Of a stretch of 64,000 nt of DNA, positions 1 through 64,000 are shown one piece after another (positions within the stretch are counted from its first letter, which is position 1; each line of letters begins with the position of its first letter). The notes under the pieces are model-generated. The model had not been told where the DNA came from. It saw only the letters and a list, made by a program, of their open reading frames with translations, and did not search any database. This DNA is from an uncultured Flavobacteriaceae bacterium (GTDB lineage: Bacteria > Bacteroidota > Bacteroidia > Flavobacteriales > Flavobacteriaceae). The stretch covers positions 248,001 to 312,000 of the forward strand of contig CANNBV010000004.1 of assembly GCA_947502975.1 (NCBI GenBank), read 5' to 3'. Both the position numbers and the translations under genes were made by a program.

Positions 1-819
1 TTCAAGCTCGTAACTAAACGTTACATTATTTCCTTGTGGACTTTCTATAGCTAATAATTGCCAACTGTTGTAAGTTGAACTCACTCCGCCACTTCCTAAA
101 TCCTGTAGTCCATCTTGGATATTATAAGCGTATGATCTTGTAGTTTCATCTTTATTGGCAATAACTGACCCTCCATTATACTGACCAAAATGAAATTTAA
201 ACCCATCACTATTGGTAATTACCCAGGATCTTATTCCCGTAAGAGTAGTAGGGTTATTGTATAGAGGTTCAATCTTTATGTCATCGAACTCCTGAACAAC
301 AGGAAGTTTTGTTTTTTGGTCAAAAATAAATTTCCCAGAATATCCTGGAAAATTGAACATAAATTGATCAGGTACTAAATCTGCTATTCGATTTCTATCA
401 TCATGATATACGCTAATTCTTGTAGATTCAACATCTTCAAAAGTATCATAGTAGTTTTGGGTCAAGTAACCTTTAGCATCACCGCCTAAAAGGTCATCTT
501 GTTTACCTCTTACCTGCCGTGACACCATACCTCCATAATTTAAGGACCATCCAATACCTACCCTAGGCGCAACTTCTTCTACTCTTATACCTCTGGCATG
601 ATAGGAAAGCCCTATAGGTATTTTAAGTCCATCCAAGTCTATTGTATAGAACGGAACATTAATAGTAGGTAATCCCGAATAATGGGATACAGGAACTTCC
701 ACGAACTTGGCTAATGAAGAAGCTTCGGGACTAGGTGGCACAATTTCTGGCATGTCTTGAGGTAAAAGTGAATTACCATAAAAGAGCATACATACAAAGA
801 ATAACAAACGTGTTTTCAT
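1..819 (-). CDS. RHS/YD-repeat-type secreted protein, N-terminal part (runs off the window)
   Basis: The minus-strand frame is open from an ATG at 819 to the window edge, giving 273 residues. It begins with a hydrophobic signal peptide (MKTRLLFFVCMLF). Next comes a stretch with SHYSGLPTINVPFYTI, then GIGWSLNYGG at about residues 85-95, which is the typical N-terminal region of large Bacteroidota RHS/YD-repeat proteins before the repeats begin. Such proteins are exported, often very long, and can carry a C-terminal toxin or adhesive region. That part lies outside the window, so no end function can be given. The gene is divergent from the MMPL gene across a 267-bp spacer holding the 22-bp palindromic repeats. 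The family call is moderately sure and the role is unknown. Confidence 0.75.
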   Translation of the reverse strand, partial: MKTRLLFFVCMLFYGNSLLPQDMPEIVPPSPEASSLAKFVEVPVSHYSGLPTINVPFYTIDLDGLKIPIGLSYHARGIRVEEVAPRVGIGWSLNYGGMVSRQVRGKQDDLLGGDAKGYLTQNYYDTFEDVESTRISVYHDDRNRIADLVPDQFMFNFPGYSGKFIFDQKTKLPVVQEFDDIKIEPLYNNPTTLTGIRSWVITNSDGFKFHFGQYNGGSVIANKDETTRSYAYNIQDGLQDLGSGGVSSTYNSWQLLAIESPQGNNVTFSYELE

Positions 820-875
820 AAGATAATTTTCAAAGATTTTAGACTTTAAAATTAAATTGAAAGTATGACGTGACA

Positions 876-941
876 CTAAGGTTAAACCTTAGTTCTTATA
901 AGGCTAAACCTTATTTCTTGTAAGGTTTAACCTTAGTTCTT
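876..941. repeat. Three tandem 22-bp units, each a near-perfect palindrome
   Basis: Units start at 876, 898 and 920 with an exact 22-bp period. Each has a 17-bp dyad such as CTAAGGTTAAACCTTAG followed by TTCTT. The dyads differ slightly (AAGGTTA, AAGGCTA, AAGGTTT) but keep the pairing of AAGG with CCTT. The array sits in the divergent spacer between the RHS-type gene and the MMPL gene. It may be a multi-site operator on one face of the helix or a simple tandem repeat. Confidence 0.8.
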
Positions 942-1058
942 ATTGATTCTTCAAAAAAGTCTATTTAAGTGTGAGAACTATGAAATTTAGCATTACAATC
1001 TTTAAAATACATCTCTAACATTTATACGCCAAAACACCTTATAATGCATTGTTTTTTC

Positions 1059-1066
1059 TACCTTTG
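1059..1066 (+). promoter_or_regulatory. -7 box of the MMPL gene
   Basis: TACCTTTG matches the Bacteroidota TAnnTTTG -7 consensus and lies 20 bp before the ATG at 1087. No clear TTG is present at the expected -33 distance, so only the -7 element is supported. Confidence 0.45.
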
Positions 1067-1086
1067 CGCATCTTTTATAAAGCCGC

Positions 1087-3477
1087 ATGTTTAAATTGTT
1101 CAATAAGAATTTTTGGGATGTTACCGCTAGGTTAATTCTTAGGAATAAAATCATTATTCTTATAGGAATTATCATTGCTACTTATCTTTTCAGCACGCAA
1201 TGGGACTACATGCGTTTTAGTAATACTGAAGCGAATTTGTTGCCAGATGATCATGAAACGAACATCACCTACAACAACTTTTTGCAAAAGTTTGGAGAAG
1301 AGGGTAATCTAATAGTTATTGGTGTAAAGGATAGCTCATTATTTACCGTCGAAAAGTTGAATGCTTGGAATACCTTTTGTTCTGAGTTTAAAGATTATGA
1401 TGCTATTGAAGCCGTAATTTCTATAAAAGATCTTCAAAAACTAGTTAAAAACAAAAAAGAAGAAAAATTCGCTTTGGAGCCTTTCATCAAAGACTCTATC
1501 AGCAGTATTTCAGAAATTGAAACACTTCAAAAGGAACTCTTTAATCAATATCCCTTTTATGATAATTTCTTATTTAACAGTAACACAAAAACGATTCGTA
1601 CGGCCTTATATTTTGAAAAATCTCTAGTAAATACATCTACCAGAAAAGAATTTGTTCTTAATATTTTAGAACCAAAAATTGCCGAATTTGAAGCGAATTA
1701 CGATTTAGATATTCGCGTGTCTGGTATGCCATATATACGTACCAAAAACGCCGAGAATATTATTGATGAAATAGGTAAGTTTGTTATCGCAGCGTTGCTA
1801 GTCACTTCCCTAATTTTCTTTTTCTTTTTTAGATCGTTTAGAGCTACGTTTATCTCCTTAATCGTCGTATGTATTGGTGTCATGTGGACTTTAGGTATCA
1901 TTGGATTATTACGGTATGAAATTACAGTGCTTACAGCTTTAATCCCTCCTTTAATTATAGTTATAGGTATTCCCAACTGTATTTTTCTGATTAACAAATA
2001 CCAACATGAAGTAAAACTACATGGTAATAAAGTAAAATCGTTACAGCGCGTTATTACCAAAATTGGTAACGCCACGTTAATGACAAACGTTACCACTGCA
2101 TCTGGTTTTGCTACTTTTATTTTAACCGAAAGTACACTTCTAAAAGAATTTGGCATTGTTGCTTCGTTGAGCATTTTAGCCATATTCATTCTGTGTTTAT
2201 TGATTATTCCAATTATATACACCTTTCTTCCGTTTCCAAAAGACCGGCATTTAGAGCATCTAAACAAGCGATGGATAGGTGGTTTTGTAGATTGGATGGA
2301 AGATATGGTACGCCAAAAACGCATTGCGATTTATGCCATTTCTGTGGTGTTATTGATTGTAAGTATCATTGGTATTTATCAAATTAAAGTTTCAGGTAGT
2401 TTGATAGAAGACATGCCTCAAGAATCTGAATTTGTAAATGATATTCGCTTTTTTGAAGAAGAGTTTAGTGGTATTCTTCCTGTTGAAATTATGGTAGATA
2501 CCAAGCGTAAAAAAGGTGTGATGAAACTCTCTACTTTAAAACGCATGGATAAGATAGAAGAGTTTATTGAAGAAACACCTGAATTATCCAAACCAATTTC
2601 GGTAGTTGGCTTAGTTAAGTATTCTAAACAAGCTTATTATAATGGTAACCCAAAACATTATCAGTTACCAACATCACAGGAGAATAGTTTCATTTTATCG
2701 TATGCGAAGAACTCAACTTCTGATGTAGATTTACTCAAAAATTTTGTAGATAGCACTGGTCAATATGCACGTATCACTACATTTATGAAGGATATTGGCA
2801 CCGATAAAATGGAGCGGATTCAAGAGAATTTAGGTGAAAAAATCGATAAGGTCTTTCCAAAAGAGCGTTACGACGTCACCATGACAGGGAAAGCACTAGT
2901 ATTTCAAAAAGGCACAAAATACTTGGTAAAAAATCTTGCCATTTCATTGTCACTAGCTATTTTGCTAATATCCCTATTTATGGCTTATATGTTTAGATCG
3001 GGGAGAATGATTATCGTATCATTAATCCCTAACCTATTGCCTCTTCTAGTCACAGCTGGAGTCATGGGATATATTGGTGTCCCCATAAAACCTTCAACTA
3101 TTTTGGTGTTTAGTATTGCTTTTGGTATTTCGGTAGATGATACCATACACTTTCTAGCTAAATACCGTCAAGAATTGCACGCTAACAAATGGAAAATTAA
3201 ACCATCTGTATATGGTGCGTTGCGCGAAACAGGAGTGAGTATGTTCTATACATCGATTGTTTTATTCTTTGGTTTTTCTGTATTTACTATTTCAAGTTTT
3301 GGCGGCACTGTAGCCTTAGGCGCATTAGTATCTGCCACTTTATTATTTGCTATGCTATCTAATTTATTGCTTTTACCTTCTTTACTGTTATCCTTAGAAA
3401 GAAGTATCGCTAATAAAGAAGTTTTAAGGAAACCTCCAATTAATATTATTCCTGAGGAAGATGATAATGAGGTTTAA
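1087..3477 (+). CDS. MMPL/RND-family inner-membrane transporter
   Basis: This 796-aa protein has the two-fold symmetric layout of the RND superfamily MMPL group. There is a membrane segment at about 20-40, a periplasmic domain to about 225 and a cluster of membrane helices to about 390. A second helix near 415, a second periplasmic domain and a final helix cluster at about 625-775 follow. The second half carries GISVDDTIHFLAKYR (about 680-694), a conserved signature of this group; the first half has GIPNCIFLINKYQ at the equivalent place. Bacteroidota relatives are annotated as exporters of lipids or hydrophobic compounds, but the substrate cannot be read from the sequence. It stands alone ahead of asnS with its own -7 box. 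The C-terminal tail is short, polar and acidic (EEDDNEV). Confidence 0.85.
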   Translation: MFKLFNKNFWDVTARLILRNKIIILIGIIIATYLFSTQWDYMRFSNTEANLLPDDHETNITYNNFLQKFGEEGNLIVIGVKDSSLFTVEKLNAWNTFCSEFKDYDAIEAVISIKDLQKLVKNKKEEKFALEPFIKDSISSISEIETLQKELFNQYPFYDNFLFNSNTKTIRTALYFEKSLVNTSTRKEFVLNILEPKIAEFEANYDLDIRVSGMPYIRTKNAENIIDEIGKFVIAALLVTSLIFFFFFRSFRATFISLIVVCIGVMWTLGIIGLLRYEITVLTALIPPLIIVIGIPNCIFLINKYQHEVKLHGNKVKSLQRVITKIGNATLMTNVTTASGFATFILTESTLLKEFGIVASLSILAIFILCLLIIPIIYTFLPFPKDRHLEHLNKRWIGGFVDWMEDMVRQKRIAIYAISVVLLIVSIIGIYQIKVSGSLIEDMPQESEFVNDIRFFEEEFSGILPVEIMVDTKRKKGVMKLSTLKRMDKIEEFIEETPELSKPISVVGLVKYSKQAYYNGNPKHYQLPTSQENSFILSYAKNSTSDVDLLKNFVDSTGQYARITTFMKDIGTDKMERIQENLGEKIDKVFPKERYDVTMTGKALVFQKGTKYLVKNLAISLSLAILLISLFMAYMFRSGRMIIVSLIPNLLPLLVTAGVMGYIGVPIKPSTILVFSIAFGISVDDTIHFLAKYRQELHANKWKIKPSVYGALRETGVSMFYTSIVLFFGFSVFTISSFGGTVALGALVSATLLFAMLSNLLLLPSLLLSLERSIANKEVLRKPPINIIPEEDDNEV

Positions 3478-3562
3478 CTGATTAAAAATCAAGGTTAATT
3501 ACAGTTTAAAACCTTTTTATATAAAATAATTCAAAATTTATTCAATTTTTAGGTTTTATTAT

Positions 3563-3594
3563 TTGAATTTTAAATAGTGAAACTATTATATTTA
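3563..3594 (+). promoter_or_regulatory. Promoter of asnS
   Basis: TTG at 3563-3565, then 21 nt, then TATATTTA at 3587-3594. This fits the Bacteroidota TTG-(19-21)-TAnnTTTG pattern with one mismatch in the last base. The ATG follows at 3614. Confidence 0.5.
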
Positions 3595-3613
3595 CTGTTC
3601 AAAATTCATACAT

Positions 3614-5047
3614 ATGCAGTTGTATTCTGTCTCTCAATTATTAAAGCAAGAAAATAAGTTACCAGAAGTAGAAGTTAAAGGTTGGGTACGAACGTTTAGA
3701 GCAAATCGATTTATTGCTCTAAATGATGGGTCTACTTTAAAAAACATTCAATGTGTTGTAGATTTTGAAAACACTGATGAAAATCTTTTAAAGCGCATAA
3801 CTACTGGTGCTGCATTACATATTAAGGGGGAGTTAGTTGAAAGTCAAGGAAAAGGGCAAAATGTTGAAATTCTTGTTAGTAATTTAGAGGTTTTAGGTGA
3901 TTCTGATCCTGAAGAATTCCCAATTCAGCCAAAAAAACACTCTTTTGAATTTTTGCGTGAAAATGCGCATTTACGCACACGTACTAATACATTTAGCGCA
4001 GTAATGCGTTTACGTTCCACATTATCTTATGCCATTCATAAATATTTTAATGATAATGGATTTTACTACATGCACACACCTATTATTACTGGAAGTGATG
4101 CAGAAGGTGCTGGAGAAATGTTTAAGGTTACCAAACTAGATGATAAAAATCCACCTTTAAATGACAATGGTGAGGTTGATTATTCAAAAGATTTCTTTGG
4201 AAAAGAAACGAACTTAACAGTTTCGGGACAGTTAGAAGCAGAAACATATGCGATGTCTCTAGGCAAGGTTTACACGTTTGGACCAACATTTAGAGCTGAA
4301 AATTCTAATACATCCAGGCATCTTTCTGAGTTTTGGATGATAGAACCCGAGGTCGCTTTCATGGACCTTCCTGGAAATATGGATTTAGCCGAAGATTTCC
4401 TAAAGTATGTACTCAACTATATATTAGAACACAATAGAGACGATTTAGATTTTCTAGAGCAACGTTTGCTAAATGAGGAAAAAACAAAACCTCAAGCAGA
4501 GCGTAGTGATATGTCGTTAATTGAAAAATTAAAGTTTGTTATTGATAACAATTTTAAGCGCGTAAGTTATACTGAAGCTATTGATATTTTACGCAATAGT
4601 AAACCCAATAAAAAGAAAAAGTTTAAATTCCCTATCAATGAATGGGGTGCCGATTTGCAAAGTGAACATGAACGTTTTTTAGTTGAAAAACACTTTAAAT
4701 GTCCTGTAATTTTATTTGATTATCCAGCTAATATTAAAGCGTTTTATATGCGTCTAAATGAGGATGGAAAAACAGTTCGTGCTATGGATATTCTGTTTCC
4801 CGGGATTGGTGAAATGGTTGGTGGTTCGCAACGTGAAGAACGCTTAGATGTACTAAAAGAAAAAATGGCTGCATTAGATATTCCTGAAGAAGAGCTATGG
4901 TGGTATTTAGATTTACGTAAATATGGTACTGCTGTACATTCTGGTTTTGGTCTTGGTTTTGAACGCCTTGTGATGTTTGTTACTGGTATGGGGAATATTA
5001 GAGATGTAATTCCTTATCCTAGAACTCCTCAAAATGCGGAGTTTTAA
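3614..5047 (+). CDS. asnS: Asparaginyl-tRNA synthetase
   Basis: A class IIb aminoacyl-tRNA synthetase of 477 aa that charges tRNA-Asn with asparagine in the cytoplasm. An N-terminal OB-fold anticodon-binding domain (about 15-105, with VKGWVRTFR) is followed by the catalytic core. Motif 2 is visible as FGPTFRAENSNTSRHLSEFW (about 217-236). Motif 3 is GFGLGFERLVMFVTG (about 442-456), ending in the GNIRDVIPYPRTP typical of AsnRS/AspRS. The length is normal for the family and the protein appears complete. The window also carries a tRNA-Asn gene at 58385-58458, though the two are not linked. An intergenic repeat follows the stop codon. Confidence 0.97.
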   Translation: MQLYSVSQLLKQENKLPEVEVKGWVRTFRANRFIALNDGSTLKNIQCVVDFENTDENLLKRITTGAALHIKGELVESQGKGQNVEILVSNLEVLGDSDPEEFPIQPKKHSFEFLRENAHLRTRTNTFSAVMRLRSTLSYAIHKYFNDNGFYYMHTPIITGSDAEGAGEMFKVTKLDDKNPPLNDNGEVDYSKDFFGKETNLTVSGQLEAETYAMSLGKVYTFGPTFRAENSNTSRHLSEFWMIEPEVAFMDLPGNMDLAEDFLKYVLNYILEHNRDDLDFLEQRLLNEEKTKPQAERSDMSLIEKLKFVIDNNFKRVSYTEAIDILRNSKPNKKKKFKFPINEWGADLQSEHERFLVEKHFKCPVILFDYPANIKAFYMRLNEDGKTVRAMDILFPGIGEMVGGSQREERLDVLKEKMAALDIPEEELWWYLDLRKYGTAVHSGFGLGFERLVMFVTGMGNIRDVIPYPRTPQNAEF

Positions 5048-5127
5048 TAATTATTTATTGATATTAGTAGTTTAAAGTTGACTGGTTAAACGTTCGGATT
5101 AAGAACTTTAGTTAGCAAACTTGCCCC

Positions 5128-5204
5128 GCGTTAGGGATAGTAGTGGAAAGCCCACAGCGCAGCGAGGACTTGGAGCGGATAGCCCGACCCGTAGGGTAAC
5201 GCCC
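5128..5204 (+). repeat. Dispersed intergenic repeat, copy 1 of 4
   Basis: This stretch begins GCGTTAGGGAT and ends GGTAACGCCC, so its ends pair as GCGTTA/TAACGC. It contains AGCCCGACCC near the right end. It is the shortest and most divergent of the four copies and lies between asnS and the rpoN promoter. No coding potential is visible. Confidence 0.8.
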
Positions 5205-5231
5205 AAATTATAATTTCTCTATACAATTGTT

Positions 5232-5247
5232 TGGCACGACCTTTGGT
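5232..5247 (+). promoter_or_regulatory. Sigma-54-like -24/-12 element upstream of rpoN
   Basis: TGGCACGACCTTTGGT matches the sigma-54 consensus TGGCACGnnnnTTGCW at every fixed position except the C of the -12 GC, which is G here. It overlaps the TTTG of the housekeeping promoter of the same gene. The -12 mismatch falls in the most conserved dinucleotide, so activity is uncertain. Its position just before the sigma-54 gene is suggestive. Confidence 0.35.
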
Positions 5248-5272
5248 TTACGTATTGCTTTTTTTATCTTTG
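5242..5272 (+). promoter_or_regulatory. Housekeeping promoter of rpoN
   Basis: TTTG at 5242-5245, 19 nt, then TATCTTTG at 5265-5272. This is a full match to the Bacteroidota primary-sigma pattern. The ATG follows 16 bp later at 5289. Confidence 0.7.
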
Positions 5273-5288
5273 ATTAACACCAATAACC

Positions 5289-6749
5289 ATGCTTAAGCAA
5301 CATTTACAATTTAAATTATCGCAAAAATTATCGCCTCAGCAAATTCAATTGATGAAATTGATACAGTTGCCTACGCAGGCGTTTGAGCAACGTATAAAAC
5401 AGGAGTTGGAAGAAAACCCAGCACTTGAAGGTGGTAAAGAGGAAAAAGAGAATGATTTTGATGCTGAATTTGAAAATAGCACTGATGATTTTGATGATAA
5501 TGAATCTATAAATGCTGATGATATTAATGTTGACGAGTATTTGAGTGATGATGAAATTCCTGATTATCGTACTCAGGCGAATAATTATAGTAGCGATGAT
5601 GATGAAAAATCTATCCCTTATGCTGCTGGCACATCGTTTACACAACATTTGGTAAATCAATTAAACACCTATAGACTTTCTGACGAGGAACGTGATATTG
5701 CAGAATTTTTAGTGGGGAGTGTTGATGAAAGCGGTTATATAAGACGTTCATTATCAGACATAATGGATGACTTAGCGTTTACACAAAATGTATACACTAC
5801 TGAAGATAAAATTGAAAATGTTTTAAAAATTGTACATCAGTTAGACCCTGCTGGTGTTGGCGCACGCAATCTTCAGGAATGTTTAAGCATTCAATTACAC
5901 CGAAAAGAAAAAACTGCTGATACAGATTTAGCTACTACTATTATTGATAACGCTTTTGATGCGTTTACAAAAAAGCATTACAAAAAGCTACTTCAAAAAT
6001 TTGATGTTTCTGAAATTCAATTGAAAGATGCCATTACTGAGATTGAGCATTTAAATCCTAAACCCGGCGGTTCTTATGCTGGTAATAATCGTATTGTTGA
6101 GCATGTCGTTCCTGATTTTGCCATAAAAATTGTAGATGGCGAATTAGAATTAACACTTAATGGTCGAAACGCGCCGGAGCTTCATGTGTCTAGAGAATAC
6201 AACAATATGCTAAAAGGCTATAAGGATGCCAAAGACAAAAGCAAGTCTCAAAAAGATGCTGTGCTTTTTATTAAGCAAAAATTAGATGCAGCGAAGTGGT
6301 TTATAGAAGCCATAAAACAGCGCCAACAAACACTATTTGTAACTATGAGTGCAATTATGCATTACCAAAAAGACTATTTTTTAACTGGTGATGAACGCCA
6401 ATTAAAGCCTATGATTCTTAAAGATATTGCTGATGAAATTGATATGGATGTTTCTACAGTATCTCGGGTTGCTAACAGCAAATATGTAGATACACCATAT
6501 GGTACAAAATTGATAAAGGAATTCTTCTCTGAATCTATGAAAAATGATCAAGGTGAAGATGTTTCTACTAGAGAAATTAAAAAAATACTAGAAACTGTTA
6601 TCGAGGAAGAGAACAAAAAGAAACCGCTTACTGATGAAGCTTTAGCCAAAATTTTAAAAGAAAAAGGGTATCCAATAGCGAGACGAACTGTAGCAAAATA
6701 TAGAGAACAATTGGATGTTCCTGTGGCTCGTTTAAGAAAAAAGATATGA
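5289..6749 (+). CDS. rpoN: RNA polymerase sigma-54 factor
   Basis: A 486-aa sigma-54 (RpoN) that directs RNA polymerase to -24/-12 promoters and needs AAA+ enhancer-binding activators. Region I is the Gln/Leu-rich N-terminus (QFKLSQKLSPQQIQLMKL, residues about 6-23). Region II is a strongly acidic linker (about 55-110, rich in D and E). The core-binding domain follows, then an HTH (about 385-405). The RpoN box ARRTVAKYRE lies at about 464-473, near the C-terminus. All expected parts are present. The stop overlaps the start of the next gene by 4 bp (ATGA), so the two are translationally coupled. No sigma-54 activator gene lies in the window. Confidence 0.96.
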   Translation: MLKQHLQFKLSQKLSPQQIQLMKLIQLPTQAFEQRIKQELEENPALEGGKEEKENDFDAEFENSTDDFDDNESINADDINVDEYLSDDEIPDYRTQANNYSSDDDEKSIPYAAGTSFTQHLVNQLNTYRLSDEERDIAEFLVGSVDESGYIRRSLSDIMDDLAFTQNVYTTEDKIENVLKIVHQLDPAGVGARNLQECLSIQLHRKEKTADTDLATTIIDNAFDAFTKKHYKKLLQKFDVSEIQLKDAITEIEHLNPKPGGSYAGNNRIVEHVVPDFAIKIVDGELELTLNGRNAPELHVSREYNNMLKGYKDAKDKSKSQKDAVLFIKQKLDAAKWFIEAIKQRQQTLFVTMSAIMHYQKDYFLTGDERQLKPMILKDIADEIDMDVSTVSRVANSKYVDTPYGTKLIKEFFSESMKNDQGEDVSTREIKKILETVIEEENKKKPLTDEALAKILKEKGYPIARRTVAKYREQLDVPVARLRKKI

Positions 6750-7354
6750 TGCACCATATCTTAAAAAGTGTTTCGGTTATTTTTCATCCATTAATAATGC
6801 CTATTGTTGGTGTTATTTTTTATTTTACTAAAACACCGCGGTTTATTGATACGGAAGTTATCTGGGCAAAGCTAGTATCGCTTTCTATACTCACCATTGT
6901 TTTACCTATCCTTTTATATTTCTTACTAAAAACACTTGGTAAGGTAAACTCTATATATCTAAGGAGCACTAAGGAGCGTATTTTGCCATTAATTTTAAAT
7001 GCAGTGGTAGTGATTTTAGTTATACAAAGAATACTAAGACCTGATCCTTATATTGAACTTTATTATTTTTTTGTTGGTATTCTAATTTCGACTTTAACGT
7101 GTTTAATATTAGCGTTTTTTAAATTTAAAGCTAGTATACATATGATTGCAATTTCTGGTGTATTCATGTTTTTTATTGCCCTAAGTATTCACTTTAGTAT
7201 TAATATCAACGGTACTTTAGCTTTAATGTGCATTATTACAGGAGCTGTAGCAACATCTCGGTTACATTTAAAAGCGCATACGTATCCAGAATTAATTATG
7301 GGGATTGTTGTTGGCGTATTTCCGCAACTAATTTTAGTAACGAAATGGCTCTAA
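6746..7354 (+). CDS. PAP2-like integral membrane protein
   Basis: A 202-aa protein with about six hydrophobic segments spread along its length. It retains remnants of the phosphatidic acid phosphatase type 2 signature: KASIHM in place of PSGH, and SRLHLKAHTYPE in place of SRx5Hx3D (the last residue is E). The three-part catalytic motif is therefore degenerate and enzyme activity is doubtful. The start codon overlaps the rpoN stop, so it is co-transcribed with rpoN. It ends convergently, overlapping the tail of the barrel gene on the other strand by 4 bp. The superfamily assignment is tentative. Confidence 0.7.
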   Translation: MMHHILKSVSVIFHPLIMPIVGVIFYFTKTPRFIDTEVIWAKLVSLSILTIVLPILLYFLLKTLGKVNSIYLRSTKERILPLILNAVVVILVIQRILRPDPYIELYYFFVGILISTLTCLILAFFKFKASIHMIAISGVFMFFIALSIHFSININGTLALMCIITGAVATSRLHLKAHTYPELIMGIVVGVFPQLILVTKWL

Positions 7355-8046
7355 AGTATATAAAACATTAATCCAATTTTAACAGCATTCATATCTAAAT
7401 TTTCACCATTAATTTGGGCTGTGTCAGAAAAAATTGGATTTAAGCCATAATACACAAATATATTCCAGGTATTATAGCCTACACTCAAGGTTAGTCCGTA
7501 TTGAATCTCATTAAAATCGTTATTATTGCTATATTTTAATTCTCCTAAACTACCTTTAAATTTGCTTCGGTTTGCAAATACATAACCAATTTTTGCGCCT
7601 ATATATATACGCCAAAATTTGTAATCTGTAGCTGTAGAGGTACGCCATCGGTATTCAATAGGCAATTCTAAAACATGCTCTGAAAATTTATTTTTGGTAA
7701 AATTGATGGTATTATCATCAATAATACTATAATTGAAACTATCAGAATTATCTCTTTGAATCAGCATATTCTGAATGTAAGAATTGGTAGAATATCCCAA
7801 ACCTATACCAATAGACTTATTACGTCTTTTATTTATGGGCATATCCTTTATATAGCCCAAATGAAACCCAAGCGAAAAACTATTTTGTTTTAAATCGTTT
7901 GGTCTATTTGTTAGTAAATTATAGGTAGTTCCTATGTAAAATTGATCTTCTTTGTACAGAGAATCTACAACTTTACTTGTGATTTCTTGAGAAAATATAA
8001 GTGTTGTAAAAAGTGTAAAAACTATAATTACTAAAGACTGTTTCAT
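7351..8046 (-). CDS. Outer-membrane beta-barrel protein (PorT-like size)
   Basis: A 231-aa protein with a cleavable signal peptide (MKQSLVIIVFTLFTTLIFSQ). Alternating hydrophobic strands follow, ending in an aromatic-rich last strand (VKIGLMFYIL), as expected for an outer-membrane barrel. The strands GFHLGYIKDM, YRWRTSTATDYKFWRIYIGAKIG and LTLSVGYNTW fit an eight-to-ten-strand barrel of the Bacteroidota beta-barrel/PorT group. No specific family motif was recognised. It is transcribed towards rpoN and lies downstream of umuC on the same strand, separated by 45 bp, so the two may be cotranscribed. Confidence 0.7.
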   Translation of the reverse strand: MKQSLVIIVFTLFTTLIFSQEITSKVVDSLYKEDQFYIGTTYNLLTNRPNDLKQNSFSLGFHLGYIKDMPINKRRNKSIGIGLGYSTNSYIQNMLIQRDNSDSFNYSIIDDNTINFTKNKFSEHVLELPIEYRWRTSTATDYKFWRIYIGAKIGYVFANRSKFKGSLGELKYSNNNDFNEIQYGLTLSVGYNTWNIFVYYGLNPIFSDTAQINGENLDMNAVKIGLMFYIL

Positions 8047-8091
8047 TTATGAATTGCTCTTGATTGACAAATATAGTGGAATACACGATAA

Positions 8092-9348
8092 TTACTTCAC
8101 TACAATAATTTCATTAATATTGGTGGTATACCGTGGCGATAATCGTTCTTGACGCATTTTCCAAGTACGCTCTAAATCTTGACTACCCAACTTTATTTTA
8201 TAGTCCGCATATTTTTGATTTAGCTTATCAATTGTACTCATCAAAGGTTTGTGTTTGGGGTCTTCAGCATCAAACATTTGTAATTGATGATTATCTGTGG
8301 GTACTAGTCCCATTACTATAACGCCAGCACGCTTATATTTAATATTTTTTTTAAAAATTTGTGTAGCAACCCTAACAGCTTCCCTACTAATAATTAGACT
8401 AGAATCTGTTGGATATGGTAAATTTACTATTCTACTTTCCCGATGTTGCTCTACACCTTTTTTATGCCTATCACTCTGTAACGTTACATAAACCATATGG
8501 CAACTAGAACCTTGCTTACGCAATTTTTCGGCACAGCTTGTAGCAAATGTAGAAATACGCTCCTTTATATAGTTTAGATCATCATAGCTATAATCAAAAC
8601 TACGTGTGGTTGCTATAGCTCTTTTAGTCGTATGTTCATCAAGTTCTAATTGAGGAATGCCTTCTAAATCTTTTTTTAGTTTAAATCCTGTAGAGCCAAA
8701 ATTTTTACGAACCCAGTTGTCTGGAAGTTGTAAAAAGTCGTACGCTTTCTTACATCCTTTAGCTTTTAGTTTTTTTTGAAAACCTCTACCAATGCCCCAA
8801 ACCGACTCTATACTAATCCACTTTAAAGCCTTAATACGTTTTTCTTCAGAATCAATAACATAAACCCCTTTTGTAGCTTCAGGAAATTTACGTGCAATTT
8901 TATTAGCAACTTTACTCAATGCCTTTGTTGGAGCAATACCTACAGAGGTTGGGATACCTGTCCATTTTAAAACACGTTGTCTAATTTGATTTCCATATTC
9001 AGTAAAATTCTTATGATCAAGTCCTTTGAATTCTAAAAAAGCCTCATCAATACTGTACACTTCAACATCTGGTGTAAACTGTTCTAAAATAGTCATTACT
9101 CTATGACTCATATCCCCATACAATGGATAGTTTGAAGATAGTACAGTTATACCATTAGTTTTGCAAAAACCATCCCATTTAAAAATAGGTGCACCCATGG
9201 GCAACTCAAGCGCTTTAGCTTCATCACTTCGTGAAATCACACAACCATCGTTATTGCTTAAAATAGCAATAGGTTTATGCTGCAAACTAGGATTAAATAC
9301 CCGCTCGCAGGAAGCGTAAAAATTATTACAATCAACTAAAGCGTACAT
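8092..9348 (-). CDS. umuC: Y-family translesion DNA polymerase, UmuC (Pol V catalytic subunit)
   Basis: A 418-aa error-prone polymerase that copies past DNA lesions in the SOS response. The first catalytic motif is DCNNFYASCE (residues about 6-15). The second is YSIDEAFLEF (about 101-110), with adjacent Asp and Glu for metal binding. A helix-hairpin-helix stretch, SVWGIGRGFQKKLKA, follows near 183-197, then the little-finger domain. Length and motifs fit UmuC rather than DinB. In many bacteria umuD sits directly upstream; here the upstream gene is divergent and unrelated, so this umuC has no adjacent umuD. No LexA box was recognised near the start. Confidence 0.93.
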   Translation of the reverse strand: MYALVDCNNFYASCERVFNPSLQHKPIAILSNNDGCVISRSDEAKALELPMGAPIFKWDGFCKTNGITVLSSNYPLYGDMSHRVMTILEQFTPDVEVYSIDEAFLEFKGLDHKNFTEYGNQIRQRVLKWTGIPTSVGIAPTKALSKVANKIARKFPEATKGVYVIDSEEKRIKALKWISIESVWGIGRGFQKKLKAKGCKKAYDFLQLPDNWVRKNFGSTGFKLKKDLEGIPQLELDEHTTKRAIATTRSFDYSYDDLNYIKERISTFATSCAEKLRKQGSSCHMVYVTLQSDRHKKGVEQHRESRIVNLPYPTDSSLIISREAVRVATQIFKKNIKYKRAGVIVMGLVPTDNHQLQMFDAEDPKHKPLMSTIDKLNQKYADYKIKLGSQDLERTWKMRQERLSPRYTTNINEIIVVK

Positions 9349-9419
9349 GGTATAAAATTACAAAACCTATATTTTCTCAACACCTTTTATATATTTAATT
9401 TCAGCAAAGGTGTTTTATT

Positions 9420-9427
9420 TATATTTG
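9420..9427 (+). promoter_or_regulatory. -7 box that decides the start of the next gene
   Basis: TATATTTG fits the TAnnTTTG consensus. It lies downstream of an in-frame ATG at 9410, so that ATG would not be in the transcript. The next in-frame ATG at 9434 is only 6 nt past the box, leaving little or no leader. Confidence 0.45.
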
Positions 9428-9433
9428 TTTCAA

Positions 9434-9976
9434 ATGGATAAAAGCATAACTTATATTGAGCGACAAAAACCTTTATGGCTTAGATTAATTGCATCATTAT
9501 TCTTTACTATTACTATTGTATTAATTATCCACTTCTGTTATACCATGGAATTTTCTTGGGAAAAGAAATACTTTAAGGGACATATAGATTATTTCCAAAT
9601 CATCTTTATTTTATTATTCTTCGGCATTTATTTTTCATATACAATAAATTGCTACTTCAATTTTGAAAAAAAACTATTTAAAAGAGAGAAAACTATTGGA
9701 GTTTTTAAATATGGAAAATGGAAACCAATGCCCAAATTAGAGTATATCTCACTATTTGCTGTTAACGAAAGCACTTTTGAAATTAACTTATGGTATAAAA
9801 AAAATAGACATTGGGATTTGTATGAGAAATACAACATTAAAGATGCATTTACAATAGCCTTTGAGTTATCTGAACTATTAAATATCGATTTGCTTGATGC
9901 CACTATACCAGGTGATTTTAAATGGATAGACAAAAAGGCAACAAAAGAAGCAGGAGAAATAATATATATAAAATAG
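9434..9976 (+). CDS. Small two-TM membrane protein, paralogue of 20999-21481
   Basis: A 180-aa protein from the ATG at 9434; an upstream in-frame ATG at 9410 is disfavoured because a -7 box lies between them. Two membrane helices at about 20-38 and 52-72 are followed by a soluble domain. It shares GKWKPMPKLEYISLF, a following INLWY strand, a DAF..A..LSELLNI helix and a terminal LLDAT...KW motif with the 160-aa protein at 20999-21481. The two are clear paralogues. The soluble part resembles a small PH-like membrane-associated domain in size and strand pattern, but I do not recognise the family. It is convergent with the next gene at a 4-bp gap. Confidence 0.7.
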   Translation: MDKSITYIERQKPLWLRLIASLFFTITIVLIIHFCYTMEFSWEKKYFKGHIDYFQIIFILLFFGIYFSYTINCYFNFEKKLFKREKTIGVFKYGKWKPMPKLEYISLFAVNESTFEINLWYKKNRHWDLYEKYNIKDAFTIAFELSELLNIDLLDATIPGDFKWIDKKATKEAGEIIYIK

Positions 9977-9980
9977 CCTA

Positions 9981-10421
9981 TTAAAACAACTTCCCTTTTT
10001 CAATTATTTTCTGTCCATGGCGTTTATAAAATACTTTCTTTCCGTTAGCACAAAATGTATAATTACCTGACTCTTTCTTTTCGGAAACTGATAAAAGTGT
10101 TACATCTTCAATAGTACATTCATAATCTTTAGCTACTTTCTTTTTAATATGAGCAATAGTTGCTCTCCCTTTTTTAAGCTGCGCTTGTATTTTACCATTA
10201 AGCTTAGGTTCTTCAAAATTTTCTGGAAGATTACATGTATTTTTTAAAGTACTTGTATTTGCTGTCGTTTGATTTTTAGGGGTTTCTAAATCTATATATT
10301 CCCATGTGAAATCAGCTTTGAGTAAAACACGACGGCCGTCATCAGTTTTCACTATATGGTTGTCTTGCGAAAAGCTTACAAGAGACATTAATAATATCAA
10401 AACAGACAGAAAATTTTTCAT
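9981..10421 (-). CDS. Small exported protein, DUF3157-like
   Basis: A 146-aa protein with a signal peptide (cleavage near SFSQ, residue 19) and a short motif TDDGRRVLLKADFTWEY (about 26-42). That motif resembles the conserved DGR.VLL..D.TWEY core of DUF3157 proteins. The rest is Lys-rich and contains three Cys (CNLPENF, YECTIED, TFCANG). No catalytic residues can be named. It is a single gene with its own leader region at 10422-10459; function is unknown. Confidence 0.6.
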   Translation of the reverse strand: MKNFLSVLILLMSLVSFSQDNHIVKTDDGRRVLLKADFTWEYIDLETPKNQTTANTSTLKNTCNLPENFEEPKLNGKIQAQLKKGRATIAHIKKKVAKDYECTIEDVTLLSVSEKKESGNYTFCANGKKVFYKRHGQKIIEKGKLF

Positions 10422-10459
10422 AGCATATTATCATTTAAATGAATGCTAAAAATACAGAA

Positions 10460-10666
10460 TTATTCTTCAATATATTCTAAAATATCAGCTGGCTGACAAT
10501 CTAAAGCTTTACAAATGGCTTCTAATGTTGAAAAGCGTACAGCCCTTGCCTTTCCTGATTTTAAAATGGACATGTTTGCAGTAGTGATACCAATAATTTC
10601 AGCCAATTCTTTGCTTTTCATATTACGCTTAACAAGCATGACGTCTAGATTTACTATTATTGGCAT
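10460..10666 (-). CDS. XRE-family (YozG-like) HTH regulator
   Basis: A 68-aa protein consisting almost only of a Cro/CI-type helix-turn-helix (SKELAEIIGITTANMSILKSGKARAVRFSTLEAI spans the fold; recognition helix near TTANMSILKSG). The C-terminal CKALDCQPADILEYIEE is typical of the short regulators that accompany DUF2975 membrane proteins. It is the last gene of a four-gene run, 2 bp after the preceding stop. The twin palindromes at 12208-12255, upstream of the operon, are good candidates for its operator. This would make the operon self-regulating; that link is inference. Confidence 0.9.
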   Translation of the reverse strand: MPIIVNLDVMLVKRNMKSKELAEIIGITTANMSILKSGKARAVRFSTLEAICKALDCQPADILEYIEE

Positions 10667-10668
10667 AC

Positions 10669-11193
10669 TTATATCGTTAGTTTGTTTTCATCTTCAGCTT
10701 TTTTAGCATGCTTAAATATTTCTGCTAAAATATAAAAAGCTAAACCTGCTGGAATTAAAAAAGTAAATTCTGTTTTTAGTTCATTAAAAAAGTTAAAGGC
10801 AGACTTATTTGTAGCTGCTAGAAGGAATCTTAAAACTAAAATATTAATAGTATATGCAATAAAAATATTTCCAATCTTTCTGAAATATTTGATATTCTTT
10901 TCACTAAAATAATTACCTACTTCAACCTCTTTTAGAATGGATAAAAAATATGAAAACCCATAAATAAGGTAGCCTCTCCAAAAGAACAAACCAGCACTAA
11001 TTGCATAATAGCTCCACTTAATTGCATTTTGCGAAGTAAACCAAGATTCATTTTTATCTGCTGTTCTTGCCCAGTTTTGAAATTCTTTAAATTGATTAAA
11101 ATCAAACTCGCGCATGTCGTTAAGCAATATGGATACTGAGGACAGCAAAATTGCCCAGGTGATTATAGTTAAAACTTGTGTATTGTCCTTCAT
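10669..11193 (-). CDS. DUF2975-like four-helix membrane protein (third of three)
   Basis: A 174-aa protein with four hydrophobic segments, the first at about 7-24. The segment around GNYFSEKNIKYFRKIG matches the conserved loop of DUF2975 proteins, where an NxF motif precedes the third helix. It ends in ENKLTI, almost the same as the ENDLTI ends of the two upstream genes, so the three are tandem paralogues. A 2-bp gap leads to the XRE gene. In known arrangements DUF2975 proteins are paired with this type of small HTH regulator. The biochemical role is unknown. Confidence 0.8.
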   Translation of the reverse strand: MKDNTQVLTIITWAILLSSVSILLNDMREFDFNQFKEFQNWARTADKNESWFTSQNAIKWSYYAISAGLFFWRGYLIYGFSYFLSILKEVEVGNYFSEKNIKYFRKIGNIFIAYTINILVLRFLLAATNKSAFNFFNELKTEFTFLIPAGLAFYILAEIFKHAKKAEDENKLTI

Positions 11194-11195
11194 AA

Positions 11196-11669
11196 TTATA
11201 TAGTTAGATCATTTTCTTTTTTCAATAAAGTTCCATCCTTTATTATTTGTGATATGGTTAATAGACCAAAGCCTATTAAAAAAAGCAACAAATTAGTTGT
11301 TAGTGCAGTTGTTAAATTCCCTAGATGATTTGTAATTGTCATATCTAGAACCGCTATAATTAAAGCTAAAACACCAACAAGACAAAGAAGCCAGCCTCCA
11401 ACTCTAAAACTTTTAGATGTTTTTACATTAAAATATCCATTTTTCAATATTCTAAAAAGTGCTATACATATATATACTGTACCTAATAAAATAATGAATG
11501 ATAATACGTTGTGAATAATCCAATTTGATTTACCAAAAAACAAACCTTCAGACGACTTGATATTTAGGTTCTTCCAGACGTCAAAAAGAATCACCTGCAT
11601 AGCTAAATGAGTGAAATTTATTATAGCATAACAAACCGAAAAGCCTAATAATATTTTTATTTTTGTCAT
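11196..11669 (-). CDS. DUF2975-like four-helix membrane protein (second of three)
   Basis: A 157-aa protein with four predicted membrane helices (about 5-27, 52-73, 90-111, 120-142). It has the short basic loop LKNGYFNVKTSKSFRVGG between helices two and three that corresponds to GNYFS in its neighbours. It ends in KKENDLTI. It is separated by 2 bp from the genes on both sides, so it belongs to one tight operon. Sequence divergence from its sisters is large outside the loop and the C-terminus, which argues for old duplications. Function is unknown. Confidence 0.75.
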   Translation of the reverse strand: MTKIKILLGFSVCYAIINFTHLAMQVILFDVWKNLNIKSSEGLFFGKSNWIIHNVLSFIILLGTVYICIALFRILKNGYFNVKTSKSFRVGGWLLCLVGVLALIIAVLDMTITNHLGNLTTALTTNLLLFLIGFGLLTISQIIKDGTLLKKENDLTI

Positions 11670-11671
11670 AG

Positions 11672-12199
11672 TTAAATAGTTAAATCATTTTCTTGTTTTG
11701 TTACTCTGGCTTTCCCAAAAGCTTCACTTAAAAAGAGAAAGAACAACCCTAAAATTGAAGACAAAAATAGTGTGTTGTCTATTCCCAAATTAAGATCATT
11801 AGTAACTATCAATTGTACCACTATTTTGAAGAGCCACTGGCCAAAACCAAATAATAAAAAACATTGCCCAATTTTCTTAAAATTATTCACTACTAATGCT
11901 GAAAAATAATTTCCATTTGATAAGTCCTGTAAAGATTTTTTAAACAAATGGATACCTCTCAAAAACTGAAACAATATAATCGCGGCAATAATCACCATTA
12001 TTATAAATGCTCCTAGGCTCATTTCCGAACCATCAATTTTCATATCCATTAAAGTCAATTCCAAGGGTTCTTCTAGACTAACCTCGTTCTTTTTTATGCC
12101 AAATATAATAGGAAACCCAATCGTCAAAAATAGAAACCCAAATACTGCGAAGTAATAATAAACTGTAATTATTTTTTTAAGTATGGATATTGTTTTCAT
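11672..12199 (-). CDS. DUF2975-like four-helix membrane protein (first of three)
   Basis: A 175-aa protein, the first gene of the operon that reads leftwards from 12199. Hydrophobic helices lie at about 10-34, 58-82, 104-130 and 140-160, and the loop SNGNYFSALVVNNFKKIG is the DUF2975 landmark. It ends TKQENDLTI. The start ATG at 12199 lies next to the twin TTATTG-N5-CAATAA palindromes, so transcription of all four genes is probably controlled there. It is divergent from bioF, whose promoter is on the other side of the same spacer. Confidence 0.8.
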   Translation of the reverse strand: MKTISILKKIITVYYYFAVFGFLFLTIGFPIIFGIKKNEVSLEEPLELTLMDMKIDGSEMSLGAFIIMVIIAAIILFQFLRGIHLFKKSLQDLSNGNYFSALVVNNFKKIGQCFLLFGFGQWLFKIVVQLIVTNDLNLGIDNTLFLSSILGLFFLFLSEAFGKARVTKQENDLTI

Positions 12200-12207
12200 A
12201 AATAAAA

Positions 12208-12255
12208 TTATTGTTTAACAATAACAAATATAATAAAATTATTGAAAAACAATAA
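12208..12255. promoter_or_regulatory. Twin operator-like palindromes in front of the DUF2975/XRE operon
   Basis: Two TTATTG-N5-CAATAA dyads lie at 12208-12224 and 12239-12255. Their centres are 31 bp apart, about three helical turns, so both would face the same side of DNA. The second extends to 10-bp perfect arms (AAAATTATTG and CAATAATTTT). They lie 8-60 bp upstream of the first DUF2975 gene and are the likely target of the XRE regulator at the operon's end. Confidence 0.65.
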
Positions 12256-12299
12256 TTTTTTATCAAAAAAGAATATTTCAATGCCACAAATCGTCTTTG

Positions 12300-12307
12300 T
12301 ATCTTTG
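12300..12307 (+). promoter_or_regulatory. -7 box of the bioF operon
   Basis: TATCTTTG, a full match to TAnnTTTG, 26 bp before the bioF ATG. The -33 region has only a weak TTTC-like match. No biotin-repressor-type dyad was recognised near it. Confidence 0.5.
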
Positions 12308-12333
12308 ACCAATTATATCCTTACAGTTAGAAA

Positions 12334-13488
12334 ATGCTTCCAAAAAAGCTTCAACAGAAACTAGACAACCGTTCAAAAAATAATGCGTTACGAACTTTGA
12401 AATCTCAAAGCAACCTTATTGATTTTTCATCCAACGATTACCTAGGTTTTTCTAAATCTGAATCTATTTTTAAAATCGCTTCAAACCTACTGAAAGAACA
12501 CAATATTAGATATAATGGTTCTACAGGTTCCAGATTGCTTTCTGGGAATCATAAGCTTTATGATGTGTTGGAGTCAAAGCTTTGTGAATTTCATGAAAGT
12601 GAATCTACCATAGTGTTTAATTCAGGTTACGATGCCAATATTGGTCTCTTTTCAAGCGTTCCGCAACGTGGGGATGTGATTTTATACGATGAATATATTC
12701 ATGCCTCTATTCGCGATGGCATTTCTATGAGTCATGCTAAATCATATAAGTTCAAGCATAATGACCTAGAACACCTTAATGAAATGCTAAACCGCTTTTC
12801 GAGTGCCCCTTCCGTTCAGTATGACAACATTTATATTGTTACAGAATCGGTTTTCTCCATGGATGGCGACTCGCCAGATTTGATAAAACTTTCTGAGTTA
12901 TCAAAAAAAAATCAAGCACTTTTAATTATAGATGAAGCACATGCCTTAGGTGTTTTTGGTAAAAATGGTGAAGGATTGGTTCAACATTTAAATATTGAAA
13001 ATGATATTTTTGCTCGTATTATCACCTTCGGAAAAGCGTTAGGTTGTCATGGTGCAGCAATTTTAGGAAGCAAAATTCTAAAACAATACTTAGTAAATTT
13101 TTGCCGAAGTTTTATTTATACTACAGCATTACCTCCACATAGTGTAGCTGCTATTAAAGCGTCTTATGCGCAGCTATATTCAGAAGAAAACAGAATAGCT
13201 TTAACTACTAATATTGAAGTTTTTAAACAAGAAGTTAAGAACAACAATCTGCAATCTATTTTTATTGATAGTAATTCTGCAATTCACTGTTGCGTTGTTT
13301 CTGGAAATGACAGAGTCAAATCTATTTCAAACCAACTTCAAGCAAAAGGTTTTGATATAAAACCCATTTTGTCTCCTACTGTACCAAAGCAAGAAGAACG
13401 CATCCGTTTTTGCTTGCATGCTTATAATACCAAAAATGATATTTTAACCGTTATTAATGCTCTAAAAACAGCTCTAAATAATGAGTGA
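12334..13488 (+). CDS. bioF: 8-amino-7-oxononanoate synthase
   Basis: A 384-aa PLP-dependent alpha-oxoamine synthase that joins pimeloyl-thioester and L-alanine, the first step of the conserved biotin ring pathway. Landmarks are NDYLGFS (about 34-40), GSTGSRLLSGNH (about 66-77), the cofactor-contacting IDEAHALGVFG (about 200-210) and the Schiff-base lysine in ITFGKALGCHG (Lys about 235). The length is typical. It is the first gene of a run in which each gene overlaps the next by 4-8 bp (bioF, DUF2007 protein, bioD, bioA). Confidence 0.95.
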   Translation: MLPKKLQQKLDNRSKNNALRTLKSQSNLIDFSSNDYLGFSKSESIFKIASNLLKEHNIRYNGSTGSRLLSGNHKLYDVLESKLCEFHESESTIVFNSGYDANIGLFSSVPQRGDVILYDEYIHASIRDGISMSHAKSYKFKHNDLEHLNEMLNRFSSAPSVQYDNIYIVTESVFSMDGDSPDLIKLSELSKKNQALLIIDEAHALGVFGKNGEGLVQHLNIENDIFARIITFGKALGCHGAAILGSKILKQYLVNFCRSFIYTTALPPHSVAAIKASYAQLYSEENRIALTTNIEVFKQEVKNNNLQSIFIDSNSAIHCCVVSGNDRVKSISNQLQAKGFDIKPILSPTVPKQEERIRFCLHAYNTKNDILTVINALKTALNNE

Positions 13489-13894
13489 CACTTTTAAAAC
13501 TATAGCAAGGTTTCAATATTCTTCCGAGGCTCAAATCATAAAAGGGCGTTTAGAGGCAGATGGTATTCAAGTATTTTTATCAGACGAATTAACTATAGAT
13601 ACAGACCCTTTAGTAAGCAATGCCATTGGTGGAGTAAAACTAAAAGTATTATCTACGGATGCGCTTAAAGCACAGCATATTTTAGAAACCATAAAGAAGT
13701 ATTCTGTCGATGATGAAGGTAATGTTATAAATTGTCCAAATTGTAAGAGCGAAAAAATTGAATTGTTTTCTACCATAAAAGATGTTAAGTCATTATTCTG
13801 GTTTATTTTTGGCGTGTTATTTTCATCACTTCCATTTTATACAAGACATAAGTATAGATGTGAAGATTGCAATACAGAATTTGATTTAAAATGA
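13481..13894 (+). CDS. DUF2007-type protein with a C-terminal zinc ribbon
   Basis: A 137-aa protein embedded in the biotin operon, overlapping bioF by 8 bp and bioD by 4 bp. The N-terminal part (ARFQYSSEAQIIKGRLEADG, then a GGVKLKV strand near residue 47) is the DUF2007 'putative signal transducing protein' fold. The C-terminus has paired cysteines (CPNCKSEK and YRCEDCNTEF), a four-Cys zinc ribbon with a hydrophobic segment between the pairs. Its place between bioF and bioD is tight, but no biotin-related role is known to me, so it may be a passenger gene. Confidence 0.8.
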   Translation: MSDTFKTIARFQYSSEAQIIKGRLEADGIQVFLSDELTIDTDPLVSNAIGGVKLKVLSTDALKAQHILETIKKYSVDDEGNVINCPNCKSEKIELFSTIKDVKSLFWFIFGVLFSSLPFYTRHKYRCEDCNTEFDLK

Positions 13895-14499
13895 AGACAT
13901 ACTTCGTAACCGGAATATCCACAGACGTTGGAAAAACAGTAGCCTCGGCTATAATTACAGAGGCATTAGAAGCTGATTATTGGAAACCCGTACAAGCAGG
14001 TGATTTAGACAATTGTGATACCAAAAAAGTAGAACGATTGGTGTCTAATACTAAATCTAAATTTCACCCCAATACCTACGCATTACAAACACCTATGAGT
14101 CCGCATGGCGCTGCAGATATCGATGGTATTTCAATTGAATTAGATCATATAAAACCTCCAAAAACTGACAATAATTTAGTGATTGAAGGTGCAGGAGGCT
14201 TATTAGTGCCTTTGAATAATACTGATACGGTTTTCGATATCATTCAACCTCATCATAAAGTCATTGTTGTTTCAAGACATTATTTAGGAAGCATCAATCA
14301 CACACTTTTAACAGTAAATTTTTTAAAAGAAAAGGAGTTTGATGTATCATTAATCTTTAGTGGCGATAAGCATCCTACAACGGAAAACATCATAAAAAAA
14401 ATGACTGGTGTTAAAGTGATAGGAAGAATTAATGAAGAACCTTATTTTGATAAAAATGTGGTCAAAGAATATGCGCAATTGTTTAAGGGTAAACTATGA
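13891..14499 (+). CDS. bioD: Dethiobiotin synthase
   Basis: A 202-aa ATP-dependent carboxylase-ligase that closes the ureido ring of dethiobiotin from diaminopelargonic acid. The P-loop GISTDVGKT sits at residues 8-16. The substrate region WKPVQAGD follows at about 31-38, and the conserved EGAGGLLVP at about 101-109. It overlaps the preceding gene by 4 bp and bioA by 4 bp. The protein is a little shorter than many BioD proteins but all core motifs are present. Confidence 0.95.
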   Translation: MKTYFVTGISTDVGKTVASAIITEALEADYWKPVQAGDLDNCDTKKVERLVSNTKSKFHPNTYALQTPMSPHGAADIDGISIELDHIKPPKTDNNLVIEGAGGLLVPLNNTDTVFDIIQPHHKVIVVSRHYLGSINHTLLTVNFLKEKEFDVSLIFSGDKHPTTENIIKKMTGVKVIGRINEEPYFDKNVVKEYAQLFKGKL

Positions 14500-15761
14500 G
14501 TCTAAAAGAACGCGATAAAAAACACCTTTGGCACCCATTAAAACAACATCAGCTAAATCCTGATAGTTTAGCTATCGTTAAAGCTAAAGGTTGTATTTTA
14601 ACTGATGAAAATGGCAATGAATATATAGACGCAATTTCCTCTTGGTATACTTGCATGTATGGGCATTGTAATGATTATATTGTAGAAGCCACGCACAAAC
14701 AAATGCAGCAATTAGATCATGTGATGTTTAGCGATTTCACACATGAGCCTGCCATAAAATTGTCTGAAGCACTCATTAAAATACTGCCAGAAAACCAAAA
14801 TAAAATTTACTTTAATGATAATGGTTCTACAGCGGTAGAGGCGGCCATTAAAATGGCATTACAATTCTATTTTAATAAAGGTGAAAAACGCTCTACTTTT
14901 ATTGCTTTTGAAAACGGATTTCATGGTGATACGTTTGGAGCTATGGGCGCTTCAGGTTTATCTGTTTACAACGGTCCGTTTGAAGATTTTTTAATTGAAG
15001 TAAAGCGTATTCCAACACCTAATGGCTCAAACCATCAAGATATTTTGAATCTACTTAAAGAATACACATCAAAATATAGTATTACGGGTTTTATCTATGA
15101 ACCTTTGATTCAAGGTGCTGCCGGAATGAAAATTCATGATATCAATGGATTAAATACAATTTTAAAATATTGTAAATCTCATAATATTCTAACCATAGCT
15201 GATGAAGTAATGACCGGCTTTGGAAAAACTGGAAAGTACTTTGCATCTGATTACGTAGAAACAAAACCAGATATAATTTGTTTAAGCAAAGCGCTTACCG
15301 CTGGGTTACTCCCAATGGCAATTACCTCTTGTACGCAAGAGATTTATGACGGTTTTTTAAGTGATGATATCAGTAAAGGCTTTTTTCATTGCCATACTTA
15401 TTCGGCAAATGCAGTGGCATGTGCTACTGCATTTGCTGGCATTGAGTTACTAACTTCTGAAGAAATTCAGTTAAATATTAAATGGATAAATGAATCTCAT
15501 AAAGAATTTAGCGAAAAAATTAAGAATCACCCTAAAGTAAAATCAACACGACATATAGGTGTGATATTCGCTTTAGATTTAAATACTAAAATGGAACGTT
15601 ATGGTGATTTAAGAGATAAACTTCTAAAATTCTTTATGGAGAGAGGCGTGTTTTTACGTCCTCTTGGAAATACTATTTACATTCAAGTGCCCTATGTGAT
15701 TTCTAAAATTGAATTGCAAAAAGTGTATGATATTATAGAAGCTTGTCTAGATATGGTTTAA
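14496..15761 (+). CDS. bioA: Adenosylmethionine-8-amino-7-oxononanoate aminotransferase
   Basis: A 421-aa class III PLP aminotransferase that converts 8-amino-7-oxononanoate to 7,8-diaminopelargonate, with S-adenosylmethionine as the amino donor in the known family. Visible motifs are HLWHPLKQH (substrate side, about 9-17), SSWYTCMYGHCN (about 48-59), FNDNGSTAVEAAIKMA (about 106-121), ADEVMTGFGKTGK (about 235-247) and the PLP lysine in LSKALTAG (about 263-270). It is the last gene of the four-gene overlap run, followed convergently after 1 bp by the Coa1-like gene. Confidence 0.95.
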   Translation: MSLKERDKKHLWHPLKQHQLNPDSLAIVKAKGCILTDENGNEYIDAISSWYTCMYGHCNDYIVEATHKQMQQLDHVMFSDFTHEPAIKLSEALIKILPENQNKIYFNDNGSTAVEAAIKMALQFYFNKGEKRSTFIAFENGFHGDTFGAMGASGLSVYNGPFEDFLIEVKRIPTPNGSNHQDILNLLKEYTSKYSITGFIYEPLIQGAAGMKIHDINGLNTILKYCKSHNILTIADEVMTGFGKTGKYFASDYVETKPDIICLSKALTAGLLPMAITSCTQEIYDGFLSDDISKGFFHCHTYSANAVACATAFAGIELLTSEEIQLNIKWINESHKEFSEKIKNHPKVKSTRHIGVIFALDLNTKMERYGDLRDKLLKFFMERGVFLRPLGNTIYIQVPYVISKIELQKVYDIIEACLDMV

Positions 15762-15762
15762 G

Positions 15763-16194
15763 CTAAATACCTTCTAGAGTTTTATCGAGTAAATTAATCC
15801 TTTCTTTACTTTCTTTTATAATGACATATAGTTCTTCATAAACCCATTCCCCATCAATTTTATCACCAGAAATAACAATATTAGCCTCTCCTTTTGGACC
15901 TTTAATAGGAATGCTTAAGTCTACTTCGCCTCCTCTGTTGCTAGTAGATATATTCCCATTCATAATACCTGTGGTTTCGAGAGGTTCTCCTAATAACTGC
16001 TTAACCTCTGTATTCTCAAAAGCTCTATCTAAAGCAACTTGATAGGGTTCTGATGATGTTAGTACTTTATTCACTCCAAAAAACAGAGCGCCTGCCCCTA
16101 AAACTAACAATACAATAATAGTCAAACATCCACTAACTGGTAACACCCACAGCCAGTTTCTACCAAACCAACTTTTTTGTTTTACGTCTTCCAT
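15763..16194 (-). CDS. Coa1-family membrane-anchored protein
   Basis: A 143-aa protein with a short cytoplasmic N-terminus (KQKSWFGRNW), one membrane helix at about 16-41, and an extracytoplasmic domain. That domain carries YQVALDRAFENTEVKQLLGEP, the helix and turn shared with the Coa1/Tim21-like domain, followed by beta strands (VDLSIPIKGPKGEA, IDGEWVYEELYVII). Coa1 is named for cytochrome oxidase assembly in mitochondria; the bacterial members have no proven function. It stands between the two halves of the biotin cluster on the opposite strand. Confidence 0.75.
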   Translation of the reverse strand: MEDVKQKSWFGRNWLWVLPVSGCLTIIVLLVLGAGALFFGVNKVLTSSEPYQVALDRAFENTEVKQLLGEPLETTGIMNGNISTSNRGGEVDLSIPIKGPKGEANIVISGDKIDGEWVYEELYVIIKESKERINLLDKTLEGI

Positions 16195-16294
16195 AAAAAA
16201 CTATTTACAGTTGTAAGTACTCATTTGTATATCCTTGTTACAAACATTTTAAATTTCGAATTATAAAAATATGTGATTTAAACACATTAAAACT

Positions 16295-16302
16295 TACATT
16301 TG
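16295..16302 (+). promoter_or_regulatory. -7 box of the ketoacyl synthase gene
   Basis: TACATTTG, a full -7 match. It overlaps an in-frame TTG at 16300, so translation must begin further on; the next in-frame TTG at 16318 gives the natural N-terminus. This box sets the start choice for the gene. Confidence 0.55.
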
Positions 16303-16317
16303 CCCAAAATTAATGCG

Positions 16318-17475
16318 TTGCAAAAACCAATCTCTATAACAGCCATTGCTTCTATTTCTTCTCTTGGAATTTCCCAAAAAGAGATATGGAATAGTTATTT
16401 AGAAAATAAACACTTTTTATCATCTAAAACCTTTTTAAACAAAGAGGTTTGGATAGCTCAATTACCTGAACATGCTAAAACAGCAATTGCAACATTAAGG
16501 GCTTCAGACCAAAAATATAAGTCCTTAGATGATACTGTGCTGTATGCCATTTATGCATCAAGACAGGCTATTAAAAGTGCCGGTTGGAATGCAGAAGATA
16601 ATTTTGGAATTAATATTGGTTCTTCTCGTGGCGCTACTACATTATTTGAAAACTACCACGAATCGTTTTTAAAATATAACACATCTGAAACCTTAAGTTC
16701 CCCAACAACTACCTTAGGCAATATTTCATCTTGGGTGGCACACGATTTACAAACTCAGGGCCCAGAAATTAGTCATTCTATAACGTGCTCCACAGCATTA
16801 CATAGTATGCTGAACGGGATTGCTTGGATAAATTCGGGAATGTGTACTAAATTTTTAGTGGGTGGTAGTGAAGCACCATTAACGCCTTTTACCATTGCGC
16901 AGATGCAAGCTTTAAAAATTTATTCAAAAAATAAAAGTGAGTACCCTTGCCGTGCTTTAGATTTTAAAAAGACAAAAAACACCATGGTTTTAGGTGAAGG
17001 TGCCTCTATGATTTGTCTGGAGGATGGAAATACGAAAAACGCTATTGCTAAAATTATAGGCATAGGTTATGCTACCGAAATTCTAACACACAACATCTCT
17101 ATTTCTAGTGATGCACAGTGTTTTCAAAAATCCATGACCATGGCGTTAGGCCATTTAAAACCTGAAGATGTTGATGTTGTTGTAATGCATGCCCCTGGAA
17201 CTATAAAAGGAGACACTTCAGAATATAAAGCCATAGAAAACATATTTAAAGATAATACTCCTGCTCTAACTTCTAACAAATGGAAGATTGGCCATACATT
17301 TGGCGCTTCTGGTGCCTTAAATGTAGAGCTGGCTATATTGATGCTAAAACACCAAGAATTTATTGGAGTACCGTATTTGGAAGATGAAGTAGTTCCTAAA
17401 AAACTAAAAACCATTATGATAAACGCTGTTGGTTTTGGTGGAAATGCCGTATCTATATTATTAAGTAAAAACTAA
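16318..17475 (+). CDS. Beta-ketoacyl synthase (FabF-like) in the biotin cluster
   Basis: A condensing enzyme of about 386 aa. The TTG at 16318 is preferred as start because the TTG at 16300 lies inside the -7 box; there is no in-frame ATG nearby. The protein then opens QKPISITAIASISSLG. The catalytic triad is present: Cys in ITCSTALHS (about 157), His in VVMHAPGTIKGD (about 294) and His in KIGHTFGASGALN. It lies between bioA and bioB, so it may elongate or supply the pimeloyl precursor, since bioC and bioH are not seen here. That role is inference; a general fatty-acid or other lipid role is possible. Confidence 0.85.
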   Translation: MQKPISITAIASISSLGISQKEIWNSYLENKHFLSSKTFLNKEVWIAQLPEHAKTAIATLRASDQKYKSLDDTVLYAIYASRQAIKSAGWNAEDNFGINIGSSRGATTLFENYHESFLKYNTSETLSSPTTTLGNISSWVAHDLQTQGPEISHSITCSTALHSMLNGIAWINSGMCTKFLVGGSEAPLTPFTIAQMQALKIYSKNKSEYPCRALDFKKTKNTMVLGEGASMICLEDGNTKNAIAKIIGIGYATEILTHNISISSDAQCFQKSMTMALGHLKPEDVDVVVMHAPGTIKGDTSEYKAIENIFKDNTPALTSNKWKIGHTFGASGALNVELAILMLKHQEFIGVPYLEDEVVPKKLKTIMINAVGFGGNAVSILLSKN

Positions 17476-17495
17476 TAAATTATACATTTAATTAG

Positions 17496-17503
17496 TATTT
17501 TTG
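17496..17503 (+). promoter_or_regulatory. -7 box of bioB
   Basis: TATTTTTG, a full -7 match, 21 bp before the bioB ATG and 20 bp after the ketoacyl synthase stop. It suggests bioB has its own promoter besides any read-through. Confidence 0.45.
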
Positions 17504-17524
17504 ATGTAGCAATCTGATAGATTT

Positions 17525-18619
17525 ATGAGCGAGACTAAACACAACTGGACCAAAGAAGAAATTCTTGAAATATACAACAAGCCATTAATGGAGTTACTTT
17601 ATGATGCGGCGACAATTCATCGTAAATATCACGATCCGAATACGGTACAAGTATCTACTTTATTATCTATAAAAACTGGTGGGTGTCCCGAAGATTGTGG
17701 GTATTGTCCGCAAGCGGCTCGCTATCATACCGATATTGAGGGCAACGATTTAATGAGTGTACAGCAAGTTAAAGCACAAGCCCTAAGAGCAAAAGCTAGT
17801 GGAAGTTCACGCGTGTGCATGGGAGCAGCATGGAGAAACGTAAAAGATGGGCAAGAGTTTGACGATGTGTTAGAAATGGTAAGAACCATTAATAAATTGG
17901 ATATGGAAGTATGCTGTACGCTTGGTATGCTTACCGAAAATCAAGCAAAACGTTTAGCTGAAGCTGGACTTTATGCCTATAATCATAATTTAGATTCTTC
18001 TGAGGAATATTATAAAGAAGTAATTTCTACTAGAGGTTTTGAAGACCGCCTAGAAACGATTGATAATGTTAGAAAAACTAATGTAACGGTTTGCTCAGGA
18101 GGCATTATTGGTATGGGAGAAAACGTTGAAGATAGAGCTGGTATGCTAGTAGCACTTTCTACGCTTAACCCGCAACCAGAATCGGTACCCATTAATGCTC
18201 TAGTTGCTGTTGAAGGTACACCTCTTGAAGATCAAGAGCCTGTTTCTATTTGGGATATGGTACGTATGGTTGCCACAACCAGAATTATAATGCCTGAAAC
18301 ACAAGTGCGTTTAAGTGCTGGAAGAACGCAAATGACCAGAGAAGGACAAGCGATGTGTTTCTTTGCTGGTGCTAACTCAATTTTTGCAGGAGATAAGTTA
18401 TTAACCACCCCTAATCCTGATGTAAATGAGGACATGGAAATGTTTAAACTTTTAGGCTTAAATCCACAAAAACCATTTATCAAAAAGATGCAACCTGAAA
18501 CCGTAGAGGCTAAGGATTCTGAATACCAATCATTAGGTGAAAAACCAAAGTGGACAAGACCAGAACATACTATTGAACGTAATGAGGTTGCTAAAGAAAA
18601 AGCTAAGACCCTCAAATAA
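17525..18619 (+). CDS. bioB: Biotin synthase
   Basis: A 364-aa radical SAM enzyme that inserts sulfur into dethiobiotin to make biotin. The [4Fe-4S]-binding CxxxCxxC is seen as CPEDCGYCPQ (Cys 54, 58, 61). Further landmarks are SRVCMGAAWR (about 95-104), YNHNLDSSEEYY (about 152-163) and the core-fold ending LSAGRTQM near 262-269, where the Arg binds the [2Fe-2S] cluster in the known family. The C-terminal tail after about 325 is charged and slightly longer than in E. coli. With bioF, bioD and bioA this completes the late biotin pathway in the window. Confidence 0.97.
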   Translation: MSETKHNWTKEEILEIYNKPLMELLYDAATIHRKYHDPNTVQVSTLLSIKTGGCPEDCGYCPQAARYHTDIEGNDLMSVQQVKAQALRAKASGSSRVCMGAAWRNVKDGQEFDDVLEMVRTINKLDMEVCCTLGMLTENQAKRLAEAGLYAYNHNLDSSEEYYKEVISTRGFEDRLETIDNVRKTNVTVCSGGIIGMGENVEDRAGMLVALSTLNPQPESVPINALVAVEGTPLEDQEPVSIWDMVRMVATTRIIMPETQVRLSAGRTQMTREGQAMCFFAGANSIFAGDKLLTTPNPDVNEDMEMFKLLGLNPQKPFIKKMQPETVEAKDSEYQSLGEKPKWTRPEHTIERNEVAKEKAKTLK

Positions 18620-18650
18620 TTTTATAAATTTCATTTGAAAAGTTGCTACC

Positions 18651-18737
18651 GCGTTAGCGATTGCAGCGACAGCTTTTGGCGAGGCGCGCATCGAGCCAAA
18701 ATTAGTAGCGGAAAACCCGACCCTTTTGGTAACACCC
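18651..18737 (+). repeat. Dispersed intergenic repeat, copy 2 of 4
   Basis: GCGTTAGCGATTGC at the left end and CCCGACCC...GGTAACACCC at the right end match the other copies; the middle is variable. It lies in the 326-bp spacer between bioB and the NfeD-like gene. The rest of that spacer shows only AT-rich DNA and the promoter at 18896-18926. Confidence 0.8.
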
Positions 18738-18895
18738 AAAATATAAAACTTCTCTTCTCTACTTTTAAGCTATTGTAACAAATAGTAATTTTCACATACA
18801 CATAAGAAAGATTTAACATGTTTTATCTTAAAAATTAGAAGCGAAACTACCCTGTTTTTTTCAGAAAGTTCAGGCTAATTTTACTACTAAAAAAC

Positions 18896-18926
18896 TTGTG
18901 GAGTCTTACAAATAAACTTACATTTA
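18896..18926 (+). promoter_or_regulatory. Promoter of the NfeD-like/flotillin operon
   Basis: TTG at 18896-18898, 20 nt, then TACATTTA at 18919-18926. It matches the Bacteroidota pattern except for the last base. The ATG of the first gene is 19 bp downstream. Confidence 0.5.
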
Positions 18927-18945
18927 ATTCATTAAATTTTATACT

Positions 18946-19578
18946 ATGTTTGAGTGGTTTGCTAATTTAGATTTTCTTTCAAAATTCTACTGGCTCATAG
19001 CTTTACTAAGTTCTTTTGTATTTATTATAGTTGTTATTTTATCCTTTGTAGGAGGAGATGCAGACGAAATAGAAGGTTTAGATTCTGAAGTGGATTCAGA
19101 TACCGGTATTGGTTTTCAATTTATCACTTTTAAAAATTTAGTTGGATTTTTCACAATTTTTGGATGGAGCGGTGTGGCGTGTATTGATGCTGATTTATCG
19201 GTACCATTAACTTTTATTATTTCTACATTTTGTGGATTAGTAATGATGACTATTATGGCTGCCATGTTCTTTTTTATGAGGAAGCTAGCAGATAGTGGCA
19301 CTTTAAATTATAAAAATGCTATTGATGCTATTGGCGAAGTCTATTTAACTATAGGCGCTAACCGCTCTAAAATGGGTAAAGTTAGTGTTAGAGTTCAAGG
19401 ATCATTACGCGAACTAGATGCACTTACTGATGCTTTTGAAGCACTGCCATCTGGCACTATAATTAAGGTTATTGATGTTACTAGTAATGGTATTTTAATA
19501 GTAGACAAAACAAGAAAAGCAATTAAACCTATAAAACAAACAACTTATGAAATTACTGATGGCTCAGGAGAGCTTTAA
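18946..19578 (+). CDS. NfeD/YuaF-like membrane protein paired with flotillin
   Basis: A 210-aa protein with membrane helices at about 12-38, 66-80 and 86-108, then a C-terminal OB-like beta domain (about 120-195; GEVYLTIGANRSKMGKVSVR and GTIIKVIDVTSNGILIVDK). This is the layout of the YuaF/YqiJ branch of NfeD-like partners of flotillins. The end overlaps the start of the flotillin gene by about 20-30 bp, which fixes the pair as one unit. The known role of such pairs is organisation of membrane microdomains. The C-terminal 15 residues are polar and probably disordered. Confidence 0.8.
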   Translation: MFEWFANLDFLSKFYWLIALLSSFVFIIVVILSFVGGDADEIEGLDSEVDSDTGIGFQFITFKNLVGFFTIFGWSGVACIDADLSVPLTFIISTFCGLVMMTIMAAMFFFMRKLADSGTLNYKNAIDAIGEVYLTIGANRSKMGKVSVRVQGSLRELDALTDAFEALPSGTIIKVIDVTSNGILIVDKTRKAIKPIKQTTYEITDGSGEL

Positions 19579-20974
19579 TTTTGGATTACCTCTTGCCCTT
19601 ATTTTTGGGGTATTATTTATTTTCTTATTTCTAATTATTTTAATTAGGCGTTACAAGCGTTGTCCTTCGGATAGAATATTAGTAGTCTATGGTAAAGTTG
19701 GTGGCGGCCAATCAGCAAAATGTATTCATGGTGGTGCTGCTTTTATTTTTCCTGTTATTCAAGATTATGAATTTCTTGATTTAACTCCAATTTCTATTGA
19801 AGTAAATCTAGTAAACGCATTATCTAAACAAAATATTCGTGTAAATGTACCTTCTCGTTTCACAATTGGTGTGTCTACAGAACCTGGTATTATGCAAAAT
19901 GCCGCTGAACGTCTATTAGGTTTAGGTCAAAACGAAATTCAAGATTTAGCGCAAGAAATTATCTTCGGACAATTACGTTTGGTTGTAGCTTCTATGGATA
20001 TTGAAGAAATTAACTCTGATAGAGATAAATTCTTAGCTAATATTTCGCAGTCTGTAGAATCTGAATTAAAGAAGGTAGGTTTAAAACTGATTAATGTAAA
20101 CATCACAGATATTGTTGATGAATCTGGATACATAGAAGCCTTAGGAAAAGAAGCCGCTGCACACGCCATAAATGCAGCTAGAAAATCTGTAGCAGAAAAA
20201 ACTAGAGATGGTTCTATTGGTGAAGCTAACGCTCTACAAGATGAAAGAACACAAGTAGCTGCCGCAAATGCACAAGCAGTAGAAGGTGAGAATACTGCGA
20301 AAATTGCAGTAGCGAATTCTGATTCTTTACGTAGACAAAGAGAAGCTGAAGCTGAGCGTGTTGCAATTGCATCAGAAAAAGTACAAAGTGCAAAAGCCTT
20401 GGAAGAATCTTATGCTGCTGAAAAAGAAGCTGAAACTGCAAGAGCAGATAGAGAGCGTTCGTCTCAAATGGCAGATGTTATTGTACCTGCTGAAATTGAT
20501 AAAAAGAAAGTTGAAATTGATGCAGAAGCAGAAGCTGAACGTATTAGAAGACGCGCCAAAGGTGAAGCAGATGCGATTTTATTTAAAGCCCAGGCAGAAG
20601 CAAAAGGTTTATATGAGGTATTAACTAAACAAGCAGCTGGTTTAGACCAAATAGTTAAAGCAGCTGGCAACAATTCTAAAGATGCTGTGTTATTATTAAT
20701 TGCTGACAAATTACCTGAATTGGTTAAAACACAAGCTGAAGCCATTAAGAATATTAAAATTGACAAAGTAACTGTTTGGGAAAATGGTGGTGGAAAAGAT
20801 GGTAAATCGTCTACTGCAAATTTCCTTTCGGGAATGTATCAATCTGTACCACCTTTACAAGAGATGTTTAATATGGCTGGTATGGAGTTACCTGAGTATT
20901 TAAAAGGGAAGGATATAAAAACTGACAAAAAAGATACTCAAGATAAAAAAGGAGGAGATTCTAAAGAAGAATAG
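19547..20974 (+). CDS. Flotillin-like SPFH-domain protein (YqiK/FloT type)
   Basis: A 475-aa membrane scaffold protein. An N-terminal membrane helix (about 15-34) precedes RRYKRCPSDRILVVYGKVGGG, the entrance to the SPFH/band 7 domain (to about 200). A long Ala/Glu-rich coiled coil (about 205-345) with the AEAE repeats typical of flotillins follows, then a C-terminal oligomerisation region. The ATG at 19547 overlaps the NfeD-like gene; an alternative in-frame ATG at 19559 (MAQESFNF) is equally possible. The tail (DKKDTQDKKGGDSKEE) is highly charged. It probably forms functional membrane microdomains together with the NfeD-like partner. Confidence 0.9.
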   Translation: MKLLMAQESFNFGLPLALIFGVLFIFLFLIILIRRYKRCPSDRILVVYGKVGGGQSAKCIHGGAAFIFPVIQDYEFLDLTPISIEVNLVNALSKQNIRVNVPSRFTIGVSTEPGIMQNAAERLLGLGQNEIQDLAQEIIFGQLRLVVASMDIEEINSDRDKFLANISQSVESELKKVGLKLINVNITDIVDESGYIEALGKEAAAHAINAARKSVAEKTRDGSIGEANALQDERTQVAAANAQAVEGENTAKIAVANSDSLRRQREAEAERVAIASEKVQSAKALEESYAAEKEAETARADRERSSQMADVIVPAEIDKKKVEIDAEAEAERIRRRAKGEADAILFKAQAEAKGLYEVLTKQAAGLDQIVKAAGNNSKDAVLLLIADKLPELVKTQAEAIKNIKIDKVTVWENGGGKDGKSSTANFLSGMYQSVPPLQEMFNMAGMELPEYLKGKDIKTDKKDTQDKKGGDSKEE

Positions 20975-20998
20975 CCTCTGTTTTAAAGTTCAAATTAT

Positions 20999-21481
20999 AT
21001 GAACAAAACAACATTACAAAGTCTTAGAAAAGTATCAAGCATCAAACTTTTGTTTGGTGCTTTGCTTTTTTGTGTCGGTATTTTTGGAGCAATAACCAAT
21101 CATGTTTTTAGTTTGGTTTTATCTGGAATAGGAGTTTTTCTCATGCTAAGAGAAGGTTCGGAAATTGATTTGATGTCAAAAACATATAGAGAGATTTATT
21201 ATGTAATGGGCTTAAAATTTGGCAAATGGAAAGACTTACCAGATATAGAATACATTTCAGTATTTAAAACAATGGAAAGCAAACGTGTTCAAGCTATGGG
21301 AGCGTCTACTACCTTTTCAAATGAAATTTACAAACTCAATCTGTTTTATAATAGAAACCAAAAAATTGAAGCTTATAGAACAGATGAAATTAATGACGCT
21401 TTTGAAAATGCCAAATATTTATCTCAAGTATTAAATATTAAAATCCTGGATGCTACCGAAAGAGAATCCAAATGGCTGTAA
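20999..21481 (+). CDS. Small two-TM membrane protein, paralogue of 9434-9976
   Basis: A 160-aa protein with two adjacent hydrophobic segments (about 17-50) and a soluble C-terminal domain. It shares GKWKDLPDIEYISVF, a YKLNLFYNR strand, NDAFENAKYLSQVLNI and the ending ILDATERESKW with the protein at 9434-9976. It follows the flotillin gene by 24 bp on the same strand and may be co-transcribed with it. I do not recognise a named family. The conserved half looks like a compact beta-sandwich with a C-terminal helix, comparable to bacterial PH domains. Confidence 0.7.
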   Translation: MNKTTLQSLRKVSSIKLLFGALLFCVGIFGAITNHVFSLVLSGIGVFLMLREGSEIDLMSKTYREIYYVMGLKFGKWKDLPDIEYISVFKTMESKRVQAMGASTTFSNEIYKLNLFYNRNQKIEAYRTDEINDAFENAKYLSQVLNIKILDATERESKWL

Positions 21482-21504
21482 TAACTATAATTAGTTGATC
21501 TTGT

Positions 21505-21585
21505 GCGTTAGGGATTGCAACGACATCCTTTTTTGAGGCACGAGAAAAAGATATAGTGGAAAGCCCGACCCTTGTGGTAACGCCC
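21505..21585 (+). repeat. Dispersed intergenic repeat, copy 3 of 4
   Basis: GCGTTAGGGATTGCAACG at the left end and AAAGCCCGACCCTTGTGG then TAACGCCC at the right end. The right 30 nt are nearly identical to copy 4. It lies between the small membrane protein and the cupin gene. Confidence 0.85.
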
Positions 21586-21647
21586 AAAATACTATTTCGC
21601 AATTAGTAACGTTTTCTTAACTTTGTAAAACTAAACTAAAACAAGCT

Positions 21648-22508
21648 TTGTCGTTAAACCTACAAGACATTCCGCGCGTAAAAACGATTACGAAGGGTGA
21701 TTTTTTAAAACACTATTTTAAACCTCAAAAACCTGTGGTTATTGAGCGTTTTATAGAAGATTGGCCTGCTTACAAAACGTGGAATTTGGAGTATTTTAAG
21801 CAAATTGGAGGCGACTTAACCGTGCCTTTGTATGATGATAGACCCGTTGATTATAAAGATGGTTTCAACGAACCGCACGCTAAAATGAAGCTAAGTGCGT
21901 ATATTGATTTGTTAAAGCGTGAGCCTACTAAATACCGTATTTTTCTTTGGAATGCTTTAAAAGAAATCCCTCAACTGCAAAACGATTTTACATTTCCTGA
22001 TTTTGGATTACGATTAATGAAAGGTATTCCTATGTTGTTTTTTGGGGGCCGCGATTCATACACCTTTATGCATTATGATATCGATTTGGCCAATATTTTT
22101 CATTTTCATTTTGAAGGGAAAAAAGAGTGCATCTTATTTGACCAAAAGCAGAATGACTACCTATATAAAATTCCGCATTCTTTAATTACTAGAGAAGATA
22201 TTGATTTTAAAAACCCTGATTTTGAAAAATGGCCTATGCTTAAAAAAGCACAAGGTTATAAAACCGAATTAAATCATGGCGAAGTGCTCTATATGCCCGA
22301 AGGCTATTGGCATTATATGCGTTATGTAACTCCTGGGTTTTCTATGAGCTTGCGCGCCATTGCAAGAAACCCTAAAAACTTCAGCAAAGCGGTATATAAT
22401 CTTTTAATCATGAGGAGTTTTGATAATGTAATGCGTCGTATTAAAGGTCAAGGCTGGATAGACTGGAAAAACGAACAGGCTATTGTACGCACACACAAAC
22501 ATTTATAA
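21648..22508 (+). CDS. JmjC/cupin-8 family 2-oxoglutarate-type oxygenase
   Basis: A 286-aa single-domain cupin. The Fe-binding triad is visible: His and Asp of MHYDIDLANIFH (HxD, about 141-143) and the distal His in MPEGYWHYMRYV (about 221). KPVVIERFIEDWPAYKTW near the N-terminus is the usual opening of Cupin_8/JmjC hydroxylase-like proteins. Bacterial members are thought to hydroxylate proteins or small molecules; the substrate here is unknown. The start is a TTG (SLNLQDIP follows), as no in-frame ATG lies nearby. It is preceded by the intergenic repeat. Confidence 0.85.
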   Translation: MSLNLQDIPRVKTITKGDFLKHYFKPQKPVVIERFIEDWPAYKTWNLEYFKQIGGDLTVPLYDDRPVDYKDGFNEPHAKMKLSAYIDLLKREPTKYRIFLWNALKEIPQLQNDFTFPDFGLRLMKGIPMLFFGGRDSYTFMHYDIDLANIFHFHFEGKKECILFDQKQNDYLYKIPHSLITREDIDFKNPDFEKWPMLKKAQGYKTELNHGEVLYMPEGYWHYMRYVTPGFSMSLRAIARNPKNFSKAVYNLLIMRSFDNVMRRIKGQGWIDWKNEQAIVRTHKHL

Positions 22509-22512
22509 AACC

Positions 22513-22542
22513 TTTGCGGTTATAAAACTTATAATATCTTTG
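22513..22542 (+). promoter_or_regulatory. Promoter of the small barrel gene at 22586
   Basis: TTTG at 22513-22516, 18 nt, TATCTTTG at 22535-22542. This is a strong match to the primary-sigma promoter of Bacteroidota. The leader to the ATG is about 40 nt. Confidence 0.65.
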
Positions 22543-22585
22543 CGCACTTAAATAAAAAACTCAAATCGAAAAAACAATTTTAAAG

Positions 22586-23077
22586 ATGAAAAAATTAATT
22601 TTAGTAATAGCAATTTTAAGCGTTTCGTTAATTAACGCTCAGGCTTACAGCGGTAAAAACGATAACAAGTTTCAAGTTGGTTTAAACGCGCAAGACAATG
22701 GTACAGGTATTAATGTAAGTTACGATTATGGTGTTGGAGATAATATTTCATTTGGTTTTAGCTCCACCTATCTTCTAGGAGTTGAAGATATGATAAATGC
22801 CGATTTTGGAGACCGTTTTGATTTAAGAGCTCGTTTTAATGCAAACTTAGGAAATGTAATTAATGCTGGAGATAACTTTGATGTGTATCCTGGTTTAAGT
22901 TTAGGCTTGAAGAATTTTGGTGGTCATTTGGGAGCCCGTTACTTCTTTTCTGATGGTTTTGGGATTTACGCCGAATTAAATACACCTTTTGCAAAATATA
23001 AATCTGGAACTTTAACAGCTGCTGAAATGCTTCATAACCAATTTACGGTTAATTTTGGTGCCAGTTTTAATTTATAA
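22586..23077 (+). CDS. Small outer-membrane beta-barrel protein
   Basis: A 163-aa protein with a signal peptide (MKKLILVIAILSVSLINAQA). Amphipathic strands such as KFQVGLNAQ, INVSYDYGVGDNISFGFSSTY and GIYAELNTPFAKY follow, and the ending FTVNFGASFNL is a classical last barrel strand with a terminal aromatic and Leu. The repeat of D..G..I/F..G.S strands suggests an eight-stranded barrel. It is a monocistronic gene with a strong promoter before it and a strong terminator after it, so it may be well expressed. The precise family is not recognised. Confidence 0.75.
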   Translation: MKKLILVIAILSVSLINAQAYSGKNDNKFQVGLNAQDNGTGINVSYDYGVGDNISFGFSSTYLLGVEDMINADFGDRFDLRARFNANLGNVINAGDNFDVYPGLSLGLKNFGGHLGARYFFSDGFGIYAELNTPFAKYKSGTLTAAEMLHNQFTVNFGASFNL

Positions 23078-23095
23078 TAAAAGACAAAAAATATT

Positions 23096-23134
23096 AAAAA
23101 AGCGGATGCAGTTTTACACTTCATCCGCTTTTTT
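23096..23134. terminator. Bidirectional rho-independent terminator
   Basis: Perfect inverted repeat AAAAAAGCGGATG / CATCCGCTTTTTT with a 13-nt loop. It lies between the small barrel gene (plus) and recX (minus) and can serve both. Confidence 0.9.
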
Positions 23135-23140
23135 ATGGAT

Positions 23141-23614
23141 TTACCCGAAAAGCTCTCTAGCCTTTTCGTACACTAAGTGCGATTCCCAGCCTCTATATAA
23201 CAGATAATCGATTAATTTTCGCTTTTTTTTATGTTTATTGATTTCGGTCATAGAATTTGCTTTTTTTTCGGCTAAACCATTAAAAACCTCGATGTACTCC
23301 GATTCTTCTATTTCTGCAAGTGCTTGATTTATATTAACTTTGCTGATGTCTTTTTGCTTTAATTCAAAAGTTAATCGACGTCGGCCCCAAGCCTTAATTT
23401 TAAACTTACCACTTACAAATGTTTTGGCGAACCTTGCTTCGTTAAGATAGTTATGATGTAAAAGGTGGACTATAATCACATCGATAGCCTCGGGTATCAT
23501 GTGCATAGTTTTTAACTTTTGTCTAACTTCTTTATGGCAACGTTCTTGATAGGCACAATAATGCTCTAATTTTCTAGTAGCTTCTTGTACCGTATATGTT
23601 TTTTTGGTTTGCAT
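23141..23614 (-). CDS. recX: RecX family regulator of RecA
   Basis: About 157 aa from the ATG at 23614 (MQTKKTYTVQEATRKLEHYC); an in-frame ATG 21 bp earlier would add MLFLISV and is less likely. The tandem three-helix repeats of RecX are seen as ATRKLEHYCAYQERCHKEVRQKL (first repeat), LLHHNYLNEARFAKTFVSGKFKIKAWGRRRLTFEL (second, with the typical NYLNE.RFA..F) and KRKLIDYLLYRGW (third). RecX binds RecA and limits filament growth. It is a single gene, convergent with the barrel gene across a shared terminator. The window has no recA. Confidence 0.9.
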   Translation of the reverse strand: MQTKKTYTVQEATRKLEHYCAYQERCHKEVRQKLKTMHMIPEAIDVIIVHLLHHNYLNEARFAKTFVSGKFKIKAWGRRRLTFELKQKDISKVNINQALAEIEESEYIEVFNGLAEKKANSMTEINKHKKKRKLIDYLLYRGWESHLVYEKARELFG

Positions 23615-23693
23615 AACAGAAATCAAAAATAACAATTGAAAATGATTATAACATTAAAATTAATAGATCCAAATCTAGTTTTAAAAACTTAAC

Positions 23694-26051
23694 ATGATGA
23701 AAAGAATTACTTTAATATTAGTACTGTTTTTGATTACTAATCTAAATTATGGGCAAATTGTTTCTTGGGAAATGAACGGTAATTCCGGAAATGAGGCTAC
23801 TGTTAACGCTACAACTCTTGATGCTAACTTAAACACTTCAACATTATCTAGGGGGAGTGGTATAAATCCATCTAACTTAGCTAATGGGTTCTCATCTAAT
23901 AATTTTACACTCAATGGTACTCAATCTGATGCTCTTACAAATAACGATTATTTGGAGTTTCAAACTTCTGCTACAAGTGGATACCAAGTATCATTGAGCA
24001 CACTTGATGCTAATTTTAGGAGATCTGGTACTGGTCCAAATTCTTTTATTTGGCGCTATAGTATTGATGGTACTAATTTTTTCGACATTGGAACTACTAT
24101 TTCGTACGCAGGCACTCAAAACAATGGATCTGCTCAGACTCAGATAAATTTATCAGCAATTACTGCATTACAAAATGTAAATTCTGGAATTACAATAACA
24201 ATAAGACTTTATGCGTGGGGAGCTACAAATACTGGCGGTACTTTTGCTATTGGTAGATTAGGAGGCGACGATCTCAGTATTGGAGGATCTGTATCACTAT
24301 CTCCATGTTCTAGTTCTACTGTAATATGGACTTCAGGAGCTTGGAGCCCTATTAGCGGACCAACTATTAACACACCAGTAGTTATTGCTGATAATTACGA
24401 TACTACTACTGACGGTAGCTTTAATGCCTGTACGTTAACAGTAAATGCCGGGTTTAATTTAACTGTTGATGACAATAGGTTTGTTGTAGTTGAAAACGAT
24501 GTTACTATAAATGGAGAATTATTTGTACAAACTCAAGGTAATTTCGTTCAAAATAATGATGCTGCAAGTTTTAATGACAACTCTACTAATGGTGTTCGTG
24601 TTATTAAAGGCAAAACGTTTCCAAGAAAGTTTGCTTACACGTATTGGAGTTCTCCAATAGTAGATGAAACTATTGAGCAAGCATTTAGTACAGTACAAGC
24701 AGACAGACGCTTTTGGTTTAACGCTACAAACTTTGTTGATGTACAACAAGAAGTTGGGAATACAGGGGTTTTTACTCCTGGAACAGATGATATAGATGAT
24801 AACGGTGACGATTGGCAAATTGCTAGTGGCACCATGACACCAGGCGTTGGATATGCTGCAATTGCTAGCCAATTTGGACCTGCTTTCCCACGTACTGAAA
24901 GCTTTACTTTTACAGGAGAATTAAACAATGGTATTATACAAGTGCCAATAGTAAATAACAGTGGGGGAGCTTATAATGATTGGAATTTTATTGGCAACCC
25001 ATACCCAGGTGCTATTGATGCCGATGATTTTCTATCAGTAAACAGTGCTTTGGTAGGAGCTCTATATTTTTGGGATCAAGCAACACCGGAAAGCGATACT
25101 GCTGGAGGGAGTCAAGGACAAAATTTTTCAGTAGACGATTACGCAGTTTATAATGGTACCATGGGAATTGGCGCAAGAAGTGGCACTGGCAGTCAACCTA
25201 ATGGTTTTGTAGCCTCTTGCCAAGGATTTTTTGTAGAAGCATTGGCCGCAGGTAATGTAACTTTTAACAATTCAATGCGTGCAGCTTCAAATAATAATGG
25301 TCAGTTTTTTAAAAATGCTTCGTCTAAAAACAGCTCGTCTTCTAGCTCTAATAACAATAAGTTATGGGTAGACTTAACCACAGATAATGGTATTTTTAGT
25401 CAAATAGGCGTTGGATATGTTACTGGAGCCACCAATCTTAATGATGGTGCTTTTTACGATGCCAAAAGAATTATTAGTTCTGGAAATGCAGCAATATTAT
25501 ATTCTACCATAGAAAATGATAATGGTAAATTTGCAATTCAAGGTAAGGCAAGTTCTAGTATAAATAGTGATGAAATTATAAAACTTGGTTTTAGCACTTC
25601 AATAGAAATTGCAACCTTATATACACTTTCTGTAGCTCAATTTGAAGGTGACTTTTTATCAAATAATACGATATATCTAAAAGACAATTTAACCAATACA
25701 GTACATAATTTATCGGATAGTGATTATACCTTTACTTCTGAAGTTGGTGAATTTAATGATCGTTTTGAGATTGCATTTAATGCAAGTGCATTATCTACTA
25801 GCGATGTAGCATTAAATGCGAACGACATTAAAATTGTACAATTAGATACTGAAACTATTCAGTTTACAACTGAAATCTCAAGTTTTAAATCTATTACCGT
25901 ATTTGATCTTTTAGGAAGAGGATTACACAAGTTTGATGGCGATGGTAATAATGAGACATACAACCTAAGTGCATTAAAAAGTTCTGTATACATTGCTTCT
26001 ATAACTTTAGAAAATGGTGCTACAATAAGTAAAAAATTCATTAAGAAATAA
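23694..26051 (+). CDS. Large secreted protein with T9SS type A sorting domain
   Basis: A 785-aa exported protein with a signal peptide (MMKRITLILVLFLITNLNYGQ) and a first beta-rich domain (to about 200) containing SIDGTNFFDIGTT. The middle part has the FIGNPYPGAIDADDFL motif often seen in Bacteroidota surface proteins. The C-terminus is a type A sorting domain (ITVFDLLGRGLHKFDG ... ISKKFIKK), which directs export by the type IX system and surface attachment. No catalytic motif was seen, so an adhesive or structural role is more likely than an enzymatic one. The first ATG is followed at once by a second at 23697. A terminator lies 30 bp after the stop. Confidence 0.85.
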   Translation: MMKRITLILVLFLITNLNYGQIVSWEMNGNSGNEATVNATTLDANLNTSTLSRGSGINPSNLANGFSSNNFTLNGTQSDALTNNDYLEFQTSATSGYQVSLSTLDANFRRSGTGPNSFIWRYSIDGTNFFDIGTTISYAGTQNNGSAQTQINLSAITALQNVNSGITITIRLYAWGATNTGGTFAIGRLGGDDLSIGGSVSLSPCSSSTVIWTSGAWSPISGPTINTPVVIADNYDTTTDGSFNACTLTVNAGFNLTVDDNRFVVVENDVTINGELFVQTQGNFVQNNDAASFNDNSTNGVRVIKGKTFPRKFAYTYWSSPIVDETIEQAFSTVQADRRFWFNATNFVDVQQEVGNTGVFTPGTDDIDDNGDDWQIASGTMTPGVGYAAIASQFGPAFPRTESFTFTGELNNGIIQVPIVNNSGGAYNDWNFIGNPYPGAIDADDFLSVNSALVGALYFWDQATPESDTAGGSQGQNFSVDDYAVYNGTMGIGARSGTGSQPNGFVASCQGFFVEALAAGNVTFNNSMRAASNNNGQFFKNASSKNSSSSSSNNNKLWVDLTTDNGIFSQIGVGYVTGATNLNDGAFYDAKRIISSGNAAILYSTIENDNGKFAIQGKASSSINSDEIIKLGFSTSIEIATLYTLSVAQFEGDFLSNNTIYLKDNLTNTVHNLSDSDYTFTSEVGEFNDRFEIAFNASALSTSDVALNANDIKIVQLDTETIQFTTEISSFKSITVFDLLGRGLHKFDGDGNNETYNLSALKSSVYIASITLENGATISKKFIKK

Positions 26052-26082
26052 TAAATAAAACTTTAAAACTAACTATTATTCT

Positions 26083-26114
26083 ACACGCTATTCCTCTTGG
26101 AATGGCGTGTTTTA
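26083..26114. terminator. Terminator after the T9SS cargo gene
   Basis: ACACGCTATTCC / GGAATGGCGTGT, a 12-bp stem with one T-G wobble and a 4-nt loop, followed by TTTT. Confidence 0.85.
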
Positions 26115-26150
26115 CTTTATAGATCTGAGTGTTTTCCAACTGATGGTTCT

Positions 26151-26173
26151 CGATAGTTCTGCTGAGTCTATCG
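26151..26173. repeat. Short hairpin-forming intergenic sequence
   Basis: CGATAG (26151-26156) and CTATCG (26168-26173) around an 11-nt loop, within a stretch that does not code. It looks like a small dispersed repeat, but no second copy was found in the window. Confidence 0.35.
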
Positions 26174-26226
26174 AAGTACGGTTTTTGATAAAAATCACTC
26201 GAATTGATATTCAACCAGTATCCAGA

Positions 26227-28638
26227 TTACAAACTATATTTTAATGCTAATATAAGGTTACGTCCAGGTGCAGCAATCCCTGAAGAATAGGGTCTATAGC
26301 GTTGGTCTGTAATGTTTTCCAAAGCGGCTGTTAAACTCGTAGAATTACTCACTTTGTATTGTGTTCTTAAATTCAATGTATACCAAGATGGTGCATATGG
26401 GTTGCCATTTCTATCAGCAGCATAAATATAATCCTTAACTTTTTCTGAAGGTGCTAATTGGTTGTATGATAGCTCACCATTATAACTAGCAAATGCGTCA
26501 ACCGTTAATTTATTATGTTTCCAAACCAAATGTGTATTTCCAAAGTTTGGTGCTACATGACGTATAGGCACCTCAATATTATCGTTCTCTTCTGTACCTC
26601 CAATTACACTGTATTGTGAGGTTAGTTCTAAGTTTTGATTTAGTAATAGTTTCAACCCTACTTCAAAACCATAAATCCATGCTTTTGAGGCATTTTGTAT
26701 GGCTTGTACATTGCTTAATTCTCCATCATACATAATTTCTGTGGCCCCATTTAAATTATAATCGCGTCGCACTAAGGCATTGTCTAAATAGGTATAATAC
26801 GTACTTAAATCTAAAATGAGTTTCTTGTCAAAATCTAACTTTAATCCTACTTCACCTCCATAAGCATATTCTGGTCTAAGTGTCTCATTTGGGACAACTA
26901 CTGATCCTGGTTCAGAATCAAATACTTTACCAATATCATCAATATTTGGTGCTCTAAATGCTGAAGCAGCATTAAGTTTCCATTGCATTGTTTCATTTGG
27001 AGACCATGTTAAACCCGCTGTTCCTGTTAATGCTCCTGCTGTGTTTTTTGAACTTTGAAATGGCAAGTCTAAAAATGTATTATTTTCTGTAAAATCTGCC
27101 ACAGAGGTCACATGATTAAACCGTAATCCCGATTGAAAGACAAAATTAGTGTTAGGCTTGTACTTTAAACTTGTGTATATCGCAGCTGATGCCCATGTTG
27201 CACCATCTGGATATCTCGAAACAGTACTTGATAGATCGCCTGTTGAGATATCTTCTATAGAGGCAACTGATGAGACTTTATTAAACACATATTCGGCACC
27301 ATAAAACATCTGCGTTTTTTCACTTAGCCTTTTTTCGAAATCTAAGTTAAACGAATATGCATTAACGTCTTCTTCTCTATTCCTTCGCTCTGTAGATTGG
27401 AAATCTCTGTCTATTCTACTTTCTTGAAAATTTTGATATGCTATTGTGGCTTTAACTTTATCGTACAAATTAGAACGGCTGCTTAGCCTTGTAACTTGTA
27501 GATTGGACATGAACCATTTTTGTGGGCCGTAATTCCATTCTGCAGAACGTAAATCATTGTCTTGATAACGAATTAACCTATCATATCTGGGAATATCCGA
27601 AGATTTAGAATAGTGTAACCCTAAATCGAAACTCAAGTTTTTATAGGGTTCAAATCTCACTTTTTGAGATAGATTTAACTGGTTGTACCCAGAAAATTTT
27701 TGAACTTTTGGGTTAGGGTTGGTTACAATAGCATCATTATTATTGTTAGAAACAACAAACTCTGTCCTCAAATAGTCATCAGGACCATGTGATCCCATTT
27801 CTAAATCATTAAAGTTAGTATAAGTAGCACTTGTTAAAAAGCCCCATTTTTTATAGCCTAGATTAAGATCTAAATGCCCTGTTTTTTCATCGCTTGCAGA
27901 AGCATACCTTACTAGAGTATTTGCTTTAACTAATAGTGTATCTGCATAAGAGAGTTTTGGAATTTTTGTATAAAAACTCATAACGCCCCCAACGGCATCA
28001 CTTCCATAAATAACTGAACCAGAGCCTAGAGTAACTTCTGTGCTTTGAATAGACAATGGATCGACAGCTATAACATTGTGCACATTACCACCTCTAAAAA
28101 TGGCATTATTCATTCTCACACCATCAACCGTTATTAATAAACGGTTCGTTGAAAACCCTCGAATCATGGGGCTACCTCCTCCAAGTTGACTTTTTTGCAC
28201 AAATACTGCTCCTGTATTTTCTAATACATCAGCACTAGTTTGCGGATTCATAAACTCAATAATTTCAGCATTGCTATTTACTATCTTTTGAGGAATATCA
28301 CGTTTATGCTGTTCAAATTTTGAAGCGGAAATAACTATCTCCTGTAACCCTTGTGTATTGGCGTCTAAATACACAATCTTAGTTTTTAGAACTTCAGATT
28401 TGGTTAAAAACTTAGTAACATGCGATAAGTGCTGAAAATATAGAGTATCCGTCAACGCAAACTTATCTAAATTGGCAATACCTCTAAAGTTGGTAATCAC
28501 ACTCTTAGTTCTGTTCGCATCAAAAACAGCCACACCAAAAATAGGTTCTTCGGTAATTGTATTTAATACTTTTATGTCTTGTGCTTCTACTACTTTTATC
28601 AGCAGTAAAAACAACAAAAGCATATAATTGCGCTTCAT
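26227..28638 (-). CDS. TonB-dependent outer-membrane receptor, heme/hemoglobin-receptor-like
   Basis: An 803-aa receptor with a signal peptide (about 1-19) and an N-terminal carboxypeptidase-regulatory-like domain (about 20-95, with EPIFGVAVFDANRT). The plug follows (about 115-225, with SADVLENTGAVFVQKSQLGG, MIRGFSTNRLLITVDGVRMN and GSDAVGGV), then a 22-strand barrel ending ALKYSL. The barrel holds FRAP followed by a NETLRPE stretch, which resembles the FRAP/NPNL region of heme receptors. The ligand is therefore possibly heme or hemoglobin, but this is inference. recO lies 3 bp upstream on the same strand, so read-through from recO is possible. Confidence 0.88.
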   Translation of the reverse strand: MKRNYMLLLFLLLIKVVEAQDIKVLNTITEEPIFGVAVFDANRTKSVITNFRGIANLDKFALTDTLYFQHLSHVTKFLTKSEVLKTKIVYLDANTQGLQEIVISASKFEQHKRDIPQKIVNSNAEIIEFMNPQTSADVLENTGAVFVQKSQLGGGSPMIRGFSTNRLLITVDGVRMNNAIFRGGNVHNVIAVDPLSIQSTEVTLGSGSVIYGSDAVGGVMSFYTKIPKLSYADTLLVKANTLVRYASASDEKTGHLDLNLGYKKWGFLTSATYTNFNDLEMGSHGPDDYLRTEFVVSNNNNDAIVTNPNPKVQKFSGYNQLNLSQKVRFEPYKNLSFDLGLHYSKSSDIPRYDRLIRYQDNDLRSAEWNYGPQKWFMSNLQVTRLSSRSNLYDKVKATIAYQNFQESRIDRDFQSTERRNREEDVNAYSFNLDFEKRLSEKTQMFYGAEYVFNKVSSVASIEDISTGDLSSTVSRYPDGATWASAAIYTSLKYKPNTNFVFQSGLRFNHVTSVADFTENNTFLDLPFQSSKNTAGALTGTAGLTWSPNETMQWKLNAASAFRAPNIDDIGKVFDSEPGSVVVPNETLRPEYAYGGEVGLKLDFDKKLILDLSTYYTYLDNALVRRDYNLNGATEIMYDGELSNVQAIQNASKAWIYGFEVGLKLLLNQNLELTSQYSVIGGTEENDNIEVPIRHVAPNFGNTHLVWKHNKLTVDAFASYNGELSYNQLAPSEKVKDYIYAADRNGNPYAPSWYTLNLRTQYKVSNSTSLTAALENITDQRYRPYSSGIAAPGRNLILALKYSL

Positions 28639-28641
28639 TTT

Positions 28642-29361
28642 CTAATTAAAAACTTGATTAAATATTTGCAGTGACTTTGGGATTCTAAAACTGCCCAAAT
28701 GTAATTCAAAATAAAGCAAAATCATATTTAAAAACGATTGTCTTTTTTTTGCATTAATCTTTATATCATATAATGCATCAAATTTTATACCTAAAAGGTG
28801 TTTTAAAAGTATTAAATTTTCTCCGGAAACACAGTATTTCCCTAAATCTTTAGTTTGAAAGCTTCCATCCTCTAAATTGAAAAAAGCGTTATGTATTTGT
28901 GTGGTATCGGGATAAAAGCCTAAATATTTTGTAAGTTTTAATAGGAATAATAAATGGAAATTAGCGAATTCTGTATCTGTATCAAACCATAAAAGTGTAG
29001 TTTCTAAATAACTGTAAAGTGCTTCATTTTTCTCTTCTTCTTGCAATGTAGTCGCAAGTATTTCTGACAAAAACATCACTACTGAACTTTTTAATATATG
29101 GGAATGCAAACTTGTATATACAGTATTTACTTTTACTTCCTTTAAAGTATATAATGATCGTGTTTTGGTATAATTGAAAACAACCTGTATTTGGGATAAT
29201 AATTGAAAATAGGCTGCTTTTGTGTTAGACTTCTTGGACTTTAAAACCCCACGAACTAAAAAGCTTATAACGCCGTGTTCTTGAGTATAGCATTTTACGA
29301 TTAAATCGTTATCACGGTACTTTAATTTTGATAGTACAATAGCATTTGTAGTGCTTAACAT
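28642..29361 (-). CDS. recO: DNA repair protein RecO
   Basis: A 239-aa mediator of RecA loading in the RecFOR pathway. The N-terminal OB fold is visible as TNAIVLSKLKYRDNDLIVKCYTQEHG (spans about 5-30) and ISFLVRGVLKSKKSN. The helical C-terminal domain follows (FANFHLLFLLKLTKYLGFYPD near 132-152). The zinc-binding cysteines of some RecO proteins are not obvious here; one Cys remains in GKYCVSGE. It overlaps the upstream porZ stop by 1 bp and lies 3 bp from the TonB receptor, forming porZ-recO-receptor in one direction. Confidence 0.9.
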   Translation of the reverse strand: MLSTTNAIVLSKLKYRDNDLIVKCYTQEHGVISFLVRGVLKSKKSNTKAAYFQLLSQIQVVFNYTKTRSLYTLKEVKVNTVYTSLHSHILKSSVVMFLSEILATTLQEEEKNEALYSYLETTLLWFDTDTEFANFHLLFLLKLTKYLGFYPDTTQIHNAFFNLEDGSFQTKDLGKYCVSGENLILLKHLLGIKFDALYDIKINAKKRQSFLNMILLYFELHLGSFRIPKSLQIFNQVFN

Positions 29362-31700
29362 TACCTTACTACCATTAATTTAATGACTTTAGTTTCAAAA
29401 CTATCTAAATCTGAAAGCATTATAAGATACACTCCAGAGGCCACTACATTATTAGCTAAATTTTTGCCATTCCAAAATGCAGTACCTCCATCAATCTCTA
29501 AATTAAAGCCACGATACCTTTGATTGGTTCTAGACTGTGCCTCAGCAACTAAATTTCCCTCAATATCAGTAATCTTAATATTAACATTTTCAGGCAGATC
29601 ATCAATTTTTACTTTTTTCTCAACGATATCAAACCCAGGTCTCACTGGATTTGGATAAGCATATGAAGTTGAGAAATCTTCTTGGGTTCCAGAACTACCA
29701 GTTTTGAAAGAAACTAATCCTTTTTCAGTTGCTATATATAATATTCCGTTTGATTCATCTATGGAAAGATCTGAGATATTATCTGAAGGCAATGGAGAAT
29801 TTTCTGTTGTAAAATGAAAAATAGTTTGTTGTCCATCTGAAGAGAAATAAAACAAACCTGACCCCGTTGTTCCCACCCATTTATTATTAGAACCATCTAC
29901 AACTATTTTAGATATAAATTGCTGAAAAAGAAGTTCTTTAGCTACACCATCTTCTGAAATAATTATTTCTTCGACTCTCACATTATCATCTTCAAAAAAT
30001 CCAGAGGTATTAAACAACACCCTCAATCCTCTAAAAGTCCCTATCCAAAGTTGACCTCCTCTGTCTAGGGCTAAGGCTGTAGCAAATATTGATGGCATAT
30101 TTTCTTCTTCTGTGCTTAGGTTTTTAATTTTCTGCGCTCCTCCTTCATCATTAAACCCAATTACCCCAAAAGCAGCACTTGCTACCCATTTCGTTCCATC
30201 ATTACCAATTACCATATCCCTAAATCCAGCATTATCAGAATTATCAGGTATTACCGCTGCAAAATCATAAGACCTCCATGTTCCATTAGAAACATTAAAA
30301 GATTTTAATGGTTCATTTATTCTACTTGTAGCTGTCCATAATAGACCCTCTTCATCAAACTTTGATGGCCCTACTCTGATATCAATATAATTAGGATTTG
30401 AGGTTATCAATGATTCTAAACCACTATTTGTAGTGTTATACAAAAGAGATGGCTCACCATTGTCTAACTCTAATAAACCACTAAAAAAAGAGCTTATAAA
30501 AACTTGATTTATATTAAATGGATTCACAGCAATACTATTGAGGCATTTAGCATCAAAATCTTCAGAATACGGGGTATTTACCCAAACACCACCATCATAT
30601 AGACTGAAACCACGATTGTTTAGAGGGTAAGGATTAAGAAACAGGGTATAATCTCCATATGTAACCCATAATTTATTAAAAGAAGCATTTAATGAAAAAG
30701 GAATGTTTAACAATGGCCCATCTGGATGTATTTCTTCAAAGCTATTGATATTAGAACTCGAAGTTTTTAGAATTCCAAAGTCTCTTGTGCCAATATAAAT
30801 AGTTTCATCATCTACTATTGCAGATGTATATCTCGTATTAAACTCTTCATTTATATCAATCTGTGTTAACAAATTAAAATCTTCGTCATACACAAAAACA
30901 GTACTATCAGTAGTTACAAGAAGATTATTTTCTATACTTCTTATCTCTAGTGGTAAGCTAGTATACCTAAACCGATTTACAAGACTTGTATTATCAACCT
31001 CGTAAATGATACGATTACTCCCCGTAGCATATAATTTACTTGACAGGCCCTCAATTCCTAAAAAATCACCATTAGCAACAATTTCCCAATTCCCAAAATC
31101 AATTAAATTTGGATTATCTAGTAGAGCTCTTCTTATACCACCATCTCTAGTGGCTGCATAGATATAATTATTAAAAAAAGTTGTTTGGCTTACTCTTAGC
31201 TGACTCCCTTGATTACCAATAAAAAATGTATCTCCAAATTCAAGACGTTCTATATTAAAAACAGAAATACCAAAATCTGTAGAAATGTAGGCCACATTAT
31301 CTATTACATTAAAATGATTAATTCTTTTGTTAATAGCAGGTATTGTAACCTTATCAATAATATCAATAACTGTTAAAACATTATCGTCATCATCTAATAC
31401 AATTTCTATTAGTCCGTTTTCATAACCAATAAGCAACAATTGATATATGTTACTGTAGTAAATTGTAGAAATATCATTACCAGACAAACCTTTAACCGTA
31501 TCAACCTTCTCAATTTCTTTGGTATTTATATCATATATAAAAATGGCATTCTCAGCAGCTGCATAAATCTTTGAATCGCTCTTAGCAATATCTACAATAT
31601 TAAAATAGGAAAAGTGTCCTTCCCATAACGTCGAAAAATCTTGAGCAAATTGTAGAATTGGTGACAGAAAAATTAATAAAACAAAAATCTTTTTAATCAT
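29361..31700 (-). CDS. porZ: T9SS-associated beta-propeller protein PorZ
   Basis: A 779-aa exported protein with a signal peptide ending near QFAQ (residue 19). Two large beta-propeller regions (about 25-330 and 345-670) are built of two-component-regulator-propeller-like blades (LSGNDISTIYYS, KWVASAAFGVIGF, LWIGTFRGLRVLF, KWVGTTGSGLFYF). The C-terminus is a T9SS type A domain (YAYPNPVRPGFDIV ... KVIKLMVV). PorZ is the surface T9SS protein that delivers the lipopolysaccharide attached to cargo proteins. Length, blade order and the sorting domain all fit, and the gene is directly joined to recO. Confidence 0.8.
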   Translation of the reverse strand: MIKKIFVLLIFLSPILQFAQDFSTLWEGHFSYFNIVDIAKSDSKIYAAAENAIFIYDINTKEIEKVDTVKGLSGNDISTIYYSNIYQLLLIGYENGLIEIVLDDDDNVLTVIDIIDKVTIPAINKRINHFNVIDNVAYISTDFGISVFNIERLEFGDTFFIGNQGSQLRVSQTTFFNNYIYAATRDGGIRRALLDNPNLIDFGNWEIVANGDFLGIEGLSSKLYATGSNRIIYEVDNTSLVNRFRYTSLPLEIRSIENNLLVTTDSTVFVYDEDFNLLTQIDINEEFNTRYTSAIVDDETIYIGTRDFGILKTSSSNINSFEEIHPDGPLLNIPFSLNASFNKLWVTYGDYTLFLNPYPLNNRGFSLYDGGVWVNTPYSEDFDAKCLNSIAVNPFNINQVFISSFFSGLLELDNGEPSLLYNTTNSGLESLITSNPNYIDIRVGPSKFDEEGLLWTATSRINEPLKSFNVSNGTWRSYDFAAVIPDNSDNAGFRDMVIGNDGTKWVASAAFGVIGFNDEGGAQKIKNLSTEEENMPSIFATALALDRGGQLWIGTFRGLRVLFNTSGFFEDDNVRVEEIIISEDGVAKELLFQQFISKIVVDGSNNKWVGTTGSGLFYFSSDGQQTIFHFTTENSPLPSDNISDLSIDESNGILYIATEKGLVSFKTGSSGTQEDFSTSYAYPNPVRPGFDIVEKKVKIDDLPENVNIKITDIEGNLVAEAQSRTNQRYRGFNLEIDGGTAFWNGKNLANNVVASGVYLIMLSDLDSFETKVIKLMVVR

Positions 31701-31771
31701 GGTCTCATTTTCTGTTTCAAATATATTTATAAGTAACGAGTTTTAGTTTAAAATAATATACATAAAATAAA

Positions 31772-31797
31772 AAAAGCTTCCCAAATGAGAAGCTTTT
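31772..31797. terminator. Rho-independent terminator after gdhA
   Basis: AAAAGCTTC / GAAGCTTTT with an 8-nt loop, preceded and followed by A/T runs. It serves gdhA (minus strand). Confidence 0.8.
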
Positions 31798-31817
31798 CTG
31801 TTTGGTATTTACAATAG

Positions 31818-33161
31818 TTATACTACACCCTGTGCTAACATAGCGTCAGCTACTTTTACAAAGCCAGCAATATTTGCACCTTTTACATAATCTATATAAC
31901 CATCTTCATCTGTTCCATAATCAATACACGACTGGTGAATATCACCCATAATCTCCTTAAGTTTTTTATCAACTTCTTCTCTGGTCCACTTATAACGTAA
32001 AGAATTTTGAGTCATTTCTAAACCAGAAGTTGCTACACCTCCAGCATTTGAGGCTTTTCCTGGAGCAAATAAAATTTTGGCTTTATGAAATTCTGTAATG
32101 GCTTCTTTAGTAGATGGCATATTAGCACCTTCACTTACACACATACATCCGTTAGACAATAACACTTTAGCATCGTCACCATTCAATTCGTTTTGTGTAG
32201 CACAAGGCAAGGCAATATCACATTTTTCATGCCATGGTGTCTTTCCTTTTGTGAATTTCGCATTTGGATACGCTTCTAAATATTCGCTTATTCTACCTCT
32301 TTTTTCATTTTTAAGATGCATAATAAATGTTAGTTTTTCATTATCTATACCTTCTTCATCATAAATATATCCAGAAGAATCAGATAAGGTAACTACTTTT
32401 GCTCCTAACTGAATAGATTTCTCTGCAGCATATTGAGCAACATTTCCAGAACCCGATATTACAATCGTTTTCCCTTCAAAACTATCATTCTTAGTTTTAA
32501 GCATATTTTCAGCAAAATATACTGTACCATAACCTGTGGCCTCTGGTCTAATTAATGAACCACCCCAAGTCATACCTTTACCAGTTAATACTCCTGTAAA
32601 CTCATTTCTTAACTTTCTATACATTCCAAAAAGAAACCCTATCTCTCTCTGACCTACTCCAATATCTCCAGCAGGGATATCAGTATTTGGCCCTATGTGT
32701 CTAAATAACTCACTCATAAAAGCATGACAAAATCTCATGATTTCATTATCGCTTTTTCCTTTAGGGTTAAAATCACTTCCCCCTTTACCACCTCCCATTG
32801 GAAGTGTTGTTAGGCTATTTTTAAATACTTGCTCAAAGGCTAAAAACTTTAAAATACTTGCATTTACAGTTGGATGAAAACGTAAACCGCCTTTATACGG
32901 TCCTATAGCTGAATTCATTTGAATCCTATAACCTCTGTTCACTTGAATTTCGCCATTATCATCAACCCAACATACTCTAAAAGAGATCAATCGTTCTGGC
33001 TCTACCATTCTAAGTAAAACATTTTTACCATAGTAAATATCATGTTTAACTATATAAGGAATAACGGTTTCTGCTACTTCTTCAACCGCTTGTAAAAATT
33101 CTGGTTCATGAGCGTTACGCTCTTTAACCAAATCTAAAAACTCTGAAATTATTTTTTTCAT
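31818..33161 (-). CDS. gdhA: NADP-type glutamate dehydrogenase
   Basis: A 447-aa enzyme that interconverts 2-oxoglutarate plus ammonium and glutamate. The hexameric bacterial type is recognised by KGGLRFHPTVNASILKFLAFEQVFKNSL (spans about 90-117), the catalytic LPMGGGKGGSDF (about 121-132) and the Rossmann entry VISGSGNVAQYAAEK (about 233-247). The 445-450 aa length is that of NADP-specific GdhA. It has its own -7 box and a terminator. The gene divergent to it encodes a small exported barrel-like protein. Confidence 0.96.
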   Translation of the reverse strand: MKKIISEFLDLVKERNAHEPEFLQAVEEVAETVIPYIVKHDIYYGKNVLLRMVEPERLISFRVCWVDDNGEIQVNRGYRIQMNSAIGPYKGGLRFHPTVNASILKFLAFEQVFKNSLTTLPMGGGKGGSDFNPKGKSDNEIMRFCHAFMSELFRHIGPNTDIPAGDIGVGQREIGFLFGMYRKLRNEFTGVLTGKGMTWGGSLIRPEATGYGTVYFAENMLKTKNDSFEGKTIVISGSGNVAQYAAEKSIQLGAKVVTLSDSSGYIYDEEGIDNEKLTFIMHLKNEKRGRISEYLEAYPNAKFTKGKTPWHEKCDIALPCATQNELNGDDAKVLLSNGCMCVSEGANMPSTKEAITEFHKAKILFAPGKASNAGGVATSGLEMTQNSLRYKWTREEVDKKLKEIMGDIHQSCIDYGTDEDGYIDYVKGANIAGFVKVADAMLAQGVV

Positions 33162-33207
33162 GAATTAAAAAATGTTTAAATTTTAATGAAAATACAATTT
33201 TGAAGCG

Positions 33208-33215
33208 CAAAGATA
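33208..33215 (-). promoter_or_regulatory. -7 box of gdhA
   Basis: On the minus strand TATCTTTG, a full match, 46 nt before the gdhA ATG. No clear -33 TTG at the standard distance. Confidence 0.5.
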
Positions 33216-33294
33216 CGTTATCTTTAAAAATAATGCGATTTTTTTTAATATTTCGCAATACGCAATAAAACAGAAATGCGCTTCATCAGAATAA

Positions 33295-33325
33295 TTTGGT
33301 AGTTCGTCGAGTTTTTATATATTTG
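33295..33325 (+). promoter_or_regulatory. Promoter of the 33355 gene
   Basis: TTTG at 33295-33298, 19 nt, TATATTTG at 33318-33325. Full match to the Bacteroidota consensus, 29 bp before the ATG. Confidence 0.7.
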
Positions 33326-33354
33326 TTGCGTTAACGCCTCGAAAATAAAATATT

Positions 33355-34158
33355 ATGACGCTTAACTTAAAACGTTTAGCTCTTATTCTTTGTGTGTTTG
33401 CACTTTGCAAAACATCATACGCTCAATTGGGCTTCTCTCATGAAATAGGTGTTATCACTGGCCCTGTTCAGTTTAGGTCCGATTTTGGTAGTCGTGATGA
33501 TGAACGTACTAATTTTGGCAACTCAGGTATTGGCATTGGATTAGTACATTATATAAACTTTTCATATAGAGCAGATTGTAACTGTTACACCACAGATACG
33601 TATTTTAATGATCATTTTAAATTACGAAATGAAATTTCTTGGAATAAAACGAAGCTAGAGCACTTGGGTAGATGGGTTCAGCCTGATAGAACAAGTGCAA
33701 ATGCAGATAGATTAAGAGGTCACACTGGGTTTGCTAAAAACTTAGATATAGGCACACAACTTGAATTTTTTCCTTTAAGTATTCGTTCTTTTCAAGCTTA
33801 CGGATATAGAATTGCTCCTTTTCTTAGCTTAGGTATACATTATACATCTTTCAATCCTGAAGTAATTACTACATACGATAACGGTACAAATGATGTTGGA
33901 AATATTGGTGACCCAACTAATTTTTATACGAATTGGGCTCCTGGATCAGTAGACCCATCTCCCGGCAGTACTTGGTCTACAGTAGCAAGTGTTGGTTTTA
34001 GATATAAAGTTGGTAAACTTTCTGACTTAATGTTGGATTTAAGATGGCAATATTACTTTGATGATTGGATTGATGGCTTAAATCATAACTTGGAATATAA
34101 TAGAAATAACGATTGGTTACTTTGGCTAAACGTTGGTTATATTTATTATTTAAATTAA
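33355..34158 (+). CDS. Exported protein of the Bacteroidota beta-barrel type
   Basis: A 267-aa protein with a signal peptide (about 1-23, ending SYAQ). It shows regular beta strands (GIGIGLVHYINFSY, IAPFLSLGIHYTSF, VASVGFRYKVG, LMLDLRWQYYFDDW) and an aromatic C-terminal strand (LWLNVGYIYYLN). An Asp/Cys pair segment, RADCNCYTTDTY, sits near 62-73. This is consistent with an outer-membrane barrel. It is divergent from gdhA and has a strong promoter of its own. The family is seen next to glutamate dehydrogenase in other flavobacteria as far as I recall, but no function is known to me. Confidence 0.7.
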   Translation: MTLNLKRLALILCVFALCKTSYAQLGFSHEIGVITGPVQFRSDFGSRDDERTNFGNSGIGIGLVHYINFSYRADCNCYTTDTYFNDHFKLRNEISWNKTKLEHLGRWVQPDRTSANADRLRGHTGFAKNLDIGTQLEFFPLSIRSFQAYGYRIAPFLSLGIHYTSFNPEVITTYDNGTNDVGNIGDPTNFYTNWAPGSVDPSPGSTWSTVASVGFRYKVGKLSDLMLDLRWQYYFDDWIDGLNHNLEYNRNNDWLLWLNVGYIYYLN

Positions 34159-34189
34159 AAAAAGCACTTTTAAGCAACTCCCTATCCCT

Positions 34190-34912
34190 TTGGCTAAAAG
34201 ATTTTTTTTAATGCTCTTATTTACTTTTTTGATGTTTTCTTGTAAAAAAGAAGAAGAAAAACTTTCGTTTTCTGAAGTTCAAATCACTACTAACTCTAAT
34301 ACCTTAGTTGAAGTTTTTATTCCAAAAGCTTCAGGAAATACTATTATTAGTAAAGCTATAAATACTAAAATTGAAAATTTTATTGCTTCACTTTTTAAAT
34401 TGGAAAAGGCAGACACACTAAACAAACCTGCATCATTAACTCAACAAATTGATGCTTTTAATAAAGAATACCAAAATTTTTCTAAAATATTTCCTGAAAC
34501 AACACAACAATGGGAAGCTCAAATTGATGGTGAAGTAATCTTTCAATCCAAAGACATTATAAGCATTGCTATTACAGCATATCTTAATACAGGTGGTGCC
34601 CATGGCAACACTACAATTACTTTTTTAAATTTTGAAGCCTCAACTGGCAAACAAATTTTAAAGGAAAACCTATTTACAGATATTGAAGCATTCAAAATTG
34701 TTACTAAACCTTATTTTGACAACACTGTAAGTGATACATCGATACTTCTCGATCCAGAAGTATATGAACTTCCTCAAAATATCGGGTTTTCAGAAGAAGG
34801 TGTCATTCTACTTTACAACACCTATGAAATAGCACCCTATGCTACTGGTGTTATTGAATTTATAGTACCTTTTGAAAAAGCTAATGAATATCTAGTTTTT
34901 AAGAGCTTTTAG
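34190..34912 (+). CDS. Lipoprotein with DUF4163/DUF3298-like domains
   Basis: A 240-aa protein from a TTG start at 34190; an ATG at 34211 would shorten it by seven residues and also leave a lipobox. The lipobox is FMFSC with the Cys near residue 18, followed by the charged KKEEEK linker. The body contains the DUF4163-like strand region (about 30-75) and a C-terminal half with AYLNTGGAHGNTTITFLNFEASTG (spans about 124-147). The latter is the hallmark of DUF3298, the domain of the anti-sigma factor RsiV. A cell-envelope role is likely but not defined. The 3' end overlaps the convergent DinB gene by 21 bp. Confidence 0.8.
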   Translation: MAKRFFLMLLFTFLMFSCKKEEEKLSFSEVQITTNSNTLVEVFIPKASGNTIISKAINTKIENFIASLFKLEKADTLNKPASLTQQIDAFNKEYQNFSKIFPETTQQWEAQIDGEVIFQSKDIISIAITAYLNTGGAHGNTTITFLNFEASTGKQILKENLFTDIEAFKIVTKPYFDNTVSDTSILLDPEVYELPQNIGFSEEGVILLYNTYEIAPYATGVIEFIVPFEKANEYLVFKSF

Positions 34913-35356
34913 GAGTGCCAGAACATAACCGTAATGTAAACCCTCATGAATAGCTACAAATTGCATGGCTTCATCAATATTGTTTAGTGTATTTCCTGTA
35001 GTAGAAACCGTGTAAGCATTGTAACTTTTAAAAAGGCCAGCCTCATAATCTTCCTTTGTTTTTTCTAATGTTGTTAATAATAAACCTTTTATCTCATCAA
35101 TCTCATCTTGGGATACATTACCATTTGGCTTGCTATCCTTTCTATATTTATTTATCATCTCATCCGATAGCGTAGATTCTAAACCAGATAATCTATAAGC
35201 CAAAAGTTGTTCAGAAACCACTACATGGGCAATATTCCAAATAATATTATTATTAAATCCATCAGGTATTTTATTTAAGTTTTCTAATGAATTATTTTCA
35301 ATTATTTTTTTAAAAATTCCTCTTGTATTCTGTAAAACATCAAATGTAAAATCCAT
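34892..35356 (-). CDS. DinB-superfamily protein
   Basis: About 154 aa from the ATG at 35356 (MDFTFDVLQNTRGIFKK); an upstream in-frame ATG at 35416 would add 20 residues that overlap the next gene. It is a four-helix bundle with the metal-binding His residues of DinB/YfiT proteins: one in WNIAHVVVSEQ (about 47) and two in AIHEGLHYGYV (about 137 and 141). Such proteins often act as thiol transferases or have unknown roles. It is unrelated to DNA polymerase IV, which shares the name. The 3' end overlaps the preceding lipoprotein gene convergently. Confidence 0.85.
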   Translation of the reverse strand: MDFTFDVLQNTRGIFKKIIENNSLENLNKIPDGFNNNIIWNIAHVVVSEQLLAYRLSGLESTLSDEMINKYRKDSKPNGNVSQDEIDEIKGLLLTTLEKTKEDYEAGLFKSYNAYTVSTTGNTLNNIDEAMQFVAIHEGLHYGYVLALLKALKN

Positions 35357-35414
35357 ATTGTTTATTTTTTTGCTAAATATAGTTTTAATTTGTTTTCTGA
35401 AACAGATAAAAACC

Positions 35415-35765
35415 ATGAAAAAAGTATATTATTTAAAGACCTGCGATACGTGCAGAAGAATTTTAAAAGAACTGAATTTACCTTCAGAATTTAAGCTTCA
35501 AGATATAAAAAGTGATGCCATTACAGTTAATCAGCTAGAAGATATGAATGAACGCGCAGGAAGTTATGAAGCACTTTTTAGCAAGCGCTCACAACTGTAT
35601 AAAAAAATGGGCTTAAAGGATCAAAATTTAACCGAAAAAGATTTCAAGCATTATATCTTAGAACATTATACATTTTTAAAAAGACCTGTGATAATTATTG
35701 ACGACACTATTTTTATAGGAAATTCTAAAAAAACTATAGAAGAAGTAAAAGCAGCTTTAATTTAA
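35415..35765 (+). CDS. ArsC/Spx-family thioredoxin-fold protein
   Basis: A 116-aa protein from the ATG at 35415 (MKKVYYLKTCDTCRR); an in-frame ATG at 35358 would add an unlikely hydrophobic segment. The thioredoxin-like fold has a CxxC at Cys10/Cys13. The C-terminal KRPVIIIDDTIFIGNSKKTIEEV is typical of the ArsC/Spx group, where the RP motif precedes the last strands. Arsenate reductases of this class have one catalytic Cys followed by an Arg; here the motif is KTCDTCRR. It may be a reductase or an Spx-like regulator. It is divergent from the DinB gene with almost no spacer, so the two promoters overlap. Confidence 0.8.
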   Translation: MKKVYYLKTCDTCRRILKELNLPSEFKLQDIKSDAITVNQLEDMNERAGSYEALFSKRSQLYKKMGLKDQNLTEKDFKHYILEHYTFLKRPVIIIDDTIFIGNSKKTIEEVKAALI

Positions 35766-35853
35766 TGAGACTATAATTATTCTATTAAACGCTAAATTAA
35801 AAAAGTGGATATATTATAAGATATATTAATATCGTTTCGCATATTTTATGTTC

Positions 35854-36651
35854 TTATAGTTTTGAATCACGAGATAATAATTGACCAAACTCTATATTAG
35901 AATAAAGTTCGATTAAATTGGTGTAAACAGTTAATTTTTTCTCATTTTGCTCTAAACGTGTTAAATATTTTAACTTAAACATACGGCTTGCACTCTTATG
36001 TACTTCAATTTTTATAATCTCGGCAGCGTTATCTATTTTCAATAAATTATAATAGAGGCACTTTTTATACACATTAAACCAATTAGTTACCTTTAATTTT
36101 TGATATATATCTCCAGAATATTGCGTTAATCTACTTTCTGAAATTCCCAACTCATCACAAATAATCTCATTAGTAAAACCGTTAAATTTTAATTCAATAA
36201 TTACCAATTCATTTTCTGTAAGTTTTTTATCATCTTCCATTCTATTATATTCTTCAACTAATTTTACTTCTACATCAATATAATATCGTGTAAGATCTCT
36301 TCGTAAATCTTCTATACTATAATCAAGGTCATTTCTTTGGATGCACTTCTCATAAACCAGTTTTGTTTGTTTTAAAATATCAGTTTTTAAGGATTCATCA
36401 ATAAAATCTTTTTTCATTAAATGATTTTGCATGAAAGCTTTTGCTATAATTTTTGTCCAGTTTTTAGTTTTATATTTTTTATAAATACTTGCTCTAATTC
36501 TATTTACTTTAGGTACATCTATCTCTAAAAACTGACTAATTTCTAGCGTGTTTAAATTATGGATGTATAATCTGAGATAAAAAATCTCTAAGTGATTAAG
36601 AATAATTATATTTCTATCTATCACTCTATGAATTTTATATGTTTTTGGCAT
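35854..36651 (-). CDS. Regulator with two LuxR-type HTH motifs
   Basis: About 265 aa from the ATG at 36651 (MPKTYKIHRVIDRN); an in-frame ATG at 36708 adds 19 residues. Two segments each look like a LuxR/GerE DNA-binding unit: HLEIFYLRLYIHNLNTLEIS...KNW (about 18-62) and LTENELVIIELKFNGFTNEI...TNW (about 139-186). They are similar to each other, which suggests internal duplication. There is no receiver domain. The 5' region carries a site on its strand resembling the LytTR-type direct repeats (36709-36739). It belongs to the regulatory genes that flank the surface-protein locus; its targets are unknown. Confidence 0.7.
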   Translation of the reverse strand: MPKTYKIHRVIDRNIIILNHLEIFYLRLYIHNLNTLEISQFLEIDVPKVNRIRASIYKKYKTKNWTKIIAKAFMQNHLMKKDFIDESLKTDILKQTKLVYEKCIQRNDLDYSIEDLRRDLTRYYIDVEVKLVEEYNRMEDDKKLTENELVIIELKFNGFTNEIICDELGISESRLTQYSGDIYQKLKVTNWFNVYKKCLYYNLLKIDNAAEIIKIEVHKSASRMFKLKYLTRLEQNEKKLTVYTNLIELYSNIEFGQLLSRDSKL

Positions 36652-36708
36652 TTTGAATGGATTTAAAACCTTAATTTCAATTAAATGCCGCTTACATGCA
36701 ATTCCCAA

Positions 36709-36739
36709 GTAACAAGTGTACAGTTTGATGTAATAACTG
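36709..36739 (-). promoter_or_regulatory. LytTR-like direct repeat, weaker copy
   Basis: On the minus strand CAGTTATTAC (36730-36739) and CACTTGTTAC (36709-36718) start 21 bp apart. The two-HTH regulator gene follows. No -7 box lies at the 30-nt distance seen at the stronger sites, so this copy is less certain. Confidence 0.4.
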
Positions 36740-36776
36740 GTAAAATTTAGAGTATCCTATTCTGAATGAAGTACCA

Positions 36777-36899
36777 ATGATTAAAAATATATATTCATTA
36801 AGTTTAGAATCACATGCGACAATTGAGGAAACTATTGCCAGAAATGGAAAGAATATCGAAGAGATTCTAGAAGATAACTATAAAAGATTTTTTAAATAA
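36777..36899 (+). CDS. Possible 40-aa peptide gene
   Basis: An ATG-to-TAA frame of 40 residues, rich in Ile, Glu, Asn and Lys, with the C-terminal part (ETIARNGKNIEEILEDNYKR) likely helical. It sits alone between the two-HTH regulator and the first LytTR gene, both on the other strand. No promoter was recognised in front of it. It may be a real small protein or a chance frame in AT-rich DNA. Confidence 0.25.
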   Translation: MIKNIYSLSLESHATIEETIARNGKNIEEILEDNYKRFFK

Positions 36900-36930
36900 C
36901 AATAAAACTTAGACACAACTTATTATTGTA

Positions 36931-37686
36931 TTATTTAAGACCTAGGAATTTACTTAAGGCATCTTGACGACGTTTTGCAATTGGTAGCGCTTCCCTATTA
37001 GACATTTCGCAATACGCGCCTACAGCTTTATTTATTTTAACCACATGTTTTAAATTTACAATGTAGCTATTATGAATACGAAAAAACAGATTAGTATCTA
37101 AAGTACTTTCAAATTCCCCTAAATTCTTAGAAGCTGTAATTTTCTTGCTTTCAATGAGATAGAAAACAGTATATCTCCCATCAGATTTTAAATATATGAT
37201 ATCATCAAAATCAACAAATTCAATTTTATCCATTGATGGAATTGCCAGAAAATCAAATTGATAAGTTGCATCTAACCCCTTTTGAGCACGTAATATCTGT
37301 TCTTGACTAGTATAAGTGCTGTTTTCTATTTCCTTATACACCCTATTGACTGCGATAACTAATTCTTCAATATCTATAGGTTTTAAAATATAATCTACAG
37401 AATTATATTTAAAAGCCCTAACCGCATATTGGTCATAAGATGTTACAAATATCACTTTTAAATTGGAATGTGTTACTTCCTCTAAAACATCAAAACCCGT
37501 ACTATTATTTAATACTACATCTAAAAAAACCACATCTGGTTGTAAACTATTTATATAACGAACAGCTTCTTCTTTAGAACTAGCACTACCAACAATATGA
37601 ACTACGGGGCAATACTTTTCTAGAAAATGTTTTAATAAATCAATATTATTAACTTCATCATCTACAATTATAGCACTGATTTTCAC
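36931..37686 (-). CDS. LytTR-family response regulator (first of two)
   Basis: A 251-aa protein with a receiver domain (about 1-120) and a LytTR DNA-binding domain (about 150-250). The acidic pocket is VDDE (Asp9, Asp10), the phospho-acceptor is Asp56 in VVFLDVVLN, and the conserved Lys is in YILKPID. The LytTR part has FRIHNSYIVNLKHVVKI and ends LPIAKRRQDALSKFLGLK. It is closely similar in layout to the regulator at 53441-54184. The gene is divergent from the first giant repeat gene, whose promoter carries three LytTR-like half-sites, so that gene is the obvious target. A TAAATTTG -7 box lies at 37747-37754 on its strand. Confidence 0.93.
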   Translation of the reverse strand: MKISAIIVDDEVNNIDLLKHFLEKYCPVVHIVGSASSKEEAVRYINSLQPDVVFLDVVLNNSTGFDVLEEVTHSNLKVIFVTSYDQYAVRAFKYNSVDYILKPIDIEELVIAVNRVYKEIENSTYTSQEQILRAQKGLDATYQFDFLAIPSMDKIEFVDFDDIIYLKSDGRYTVFYLIESKKITASKNLGEFESTLDTNLFFRIHNSYIVNLKHVVKINKAVGAYCEMSNREALPIAKRRQDALSKFLGLK

Positions 37687-37902
37687 AATAACTTATTAGG
37701 TTTCTTAAAATTTTGTTCACTATTATCGATACACTGCTACATATTACAAATTTATGTACTAAAAAACAAAACGTTATACTGCACTTACTATTTCAGAACA
37801 TTTTTTATAACCAACCTCACTTCATGGTTTGAATTATCCATAAGTAACATATCCAGTTAAAATATTTAGATAAACACATCACATTAGTATATCGAAAATA
37901 AC

Positions 37903-37990
37903 CACTTACACCAAAATACGGACAGTTATTACCATATACGCTCAGTTATTACTTCTCATTATCTCTAACAGCAAATAGCACGTTACTTTG
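37903..37990 (+). promoter_or_regulatory. LytTR-type activator sites and promoter of the giant repeat locus
   Basis: Half-sites CACTTACACC (37903), CAGTTATTAC (37923) and CAGTTATTAC (37943) start exactly 20 bp apart. After the last one come 30 nt and then TTACTTTG (37983-37990) as the -7 element; there is no -33 TTG at the right place, as expected for an activated promoter. The ATG of the 923-aa protein is about 60 nt downstream. The rest of the 366-bp spacer (37687-37902) is AT-rich and shows nothing else but the -7 box of the LytTR gene on the other strand. Confidence 0.7.
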
Positions 37991-38052
37991 CCCCTTACGT
38001 ATTGGGATATTCCCTTTTAACAAAACTTAACATTTTAATTATCTAATTGATT

Positions 38053-40818
38053 ATGAGAAAAATAATTACACTATTGTTCTTTTTAAGCATTGGAGCAATA
38101 TCTGCTCAAGTGGGTGTAGGAACACCATTACCTGATGCATCTACCCAACTGGATATAGTTTCCAATAATAAAGGTGTATTAATTCCAAGAATTCCTTTAA
38201 CAAGTAGTACAGATATAGTTACAATTCCCAATCCAGCCAATAGTTTGCTTGTATTTAATACGAATACAGTAGCTAACGATATTACTCCAGGTTATCATTA
38301 TTGGGATGGTGCCAAATGGCAACGCATGACGAGTATGGACGAAGTAGTTACATTAATTCAATCTAATGAAACTATAACTAATCTTGTGGATAACGGTGAT
38401 GGTACGATTACCTATACCAATGAAGAAGGAATCGCTCAAACGGTAAACATCGCGGATATCATCACTCAGGAAATCCTTAATCAAGGAGATATCTTCAATG
38501 AGATTATTAATCTTATTGAAGCCAATACCGATGTCTTCCAAGATAATGGAGACGGTACATTCACACATACCTCAGCAGATGGTACAGTAGTAAACTTCAA
38601 TGCCAATACTACTACAATGATAAACAATGGCGATGGTACATATGTGTTGACCAATGCCAATGGCGATAGCATTACCATAGACGTCATTGCAGATATAGTA
38701 AATAACATTACTAACCAAGGTGACATCTTTAATGAGTTGATTACTGTAATCGACGCTAATTCTGATGTCTTCCAGGATAATGGAGACGGCACATTCACAC
38801 ATACCTCAGCAGATGGTACAGTAGTAAACTTTGATGCCAATACTACTACTATGGTAAACAATGGCGACGGTACCTATGTATTCACTAATGCCAATGGTGA
38901 TAGCATTACTATAGACGTCATTGCAGATATAGTAAATAACATTACTAACCAAGGTGACATCTTTAATGAGTTGATTACTGTAATCGACGCTAATTCTGAT
39001 GTCTTCCAGGATAATGGAGACGGCACATTCACACATACCTCAGCAGATGGTACAGTAGTAAACTTTGATGCCAATACTACTACTATGGTAAACAATGGCG
39101 ACGGTACCTATGTATTCACTAATGCCAATGGGGACAGTATCACTATCGACGTAATCGCAGATGTGGTCAACAACATTCAGAATCAAGGAGACATCTTCAA
39201 CGAGATTACTCAAGTGATTGATGCTGATGCCGACACGACTGACGATGCTTGGGCAAATGACAGCGCTAACAATAGAATCGAGCTCGGAACTCAGAGCGAC
39301 GGCACTACGGCACGACCTACCGGAACCGAATTTGTTGCCCTAGATAATGGAAATGTGGGAATTGGAACTCCCTCTCCTACAGAGACTTTGGAACTTGCAG
39401 GTTCCTTAAAAACGAAAAATCAAATAGCAGCGGATAACTACTCCGGGTTTTATTCGGGGACAACGCCCTTTGATGGATTCCCTTTTCCTCCCACTGCTAA
39501 CATGTTGTACTCGCAGGACAAAGAAACCTTTGATGGCCAAGGCCCCATAGGCTTTCTTACTACTTCGCCTGGGCGGTTAACTGCAACGGCCAACTCTAAT
39601 GGACCCATTTTGTCTATGCCAGGTCCTGATAGTGGAACTAGTATAGATCTCGATGGGATTGCTGGTTCTTTAAGCCTACGCAGTTATTCAGGAACAACAC
39701 AAATCCAAAGCTCCTTTCAAACATTTGGCTCAGGTCTAAGCTTTAGGTCAGAGGACTTTGGTAACAACAACTTTTCAATAGCTACAGTAAATGCAAATAG
39801 CCCGTTAAGTTTCTCGTTTAGGCGAGCAGGTGTAACAGAATCGTATGCCTTTCCAGAAGATAATGGAGATGCCGATCAGGTACTTACTACAGATGGTGCT
39901 GGGCAGCTTACATGGAGAGATCCTTCACTCTCTGCTATCAATGTGGAACCTTGGTTTGGTACTGATGACAATATGGGAGCTACCGACAATACCGAAGATA
40001 TTTATAGTCTAGGACGCGTGGGAATTGGAACAACACTACCATTAGGTGCTTTACATGTTGTATCTGAGAATTCAGATGATGCCCTTTTTGTACGGTCTCT
40101 TGGTGGCGATCCTACCAATGATATGGATATCGATTTGATAAGAACATACGGAACTGCAGCTTCTCCACAAATAATTAATCAAGATGGTACACGTTTAGGA
40201 GGGTTGAGATACAGAGGTTTCGTAGGATTGAACATTGATCCTCTTATCTCCATACCAATTTTTGCAGAAGTATCTGCAGAAACTGATGGAGTGCCTACAG
40301 CAACATCGGCGCCAGGGAAACTCATCTTTGAAACAACACCAACTGGAAGTACGATAGCTCAAGCCCGCATGACAATAAAAAATGATGGTAATGTAGGTAT
40401 CGGCACAACCGCTCCTTCAGAAAGATTAGAGGTAGCTGGCAACGTCTACGCTTCAAGCGGTGGTATGCTACTTACAGATACCAGTACCTATGCCGATTAT
40501 GTCTTTGAAGATTATGTGGATGGTATTTCCAAACTCAATAAGAATTATACGTTCAAGTCACTAGACGAAGTGGAGGCCTTTGTTAAAGAGTTCAAACATT
40601 TACCAGGCGTAACGGGAATCAAAGAACTAAAAAAGACTAACAACGGTTATGTGGTGAACATTACCAAACTTTCTGGTGAACTTTTGGAGAAAGTCGAAGA
40701 ACTCTTCCTGCATACCATTGCACAACAAAAAGAATTAGACGCCAGAGATGCCAAAATTCAAGCACTTGAAGCGCGCTTAGCCAAGATAGAGGCTATACTA
40801 AACCTAAACAATCAATAA
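38053..40818 (+). CDS. Giant surface repeat protein with C-terminal coiled coil (first)
   Basis: A 921-aa exported protein with a signal peptide (MRKIITLLFFLSIGAISAQ). The N-terminal module (about 20-100) has GVLIPRIPLT and GYHYWDGAKWQRM, a pattern common in Bacteroidota fibre-like proteins. Three repeats of 78 aa (234 bp each, starting at 38530, 38764, 38998) are rich in NGDGTF/YTHTSADGTVV. A long middle part of GIGT.PTE type follows, then a C-terminal FKSLDEVEAFVKEFKHLPGV and an alpha-helical coiled coil (ELLEKVEELFLHTIAQ...) to the end, as in tail-fibre-like or trimeric surface proteins. It has no T9SS sorting domain. It is first in the run controlled by the LytTR-type promoter. Confidence 0.85.
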   Translation: MRKIITLLFFLSIGAISAQVGVGTPLPDASTQLDIVSNNKGVLIPRIPLTSSTDIVTIPNPANSLLVFNTNTVANDITPGYHYWDGAKWQRMTSMDEVVTLIQSNETITNLVDNGDGTITYTNEEGIAQTVNIADIITQEILNQGDIFNEIINLIEANTDVFQDNGDGTFTHTSADGTVVNFNANTTTMINNGDGTYVLTNANGDSITIDVIADIVNNITNQGDIFNELITVIDANSDVFQDNGDGTFTHTSADGTVVNFDANTTTMVNNGDGTYVFTNANGDSITIDVIADIVNNITNQGDIFNELITVIDANSDVFQDNGDGTFTHTSADGTVVNFDANTTTMVNNGDGTYVFTNANGDSITIDVIADVVNNIQNQGDIFNEITQVIDADADTTDDAWANDSANNRIELGTQSDGTTARPTGTEFVALDNGNVGIGTPSPTETLELAGSLKTKNQIAADNYSGFYSGTTPFDGFPFPPTANMLYSQDKETFDGQGPIGFLTTSPGRLTATANSNGPILSMPGPDSGTSIDLDGIAGSLSLRSYSGTTQIQSSFQTFGSGLSFRSEDFGNNNFSIATVNANSPLSFSFRRAGVTESYAFPEDNGDADQVLTTDGAGQLTWRDPSLSAINVEPWFGTDDNMGATDNTEDIYSLGRVGIGTTLPLGALHVVSENSDDALFVRSLGGDPTNDMDIDLIRTYGTAASPQIINQDGTRLGGLRYRGFVGLNIDPLISIPIFAEVSAETDGVPTATSAPGKLIFETTPTGSTIAQARMTIKNDGNVGIGTTAPSERLEVAGNVYASSGGMLLTDTSTYADYVFEDYVDGISKLNKNYTFKSLDEVEAFVKEFKHLPGVTGIKELKKTNNGYVVNITKLSGELLEKVEELFLHTIAQQKELDARDAKIQALEARLAKIEAILNLNNQ
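38530..39231 (+). repeat. Three 234-bp direct repeats inside the first giant gene
   Basis: Units begin GATGTCTTCC at 38530, 38764 and 38998. Units 2 and 3 are almost identical over most of their length. The 78-aa product unit keeps its reading frame, so expansion or contraction would not break the gene. Confidence 0.95.
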
Positions 40819-40862
40819 AAATTGCCATGCAAATAACGAGAAACCATAAAAAAATGACAACA

Positions 40863-43800
40863 ATGAAATATTTCTATACATATTTAGCTATTGTACTTTT
40901 AGGTACAGGCTTTGTAAGTGCACAAACGGGAATTGGAACCAAGTCTCCCAATCCTGATGCCATGCTCGAAGTAAATGCTACCGACAAGGGATTACTTCTA
41001 CCCAGGATAGCATTGACAGGAACAGCTAACGCAGCACCTCTGGGTGGCCACGTAGCAGGGATGACAGTATACAATACAGCTACTACTGGCGATGTAAGGC
41101 CTGGATATTACATCAGTGATGGTGCCCAATGGTTGCGTATTACAAGTGTCGAGGATGTCATTGACTTGATAGATTCTACAGAGACAGTAACCAACTTGGT
41201 GGACAACGGCGACGGTACGGTGACCTACACCAACGAAGCGGGTACAGCCCAGACAGTAGATATCGCAGACATCATTACCCAGGAGATTCTCAACCAGGGT
41301 GATATCTTCAATGAGATCATCAATCTAATTGAAGCCAATACCGATGTCTTTGCGGATAATGGAGATGGTACATTTACACATACCTCAGCAGATGGCACTG
41401 TAGTAAACTTCGATGCCAATACAACCACTTTTGTAAACAACGGCGACGGTACCTATGTATTCACCAACGCCAATGGTGATAGTGTAACTGTAGATGTGAT
41501 CGCAGACGTGGTGAACAACATCACCAACCAGGGCGATATCTTCAACGAGATCATGCAGGTGATCGATGCCGAAGAGACCTTGACAGTACTTGATTCTTCA
41601 GTGAATGATAATGGGACACCAGCGGATACGACGGATGATTTCCAGGAACTGACCTATTTGGATGAAGATGGAGTGACCACAAGAATCAACCTGACCTCAA
41701 TCATTACCACTGGGGAGACGATCACCAACTTGGTGAACAACGGCGACGGTACGGTAACATACACCAACGAAGCAGGTACTGCTCAGACAGTAGATATCGC
41801 AGACATCATTACCCAGGAAATCCTCAACCAAGGGGACATCTTCAATGAGATCATCAATCTTATTGAAGCCAATACCGATGTCTTTGCGGATAATGGAGAT
41901 GGTACATTCACACATACCTCAGCAGATGGCACTGTAGTAAACTTCGATGCCAATACAACCACTTTTGTAAACAACGGCGACGGTACCTATGTATTCACCA
42001 ACGCCAATGGTGATAGTGTAACTGTAGATGTGATCGCAGACGTGGTGAACAACATCACCAACCAGGGCGATATCTTCAACGAGATCATGCAGGTGATCGA
42101 TGCCGAAGAGACCTTGACAGTACTTGATTCTTCAGTGAATGATAATGGGACACCAGCGGATACGACGGATGATTTCCAGGAACTGACCTATTTGGATGAA
42201 GATGGAGTGACCACAAGAATCAACCTGACCTCAATCATTACCACTGGGGAGACGATCACCAACTTGGTGAACAACGGCGACGGTACGGTAACATACACCA
42301 ACGAAGCAGGTACTGCTCAGACAGTAGATATCGCAGACATCATTACCCAGGAGATCCTCAACCAAGGGGACATCTTCAATGAGATCATCAATCTTATTGA
42401 AGCCAATACCGATGTCTTTGCGGACAATGGTGATGGTACATTCACACATACCTCAGCAGATGGCACGGTAGTAAACTTCGATGCCAATACCACCACTTTT
42501 GTAAACAACGGTGATGGTACCTATGTATTCACCAACGCCAATGGCGATAGCGTTACTGTAGATGTGATTGCCGATGTGGTGAACAACATCACCAACCAAG
42601 GGGATATCTTCAACGAGATCACTCAGGTGATCGATGCCAATGAGACCTTGACGGTACTTGATTCTTCAGTGAACGACAACGGGACACCAGCAGATACGAC
42701 AGATGATTTCCAGGAACTGACCTATTTGGATGAAGATGGCGTTGTCACAAGGATAAATCTATCTTCAATAATAGCAACAGTTGATACTGACGATCAGATA
42801 ATCACGGACTTTAGCGTGATTGGAAGCAGCCTAAGCCTGAGCCTTGAAGATGGTAACACAGCAACGGTATCATTGGGTGATATTGCTGCTGGAACTGACA
42901 CCAACACGACAAATGTGAGTCTTACAGAAGATGGCACGAACCTGATCCTTACGGACAGTGATAACAACACGGTGACGCTTGCCTTGTCAGATTTGGCTGG
43001 AACAGATGCAGATACCAACACGACAAACGTAAGTCTTACTGAAGATGGTACAAACCTGATTCTTACGGATAGCGACAACAACACCGTGACATTTCCATTG
43101 GCAGACCTTGCTGGAACAGCAGCGGATACTAACACTACTAACGTGAGCTTGACTGAGGACGGTACAAACCTGATCCTTACAGACAGTGATAACAACACGG
43201 TGACGCTTGCCTTGTCAGATTTAGCCGGAACAGATGCAGATAACAACACGACAAACGTGACATTGGCCACTTCGGGAACAGATTTAGTTCTTACAGATAG
43301 TGATAACAATACCGTAACTGTGGCTTTGGCTGACATTGCTGCTGGTGTGGATACAGATGATCAGACAATCACGGACTTTAGCGTGACTGGAAGTAACCTG
43401 AGCATTACCCTTGAAGATGGTAATACAGCAACGGTATCATTAGGAGATATTAGCGCTGGAACAGATACCAACACAACCAACGTTAGTTTGACAGAAGATG
43501 GTACAAACCTTATTCTTACAGATAGTGACAACAACACGGTGACGCTTGCCTTGGCTGATTTAGCTGGAACAGATGCAGATACCAACACGACCAACGTGAC
43601 ATTGGCCACTTCGGGAACGGATTTGGTCCTTACCGATAGTGATAACAATGCTGTTTCTGTAGCCCTGGCTGACATTGCCGCTGGTGTAGATACCGACGAC
43701 CAGACAATCACAGACTTTAGCGTAATAGGAAGTAACCTAAGCCTTACGCTGGAGGATGGCAACACGGCAACGGTATCATTAGGAGACATTAGTGCTGGAA

Positions 43801-44831
43801 CTGATACCAATACTACGAACGTAAGTCTTACGGAAGACGGTACAAACCTCATCCTAACGGACAGCGATAACAATACGGTAACGCTTCCATTAGCCGACTT
43901 GGCTGGATCGGCAGCAGATACTAACACCACAAATGTAAGTCTTACTGAAGATGGTACCAACCTGATACTTACGGATAGCGACAACAACACGGTAACACTT
44001 GCCTTGTCAGATTTGGCTGGAACAGATGCAGATACCAACACGACCAACGTAAGTCTTACAGAAGATGGTACAAACCTGATTCTTACAGATAGTGATAACA
44101 ACACGGTAACGCTTGCCTTAGCTGATTTAGCAGGAACGGATGCAGATACCAACACAACTAACAGTACGTTAGCCACAGTAGGTTCAAATCTTGTTCTAAC
44201 AGACAGTGATAACAACACGGTTTCAGTTGCTTTGGCGGATATTGCTTCGGGCGTTGATACCGATGATCAAACAGTAACCGACTTCAGTGTTTTAGGAAAC
44301 AACCTGAGCATTACGCTAGAAGATGGCAATACGGCAACAGTTGCATTAGCAGATATTGCTGCAGGCGTGAATACTGATGACCAGAACATCACAGACTTCA
44401 GCGTAGCTGGAGGCAACCTGAACATCACCATCGAAGATGGGAATACGCAAACTGTGCCATTAACATCGATTGCACCTACTTACACAGGTGGTAACCTGAT
44501 CAATGTTACAGGGACAACCATCAGCAAAGTGAACAACATTCAGGTGGTAGCCAATCCAACTGCTAGTCTAGATCTAGGAAGCATTCCGGAAGGAATCTAT
44601 CGTTTCGATATGAGCGTGCAAAACGTCATTAATCTTCCTGCGCCAACCAATCCAGTGGATGGGGGCGTGTATAACTTCCACTTTGTGGGAGCCAACAACG
44701 GAACCGTGACCTTCCCTGCCAGTTTTGTGAGAGAAGACGGGGTTAGCTCAGTAGGGAGTGTACTTGTTCCTGCCGGACAAATGGTGACCTTCTACTATTA
44801 TCAAGGGACTTTTTACACCATGGAGCAATAG
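40863..44831 (+). CDS. Giant surface repeat protein (second)
   Basis: About 1322 aa from the ATG at 40863 (MKYFYTYLAIVLLGTGFVSAQ signal peptide); ATGs at 40827 and 40854 extend it without a signal-peptide reason. The N-terminal module (LLLPRIALTG, GYYISDGAQWLRI) is homologous to that of the upstream gene. Three 178-aa repeats (534 bp each) follow to about 42780. Then come about fifteen 38-aa modules (114 bp each) of two kinds, DTNTTNVSLTEDGTNLILTD and DTDDQTITDFSV. The end has VNLPAPTNPVDGGVYNFHF-like strands. The Asp/Asn-rich turns could bind calcium; this is inference. No T9SS domain is visible, so the export route after the inner membrane is unclear. Confidence 0.85.
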   Translation: MKYFYTYLAIVLLGTGFVSAQTGIGTKSPNPDAMLEVNATDKGLLLPRIALTGTANAAPLGGHVAGMTVYNTATTGDVRPGYYISDGAQWLRITSVEDVIDLIDSTETVTNLVDNGDGTVTYTNEAGTAQTVDIADIITQEILNQGDIFNEIINLIEANTDVFADNGDGTFTHTSADGTVVNFDANTTTFVNNGDGTYVFTNANGDSVTVDVIADVVNNITNQGDIFNEIMQVIDAEETLTVLDSSVNDNGTPADTTDDFQELTYLDEDGVTTRINLTSIITTGETITNLVNNGDGTVTYTNEAGTAQTVDIADIITQEILNQGDIFNEIINLIEANTDVFADNGDGTFTHTSADGTVVNFDANTTTFVNNGDGTYVFTNANGDSVTVDVIADVVNNITNQGDIFNEIMQVIDAEETLTVLDSSVNDNGTPADTTDDFQELTYLDEDGVTTRINLTSIITTGETITNLVNNGDGTVTYTNEAGTAQTVDIADIITQEILNQGDIFNEIINLIEANTDVFADNGDGTFTHTSADGTVVNFDANTTTFVNNGDGTYVFTNANGDSVTVDVIADVVNNITNQGDIFNEITQVIDANETLTVLDSSVNDNGTPADTTDDFQELTYLDEDGVVTRINLSSIIATVDTDDQIITDFSVIGSSLSLSLEDGNTATVSLGDIAAGTDTNTTNVSLTEDGTNLILTDSDNNTVTLALSDLAGTDADTNTTNVSLTEDGTNLILTDSDNNTVTFPLADLAGTAADTNTTNVSLTEDGTNLILTDSDNNTVTLALSDLAGTDADNNTTNVTLATSGTDLVLTDSDNNTVTVALADIAAGVDTDDQTITDFSVTGSNLSITLEDGNTATVSLGDISAGTDTNTTNVSLTEDGTNLILTDSDNNTVTLALADLAGTDADTNTTNVTLATSGTDLVLTDSDNNAVSVALADIAAGVDTDDQTITDFSVIGSNLSLTLEDGNTATVSLGDISAGTDTNTTNVSLTEDGTNLILTDSDNNTVTLPLADLAGSAADTNTTNVSLTEDGTNLILTDSDNNTVTLALSDLAGTDADTNTTNVSLTEDGTNLILTDSDNNTVTLALADLAGTDADTNTTNSTLATVGSNLVLTDSDNNTVSVALADIASGVDTDDQTVTDFSVLGNNLSITLEDGNTATVALADIAAGVNTDDQNITDFSVAGGNLNITIEDGNTQTVPLTSIAPTYTGGNLINVTGTTISKVNNIQVVANPTASLDLGSIPEGIYRFDMSVQNVINLPAPTNPVDGGVYNFHFVGANNGTVTFPASFVREDGVSSVGSVLVPAGQMVTFYYYQGTFYTMEQ
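41188..42780 (+). repeat. Three 534-bp direct repeats inside the second giant gene
   Basis: Equivalent points recur at 41220, 41754 and 42288 (period 534 bp). Units 1 and 2 are near-identical over several hundred bases, and unit 3 differs by scattered silent changes. Each contains the NGDGT module also present in the first giant gene, so the two genes share material. Confidence 0.93.
42780..44480 (+). repeat. About fifteen 114-bp coding modules
   Basis: A 114-bp (38-aa) period is kept across two alternating module types, for example at 42909, 43023 and 43137. Protein sequence is more conserved than DNA; synonymous sites vary, unlike in the 534-bp units. Confidence 0.9.
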
Positions 44832-44851
44832 TTAGACGATAAAAAAACTAC

Positions 44852-44912
44852 GGGCGAGAGACATTGAAATCTCGGATAATAATAATAATAATAGACAAGA
44901 TTCTTCTCGCCC
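44852..44912 (+). terminator. Hairpin with a long loop and TAA microsatellite between the second giant gene and the BspA-like gene
   Basis: GGGCGAGA (44852-44859) pairs with TCTCGCCC (44905-44912), followed by TTTTT. The 45-nt loop contains GAGA...TCTC and an (ATA)n-type run of about six triplets. It may act as a partial terminator that lowers expression of downstream genes. Confidence 0.6.
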
Positions 44913-44929
44913 TTTTTAAAACTATAGAT

Positions 44930-46522
44930 ATGAATTTAAGAATCCGTTTAATCACAACATTAATACTTCTGTTTGGAGTTGTCCAGATGGGAGTGGCCCA
45001 GATGGGGAGTATGTTGCGAAACGATAGTGGAGGTGGAGCGTTTATTTCCATCTGGAATACTGCACTAACTTCAGCCGGAAGCACAGGTAATAATACGATA
45101 GAATTACCCCTACTCCTTAGCGGCGGCAACTATGCCTTCTCTGTAAATTGGGGTGATGGTACTACTGGCACGGTTACCAACAGCACGCTGACTAATAGAA
45201 CCCATGCATATAGTACTCCAGGCATCTATACCATTATTATAAGTGGAGTGATTGAAGGCTGGCGATTCGACAATGCTGGTGACCGAACAAAAATCATTGA
45301 AGTGAGCCAGTGGGGCGTATTACAAGGTGCAGGTAACGGTGCGTTTTATGGATGCGCTAACCTTGATGTTACGGCCTCAGATCAATTGAATGTTAGCGGC
45401 ATTACAGATTACTCGAATCAGTTTCGGGGCTGTGCTTCCCTAACAGGTATGCAGGTAAGTAACTGGGACCTGTCTGCAGGAACCAATTTTTCCAACCAGT
45501 TTAATGGTTGTTCTTCATTGACCACCTTGGCCGTGAGCAATTGGAACCTCTCGTCGGGAACTAACTTCTCTGGTCATTTTTCAGGATGTTCATCCCTAAC
45601 GAGCCTAGATGTGAGTAATTGGAATTTGGGCAATGGAACCGACTTTAATTCTCAGTTTCTTCTATGCTCATCATTACCTACGCTAGTCGTTAGTAATTGG
45701 GATGTGTCTTCGGGAACAAATTTTGCAGGCCAGTTCACACTTTGTTCTATAATTAACAATCTGGATGTAAGCACCTGGGATGTCTCCTCGGGGACCAACT
45801 TTACGGGCCAATTTAACCGTTGTAACGCATTAAGCACCTTAGATGTGAGTAGTTGGAATATGTCATCTGCTATACAAATCCCAGCCATGTTCAATGATTG
45901 TTTCAATATAAATGGTCTAGATGTGAGCAATTGGAATGTGTCTAACGTAGAAAATATGGGTTCTCTTTTTGAAGATTGCTCTTCCTTGTCAACTGTAGAT
46001 GTGAGTAACTGGGATGTATCCAGTGCAGAAATCTTTAGCAACATGTTTTCAGGGTGTACCAACATTAATGGTCTGGATGTAAGTGCTTGGAATGTCTCCA
46101 ATGGCGTTGGATTTAGGCAAATGTTCCGTTCATGCTCCAACCTTACCACCATTGCTCCTGCTGTAAACAACTGGGACGTCTCTTCGGGTATGAGTTTCCA
46201 TGGGATGTTTCAAGGAGCTACTGGTGTTCAAAGCCAATTAAACTTTAGCAACTGGGATGTTAGCAGCGCTGCTAGTATGAATAATTTTTGCGGAGGGATT
46301 ACATTGACCCCGGCAAATTATGCCGCAACCCTTGCCCAATTTGCACGCCCCGCTACGAGCGGTGGTCTTCTGAATACAGCCCTGCTTCCACCACCAGATC
46401 CAGGTGACCCCACACCCGGAGTTATAGGTTTTGGAAACTCACGATACCCAGCATCTGCATTCCCTGATAGAAGTTCCATTGTAGGTAGGGGTTGGACATT
46501 AACTGACGGAGGGCAATTGTAA
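44930..46522 (+). CDS. BspA-like (DUF285) leucine-rich-repeat surface protein
   Basis: About 530 aa from the ATG at 44930 (MNLRIRLITTLILLFGVVQMG signal peptide), which lies after the terminator hairpin; an in-frame ATG at 44864 would start inside the hairpin. An early domain has NWGDGTTGTV and HAYSTPGIYTI, a PKD-like pattern. Then at least ten repeats of about 25 residues of the form L.VSNWDVSS...F...F.GCSSL follow. These are the DUF285/BspA family repeats known from surface proteins of Mycoplasma and Bacteroidota, which often bind host or matrix proteins. The end has no recognisable sorting domain. Confidence 0.85.
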   Translation: MNLRIRLITTLILLFGVVQMGVAQMGSMLRNDSGGGAFISIWNTALTSAGSTGNNTIELPLLLSGGNYAFSVNWGDGTTGTVTNSTLTNRTHAYSTPGIYTIIISGVIEGWRFDNAGDRTKIIEVSQWGVLQGAGNGAFYGCANLDVTASDQLNVSGITDYSNQFRGCASLTGMQVSNWDLSAGTNFSNQFNGCSSLTTLAVSNWNLSSGTNFSGHFSGCSSLTSLDVSNWNLGNGTDFNSQFLLCSSLPTLVVSNWDVSSGTNFAGQFTLCSIINNLDVSTWDVSSGTNFTGQFNRCNALSTLDVSSWNMSSAIQIPAMFNDCFNINGLDVSNWNVSNVENMGSLFEDCSSLSTVDVSNWDVSSAEIFSNMFSGCTNINGLDVSAWNVSNGVGFRQMFRSCSNLTTIAPAVNNWDVSSGMSFHGMFQGATGVQSQLNFSNWDVSSAASMNNFCGGITLTPANYAATLAQFARPATSGGLLNTALLPPPDPGDPTPGVIGFGNSRYPASAFPDRSSIVGRGWTLTDGGQL

Positions 46523-46539
46523 CTAAAAAAATTTAAAAC

Positions 46540-47790
46540 ATGATGAAAACATATATATACTTATTGCTCTTGATACCATGTATGGCATGGTCTCAAACGG
46601 TAAATCTTGGAGACCTCTATATTCTAGCTGGAACACAGTTTTCCACCATAGGTGATCTAGATAATAAACCTACAGGAACCTTTATTAATGATGGCGAAGC
46701 CTTTATTTATGCCAACTTTAATAACGATGGTGTTGTAGATTTCGATGAAGAAGGCTTTATCCGTTTTGAGGGCTCTGCAATACAGCAGATTAGTGGTGGC
46801 AATATTTGCTATTTCTATAATGTATTGTTTGATAATGATGCGAGTAGTACGGCATCTTTCGAATTGAGCAATGAGATAAGCATTGCCAATGAAGCTCAGT
46901 TTGACGAAGGCATCATAAACAATGATGACTTTGGTGGCTTAGTGATCTTTGAAGATAATGCGTACCATACAGGCACTTACGACGGAAGTCATGTAAACGG
47001 GAGCGTTCAGAAAAATGGGGATGATAGTTTTACCTATCCCATCGGTGATTCAGAATTCTTTAGGTATGCCGCCATTTCTGCACCCGACAACGTAAACGAT
47101 GTTTTTAGTGCTAAGTATGTCTTCGAGAATCCAGTAGGTCAGACCGTCAACGGTGAGACACCAACGGCTAATGCTGCTGGCGTAATTACATTATTAGACA
47201 CTGCCGAGTTTTGGACTATAACACGAGATGCGGGTAATAGCGATGTGCTATTAACCCTTACCTGGGAAGAAAGTACAACAACTCCCGAAACCATCGCAGC
47301 CAATCCACAAAGTGCCATCCATATTGCACGCTGGGATGAAGCCCAACAAATTTGGGTCGATGAAGGCGGTGTGGTAGATATAGATAACAAGACGGTAACA
47401 ACGCCTCTTCGACTGGAAAACTATGGCATTTTTACTCTTGCTAGAGTAAATGAAAGCTTGATTATCCCAGAGGGCAACTTAGTAATATACAATGGGGTAA
47501 CACCCAACGGAGATGGTAAGAATGACTACTTCTTTATAGATGATATTACCAAACTAGCCAATAATAATGTGAAAGTTTACAACCGCTGGGGTGTAAAAGT
47601 GTTTGAAACGGATAATTACGACACCAATGGCAATGTGTTTAATGGCGATTCGCAAGGTAGACTAACTGTAAACGAAGACGAACTACTGCCTACAGGAACT
47701 TATTTCTATGTCATTGAATTCGATTATAACAACAACGGGAATACTGGTCGCTATAAAAAGGCAGGCTATCTCTATTTAACTACAGAATAA
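46540..47790 (+). CDS. Secreted protein with gliding-motility-associated (T9SS type B) C-terminal domain
   Basis: A 416-aa exported protein with a signal peptide (MKTYIYLLLLIPCMAWSQ from the ATG at 46543, or one Met earlier). The middle is beta-rich and unassigned. The last 100 residues hold the CHU_C/type B sorting domain: YNGVTPNGDGKNDYF (about 320-334), NVKVYNRWGVKVFE and the ending KKAGYLYLTTE. Type B cargo proteins are exported by T9SS and typically need a PorP/SprF protein, which is encoded by the next gene 5 bp downstream. This supports a functional pair. Confidence 0.9.
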   Translation: MMKTYIYLLLLIPCMAWSQTVNLGDLYILAGTQFSTIGDLDNKPTGTFINDGEAFIYANFNNDGVVDFDEEGFIRFEGSAIQQISGGNICYFYNVLFDNDASSTASFELSNEISIANEAQFDEGIINNDDFGGLVIFEDNAYHTGTYDGSHVNGSVQKNGDDSFTYPIGDSEFFRYAAISAPDNVNDVFSAKYVFENPVGQTVNGETPTANAAGVITLLDTAEFWTITRDAGNSDVLLTLTWEESTTTPETIAANPQSAIHIARWDEAQQIWVDEGGVVDIDNKTVTTPLRLENYGIFTLARVNESLIIPEGNLVIYNGVTPNGDGKNDYFFIDDITKLANNNVKVYNRWGVKVFETDNYDTNGNVFNGDSQGRLTVNEDELLPTGTYFYVIEFDYNNNGNTGRYKKAGYLYLTTE

Positions 47791-47795
47791 AGAAC

Positions 47796-48758
47796 ATGAA
47801 AAAATATATAATAAAAAGAATCAAGGACACCTCTGTAGTCCAGCTCTATTTGGGACTGACTATGCTGTTGCTCTGTTTGACTTCCTCATATGCACAACAG
47901 GATTCGCAATACACCCAATATATGTATAACACGCAAACTATTAACCCTGCATATGTTGGATCTAGAGGGGCACTATCCATTACTTCGCTATACCGTAACC
48001 AATGGGTAGGATTAGAAGGTGCTCCAGAGACTTTAAACTTTAGTTTGAATAAACCCATTGGCGAATCAGAACAAATTGGATTTGGGTTGAGCTTTTATAA
48101 AGATAAAATTGGTCCTGCCGATGAAAGTCTCATTACTATGGATTTTTCATATACAATTCAAATGAGTGATGAAGTCAAACTAGCATTTGGAATTAAAGGA
48201 GGTATTAATCTATTAAACGTAGATTATTCAAAATTAAACATTTTTGATCCTAGTGATGTGCTTCAGCAAAACAATATAGACAACAGATTATCGCCAGTAA
48301 TTGGAGGTGGATTATTTCTGCATAATAATAGAACTTGGTATGTTGGTTTATCTGTTCCCAATTTATTGGAGACTACCCACTTTGATGACACAACCGTATC
48401 TAATGCTTCGGAAAAAGCGGCATTTTATACCACTGCAGGCTATGTATTTGATCTTAGCTCCAATGTTAAGTTTAAACCCGCAGTATTAGGAAAGTTTGTA
48501 TCTGGCTCTCCGACTGGGGTTGATGCTTCTGGTAACTTTCTTATCAATGAGAAATTTACCATCGGTGCCGCGTATCGTTTTGATGCAGCCATTAGTGCAC
48601 TAGCCGGATTCCAAGTATCTGATAAAATTTTCATTGGCTACGCGTACGATTATGGTGTGCAAGAATTAGTGAACTACAATTCTGGTTCTCATGAAATATT
48701 CTTGCGCTTCGAGCTGGGTAAACTGGCCAAACGATTAATTACTCCTAGATTCTTTTAA
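47796..48758 (+). CDS. PorP/SprF-family outer-membrane protein
   Basis: A 320-aa protein with a signal segment (about 15-34, ending SSYAQ) and the family signature QQDSQYTQYMYNTQTINPAYVGSRG (spans about 35-59). Then come barrel strands (FGLSFYKDKIGP, KLAFGIKGGINLL, FIGYAYDYG) and a final LRFELGKL. PorP/SprF proteins occur next to genes for T9SS type B cargo and are required for attachment or export of that cargo in known cases. Here the cargo gene is directly upstream. The first 14 residues (MKKYIIKRIKDTS) are basic and unusual; a shorter start is possible. Confidence 0.92.
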   Translation: MKKYIIKRIKDTSVVQLYLGLTMLLLCLTSSYAQQDSQYTQYMYNTQTINPAYVGSRGALSITSLYRNQWVGLEGAPETLNFSLNKPIGESEQIGFGLSFYKDKIGPADESLITMDFSYTIQMSDEVKLAFGIKGGINLLNVDYSKLNIFDPSDVLQQNNIDNRLSPVIGGGLFLHNNRTWYVGLSVPNLLETTHFDDTTVSNASEKAAFYTTAGYVFDLSSNVKFKPAVLGKFVSGSPTGVDASGNFLINEKFTIGAAYRFDAAISALAGFQVSDKIFIGYAYDYGVQELVNYNSGSHEIFLRFELGKLAKRLITPRFF

Positions 48759-48768
48759 AACACAAATT

Positions 48769-50655
48769 ATGAAGTACATAAAACACATGCTTATTTGTAC
48801 AGCTTTTTGCTTTACCGGCGCCATAATGGCACAACAAAGTCAAATTAAAAAAGCGAACCAAAAATTTAAAGATTTGGCTTATATAGATGCCATAAGTATT
48901 TATGAAAATGTAGCGAACAAAGGTTATGTAGATGCAGGGTTATACCAAAAAATAGGAGACGCCTATTACTTTAATGCCGATTATGATAAAGCCGCTGTTT
49001 GGTACGGAAAATTATTTGATTTACAGCAAACCAACGACCTTGTTTATAATTTTAGATATGGGCAATCCTTGAAAGCTTCAGGGAATTATAAGAAAGCAGA
49101 CCAATACTTAGGCTCCTTTTTTAAAGCACAAGGGTTAAACTACCAAAACTCTGATATTTATTTAAATGACATAGAAAAGAATGCTAGTAAATACATAGTA
49201 AATACCTCAAAGCACAGTACTAAATATTCTGATTATCCAGCATTTTACAGGTCTGATACACTTTATGTCACTACAGCAGATTTGGCTGGAGAACTAAGCC
49301 CTTGGAATAATGAACCTACATCAAATGTATATCGGACAGAAAACACCGAACTTAAAGCTTTACAACCAGATATTAACACAAAATTTAATGAAGGCTCTAT
49401 TGCTATTACCAAAAAGGGAGATGCTATTTATTTTACACGTAATGATTACACGAATAAAAAGCTAGGTAAAGATAAAAATAGAATCACACGTTTAAAGCTA
49501 TACCGTATTCGTAAAGCGGATTCTTTATGGACCGATGAAGAAGAATTACCTTTTAGTAACAGGCATTATTCTGTTGGGCATCCTGCATTAAGCCCTGATA
49601 ATAAAACATTATACTTTGTTAGTGATATGCCAGGGAATGATGGTAAAGGTGGAACAGATATTTATAAAGTGACTATTAATGATGATGGCACATTCGGAAC
49701 AGCCACTAATCTTGCTTCGCTTAACACATTTGGTGATGAAATGTTTCCCTTTGTAGCCAATGATGGCACCTTATATTTTTCATCTGACGGACAAACATCC
49801 AATTTAGGAGGACTAGATGTGTATAGTGCATCCTTAAACCAAGATGGAAGCTATGGAAGTGTTGAAAACTTGGGAAGACCTATTAACAGCCCAACAGACG
49901 ATTTTGCATTTGTGATAAATGACAAGACCGAAGAGGGTTTTTTATCAAGTAATAGATATGGTGCCGTAAGCGATGATATTTATGCTTTTTCAAAAAACGA
50001 AAATTACAAAGCGCCATGTAACCTTAAACTAAAAGGTGTTGTTAGAAATAAAGAAACTGGAGAGGTTTTAAAGGATGTATTAATAACACTAGTAGGCCCA
50101 AACAATACACCAAAAGATCAAAAGTTATTTGAGTCTGGTTTGTATGATTATAATAATGTGGATTGTAATGAAGTAAAATTTATTAGAGCAGAAAAAAGCG
50201 GGTATTTAACCAATGAAGAAATTATAAACGCCACGGATGGTATTTTTAATAAAGACATCCTTTTAGACCCTAGAGTTATAAATACTGATGTTGGTAGTGA
50301 TATTGGGAAGTATCTAAACCCTATTTATTTTGATTTAGACAAGCATAACATACGTCCTGATGCACAAATAGAATTACAGAAGTTAGTTCAAATACTTCTA
50401 GAAAAGCCAAGTATAAAGATTGATGTGCGTTCACATACCGATAGCCGTGCCAATGATGCTTACAATATGGCATTGTCAAATCGTAGAGCGAAATCCGTTA
50501 TTGATTATTTGCTGAAAAGTGGTATTAACCGCAATCGTTTAACAGGACGAGGCTATGGCGAAAGCCAATTGGTGAATGGCTGTTCTAATGGTGTGGAATG
50601 TATGGAGGCCTCACATCAGGAAAATAGAAGAAGTGAATTTATCATAATTAAGTAA
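48769..50655 (+). CDS. OmpA-family protein with TPR and propeller (PorE-like)
   Basis: A 628-aa exported protein with signal peptide (to about 22), a TPR region (about 25-130), a PD40-type propeller (about 190-420, with HPALSPDNKTLYFVSDMPG and GTLYFSSDGQT), a carboxypeptidase-regulatory-like domain (about 425-500) and a C-terminal OmpA peptidoglycan-binding domain (about 515-628, with SHTDSRANDAYNMALSNRRA). This order is that of PorE, which anchors T9SS to peptidoglycan; many paralogues follow PorP/SprF genes. It is the last gene of the cargo-PorP-OmpA trio, with a 10-bp gap. Confidence 0.88.
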   Translation: MKYIKHMLICTAFCFTGAIMAQQSQIKKANQKFKDLAYIDAISIYENVANKGYVDAGLYQKIGDAYYFNADYDKAAVWYGKLFDLQQTNDLVYNFRYGQSLKASGNYKKADQYLGSFFKAQGLNYQNSDIYLNDIEKNASKYIVNTSKHSTKYSDYPAFYRSDTLYVTTADLAGELSPWNNEPTSNVYRTENTELKALQPDINTKFNEGSIAITKKGDAIYFTRNDYTNKKLGKDKNRITRLKLYRIRKADSLWTDEEELPFSNRHYSVGHPALSPDNKTLYFVSDMPGNDGKGGTDIYKVTINDDGTFGTATNLASLNTFGDEMFPFVANDGTLYFSSDGQTSNLGGLDVYSASLNQDGSYGSVENLGRPINSPTDDFAFVINDKTEEGFLSSNRYGAVSDDIYAFSKNENYKAPCNLKLKGVVRNKETGEVLKDVLITLVGPNNTPKDQKLFESGLYDYNNVDCNEVKFIRAEKSGYLTNEEIINATDGIFNKDILLDPRVINTDVGSDIGKYLNPIYFDLDKHNIRPDAQIELQKLVQILLEKPSIKIDVRSHTDSRANDAYNMALSNRRAKSVIDYLLKSGINRNRLTGRGYGESQLVNGCSNGVECMEASHQENRRSEFIIIK

Positions 50656-50664
50656 TTAATCTCC

Positions 50665-50732
50665 CACTTATTACAAAATAAGGACAGTTATTACTTGATA
50701 TTTTTTCAATATGTGTAATATACTGTCCTTTA
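50665..50732 (+). promoter_or_regulatory. LytTR-type sites and promoter of the OmpA gene at 50762
   Basis: CACTTATTAC (50665-50674) and CAGTTATTAC (50685-50694) start 20 bp apart. Exactly 30 nt after the second comes GTCCTTTA (50725-50732), aligned to TTACTTTG of the giant-gene promoter. The ATG is 30 bp further. A 15-bp inverted repeat (AAGGACAGTTATTAC with GTAATATACTGTCCTT, one bulge) joins the second half-site with the -7 region. Confidence 0.7.
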
Positions 50733-50761
50733 CACATTAGTAAAAATAAAACTTTAAAAAA

Positions 50762-51991
50762 ATGAAGAACATTTACTCTATTCTTAGAGCAACATTATTA
50801 TTTGCACTACTTGCAACAACTAATTTTTATGGACAATCTAATGACAAATCATGGGCATTAGAAATTGGTATTAATGCCGTTGATGTCTATCCCGTAGGAG
50901 AAAATATCCCTCAAGGTGATTATTTTGATGAATTTTTTAATCTAACCGATCATTGGAATTTTGGTCCATATCTTGAAGTTTCTAAAGGTCTATCTAAAAA
51001 TTTTACATTCAGTACTAGAATTTCCTATAACCAAATCTCAAAATGGGGCCAATTTGGAGGCATTACACCTAGTGCTAAAGTAAGTGACTTAAAATACTAT
51101 GGTTTAGATGGAATGATAAATTATTCTTTCAGTAATAAAAAACTTCAACCTTATGTTGGAATAGGTGGCGGCTATACATGGGTTGAAGAAGGAACGTACA
51201 ATACATTTTCTAACAAAAATGGCATTGATAATCTAGTAGGCGCTGGCACCTTAAATGGAGCATTAGGTCTAAAATATAAAGTCTCAAACCGTACGAGCAT
51301 TAATCTTCAAACTAGATATAAGCATGCTTTTAAAGATTATTTAGCTAAGCATTGGCAGCATTCTATAGGTGTAATATTCAACTTTAGCAAAAAAGAAAAA
51401 ATGCCAAAAGAAGAAGTGCCTGTTGATAGCGACGGTGACGGTATAACAGATGCTCAAGATAGTTGCCCTAACAAATCTGGTTTAAAAGCCTTTAATGGAT
51501 GTCCTGACAGTGACGGCGATGGTATCCCTGACCATAAAGATAAATGTCCTAATGTAAAGGGAACTGATAATGGCTGTCCTAAACAAGAAATAAAAAAACC
51601 TGTTGTTCCTACTAAACCAAAAGAAGAAAAACATTATCCGTTCTCAAATAGTAAAACCGTATACTTTGATTATAAGAGTTCTGATTTATCTAATGATACG
51701 AAGGCTACATTAAATATGATTATAAAGGCTGCCAAAGCAGGACATTCATATAGAATAAGTGTTGAAGGACACACTGATAGTGTAGGAAGTGACAACTATA
51801 ACTATAACCTGGCCTTAAGTAGAGCTAATCGTGTGAAACAATATCTTGTTTCACACGGACTTTCTAAAACTTCTATAGTTGCAAATAGTTCAGGAGAAAC
51901 TAAACCTATATCTGATAACTCTACTAATAGCGGAAGAGCCAAAAACAGAAGGGTTGAAGTAAATATTACAGGAGAAAAAAATAAGAAATAA
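50762..51991 (+). CDS. OmpA-family outer-membrane protein with TSP3 repeats
   Basis: A 409-aa protein. After a signal peptide (about 1-24, ending NFYGQ) it has an N-terminal eight-strand barrel (about 28-215). Thrombospondin type 3 calcium-binding repeats follow (DSDGDGITDAQDSCP and DSDGDGIPDHKDKCP, about 222-272), then a Pro/Lys linker and a C-terminal OmpA domain (about 295-405; VEGHTDSVGSDNYNYNLALSRA). It ties the outer membrane to peptidoglycan. It shares the promoter layout of the giant repeat gene, so both probably respond to the same LytTR regulator. A terminator follows. Confidence 0.9.
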   Translation: MKNIYSILRATLLFALLATTNFYGQSNDKSWALEIGINAVDVYPVGENIPQGDYFDEFFNLTDHWNFGPYLEVSKGLSKNFTFSTRISYNQISKWGQFGGITPSAKVSDLKYYGLDGMINYSFSNKKLQPYVGIGGGYTWVEEGTYNTFSNKNGIDNLVGAGTLNGALGLKYKVSNRTSINLQTRYKHAFKDYLAKHWQHSIGVIFNFSKKEKMPKEEVPVDSDGDGITDAQDSCPNKSGLKAFNGCPDSDGDGIPDHKDKCPNVKGTDNGCPKQEIKKPVVPTKPKEEKHYPFSNSKTVYFDYKSSDLSNDTKATLNMIIKAAKAGHSYRISVEGHTDSVGSDNYNYNLALSRANRVKQYLVSHGLSKTSIVANSSGETKPISDNSTNSGRAKNRRVEVNITGEKNKK

Positions 51992-52022
51992 AGATAGCTT
52001 ACCAATATTATTTATTGTAACG

Positions 52023-52057
52023 AAAGGCATGGAAACTTAAGAAGTTCCATGCCTTTT
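52023..52057. terminator. Rho-independent terminator after the OmpA gene
   Basis: AAAGGCATGGAA / TTCCATGCCTTT with a 10-nt loop and a following T. Perfect 12-bp stem. Confidence 0.9.
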
Positions 52058-52091
52058 GCTTTACATAGCTTTAGCTAACTCTTTTTATTAG

Positions 52092-52250
52092 CTCACTTAT
52101 TACAAAAATTCATTTAAAAGTAGTAGAGATTTTTTCAAAACAAACAGTAGTGGGCTACCAAATGAGGAAAACCGTACTAATTGCTTTGACGGAAAAATTA
52201 ATTTTGTCTCAAAAGGCAGTAAAAGTTTCAAATCTACAATAGAAGTTTAG
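52092..52250 (+). pseudogene. Remnant of a histidine kinase C-terminus
   Basis: An open frame without a start codon, bounded upstream by an in-frame stop at 52089-52091 and ending in TAG at 52248-52250. It encodes SSGLPNEENRTNCFDGKINF followed by VSKGSKSFKSTIEV. This follows the last part of the HATPase_c domain (GLxNxxxRxxxxxGxxxFxS...GTxxxIxI), with a poor version of the GT box. It stops 3 bp before the NarL-type response regulator, exactly where a cognate kinase usually ends. The rest of the kinase is missing, so a deletion is inferred. Confidence 0.55.
52199..52206 (+). promoter_or_regulatory. -7 box before the NarL-type regulator
   Basis: TAATTTTG, a full -7 match, within the kinase remnant, 47 bp before the regulator ATG. 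A TTG at 52181 is at only 15 nt, shorter than usual. It may now drive the orphan regulator. Confidence 0.35.
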
Positions 52251-52253
52251 ACG

Positions 52254-52919
52254 ATGTTTGACAAAGTTCTGGTATCTGATGATTTAGATGTCATAAATGA
52301 AGGTGTATTTTCTGTACTCAAAGAATTGAATATTAAATATGTTGATAAAACACAATATTGTGATGATTCATACCTGAAAATTAAAAAGGCAATTTTTGAC
52401 AATGACCCTTTTCAACTTTTAATTACGGATTTATCTTTTAAAGCTGATTACAGAGAGCAAAAGTTTCCTAATGGTGAAAGCTTAATAAAAGTTTTGAGAA
52501 AAGAACTTATACCCATAAAAATTATTGTTTTTTCAGTGGAGCATAAACTTCAAAGAATACAATCTCTATTCTATAAGAACGATATTAATGCTTATGTATG
52601 TAAAGGAAGATCGGGATTAAAAGAATTAGCTATAGCTATAAATAAAGTAAATTCAGGAAAACATTATTTATCGAAAAGCATAGAAAAGGCATTGGATAGC
52701 AGATTAATTTTAAATATAGATGATTTTGATATTGAATTACTGCAACAATTATCTAAAGGGTTTTCTCAAGAGCAAATAAGTCGCAACTTTAAGAATAATA
52801 ATACTAATCCTAGTAGCTTAAGTTCTATTGAAAAACATATAAACAGGTTAAAAGTTCAGTTTCAAGCAAATAACACTGTCCATCTTATTTCAATAGCTAA
52901 AGATGTAGGACTAATTTAA
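52254..52919 (+). CDS. NarL/LuxR-type response regulator, orphaned
   Basis: A 221-aa protein with an N-terminal receiver domain (about 1-130: SDDLDVINEG pocket, phospho-acceptor Asp in LLITDLSFK near 60, Lys in AYVCKGRSG) and a C-terminal LuxR-type HTH (about 155-210: FDIELLQQLSKGFSQEQISRNF, then SSIEKHINRLKVQF). The spacing fits the NarL class used with TPR histidine kinases in Bacteroidota. Its kinase seems to be lost (remnant 52092-52250), so it may answer to the kinase at 56155 or act without phosphorylation. Target genes are unknown. Confidence 0.85.
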   Translation: MFDKVLVSDDLDVINEGVFSVLKELNIKYVDKTQYCDDSYLKIKKAIFDNDPFQLLITDLSFKADYREQKFPNGESLIKVLRKELIPIKIIVFSVEHKLQRIQSLFYKNDINAYVCKGRSGLKELAIAINKVNSGKHYLSKSIEKALDSRLILNIDDFDIELLQQLSKGFSQEQISRNFKNNNTNPSSLSSIEKHINRLKVQFQANNTVHLISIAKDVGLI

Positions 52920-52996
52920 CAATGAAAAATATACAACTAAAACATAAATAATAATTGTGTTCTCCCTCAAGTACTTAAATTTATATTTCGACAAAT

Positions 52997-53413
52997 ATGA
53001 ACACAATTGAATTAAACTTTGACGGTTATTGGACACAAAACCACCTTTCTTCTTTACCAAAATATAATGGTATTTACATTGCAAATGCCATAGTTTTTGA
53101 TGAATTTAAAAGTAGAATAATATCTATTAGGGTGATTTATATTGGTGCATCAGAAAACATAAAAAATGAGCTTTCTAATAGTCTTTATATTAACCGATGG
53201 AAAAAAGTGCTTACTCCTAATGAAGAGCTATTTTTTAGTGCTGCCCCAATCAGTAATCGCGAATTAACATTAAGATTGTTATTTGCCTTAATTAGCACAA
53301 ACAAGCCTGTTCTTAATATCCCTTTAGACCATCCAAATGATCACTCAAAATTATTAATTGTGTGCAAAGGTGTAACTCATACATTAAAAGAGCTCATCTT
53401 ACTTGGACCATAA
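52997..53413 (+). CDS. Small GIY-YIG-like protein
   Basis: A 138-aa protein whose N-terminal half reads YNGIYIANAI ... RVIYIGASENIKNEL, the GIY...YIG pattern of that nuclease superfamily, with about 25 residues between the two motifs (longer than the typical 10-11). A later part, NRELTLRLLFALISTNKPVLN, matches the region that carries the conserved Glu and the PxLN ending. The conserved Arg may be RW in NRWKKVL. Activity is not proved and it could be a degenerate, binding-only member. It sits between the NarL-type regulator and the second LytTR gene, which is convergent. Confidence 0.6.
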   Translation: MNTIELNFDGYWTQNHLSSLPKYNGIYIANAIVFDEFKSRIISIRVIYIGASENIKNELSNSLYINRWKKVLTPNEELFFSAAPISNRELTLRLLFALISTNKPVLNIPLDHPNDHSKLLIVCKGVTHTLKELILLGP

Positions 53414-53440
53414 ATACAAAAAGGCAATATGAATAGGTAA

Positions 53441-54184
53441 TTAGAGTTTAATCTTTAAAATTTTGTTAAGCTCTTCTTGACGGCGTTTTGCAATAGGTAG
53501 AGATTTATTGTTAGATAATTCACAATAATTTCCTCCTGACTTGTTAATGTTTGTCATCATTTTGAGATTAACTATATACCTGTGATGAATTCTAAAAAAT
53601 TGTTTAGAGTTGAGTTGTTTCTCGTATTCTCCCAAATTCCGGCTAGCTATTTTTGTAGTGCCATTGGTTAAATGAAAAATGGTATATCTACCATCAGCTT
53701 CAGCATAAATTATATAATCCATATGAATTAAGTCTATTCTAGCCGTAGAAGGGATAGCAATAAGGTGTGCATGATATTCTTCGTGATCACCTTCATCCTT
53801 TTCATAATTATTTTGTCTTAAAATATTAAAAATAGCTTTGTTAGCTGCCATTTTTAGCTCATCAACTTTAATAGGCTTAGTAATAAAAGCTGTCACATTA
53901 TAATTTACAGCTTTTACACCATATTCGGTATGTGAACTTATAAATACTATCTCACTTTTTGCATTCTGTATGCTATCTAAAAATTGAAATGCATCCTCTT
54001 TTCCTAAATTAATATCAAGTAATAAAAGTTTTGGCTCAAACTTTATAAATTGTCTAATAGCCTCATCAACATTTGTGGCTGTAGCAATCACCTCAATATT
54101 CGGACAGTATCTTGATAAATAAATTTTTAATAACTCGATATTATCTTTTTCATCATCAACTATTAGGGCTTTGTAGGTATTCAT
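53441..54184 (-). CDS. LytTR-family response regulator (second of two)
   Basis: A 247-aa protein with receiver domain (about 1-120; VDDE with Asp10/Asp11, phospho-acceptor Asp57 in LLLLDINLG, Lys in FITKPIKVDEL) and LytTR domain (about 145-245; FRIHHRYIVNLKMMTNI and LPIAKRRQEELNKILKIK). It is a close paralogue of the regulator at 36931-37686; recognition-domain residues are very similar, so the two may share binding sites. About 500 nt upstream on its strand is a LytTR-type promoter (54685-54750), suggesting autoregulation or cross-regulation through a long leader. Confidence 0.93.
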   Translation of the reverse strand: MNTYKALIVDDEKDNIELLKIYLSRYCPNIEVIATATNVDEAIRQFIKFEPKLLLLDINLGKEDAFQFLDSIQNAKSEIVFISSHTEYGVKAVNYNVTAFITKPIKVDELKMAANKAIFNILRQNNYEKDEGDHEEYHAHLIAIPSTARIDLIHMDYIIYAEADGRYTIFHLTNGTTKIASRNLGEYEKQLNSKQFFRIHHRYIVNLKMMTNINKSGGNYCELSNNKSLPIAKRRQEELNKILKIKL

Positions 54185-54684
54185 GAAATGTTTGTTAATT
54201 AGTTATATAAGTGTAAGTTTTTACTTTACTGTAATTGTTCTCATTTTATTAAAGGAGCACTGCCTGTATCCTAACACTGGGATTAGTGATAACAACTTCA
54301 CAATAAAAAACAAAATGTTGTAGAAGTTAATTTGATTAGTAATAATTAGTGCCCCTAAAATTTCTTTATTAATAAAAAGACCTTTTAGTGCATTGTGGCG
54401 CGTTTTGATTATTACTGTAGAAGTTGTCTTAGAATGAAGTATCTCCTTTTCTGTCTGAAAAGATGATATTTTAGATAATAAAAAACCCTCCAAAGAGCTT
54501 ATTAAAAAGCTATTCCACGGGCAACTGTTTCTTGTTTTCAAATTCACAAATGACTTGGGGCATAAGACATTGATCCACACCTTGATTAAACAATAAAATT
54601 ATTCAGGTTAAACTATTACTGATACATAAAATAAGCATTCTAAAAAGTGGTTAGGTTGATGTGAATATAGAAATGTTTTGTAAC
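54185..54684 (-). other. Long leader of the second LytTR gene with a weak 119-codon frame
   Basis: This 500-bp stretch lies between the LytTR-type promoter at 54685-54750 and the regulator start. It holds a GTG-initiated minus-strand frame (54221-54580, 119 aa, one hydrophobic segment near the C-terminus, no recognisable domain), whose composition is unlike its neighbours. It may be a leader with regulatory function, a small membrane protein or decayed DNA. No convincing terminator was seen. Confidence 0.3.
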
Positions 54685-54750
54685 CAAAAATACTGTTCAG
54701 ATATAAGTGTGCTTATTTTCTAATAACTGGGCTAAAATTGATAATAAGTG
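54685..54750 (-). promoter_or_regulatory. LytTR-type sites and promoter facing the second LytTR gene
   Basis: On the minus strand CACTTATTAT (54741-54750) and CAGTTATTAG (54720-54729) start 21 bp apart. A full -7 match TATTTTTG (54685-54692) follows after 27 nt, 3 nt less than at the other sites. Transcription would run into the leader of the LytTR regulator. Confidence 0.6.
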
Positions 54751-54924
54751 GTTTTTAGCACCACAATTAATATATGATAAGAAATACAAAAAGGTAATAC
54801 CAAATTTCTATCCTAAATGGCCCAGAAAAAAAATTAATATTAACTTAAATTAGTAGTAGTAGTGATCTAAATTAAATAAGTATTAGTTCATATAATCTCT
54901 AAATAATAGTTTGAATAACTATGA

Positions 54925-55003
54925 TTAAAAAAAGGTGAATAAAAATTCACCTTTTTAGCCCCAAATTTACCATACAACTTAACCTACTAATTACTGCTAT
55001 GGT
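54925..55003 (-). ncRNA. Probable small RNA B (about 80 nt)
   Basis: A short transcription unit is defined by the LytTR-type promoter at 55008-55076 and the perfect terminator at 54929-54956. The predicted RNA begins near 55003. Around its start TACCATA (54998-55004) can pair with TATGGTA (54968-54974). A linker with GGGGC follows, then a 12-bp terminator stem with an AAAA loop. The only frame is eight codons (MVNLGLKR), probably meaningless. No protein gene lies between promoter and terminator. Expression is not shown here. Confidence 0.5.
54929..54956. terminator. Perfect bidirectional terminator
   Basis: AAAAAGGTGAAT / ATTCACCTTTTT, 12 bp without mismatch, AAAA loop. No protein gene ends near it on either strand, so it points to a short RNA. 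Confidence 0.85.
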
Positions 55004-55007
55004 ATTG

Positions 55008-55076
55008 TAAATGTAAATACAAATTTAAATAAATCAATACGCCAAGTAACAACTGGGAACAATTCGAGCATAAGTG
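55008..55076 (-). promoter_or_regulatory. LytTR-type sites and promoter of small RNA B
   Basis: On the minus strand CACTTATGCT (55067-55076) and CAGTTGTTAC (55046-55055) start 21 bp apart; exactly 30 nt later comes TACATTTA (55008-55015). The upstream half-site is degenerate at its 3' end. Confidence 0.6.
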
Positions 55077-55184
55077 GTGAAATCTCGTTATACATTGTAT
55101 TTGAGTATTAATATTTAATCTAAAATCTTCATCAAAAAATTGTAAAATGATATAAGTTGCGACGTAAAACACATTAATAGTATG

Positions 55185-55279
55185 CTAAACAAACAAAGAG
55201 ACAGACTCATGAGTAGTTGTCTGCCTCTTTTCTTAGATAAACATAGAAAATCAATCCTCTCTCTCTGATTTTCTTGTAG
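55185..55279 (-). ncRNA. Probable small RNA A (about 90 nt)
   Basis: A second short unit lies between the LytTR-type promoter at 55284-55371 and the terminator at 55195-55230. The predicted RNA starts near 55279 and forms a 9-bp perfect hairpin AGAAAATCA / TGATTTTCT (55245-55274) with a purine-rich 12-nt loop (GAGAGAGAGGAT). A 14-nt linker follows, then the terminator stem with a U-rich tail. The exposed purine loop could pair with pyrimidine-rich mRNA regions; that is speculation. No coding frame of note is present. Confidence 0.55.
55195..55230. terminator. Bidirectional terminator of small RNA A
   Basis: AAAGAGACAGAC / GTCTGCCTCTTT, 11 of 12 pairs, 12-nt loop, T-rich on both sides. No adjacent protein gene uses it. 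Confidence 0.8.
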
Positions 55280-55283
55280 ACCA

Positions 55284-55371
55284 CAAACTTATGCAAACCT
55301 TTATATTAATTATAATTAGAAGTAATAAATGGGACAAATAGATTACCCGTGAATAAATAATGTAATAAGTG
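55284..55371 (-). promoter_or_regulatory. LytTR-type sites and promoter of small RNA A
   Basis: On the minus strand CACTTATTAC (55362-55371), a weak CACGGGTAAT (55342-55351) and CATTTATTAC (55322-55331) start at exact 20-bp steps. Exactly 30 nt later comes TAAGTTTG (55284-55291), a full -7 match. The surrounding stretch to 55489 shows nothing else. Confidence 0.6.
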
Positions 55372-55489
55372 TTTTTTCGTAACTATCTTTTCTACAATCT
55401 AATAAAAAAGCTGAATTTTAACCCATAATCCAACATAGATAGTTCTTTTATAATATGTACTGCATTCAATTGCTATTTGCGTATTCTGT

Positions 55490-55906
55490 TTAAATTACAG
55501 CTATACTATTTTCAACTTTCTCAGGTAGCGTTTTTTCAAGCATTTCTTTTAAAGTATTTAGGCTTAAAATCTCAATATTTTTAATATTAAACGTAAATAT
55601 ATTTCCATCGTTTAAAACGATAACTAGAGTTGTTTTTAAAAACTGAATCTTATCAATGTTCTCCAGTTTTATAGATTGAGGTTTATTGCCTTTAAACTTT
55701 AAGCGGATGCTATATTTATTATACTTAACATAATTATTGAATAATAAAGGTTTTCCGAAACTTATAAGAACAGTCAATAAAAATACTATCACATATACTG
55801 AGATACCTATATCTTCCTTTGTTAATATCAACAACAAAACCAAAGGAATTGAAATAGCCATAACTAAATAATATCGATTTACTTTGTCTATATATATTTT
55901 TTCCAT
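55490..55906 (-). CDS. Small membrane protein with PH-like domain, under LytTR-type control
   Basis: A 138-aa protein with two hydrophobic segments (about 13-27 and 33-50) followed by a soluble part (KYSIRLKFKGNKPQSIKLENIDKIQF, then LVIVLNDGNIFTFNIKNIEI). Its strand order and short C-terminal helix resemble a bacterial PH-like domain. The -7 box of its promoter (55911-55918) ends just before the ATG at 55906, so the mRNA would be leaderless, or translation starts at Met16 (55861, MAISIPLVLLL). No named family was recognised. Confidence 0.65.
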   Translation of the reverse strand: MEKIYIDKVNRYYLVMAISIPLVLLLILTKEDIGISVYVIVFLLTVLISFGKPLLFNNYVKYNKYSIRLKFKGNKPQSIKLENIDKIQFLKTTLVIVLNDGNIFTFNIKNIEILSLNTLKEMLEKTLPEKVENSIAVI

Positions 55907-55910
55907 GCAT

Positions 55911-55978
55911 CAAAATTAAAAACAACACGTCAATACCGTAAATGTTTTGTAATAACTGGGAGATATAGATAATAAACG
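55911..55978 (-). promoter_or_regulatory. LytTR-type sites and promoter of the small membrane protein gene
   Basis: On the minus strand CGTTTATTAT (55969-55978) and CAGTTATTAC (55949-55958) start 20 bp apart; exactly 30 nt later comes TAATTTTG (55911-55918), a full -7 match. Confidence 0.65.
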
Positions 55979-56154
55979 GGTTAAATACATTTTAATCGAT
56001 ATAATTTCTAAGGCGAAATCCATAAATCAGACTTAAATTATGTTGTGCTGTCGGAGATAAATACGTAGAAAATTAATTTATGATTGAAATTTGTAGCTTT
56101 ACTTTAGATAACGTAATTTAACATTACATAGAGCACAAGATTTAAGTATAATAT

Positions 56155-58269
56155 ATGAAACTCCGTTTAATGAAATATAGCAAAACTGTTATTAGTTTTT
56201 CGTGGTGTTTCATAGTATGTACATTTGCTTTTGCTCAAAATCCAGAGAATTCCTCTAAAATTCAACAAGCTAAATATTATAATAGAGCAGATGGAACCAA
56301 GCGAAGTGCCGATCTGGACAAAGAACCTAAAGTACGAGAGTATATGAATGCTGCATATGCACATAAGGAATCAGACTCAGCAATTTTCTACTTTAATAAA
56401 TCATTGGAATGGATCAAATCTTCTGGAGATGATTATTTCTTACCAGAGATCTATCATAACTTGACGACGAGATATGAAAATACACTTAATAAAGAGCTGG
56501 CTTTAGAATATGCAAACTTATTATTAGAACTAGCTACTGAAAATGATTTTTCTTTCTATAAATATGAAGCTTATCGTAATATGGGGCGCATCTATGCCGA
56601 TTTCTATAATGACTTTGACCGCTCCATACAGAATTTTAGACAAGCACTCAATTATGCCCAAAATGATGCCGATGCATTACTAATAAAGCTAAACATTGCT
56701 TGGACATATGGTGCAGCCAACCAAGAAAGGGACGATCCCAATAAATATGATATTGCTAAGACCTTCCTTTACGAGGTCAAAACTTATTTTGACACCATTC
56801 CCACTACGACCAATTATGATATTTTGCATGTCTCTTATAGCACAAATATTTGCTTATCTTACTTTGAAAATGGCTATGAGCTAAAACTCAATTACGCGGC
56901 CAAAGCGCTTGAGGATGCCTATGTGATTGACAGTATCTACCCCACGAAGTACGGGTCCGCTTTCGTAGCATCAGCCCTAAACAATCTGAGTAATATTAGC
57001 TTGGATAACAACGACTACGAATCTGCCAAGAGTAAACTTCAAGAAAGTTTGGCTTTGGCGAAAAAGTATAATGATGATGTGGGCATCTATAATGGATACA
57101 TCAACCTAGCTATAGCGAATTATGGGTTAAAGGATTATGCTACTGTAATCTCCGTTCTGGATAGCATAAATACAGTTAAGGCTACAAGAGCAGAACTTGT
57201 AGCTATTGATAGTCTCTATTATAAGAGCTATATAAAATTAAATAGCTACCAACAGGCCATTTTTCATGCAGATCGATACATTGCCGTTAAGGATTCCATC
57301 AACACGATAGACAAGCAAAACGCCTACGTAGAATTTGGCAAGAAGTATCAGACCGAGAAGAAGATTCAGGAAAACACCATACTAACGCAAGAGAACAAGA
57401 TAAAGGACTTAACCATAAACAAGGAGCGAAATACTCGTATCTTTTTCTCTATACTTGCTATAATAGCCTTATTAATTCTTGCAGTATTATACTATTTCTA
57501 CAGGAACAAACAGAAAACAGCCCGCATCTTAGCACAAAAAAATAAAACCATCTCAGTACAAAACGATGCGTTAAAAGAAGCCAATAGTACCAAGCAGAAA
57601 TTTTTCTCCATCATCTCTCACGATCTTGTAAATCCTTTTAATGCTATGTTGGGTTATGCAAGACTTTTAAGTACTGATTATGATGATTTTAATGATGTAC
57701 AAAAAAAACAGTTCATAGACACAATACATAATGCTTCAGAGCAGAATTATAAACTAGTTAAATCTCTACTAACATGGGGCCGAAGCCAACAAAATGCAAT
57801 TGTTGCCAAAATAGAAGAATTAAACTGTAAAAAATTGATTGATTTAGCACGCGAAACCTATTCTACCTTTGCAAAACAAAAGGAAATTGAGATAATCAAT
57901 AAAGCGCCAACAGATATAACTTGTTTAGCTGATAAAAATATGATGATTACCTGTATTGGTAATATCGTAAATAATGCTATAAAGTTTACTCCAAAAGGAG
58001 GCAGAATACAGATTGAAGTCAATTTAGAAGGAGACAAAGTCTATTTTCATATCAAGGACGATGGTGTAGGCATGTCTAAAGAAAAAATGGATAACCTATT
58101 TGCTATTGACAAAGCAAAATCCAGCAAAGGAACAAATGATGAGTCTGGTACTGGTTTTGGATTGATGATCACCAAAGAGTTTATGAAAAAACAGGACGGT
58201 GATATAACGGTCTCTCCAAATATACCTAAAGGAACAGTCTTTACGCTTGTGCTTCCTACTAGAGCATGA
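56155..58269 (+). CDS. TPR-containing membrane sensor histidine kinase
   Basis: A 704-aa kinase; the start may be the ATG at 56155 or the one at 56170, which gives a cleaner signal peptide (MKYSKTVISFSWCFIVCTFAFAQ). The extracytoplasmic part (about 30-420) is built of TPR-like helices (for example SALNNLSNISLDNNDYESAK). A membrane helix at about 428-448 and a short coiled coil follow. The HisKA H-box FFSIISHDLVNPFNAMLGYA has its His near 489, and the HATPase_c has NNAIKFTPKGG, DDGVGMSK and GTGFGLMITKEF. It is the only complete kinase near the regulators, so it may signal to the LytTR or NarL-type proteins; the pairing is inference. Confidence 0.92.
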   Translation: MKLRLMKYSKTVISFSWCFIVCTFAFAQNPENSSKIQQAKYYNRADGTKRSADLDKEPKVREYMNAAYAHKESDSAIFYFNKSLEWIKSSGDDYFLPEIYHNLTTRYENTLNKELALEYANLLLELATENDFSFYKYEAYRNMGRIYADFYNDFDRSIQNFRQALNYAQNDADALLIKLNIAWTYGAANQERDDPNKYDIAKTFLYEVKTYFDTIPTTTNYDILHVSYSTNICLSYFENGYELKLNYAAKALEDAYVIDSIYPTKYGSAFVASALNNLSNISLDNNDYESAKSKLQESLALAKKYNDDVGIYNGYINLAIANYGLKDYATVISVLDSINTVKATRAELVAIDSLYYKSYIKLNSYQQAIFHADRYIAVKDSINTIDKQNAYVEFGKKYQTEKKIQENTILTQENKIKDLTINKERNTRIFFSILAIIALLILAVLYYFYRNKQKTARILAQKNKTISVQNDALKEANSTKQKFFSIISHDLVNPFNAMLGYARLLSTDYDDFNDVQKKQFIDTIHNASEQNYKLVKSLLTWGRSQQNAIVAKIEELNCKKLIDLARETYSTFAKQKEIEIINKAPTDITCLADKNMMITCIGNIVNNAIKFTPKGGRIQIEVNLEGDKVYFHIKDDGVGMSKEKMDNLFAIDKAKSSKGTNDESGTGFGLMITKEFMKKQDGDITVSPNIPKGTVFTLVLPTRA

Positions 58270-58345
58270 AACTAATGTTGTGTTTTGCGAAGTAAATCAC
58301 ACCTGATTCATACTATAATAGTTAAATGTGTTTTTTTGCATAAAA

Positions 58346-58373
58346 AAAGACCTTACATTTCTGTAAAGTCTTT
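58346..58373. terminator. Terminator between the kinase gene and tRNA-Asn
   Basis: AAAGACCTTACA / TGTAAAGTCTTT, 11 of 12 pairs, 4-nt loop, A-run before and T-rich after; it can serve both strands. Confidence 0.8.
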
Positions 58374-58384
58374 CTCTTGTTATG

Positions 58385-58458
58385 CTCCTCAGGCTGGGCT
58401 CGAACCAGCGACCCTCTGATTAACAGTCAGATGCTCTAACCAACTGAGCTACTGAGGA
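58385..58458 (-). tRNA. tRNA-Asn (anticodon GTT)
   Basis: On the minus strand the 74-nt cloverleaf begins TCCTCAGTAGCTCAG. The acceptor stem is TCCTCAG/CTGAGGA with discriminator G. The D-loop has GTTGGTTAGAGC, the anticodon arm is TCTGA-CTGTTAA-TCAGA, and the T-arm contains GGTTCGAGCC. The CCA end is not encoded. The anticodon GTT reads AAC/AAU. Confidence 0.97.
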
Positions 58459-58531
58459 AGGTTATATTTCGCTTTTGCGAGCGCAAATATATATTAAATT
58501 TTATTTACAACAAATATAATAACTAAAAAAA

Positions 58532-59863
58532 TTAGTCAAAAATCGCCTTATAAATATCATTACCATTAGCAAATAAAACAAGTGCTATTAAAATAAAGAA
58601 ACCTACCATCTGTGCATACTCCATAAACTTGTCTCCTGGCTTTCTTCCTGATACCATTTCATAGAGTAAAAACATAACATGACCACCATCTAAGGCTGGT
58701 ATAGGTAATAAATTTAAAACACCTAGCATTATAGATAAAAATGCTGTTAAATACCAAAATGCTTCCCAATTCCAAGTTGGAGGAAACATCTTTCCAATTG
58801 CTGCAAAACCACCAATTTGTGCTGCTCCTTTTTTAGTGAAAATATATTTAAACTGTGCCAAATAATCCTTTACTTCCCAATAGGCTTGACTAAAACCACC
58901 TGAAATACTTTCTCCTAATGTATATTCTTTATTATTATATGTAATATAATCTTCATCTGTTATTTCTCTGAAGAAGCCCATTGTATTGTCCTCATTTGGT
59001 GTAATAACAAAATCGACCTTTTGATTATCTCTTAGAACTTGTAACGAAACTTCTTCTATAGAACTATTTTTAAGAGCGTATTTGTAATCTGAAAAGTATT
59101 CAACTGTTTGTCCGTTTACTGCTATAATCTTATCCCCTGGAAGCAACCCAGATTTTTCTGCAGGAGAATCTTTTTCAATCGAATCAACCTTAAAAGGATA
59201 TCTTGCTTCTAAAGCGGGCAAATCGCCAGCTTCAAATAATTGTGTTCCTATATCTTCAGGTAGTTTAATTTCTTCTACTACACCATTTGGGTGCTCCACC
59301 TTAATGTTATCAATATCTCGAAACATTATATATTTATTGATAGGAATCGTTACATCTTCAATTGGTGTTCCATCTATTGATATGATTTTGTCTCCTTGTT
59401 GAAAACCATAATTCTCTAATGTTTTTGTAACACCATAGCCATATTTTGCCCCATCTTTAGTTGCATTGTTTGTACCCCAAACAGCAAGCATAACAATAAA
59501 TAAAAAGATAGCCAATAAGAAATTAACTGTAACACCGCCTAACATAATAATTAAACGTTGCCAAGCAGGTTTTGAGCGAAACTCCCATGGTTGAGGGTCT
59601 TTAGCCATTTGCTCAGTATCCATACTCTCATCTATCATCCCAGATATCTTTACATAACCACCCAAGGGTAGCCAACCAATACCATATACGGTTTCTCCTA
59701 TTTTCTTTTTGAATAGAGAAAACTTTACGTCAAAAAACAGATAAAATTTTTCAACTCGAGTTTTAAATATTTTCGCAGGAATAAAATGGCCTAACTCATG
59801 TAAAACTACTAATATAGAGAGACTCAAAAGTAACTGAGCCGCTTTAATCAAAAATACCGACAT
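58532..59863 (-). CDS. rseP: Site-2 protease RseP (RIP metalloprotease)
   Basis: A 443-aa inner-membrane zinc protease that cuts transmembrane substrates, classically anti-sigma factors. The active-site HELGH is at residues 22-26 and the second zinc motif, LLPIPALDGGH, near 388-398. At least one PDZ region lies between (about 230-300, with SPAEKSGLLPGDKIIAVNG; a first degenerate one near 130-175 with GFQQGDKIISIDGTPI). Four membrane helices are visible. It is a single gene between the tRNA and the divergent SCO gene. Confidence 0.94.
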   Translation of the reverse strand: MSVFLIKAAQLLLSLSILVVLHELGHFIPAKIFKTRVEKFYLFFDVKFSLFKKKIGETVYGIGWLPLGGYVKISGMIDESMDTEQMAKDPQPWEFRSKPAWQRLIIMLGGVTVNFLLAIFLFIVMLAVWGTNNATKDGAKYGYGVTKTLENYGFQQGDKIISIDGTPIEDVTIPINKYIMFRDIDNIKVEHPNGVVEEIKLPEDIGTQLFEAGDLPALEARYPFKVDSIEKDSPAEKSGLLPGDKIIAVNGQTVEYFSDYKYALKNSSIEEVSLQVLRDNQKVDFVITPNEDNTMGFFREITDEDYITYNNKEYTLGESISGGFSQAYWEVKDYLAQFKYIFTKKGAAQIGGFAAIGKMFPPTWNWEAFWYLTAFLSIMLGVLNLLPIPALDGGHVMFLLYEMVSGRKPGDKFMEYAQMVGFFILIALVLFANGNDIYKAIFD

Positions 59864-59992
59864 CTACATTTTTTTTATAACCGCACAAAAGTAAGGTTTT
59901 CAACCTAGTTTAAAAAGCGATTACACATTTGCTCTGGCTTTTAACAGTAATTTAATTGAACACTAGCTTTTCTACGATATAAAATCGCTGTA

Positions 59993-60000
59993 TTTTTGTA
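59993..60000 (+). promoter_or_regulatory. -7 box of the SCO-family gene
   Basis: TATTTTTG, a full -7 match, 19 bp before the ATG at 60020. The TTG at 59958 is too far away to serve as a -33 element. Confidence 0.45.
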
Positions 60001-60019
60001 CATATTTTAAACATTAAAA

Positions 60020-60727
60020 ATGTTATCATTTTTTAAGGACTACAAACTGTTCGCCATAGTTTTTGGTATTATTTCTATCATTATTATTTCCATAATCTAC
60101 AATACGCTTAATGTATACCAACCTTTACCCATTTATCAACCGTCTATGGTTAGTACAGAATTGGTAGATAGTACTATTCAGTATCAAAAAAAATATCATA
60201 AAATAGCCGATTTTAGTTTGATAAACCAGAATGGAGATACCATAACACAAGATGATTACAAGAATAAAATTTATGTAGCAGATTTCTTTTTTACAACGTG
60301 TCAAACGATTTGTCCAATTATGACCAATCATATGGCTGATATTCAAAAAGAAATTACAGATGATACCGAAGTGATGCTCCTATCCCATTCTGTAACTCCA
60401 GAAATTGACACAGTTGCGCAATTGAAACGTTATGCTGTAAAAAAAGGTGTAAATGATAACAAATGGAATTTGGTTACTGGTGATAAAAAAGAAATTTATA
60501 ACCTAGCTCGCAAAAGTTATTTAGCTGTAAAAACTAACGGTGATGGTGGGCCTTTTGATATGATACATACTGAAAACTTTATGCTTATTGATAAAAAGCG
60601 GCAAATTCGCGGATTTTATGATGGTACTAAAGCGGAAGATATTGATAAGCTTTTGAGTGATATTGAAATTTTGAAAATGGAGAATGAGACACCCTCTGAT
60701 AAAAGTTTTTGGCTTATACAAGAATAA
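60020..60727 (+). CDS. SCO1/SenC-family thioredoxin-fold protein
   Basis: A 235-aa protein anchored by an N-terminal membrane helix (about 10-28), with a thioredoxin-like domain facing the periplasm. The copper-binding CxxxC is in FFTTCQTICPIMTNH (Cys94, Cys98) and the distal His in DMIHTENFMLID (near 182). SCO proteins deliver copper to the CuA site of cytochrome c oxidase or act as thiol reductases. No oxidase genes are in the window. It is followed by an intergenic repeat and then the feo operon. Confidence 0.9.
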   Translation: MLSFFKDYKLFAIVFGIISIIIISIIYNTLNVYQPLPIYQPSMVSTELVDSTIQYQKKYHKIADFSLINQNGDTITQDDYKNKIYVADFFFTTCQTICPIMTNHMADIQKEITDDTEVMLLSHSVTPEIDTVAQLKRYAVKKGVNDNKWNLVTGDKKEIYNLARKSYLAVKTNGDGGPFDMIHTENFMLIDKKRQIRGFYDGTKAEDIDKLLSDIEILKMENETPSDKSFWLIQE

Positions 60728-60764
60728 AAAGATGCTTAGAATTGTACTGACATTAGTTGCTTGC

Positions 60765-60847
60765 GCGTTAGGGATTGAACGGCATGTTTGAAATCCCCGA
60801 CGAAGGAGGGATTGAGTAGTGAAAGCCCGACCCTTGTGGTAACGCCC
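60765..60847 (+). repeat. Dispersed intergenic repeat, copy 4 of 4
   Basis: GCGTTAGGGATTGAACGGCA at the left end and AAAGCCCGACCCTTGTGG then TAACGCCC at the right end; the right third matches copy 3 almost base for base. The middle has its own arms AATCCC/GGGATT. Confidence 0.85.
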
Positions 60848-60886
60848 AAATAATTTGACTTCCCACTAAAACTTTAAACTTTAAAC

Positions 60887-60918
60887 TTTGAACCTGACGC
60901 TTTTTTATACTATTTTTG
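60887..60918 (+). promoter_or_regulatory. Promoter of the feo operon
   Basis: TTTG at 60887-60890, 20 nt, TATTTTTG at 60911-60918. Full match to the primary-sigma consensus. The feoA start lies 27 bp downstream. No Fur box was recognised with confidence. Confidence 0.65.
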
Positions 60919-60944
60919 CTTCTTTAAAATCAATCTAAATAAGC

Positions 60945-61181
60945 TTGGAGCATACTTTAGCACATTTAAAACGAGGGGAACATGCAGTAATTACTGATGT
61001 TTCGTCAATTCATATTCCTTTAAAACTCCTTGAAATGGGCTGTTTGCCTGGAAATTCTGTGGAGTTAGTACAGGTGGCACCATTTCAAGACCCTATGTAT
61101 TTAAATGTAAATGGTACGCACCTTGCAATTAGAAAAGAAACTGCATCTCATATTTTAATTGAAAAAGTAACGCATGAGTAA
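60945..61181 (+). CDS. feoA: Ferrous iron transport accessory protein FeoA
   Basis: A 78-aa SH3-like protein that assists FeoB. It starts at a TTG (EHTLAHLKRGEHAVITDV follows); no ATG is available before LEMGCLPGN. The family landmarks are LKRGEHAVI (about 7-15), LLEMGCLPGNSVELVQVAPF (about 28-47, the L..MG..PG motif) and the ending LAIRKETASHILIEKV. It overlaps feoB by 8 bp and is translated in the same mRNA. Confidence 0.93.
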   Translation: MEHTLAHLKRGEHAVITDVSSIHIPLKLLEMGCLPGNSVELVQVAPFQDPMYLNVNGTHLAIRKETASHILIEKVTHE

Positions 61182-63273
61182 ACAGATAAACGTTGCTTTA
61201 ATTGGTAACCCAAACACGGGAAAAACTTCAGTTTTTAATGCTTTAACAGGTTTGAACCAAAAGGTGGGGAACTATCCTGGAATTACGGTTGAAAAAAAGC
61301 AAGGTATTTGCAAATTACCTCGTGGTGTTAAGGCTCATATTATTGATTTACCTGGAACTTACAGTTTAAATGCGTCGTCTCTTGATGAAAATGTAGTTAT
61401 TGAGCTTTTACTTAATAAAAATGATAAGGATTTCCCAGATATTGCGGTTGTAGTTACAGATGTTGAGAACTTAAAGCGAAATCTTTTACTTTTTACACAA
61501 ATTAAGGATTTAGAAATACCAACTGTTCTGGTTATTAATATGTCCGACCGTATGAGTTACAAGGGTATTTCTTTAGATATTGAGTATTTAGAAGAGAAAC
61601 TTCATACGAAAATTGCGCTAGTAAGTACGCGAAAAAATGAAGGCATTGATACACTAAAATCTTTAATTACAAACTACAAGGAGGTTTCAGTGCAACCTTG
61701 TTTAGATACCACTGTTATTGATCCTACATATTTTGGAAACCTAAAAAAAGCTTTTCCAAATCAGCTATTGTATAAGCTTTGGTTAGTGATTACTCAAGAT
61801 GTGAATTTTGGTAAAACAGATAGAAAAGATTTTGATGCAGTCGCCGATTTTAAAACGAAAAGCAAAGGCGATTTAAAACGCTTACAGCAAAAGGAAACTA
61901 TAAAACGATATCAGTTTATCAACAACGTATTAGTCAAAGGACAGACTATAGATTTAAGTCAGGCTAAAGATTTACGTATTAAATTCGATAGGATTTTAAC
62001 CCATAAAGTTTGGGGCTATCTGATTTTTGGGGTTATCCTTTTGACGATTTTTCAAGCTATATATGATTGGGCTCAAGTCCCGATGGAATTAATTGATGGT
62101 GCTTTTGCAAGTTTGAGTGAATGGGTGAAAAATAGTTTACCTCAAGGTGTATTTACCGATTTAATAGCCGAAGGTATTATTCCTGGGTTAGGTGGCATTG
62201 TAATTTTTATTCCACAGATTGCATTTTTATTCCTATTTATTGCGGTGCTCGAAGAAAGTGGTTATATGAGTCGTGTGGTATTTTTAATGGATCGTATTAT
62301 GCGCCGTTTTGGACTAAGTGGTAAAAGTGTTGTACCATTAATTTCTGGAACTGCCTGTGCCATTCCTGCTATTATGGCGACACGTAATATTGAGAGTTGG
62401 AAAGAGCGTTTAATTACCATTTTGGTAACGCCTTTTACTACCTGTTCTGCTCGGTTGCCAGTATATTTAATAATTATCGAATTGGTTATTCCCGAAGGAC
62501 GATTTTTTGGCTTGGGTTATCAACCTTTAACTCTGATGTTACTTTATTTAATAGGTTTTGGAACTGCAATTCTTTCGGCATACATTCTTAATAAAATTCT
62601 AAAAATTAAGAGTAAGACCTTTTTTGTTATTGAAATGCCTAATTATAAGTTACCGCTTTTTAAAAACGTAGCGATCACCGTTATTGAAAAGACAAAAGCG
62701 TTTGTATTTGGTGCTGGAAAAATAATTTTAGCAATTTCTATTGTGCTTTGGTTTTTAGCATCCTATGGCCCAGGCGAGCAATTTAATGATGCAGAAAAGA
62801 TCATTACTACCGAATATGCTTCGCAAAACTTAACAGAAGAAGATTTACAACAAAAAATTGCATCACATAAATTAGAACATTCTTTCATTGGTATTGCTGG
62901 ACATGCTATTGAACCTGTTATTAGGCCATTAGGATACGATTGGAAAATAGGAATTGCCATTGTTAGCTCTTTTGCTGCTCGTGAGGTTTTTGTAGGTACA
63001 CTTGCTACAATTTATAGCGTTGGAAGCGATGAAGAAGAAACTATAAAAAACAGAATGGCGGGAGAAGTCAATCCTATTTTGGGAGGTCCACTATTTAATT
63101 TTGCTTCTGGGATTTCACTATTACTGTTTTACGCTTTTGCTATGCAATGTATGAGCACACTTGCTATTGTTAAGAAAGAGACCAATAGTTGGAAATGGCC
63201 AACATTACAATTAATAATAATGACACTTTTTGCTTATATTGTAGCATTGATAGCCTTCCAATTTTTGAAATAA
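61174..63273 (+). CDS. feoB: Ferrous iron transporter FeoB
   Basis: A 699-aa inner-membrane Fe(II) transporter with an N-terminal GTPase-like domain. G1 is GNPNTGKTS (residues 10-18), G3 DLPGTYSL (about 57-64), G4 NMSD near 120. A helical spacer domain follows to about 265, then two Gate (nucleoside-transporter-like) regions with ESGYMSRVVFLMDRIMRRFGLSGKS (spans about 360-385) and CAIPAIMATRNIES. The length is normal. The next gene encodes a Cys-rich small membrane protein typical of Bacteroidota feo operons. Confidence 0.96.
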   Translation: MSKQINVALIGNPNTGKTSVFNALTGLNQKVGNYPGITVEKKQGICKLPRGVKAHIIDLPGTYSLNASSLDENVVIELLLNKNDKDFPDIAVVVTDVENLKRNLLLFTQIKDLEIPTVLVINMSDRMSYKGISLDIEYLEEKLHTKIALVSTRKNEGIDTLKSLITNYKEVSVQPCLDTTVIDPTYFGNLKKAFPNQLLYKLWLVITQDVNFGKTDRKDFDAVADFKTKSKGDLKRLQQKETIKRYQFINNVLVKGQTIDLSQAKDLRIKFDRILTHKVWGYLIFGVILLTIFQAIYDWAQVPMELIDGAFASLSEWVKNSLPQGVFTDLIAEGIIPGLGGIVIFIPQIAFLFLFIAVLEESGYMSRVVFLMDRIMRRFGLSGKSVVPLISGTACAIPAIMATRNIESWKERLITILVTPFTTCSARLPVYLIIIELVIPEGRFFGLGYQPLTLMLLYLIGFGTAILSAYILNKILKIKSKTFFVIEMPNYKLPLFKNVAITVIEKTKAFVFGAGKIILAISIVLWFLASYGPGEQFNDAEKIITTEYASQNLTEEDLQQKIASHKLEHSFIGIAGHAIEPVIRPLGYDWKIGIAIVSSFAAREVFVGTLATIYSVGSDEEETIKNRMAGEVNPILGGPLFNFASGISLLLFYAFAMQCMSTLAIVKKETNSWKWPTLQLIIMTLFAYIVALIAFQFLK

Positions 63274-63300
63274 AACCACGATAGATTCGACTAATACATT

Positions 63301-63438
63301 ATGAACGATATCATTCAAAATATTTTTGTATTTACTGCGGTTGCTTTGGCTGTTTCTTTTTTGATAAAAAAATTCTTTTGGAAAAAGCCTAAAACTAAAA
63401 AAGCTTGTGGCGGAGATGATGGATGTGGGTGTCATTAA
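63301..63438 (+). CDS. FeoB-associated Cys-rich membrane protein
   Basis: A 45-aa protein with one membrane helix (about 6-23), a basic stretch (KKFFWKKPKTKK) and a Cys-rich tail (ACGGDDGCGCH, three Cys and a His). Small proteins of this kind follow feoB in many Bacteroidota and are thought to bind iron or an iron-sulfur cluster, possibly playing the role FeoC has in Enterobacteria. It starts 27 bp after feoB. Confidence 0.85.
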   Translation: MNDIIQNIFVFTAVALAVSFLIKKFFWKKPKTKKACGGDDGCGCH

Positions 63439-63447
63439 AAAATAAAA

Positions 63448-63675
63448 ATGTCCATAATCATCATTCTTATTGGTTATTATTTTGATTACAAAAGCGGGAA
63501 AACTGCATTCATAAGAGATTTACAAAAAGGATTGTCTATAGTTTTAATGCTTCTTGTTTCTGCACTTGTATTAATTAGCTTATTTGGGTTTAGTCTTTTA
63601 AGCACTATTTTTTCGATTGGAATAGAAATCATCGTTTTATTCTCGCTTAAAGCTTATTTCAACAAAAAGCATTAA
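63448..63675 (+). CDS. Small membrane protein at the end of the feo operon
   Basis: A 75-aa protein, 9 bp after the Cys-rich gene. An N-terminal hydrophobic stretch (SIIIILIGYYFDYKSG) and two adjacent helices (about 28-65) suggest two or three membrane segments; the tail is basic (KAYFNKKH). I do not recognise a family. Its place in the operon suggests a link with iron uptake, but nothing in the sequence proves it. Confidence 0.6.
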   Translation: MSIIIILIGYYFDYKSGKTAFIRDLQKGLSIVLMLLVSALVLISLFGFSLLSTIFSIGIEIIVLFSLKAYFNKKH

Positions 63676-63784
63676 AATTCTTCATACCACTTTCACGCAT
63701 TATTTCCAATAAATAAAACTTTAGACTAGGTAATATACTTTTAAAAAAATTTAAAAAGAACTTACTAAGTTTGGATTTTTTAGT

Positions 63785-63792
63785 TACATTTG
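63785..63792 (+). promoter_or_regulatory. -7 box of the DtxR/MntR-type gene
   Basis: TACATTTG, a full -7 match. The candidate operator at 63800-63815 lies directly downstream over the expected transcription start. Confidence 0.5.
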
Positions 63793-63799
63793 AAAAATA

Positions 63800-63815
63800 T
63801 TTAAGCTTACTTAAA
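63800..63815. promoter_or_regulatory. Candidate metalloregulator operator
   Basis: TTTAAGCTTACTTAAA has 6-bp perfect arms around CTTA and sits between the -7 box and the ATG of the metal-dependent regulator. Its size and position fit autorepression by a DtxR/MntR-type protein. The longer flanks (AAATATTTAAG and CTTAAAAATATTT) are also roughly symmetric. Confidence 0.45.
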
Positions 63816-63835
63816 AATATTTTAAAGCATACCGA

Positions 63836-64000
63836 ATGTCAATAGCAATTGAAAATTTTGTAAAAGCCATTTACAAAAATGGAAAACACGACCACAATGA
63901 TACCAAACCTGGTAATATTGCTAAGGAATTAGGTATTTCTAATGCTGCTGCAACAGATATGGCAAAAAAGTTAGCCGCTAAAGATTTATTGCACTACGAA
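63836..64000 (+). CDS. DtxR/MntR-family metal-dependent regulator, N-terminal part
   Basis: The frame is open from the ATG at 63836 to the window edge (55 codons). It encodes SIAIENFVKAIYKNGKHD followed by a winged HTH (GNIAKELGISNAAATDMAKKLAAKDLLHYE), the start of a DtxR/IdeR/MntR protein. Such proteins repress metal transport genes when Fe(II) or Mn(II) binds. The metal-binding residues lie beyond the edge, so Fe and Mn types cannot be told apart. The nearby feo operon suggests iron. Confidence 0.85.
   Translation, partial: MSIAIENFVKAIYKNGKHDHNDTKPGNIAKELGISNAAATDMAKKLAAKDLLHYE

Follow-up and report, generated by a model that had tools for sequence, protein, structure and literature searches.

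A strictly spaced LytTR-type promoter design appears to connect surface-protein genes and a small RNA in an uncultured flavobacterium

The window analysed here, a 64,000-nucleotide stretch of the genome of an uncultured Flavobacteriaceae bacterium, carries a surface-protein cluster together with two LytTR response regulators, a sensor kinase and a unit that seems to encode a small structured RNA. The genes and units on which the argument turns are as follows.

36931..37686, minus strand: second LytTR response regulator, a 41% identical paralogue, in the site-bearing clade described below
38053..50655, plus strand: surface-protein cluster that follows the promoter at 37923 (a pair of repeat-rich proteins, DUF285, CHU_C, PorP/SprF, OmpA/PorE-like)
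53441..54184, minus strand: LytTR response regulator (Pfam Response_reg and LytTR), in the site-bearing clade
54924..55003, minus strand: candidate small RNA (hairpin ACCAUAG...UAUGGU, single-stranded AAAUUUGGGGC, intrinsic terminator), with its predicted +1 at 55003
56155..58269, plus strand: TPR sensor histidine kinase (HisKA and HATPase_c)

The two repeat-rich proteins of the cluster are adhesin-like by inspection. One promoter layout recurs across this region, in which half-sites of consensus CA(C/G)TT(A/G)TTAC stand at a step of 20-21 bp and are followed, mostly exactly 30 nt on, by a -7 box resembling TAnnTTTG. By direct reading the window holds seven such places, including one weak one and one with 27 nt.

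36671..36739, minus strand: LuxR-like-gene promoter; perfect pair of half-sites at 36739 and 36718, step 21; weak box GAAATTAA; gene start near 36651
37923..37990, plus strand: adhesin-gene promoter; half-sites at 37923 and 37943, step 20; TTACTTTG 30 nt after the last 10-mer; precedes gene 38053
50665..50732, plus strand: OmpA/TSP3-gene promoter; half-sites at 50665 and 50685, step 20; GTCCTTTA at 30 nt; precedes gene 50762
54685..54750, minus strand: triple site; half-sites at 54750, 54729 and 54709; TATTTTTG 27 nt past the second
55008..55076, minus strand: small-RNA promoter; half-sites at 55076 (weak) and 55055, step 21; TACATTTA at 30 nt
55284..55371, minus strand: geneless unit; half-sites 40 bp from each other, at 55371 and 55331; TAAGTTTG 30 nt further on; two hairpins may follow
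55911..55978, minus strand: EbsA-like-gene promoter; half-sites at 55978 (weak) and 55958, step 20; TAATTTTG at 30 nt; precedes gene 55490-55906

An earlier reading made from the sequence only had described most of this layout, and direct reading finds the half-sites and boxes where it had placed them. Its rule of exactly 30 nt in five of six cases holds at 37923 and 50665 on the plus strand and at 55978, 55076 and 55331 on the minus strand; the sixth case, with 27 nt, is the triple at 54750, counted from the second half-site, and what it took for a weaker seventh at 36709-36739 is the perfect pair with the weak box. Its step of 20 or 21 bp applies at six places and fails at 55331, where the good partner lies 40 bp off with a degenerate half-site in between. 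The promoters of the two units that it had called geneless both exist, and one of these units seems to encode a family-wide small RNA that it had not foreseen. The other, at 55331, has a fold z of only -1.27. The boxes match TAnnTTTG to different degrees (TAATTTTG and TAAGTTTG at 6/6, TTACTTTG and TACATTTA at 5/6, GTCCTTTA at only 3/6). A composite matrix gave seven matches of at least 14 bits at six places in the window (scores 20.7 to 40.9), against 0.025 in each Markov shuffle, with the 55331 unit scoring under the threshold; the matrix had been trained in part on the window sites themselves, and independent tests were therefore added. Upstream of the LytTR gene 53441-54184, a leader of about 0.5 kb may be driven from the 54750 triple, and a terminator scan of the interval between them found none, although the same scan also missed the terminator of the small RNA.

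The sequence-only reading had named background frequency in a genome scan as the outcome that would count against it. When the scan was run, the motif at no more than one mismatch stood clear of background: at step 20 the window's own genome has six places (two overlapping in the triple) against none in a backwards-read control, and 11 congeners together have a single copy, within an ORF. With three mismatches the counts are at or near background (67 versus 65 at step 20, 149 versus 107 at step 21). At least four more layout places lie outside the window in the same genome.

C1:471.5k: box TTACTTGC; precedes a protein with a type IX sorting domain
C6:64.0k and C7:134.9k: boxes TAGATTTA and TATATTTG at 30 nt; no gene close downstream
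C1:1155.7k: box TAACATTA; precedes a gene without a Pfam match

The regulon extends beyond the window. The distance to the box could also be assessed in pairs picked on half-sites alone: in 15 of the 26 intergenic pairs the sequence at an offset of exactly 30 agrees with TAnnTTTG at 4/6 or better, compared with five of 26 at the runner-up offset and none of nine ORF-internal pairs at offset 30. The corresponding binomial P of 3e-15 is too small, because orthologous pairs were counted separately and because one of the 15 (L126, in control genome G025) overlaps a gene start, has its 'box' inside the gene and is a chance occurrence. On sequence grounds, the promoter layout is non-random.

Counterpart promoters occur in two genomes of another genus, G250 and G401, where half-sites, step and 30 nt are kept before counterpart genes. 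The orthologues of the OmpA gene 50762 (52-53% identity) retain the promoter (L158 9786, minus; L157 9962, plus), as do those of the EbsA-like gene (42-44% identity; L156 9274, plus; L371 8713, minus), and a site stands before a gene resembling adhesin-like 38053 or 40827 (L155 8257, minus; L154 11866, plus). The site of the LuxR-like promoter is likewise kept, in one case before a 25% identical gene (L155 11434, minus) and in the other before the counterpart (L154 8685, plus), and in both genomes a site also precedes a regulator beside LytTR. Among 25 aligned sites the half-sites are constant and the spacers mostly unrelated, those of G401 and G250 being alike. The flavobacterium appears to switch on surface-protein genes via one strictly spaced promoter design.

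The two regulators that the sequence-only reading had assigned to LytTR, within the same 20 kb, both carry a receiver and a LytTR domain (PF00072 and PF04397 above cut-off), as in response regulators of the AlgR/AgrA/LytR family. Among the 11 congeners nothing comes close to the 53441-54184 protein (31% identity at most), and a protein scan of genome contigs with it as query gave no confirmed relatives. Matches to the 36931-37686 protein at E <= 1e-44 were found in 155 of 397 family genomes, a sample that includes only some congeners, among them G006 with a 37% match. At two other loci (L160, L363) relatives of the kinase 56155-58269 stand next to LytTR genes, which makes this kinase a likely partner.

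We compared the occurrence of the motif across 30 genomes, comprising the window's own, 14 others with LytTR relatives and 15 controls. Step-20 pairs with no more than one mismatch numbered six in the own genome, six in G401, three each in G250 and G026, one each in G107 (L128) and G228, both without a box at 30 nt, and two in control G025, which by context are chance (one overlaps a gene start, one is ORF-internal). No pair was present in G017, which is of the same genus as G401 and G250 and has no LytTR match at E <= 1e-44. The co-occurrence of motif and LytTR is incomplete, because nine of the 14 genomes with LytTR relatives lack a step-20 pair, including G216, G200, G310, G031 and G145, which have 44-50% orthologues. 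At step 21 there is more background, with five of 18 places falling in four of the 15 controls. A sequence model of the 25 sites, applied to the 397 genomes, found matches at E <= 1e-4 in 13, of which six were training genomes and seven were not; all 13 are LytTR-positive, with P = 1.1e-3 for the seven outside the training set. At E <= 0.3 the model matches 351 of the 397 genomes, a result discarded as mostly noise. Linkage was also evident: in 14 genomes outside the training set, nine of 47 listed matches at E <= 1e-3 have a listed LytTR gene no more than 10 kb away, where 0.6 are expected, and matches in the four of these genomes without an entered LytTR position were scored as misses.

The distribution of sites on a LytTR phylogeny is more specific. 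In a quick tree of 66 proteins (L066-L125 and the genes of L355-L364, the latter ten from loci fetched for promoter-model matches), a branch with 99% SH-aLRT support parts 26 proteins from 40, and all ten whose genes have a site no further away than about 1.5 kb fall among the 26, as do both window regulators. Such sites, like the one at 54750, which is 0.5 kb before LytTR 54184, may or may not mean autoregulation. The association gives P = 2.5e-5 with relatedness ignored; site labels need seven changes on the tree against a shuffled mean of 9.5, and eight of 500 shuffles were as low. Five of the ten site-bearing genes come from matrix-training genomes (own twice, G401, G250, G026), and 16 of the 26 proteins in the clade lack a site at such a distance. 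At the level of sequence, the promoter grammar is demonstrably associated with a single clade among the LytTR response regulators.

The layout also agrees with published LytTR targets. The repeats are about 9 bp long with gaps of 11-12 bp (11-13 bp in the definition of LytTR direct-repeat promoters) and lie just upstream of the core promoter, at 30 nt in most cases and 27 at 54750. HdrR, BrsR and AgrA likewise activate through paired 9-bp direct repeats that are separated by 11-12 bp and immediately precede the promoter: BrsR repeats are given as ACCACTTAT-12bp-ACCGCTTAT (PMC6193735), and the promoter-proximal AgrA repeats are centred near -60 (PMC4227749). The half-site here, CCCACTTAT/ACCACTTAT, is nearly equal to the first of these BrsR repeats (PMC6193735). 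Unlike those systems, the one described here has a fixed 30 nt to a Bacteroidota -7 box and many unlinked targets, with surface proteins and a small RNA among them. LytTR regulatory systems (LRS), which consist of a regulator and a membrane inhibitor, share the LytTR domain and direct repeats, but the regulators of the window carry receiver domains, a sensor kinase lies close by, and in the ORF list neither has the adjacent same-strand operon partner of a regulator-inhibitor operon. The putative LytTR control of the layout promoters is well supported; the earlier proposal that the two regulators govern the cluster gains support from the association with the clade, the linkage and the match to published repeats.

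Within the window, the unit at 55003-54924 on the minus strand seems to encode an RNA of about 78 nt with two hairpins, whose transcription we infer from its promoter, structure and terminator. Like units occur in three other genera (several in tandem in G107, one in G026, and one after the EbsA-like gene in G401). A covariance model built from seven sequences found matches at E <= 0.01 in 314 of the 397 family genomes, about four fifths, many of them carrying at least two copies, spaced by about 200-250 bp; of 118 loci with the exact core, 57 have two or more. In a phylum sample of 395 genomes searched with fast filters, 33 matched at E <= 1e-4, and every match listed belongs to the Flavobacteriaceae, the family of the window. 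The exact core is present in at least 117 named stretches; the 80 listed are mostly from Flavobacteriaceae genera, and one record, titled Lentimicrobium and thus outside the family, may be mis-binned. A purF-like gene lies upstream of the RNA in 99 of 119 loci (two of them from the own genome) and a superoxide dismutase gene downstream on the opposite strand in 88 of 119. In its own genome the window copy is accompanied by a tandem pair at C1:300167-300495, which is also preceded by a purF-like gene. Both-side changes were found in nine of 15 base pairs, with four covariation measures above all 500 shuffles and one above 498, a result that leans towards structure because the alignment was fitted to the model. 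Searches against Rfam 15 gave no family above threshold at the window unit or at three relatives (L156, L160, L162), and below-threshold matches only at eight loci with further copies. The RNA linker is predicted to pair with the leader of LytTR 54184 (-15.6 kcal/mol, reached in 0 of 300 shuffles), but GCCCCAA was absent from the upstream 600 bases of 14 other LytTR genes (two had shorter or shifted words); this predicted pairing is a weak lead.

The promoters of the family-wide copies, here called ancestral, have the same geometry with a different half-site. From 180 unique upstream regions we kept 173 with a box of at least 5/6, dropping seven for a poor box (an earlier, smaller alignment had 51, two of which, from L199, were unrelated). 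Aligned on the box, the 173 show two GCNTTTNATCNAA half-sites 20 bp apart, with T in 94% at -57 and 95% at -37 and C in 75% at -52 and 73% at -32, counted from the box start; C at -40 and TT at -37/-36 are in register with CASTTRTTAC. In 135 of 177 cases 4 nt separate the box end from ACCAU; as PMC9723704 puts the -7 box at -12 to -5 relative to the transcription start, the predicted RNA 5' end falls exactly at ACCAU. Since the ancestral copies keep geometry and register but have another half-site, the window RNA looks like a paralogue with switched promoter specificity, taken over by the adhesin regulon. For the same reason the layout alone does not prove that the two window LytTR proteins act on it. 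In 60 LytTR loci the ancestral half-site gave seven matches of at least 14, compared with 7.7 in shuffles, with one match above the shuffles, in the own genome (L088, 21.9).

These ancestral promoters also bear on whether some other regulator, such as the proteins at 35854 (LuxR-like) or 52254 (response-regulator-like), binds the repeats, the LytTR genes being mere neighbours. That the ancestral promoters share the geometry, yet their half-site is no commoner at LytTR loci than in shuffles, would fit such a regulator, as would the site that the LuxR-like gene carries in its own promoter. We nevertheless regard it as unlikely: the motif is tied to one LytTR clade, it is linked to LytTR genes in further genomes, and its sequence, length and gap agree with published LytTR repeats. 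A very improbable origin for the units is recent copying of a mobile intergenic repeat with incidental promoter-like sequence, to which the closeness of several copies in one cluster might point; across the 25 aligned sites it is half-sites and distances that are kept while spacers are mostly unrelated, and counterpart promoters exist in another genus.

The 55003-54924 unit could in turn be a leader or tiny-peptide gene (ancestrally MVDLGQK..., with the AUG in the 3' arm) rather than a regulatory RNA. The AUG is indeed conserved in the 3' arm, and the AUG-linker spacing is kept in 177 of 180 named-record members, a figure inflated in that the exact-core fetch pattern forces the spacing on at least one copy per record. 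Against this, AUGGU and UUUG are 4 nt apart rather than 3 in 11 of 59 model members, so that the frame shifts while the linker stays; open frames from the AUG range from 8 to over 24 codons; and a terminator hairpin with covariation in its stem follows. We rejected a coding reading of the unit on the frame shifts, and consider a leader or peptide gene quite improbable.

A regulatory RNA under a LytTR regulator has a known parallel. In the agr system of Staphylococcus aureus, a LytTR regulator drives protein genes and a regulatory RNA, RNAIII, and the LytTR regulator here is proposed to do likewise. We know of no sequence relation between RNAIII and the window RNA, which, unlike RNAIII, would be a two-hairpin RNA of about 78 nt, with family-wide tandem copies in the other half-site class. 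Among flavobacterial RNAs, Flavo-1 (RF01705) is also small and structured; it matches the window at 21489-21574 and gave no match at the 55003-54924 unit. In Flavobacterium psychrophilum, 89 transcripts have been named (Rfp1-89), some of them conserved; Rfp18, likewise a conserved flavobacterial small RNA, has predicted targets that include proteases and an adhesin, and is described with a third stem-loop, where the window RNA has two hairpins (PMC9723704). Judged by titles and the beginnings of abstracts, literature searches on LytTR in Flavobacteria or Bacteroidetes, type IX secretion and flavobacterial small RNAs returned no description of this regulon or RNA, and no paper was found that joins LytTR proteins, flavobacteria and a regulon.

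Overall, the best explanation, and in our judgement a probable one, is a pathway from kinase to LytTR regulators acting on two half-sites before the surface-protein operon, the OmpA gene, genes for exported proteins and the small RNA. The sensor kinase, probably that at 56155-58269, would phosphorylate the LytTR regulators 53441-54184 and 36931-37686, whose phosphorylated dimers would occupy both half-sites on the same face of the helix, recruit RNA polymerase and so activate sigma-A promoters. A type IX-linked surface-protein operon, the OmpA protein, other exported proteins and the small RNA of about 78 nt would then be co-activated. The window RNA would be a paralogue of an ancestral, family-wide and often tandem small RNA whose promoters have the same geometry and another half-site, and could couple surface-protein expression to post-transcriptional control. 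As to its origin, we lean slightly towards a regulatory RNA spread across the family in multiple copies, as a rule with purF upstream and sodA converging on it, under a LytTR-type grammar of kept geometry and switched half-site, with the paralogue here rewired into a type IX surface-protein regulon by a half-site swap.

Activation by LytTR proteins is itself already known; the new elements are the strict distance rule, the family-wide RNA, if it is none of Rfp1-89, and the apparent half-site switch that brought a copy of it into a surface-protein regulon. To our knowledge, few activators of Bacteroidota sigma-A promoters have been mapped. With a distance between half-site and -7 box as exact as 30 nt, such regulons can be predicted from sequence, and the existence of two half-site classes on one geometry makes a change of LytTR-type specificity directly testable. 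If this reading is true, these flavobacteria would offer a natural series for tracing the joint evolution of LytTR specificity and small-RNA networks.

Among the 119 loci that carry the ancestral form of the small RNA (L204-L322), a purF-like gene lies upstream of it in 99, and a superoxide dismutase gene lies downstream and convergent with it in 88. One sampled genome holds the RNA five times over (G595:C4:179085-180131), one copy about every 242 bp, and four of the copies score equally; this array is perhaps a recent tandem amplification. The exact RNA core is also present in a record titled as a Lentimicrobium MAG (L264), a label outside Flavobacteriaceae, and this record is possibly a mis-binned contig.

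Other RNA genes in the window are:

21489-21574, + strand, Flavo-1 RNA (Rfam RF01705), 47.3 bits against a threshold of 42
58385-58458, - strand, tRNA gene, 71.6 bits, downstream of the kinase gene at 56155-58269

The Flavo-1 RNA bears no relation to the small RNA unit at 54924-55003.

A unit at another locus (L362, 9394, - strand), 4.5 kb from a LytTR gene that is 47% like the window's, carries TAGGTTAGGTTAGGTTAG in its transcript, which resembles the RNA's conserved loop word in expanded form. The linker of the RNA has a complement in the window, GCCCCAAG at 54554-54561 (-), within a possible long leader of the LytTR gene starting at 54184; this complement was looked for in relatives and was not found there.

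When LytTR loci were searched for the ancestral half-site, the sole match exceeding the shuffled controls was an ancestral-type repeat pair in the window's own genome (L088, 953, + strand), with the box TACTTTTG and close to another LytTR gene. A variant half-site, (C)CGTTTRTTAC, occurs with the layout unchanged at L172 14716- and 17555- and L365 7887+ (G134), and one of these sites precedes a gene 27% like the window's OmpA gene. Could this variant be a transitional form linking one half-site class to the other?
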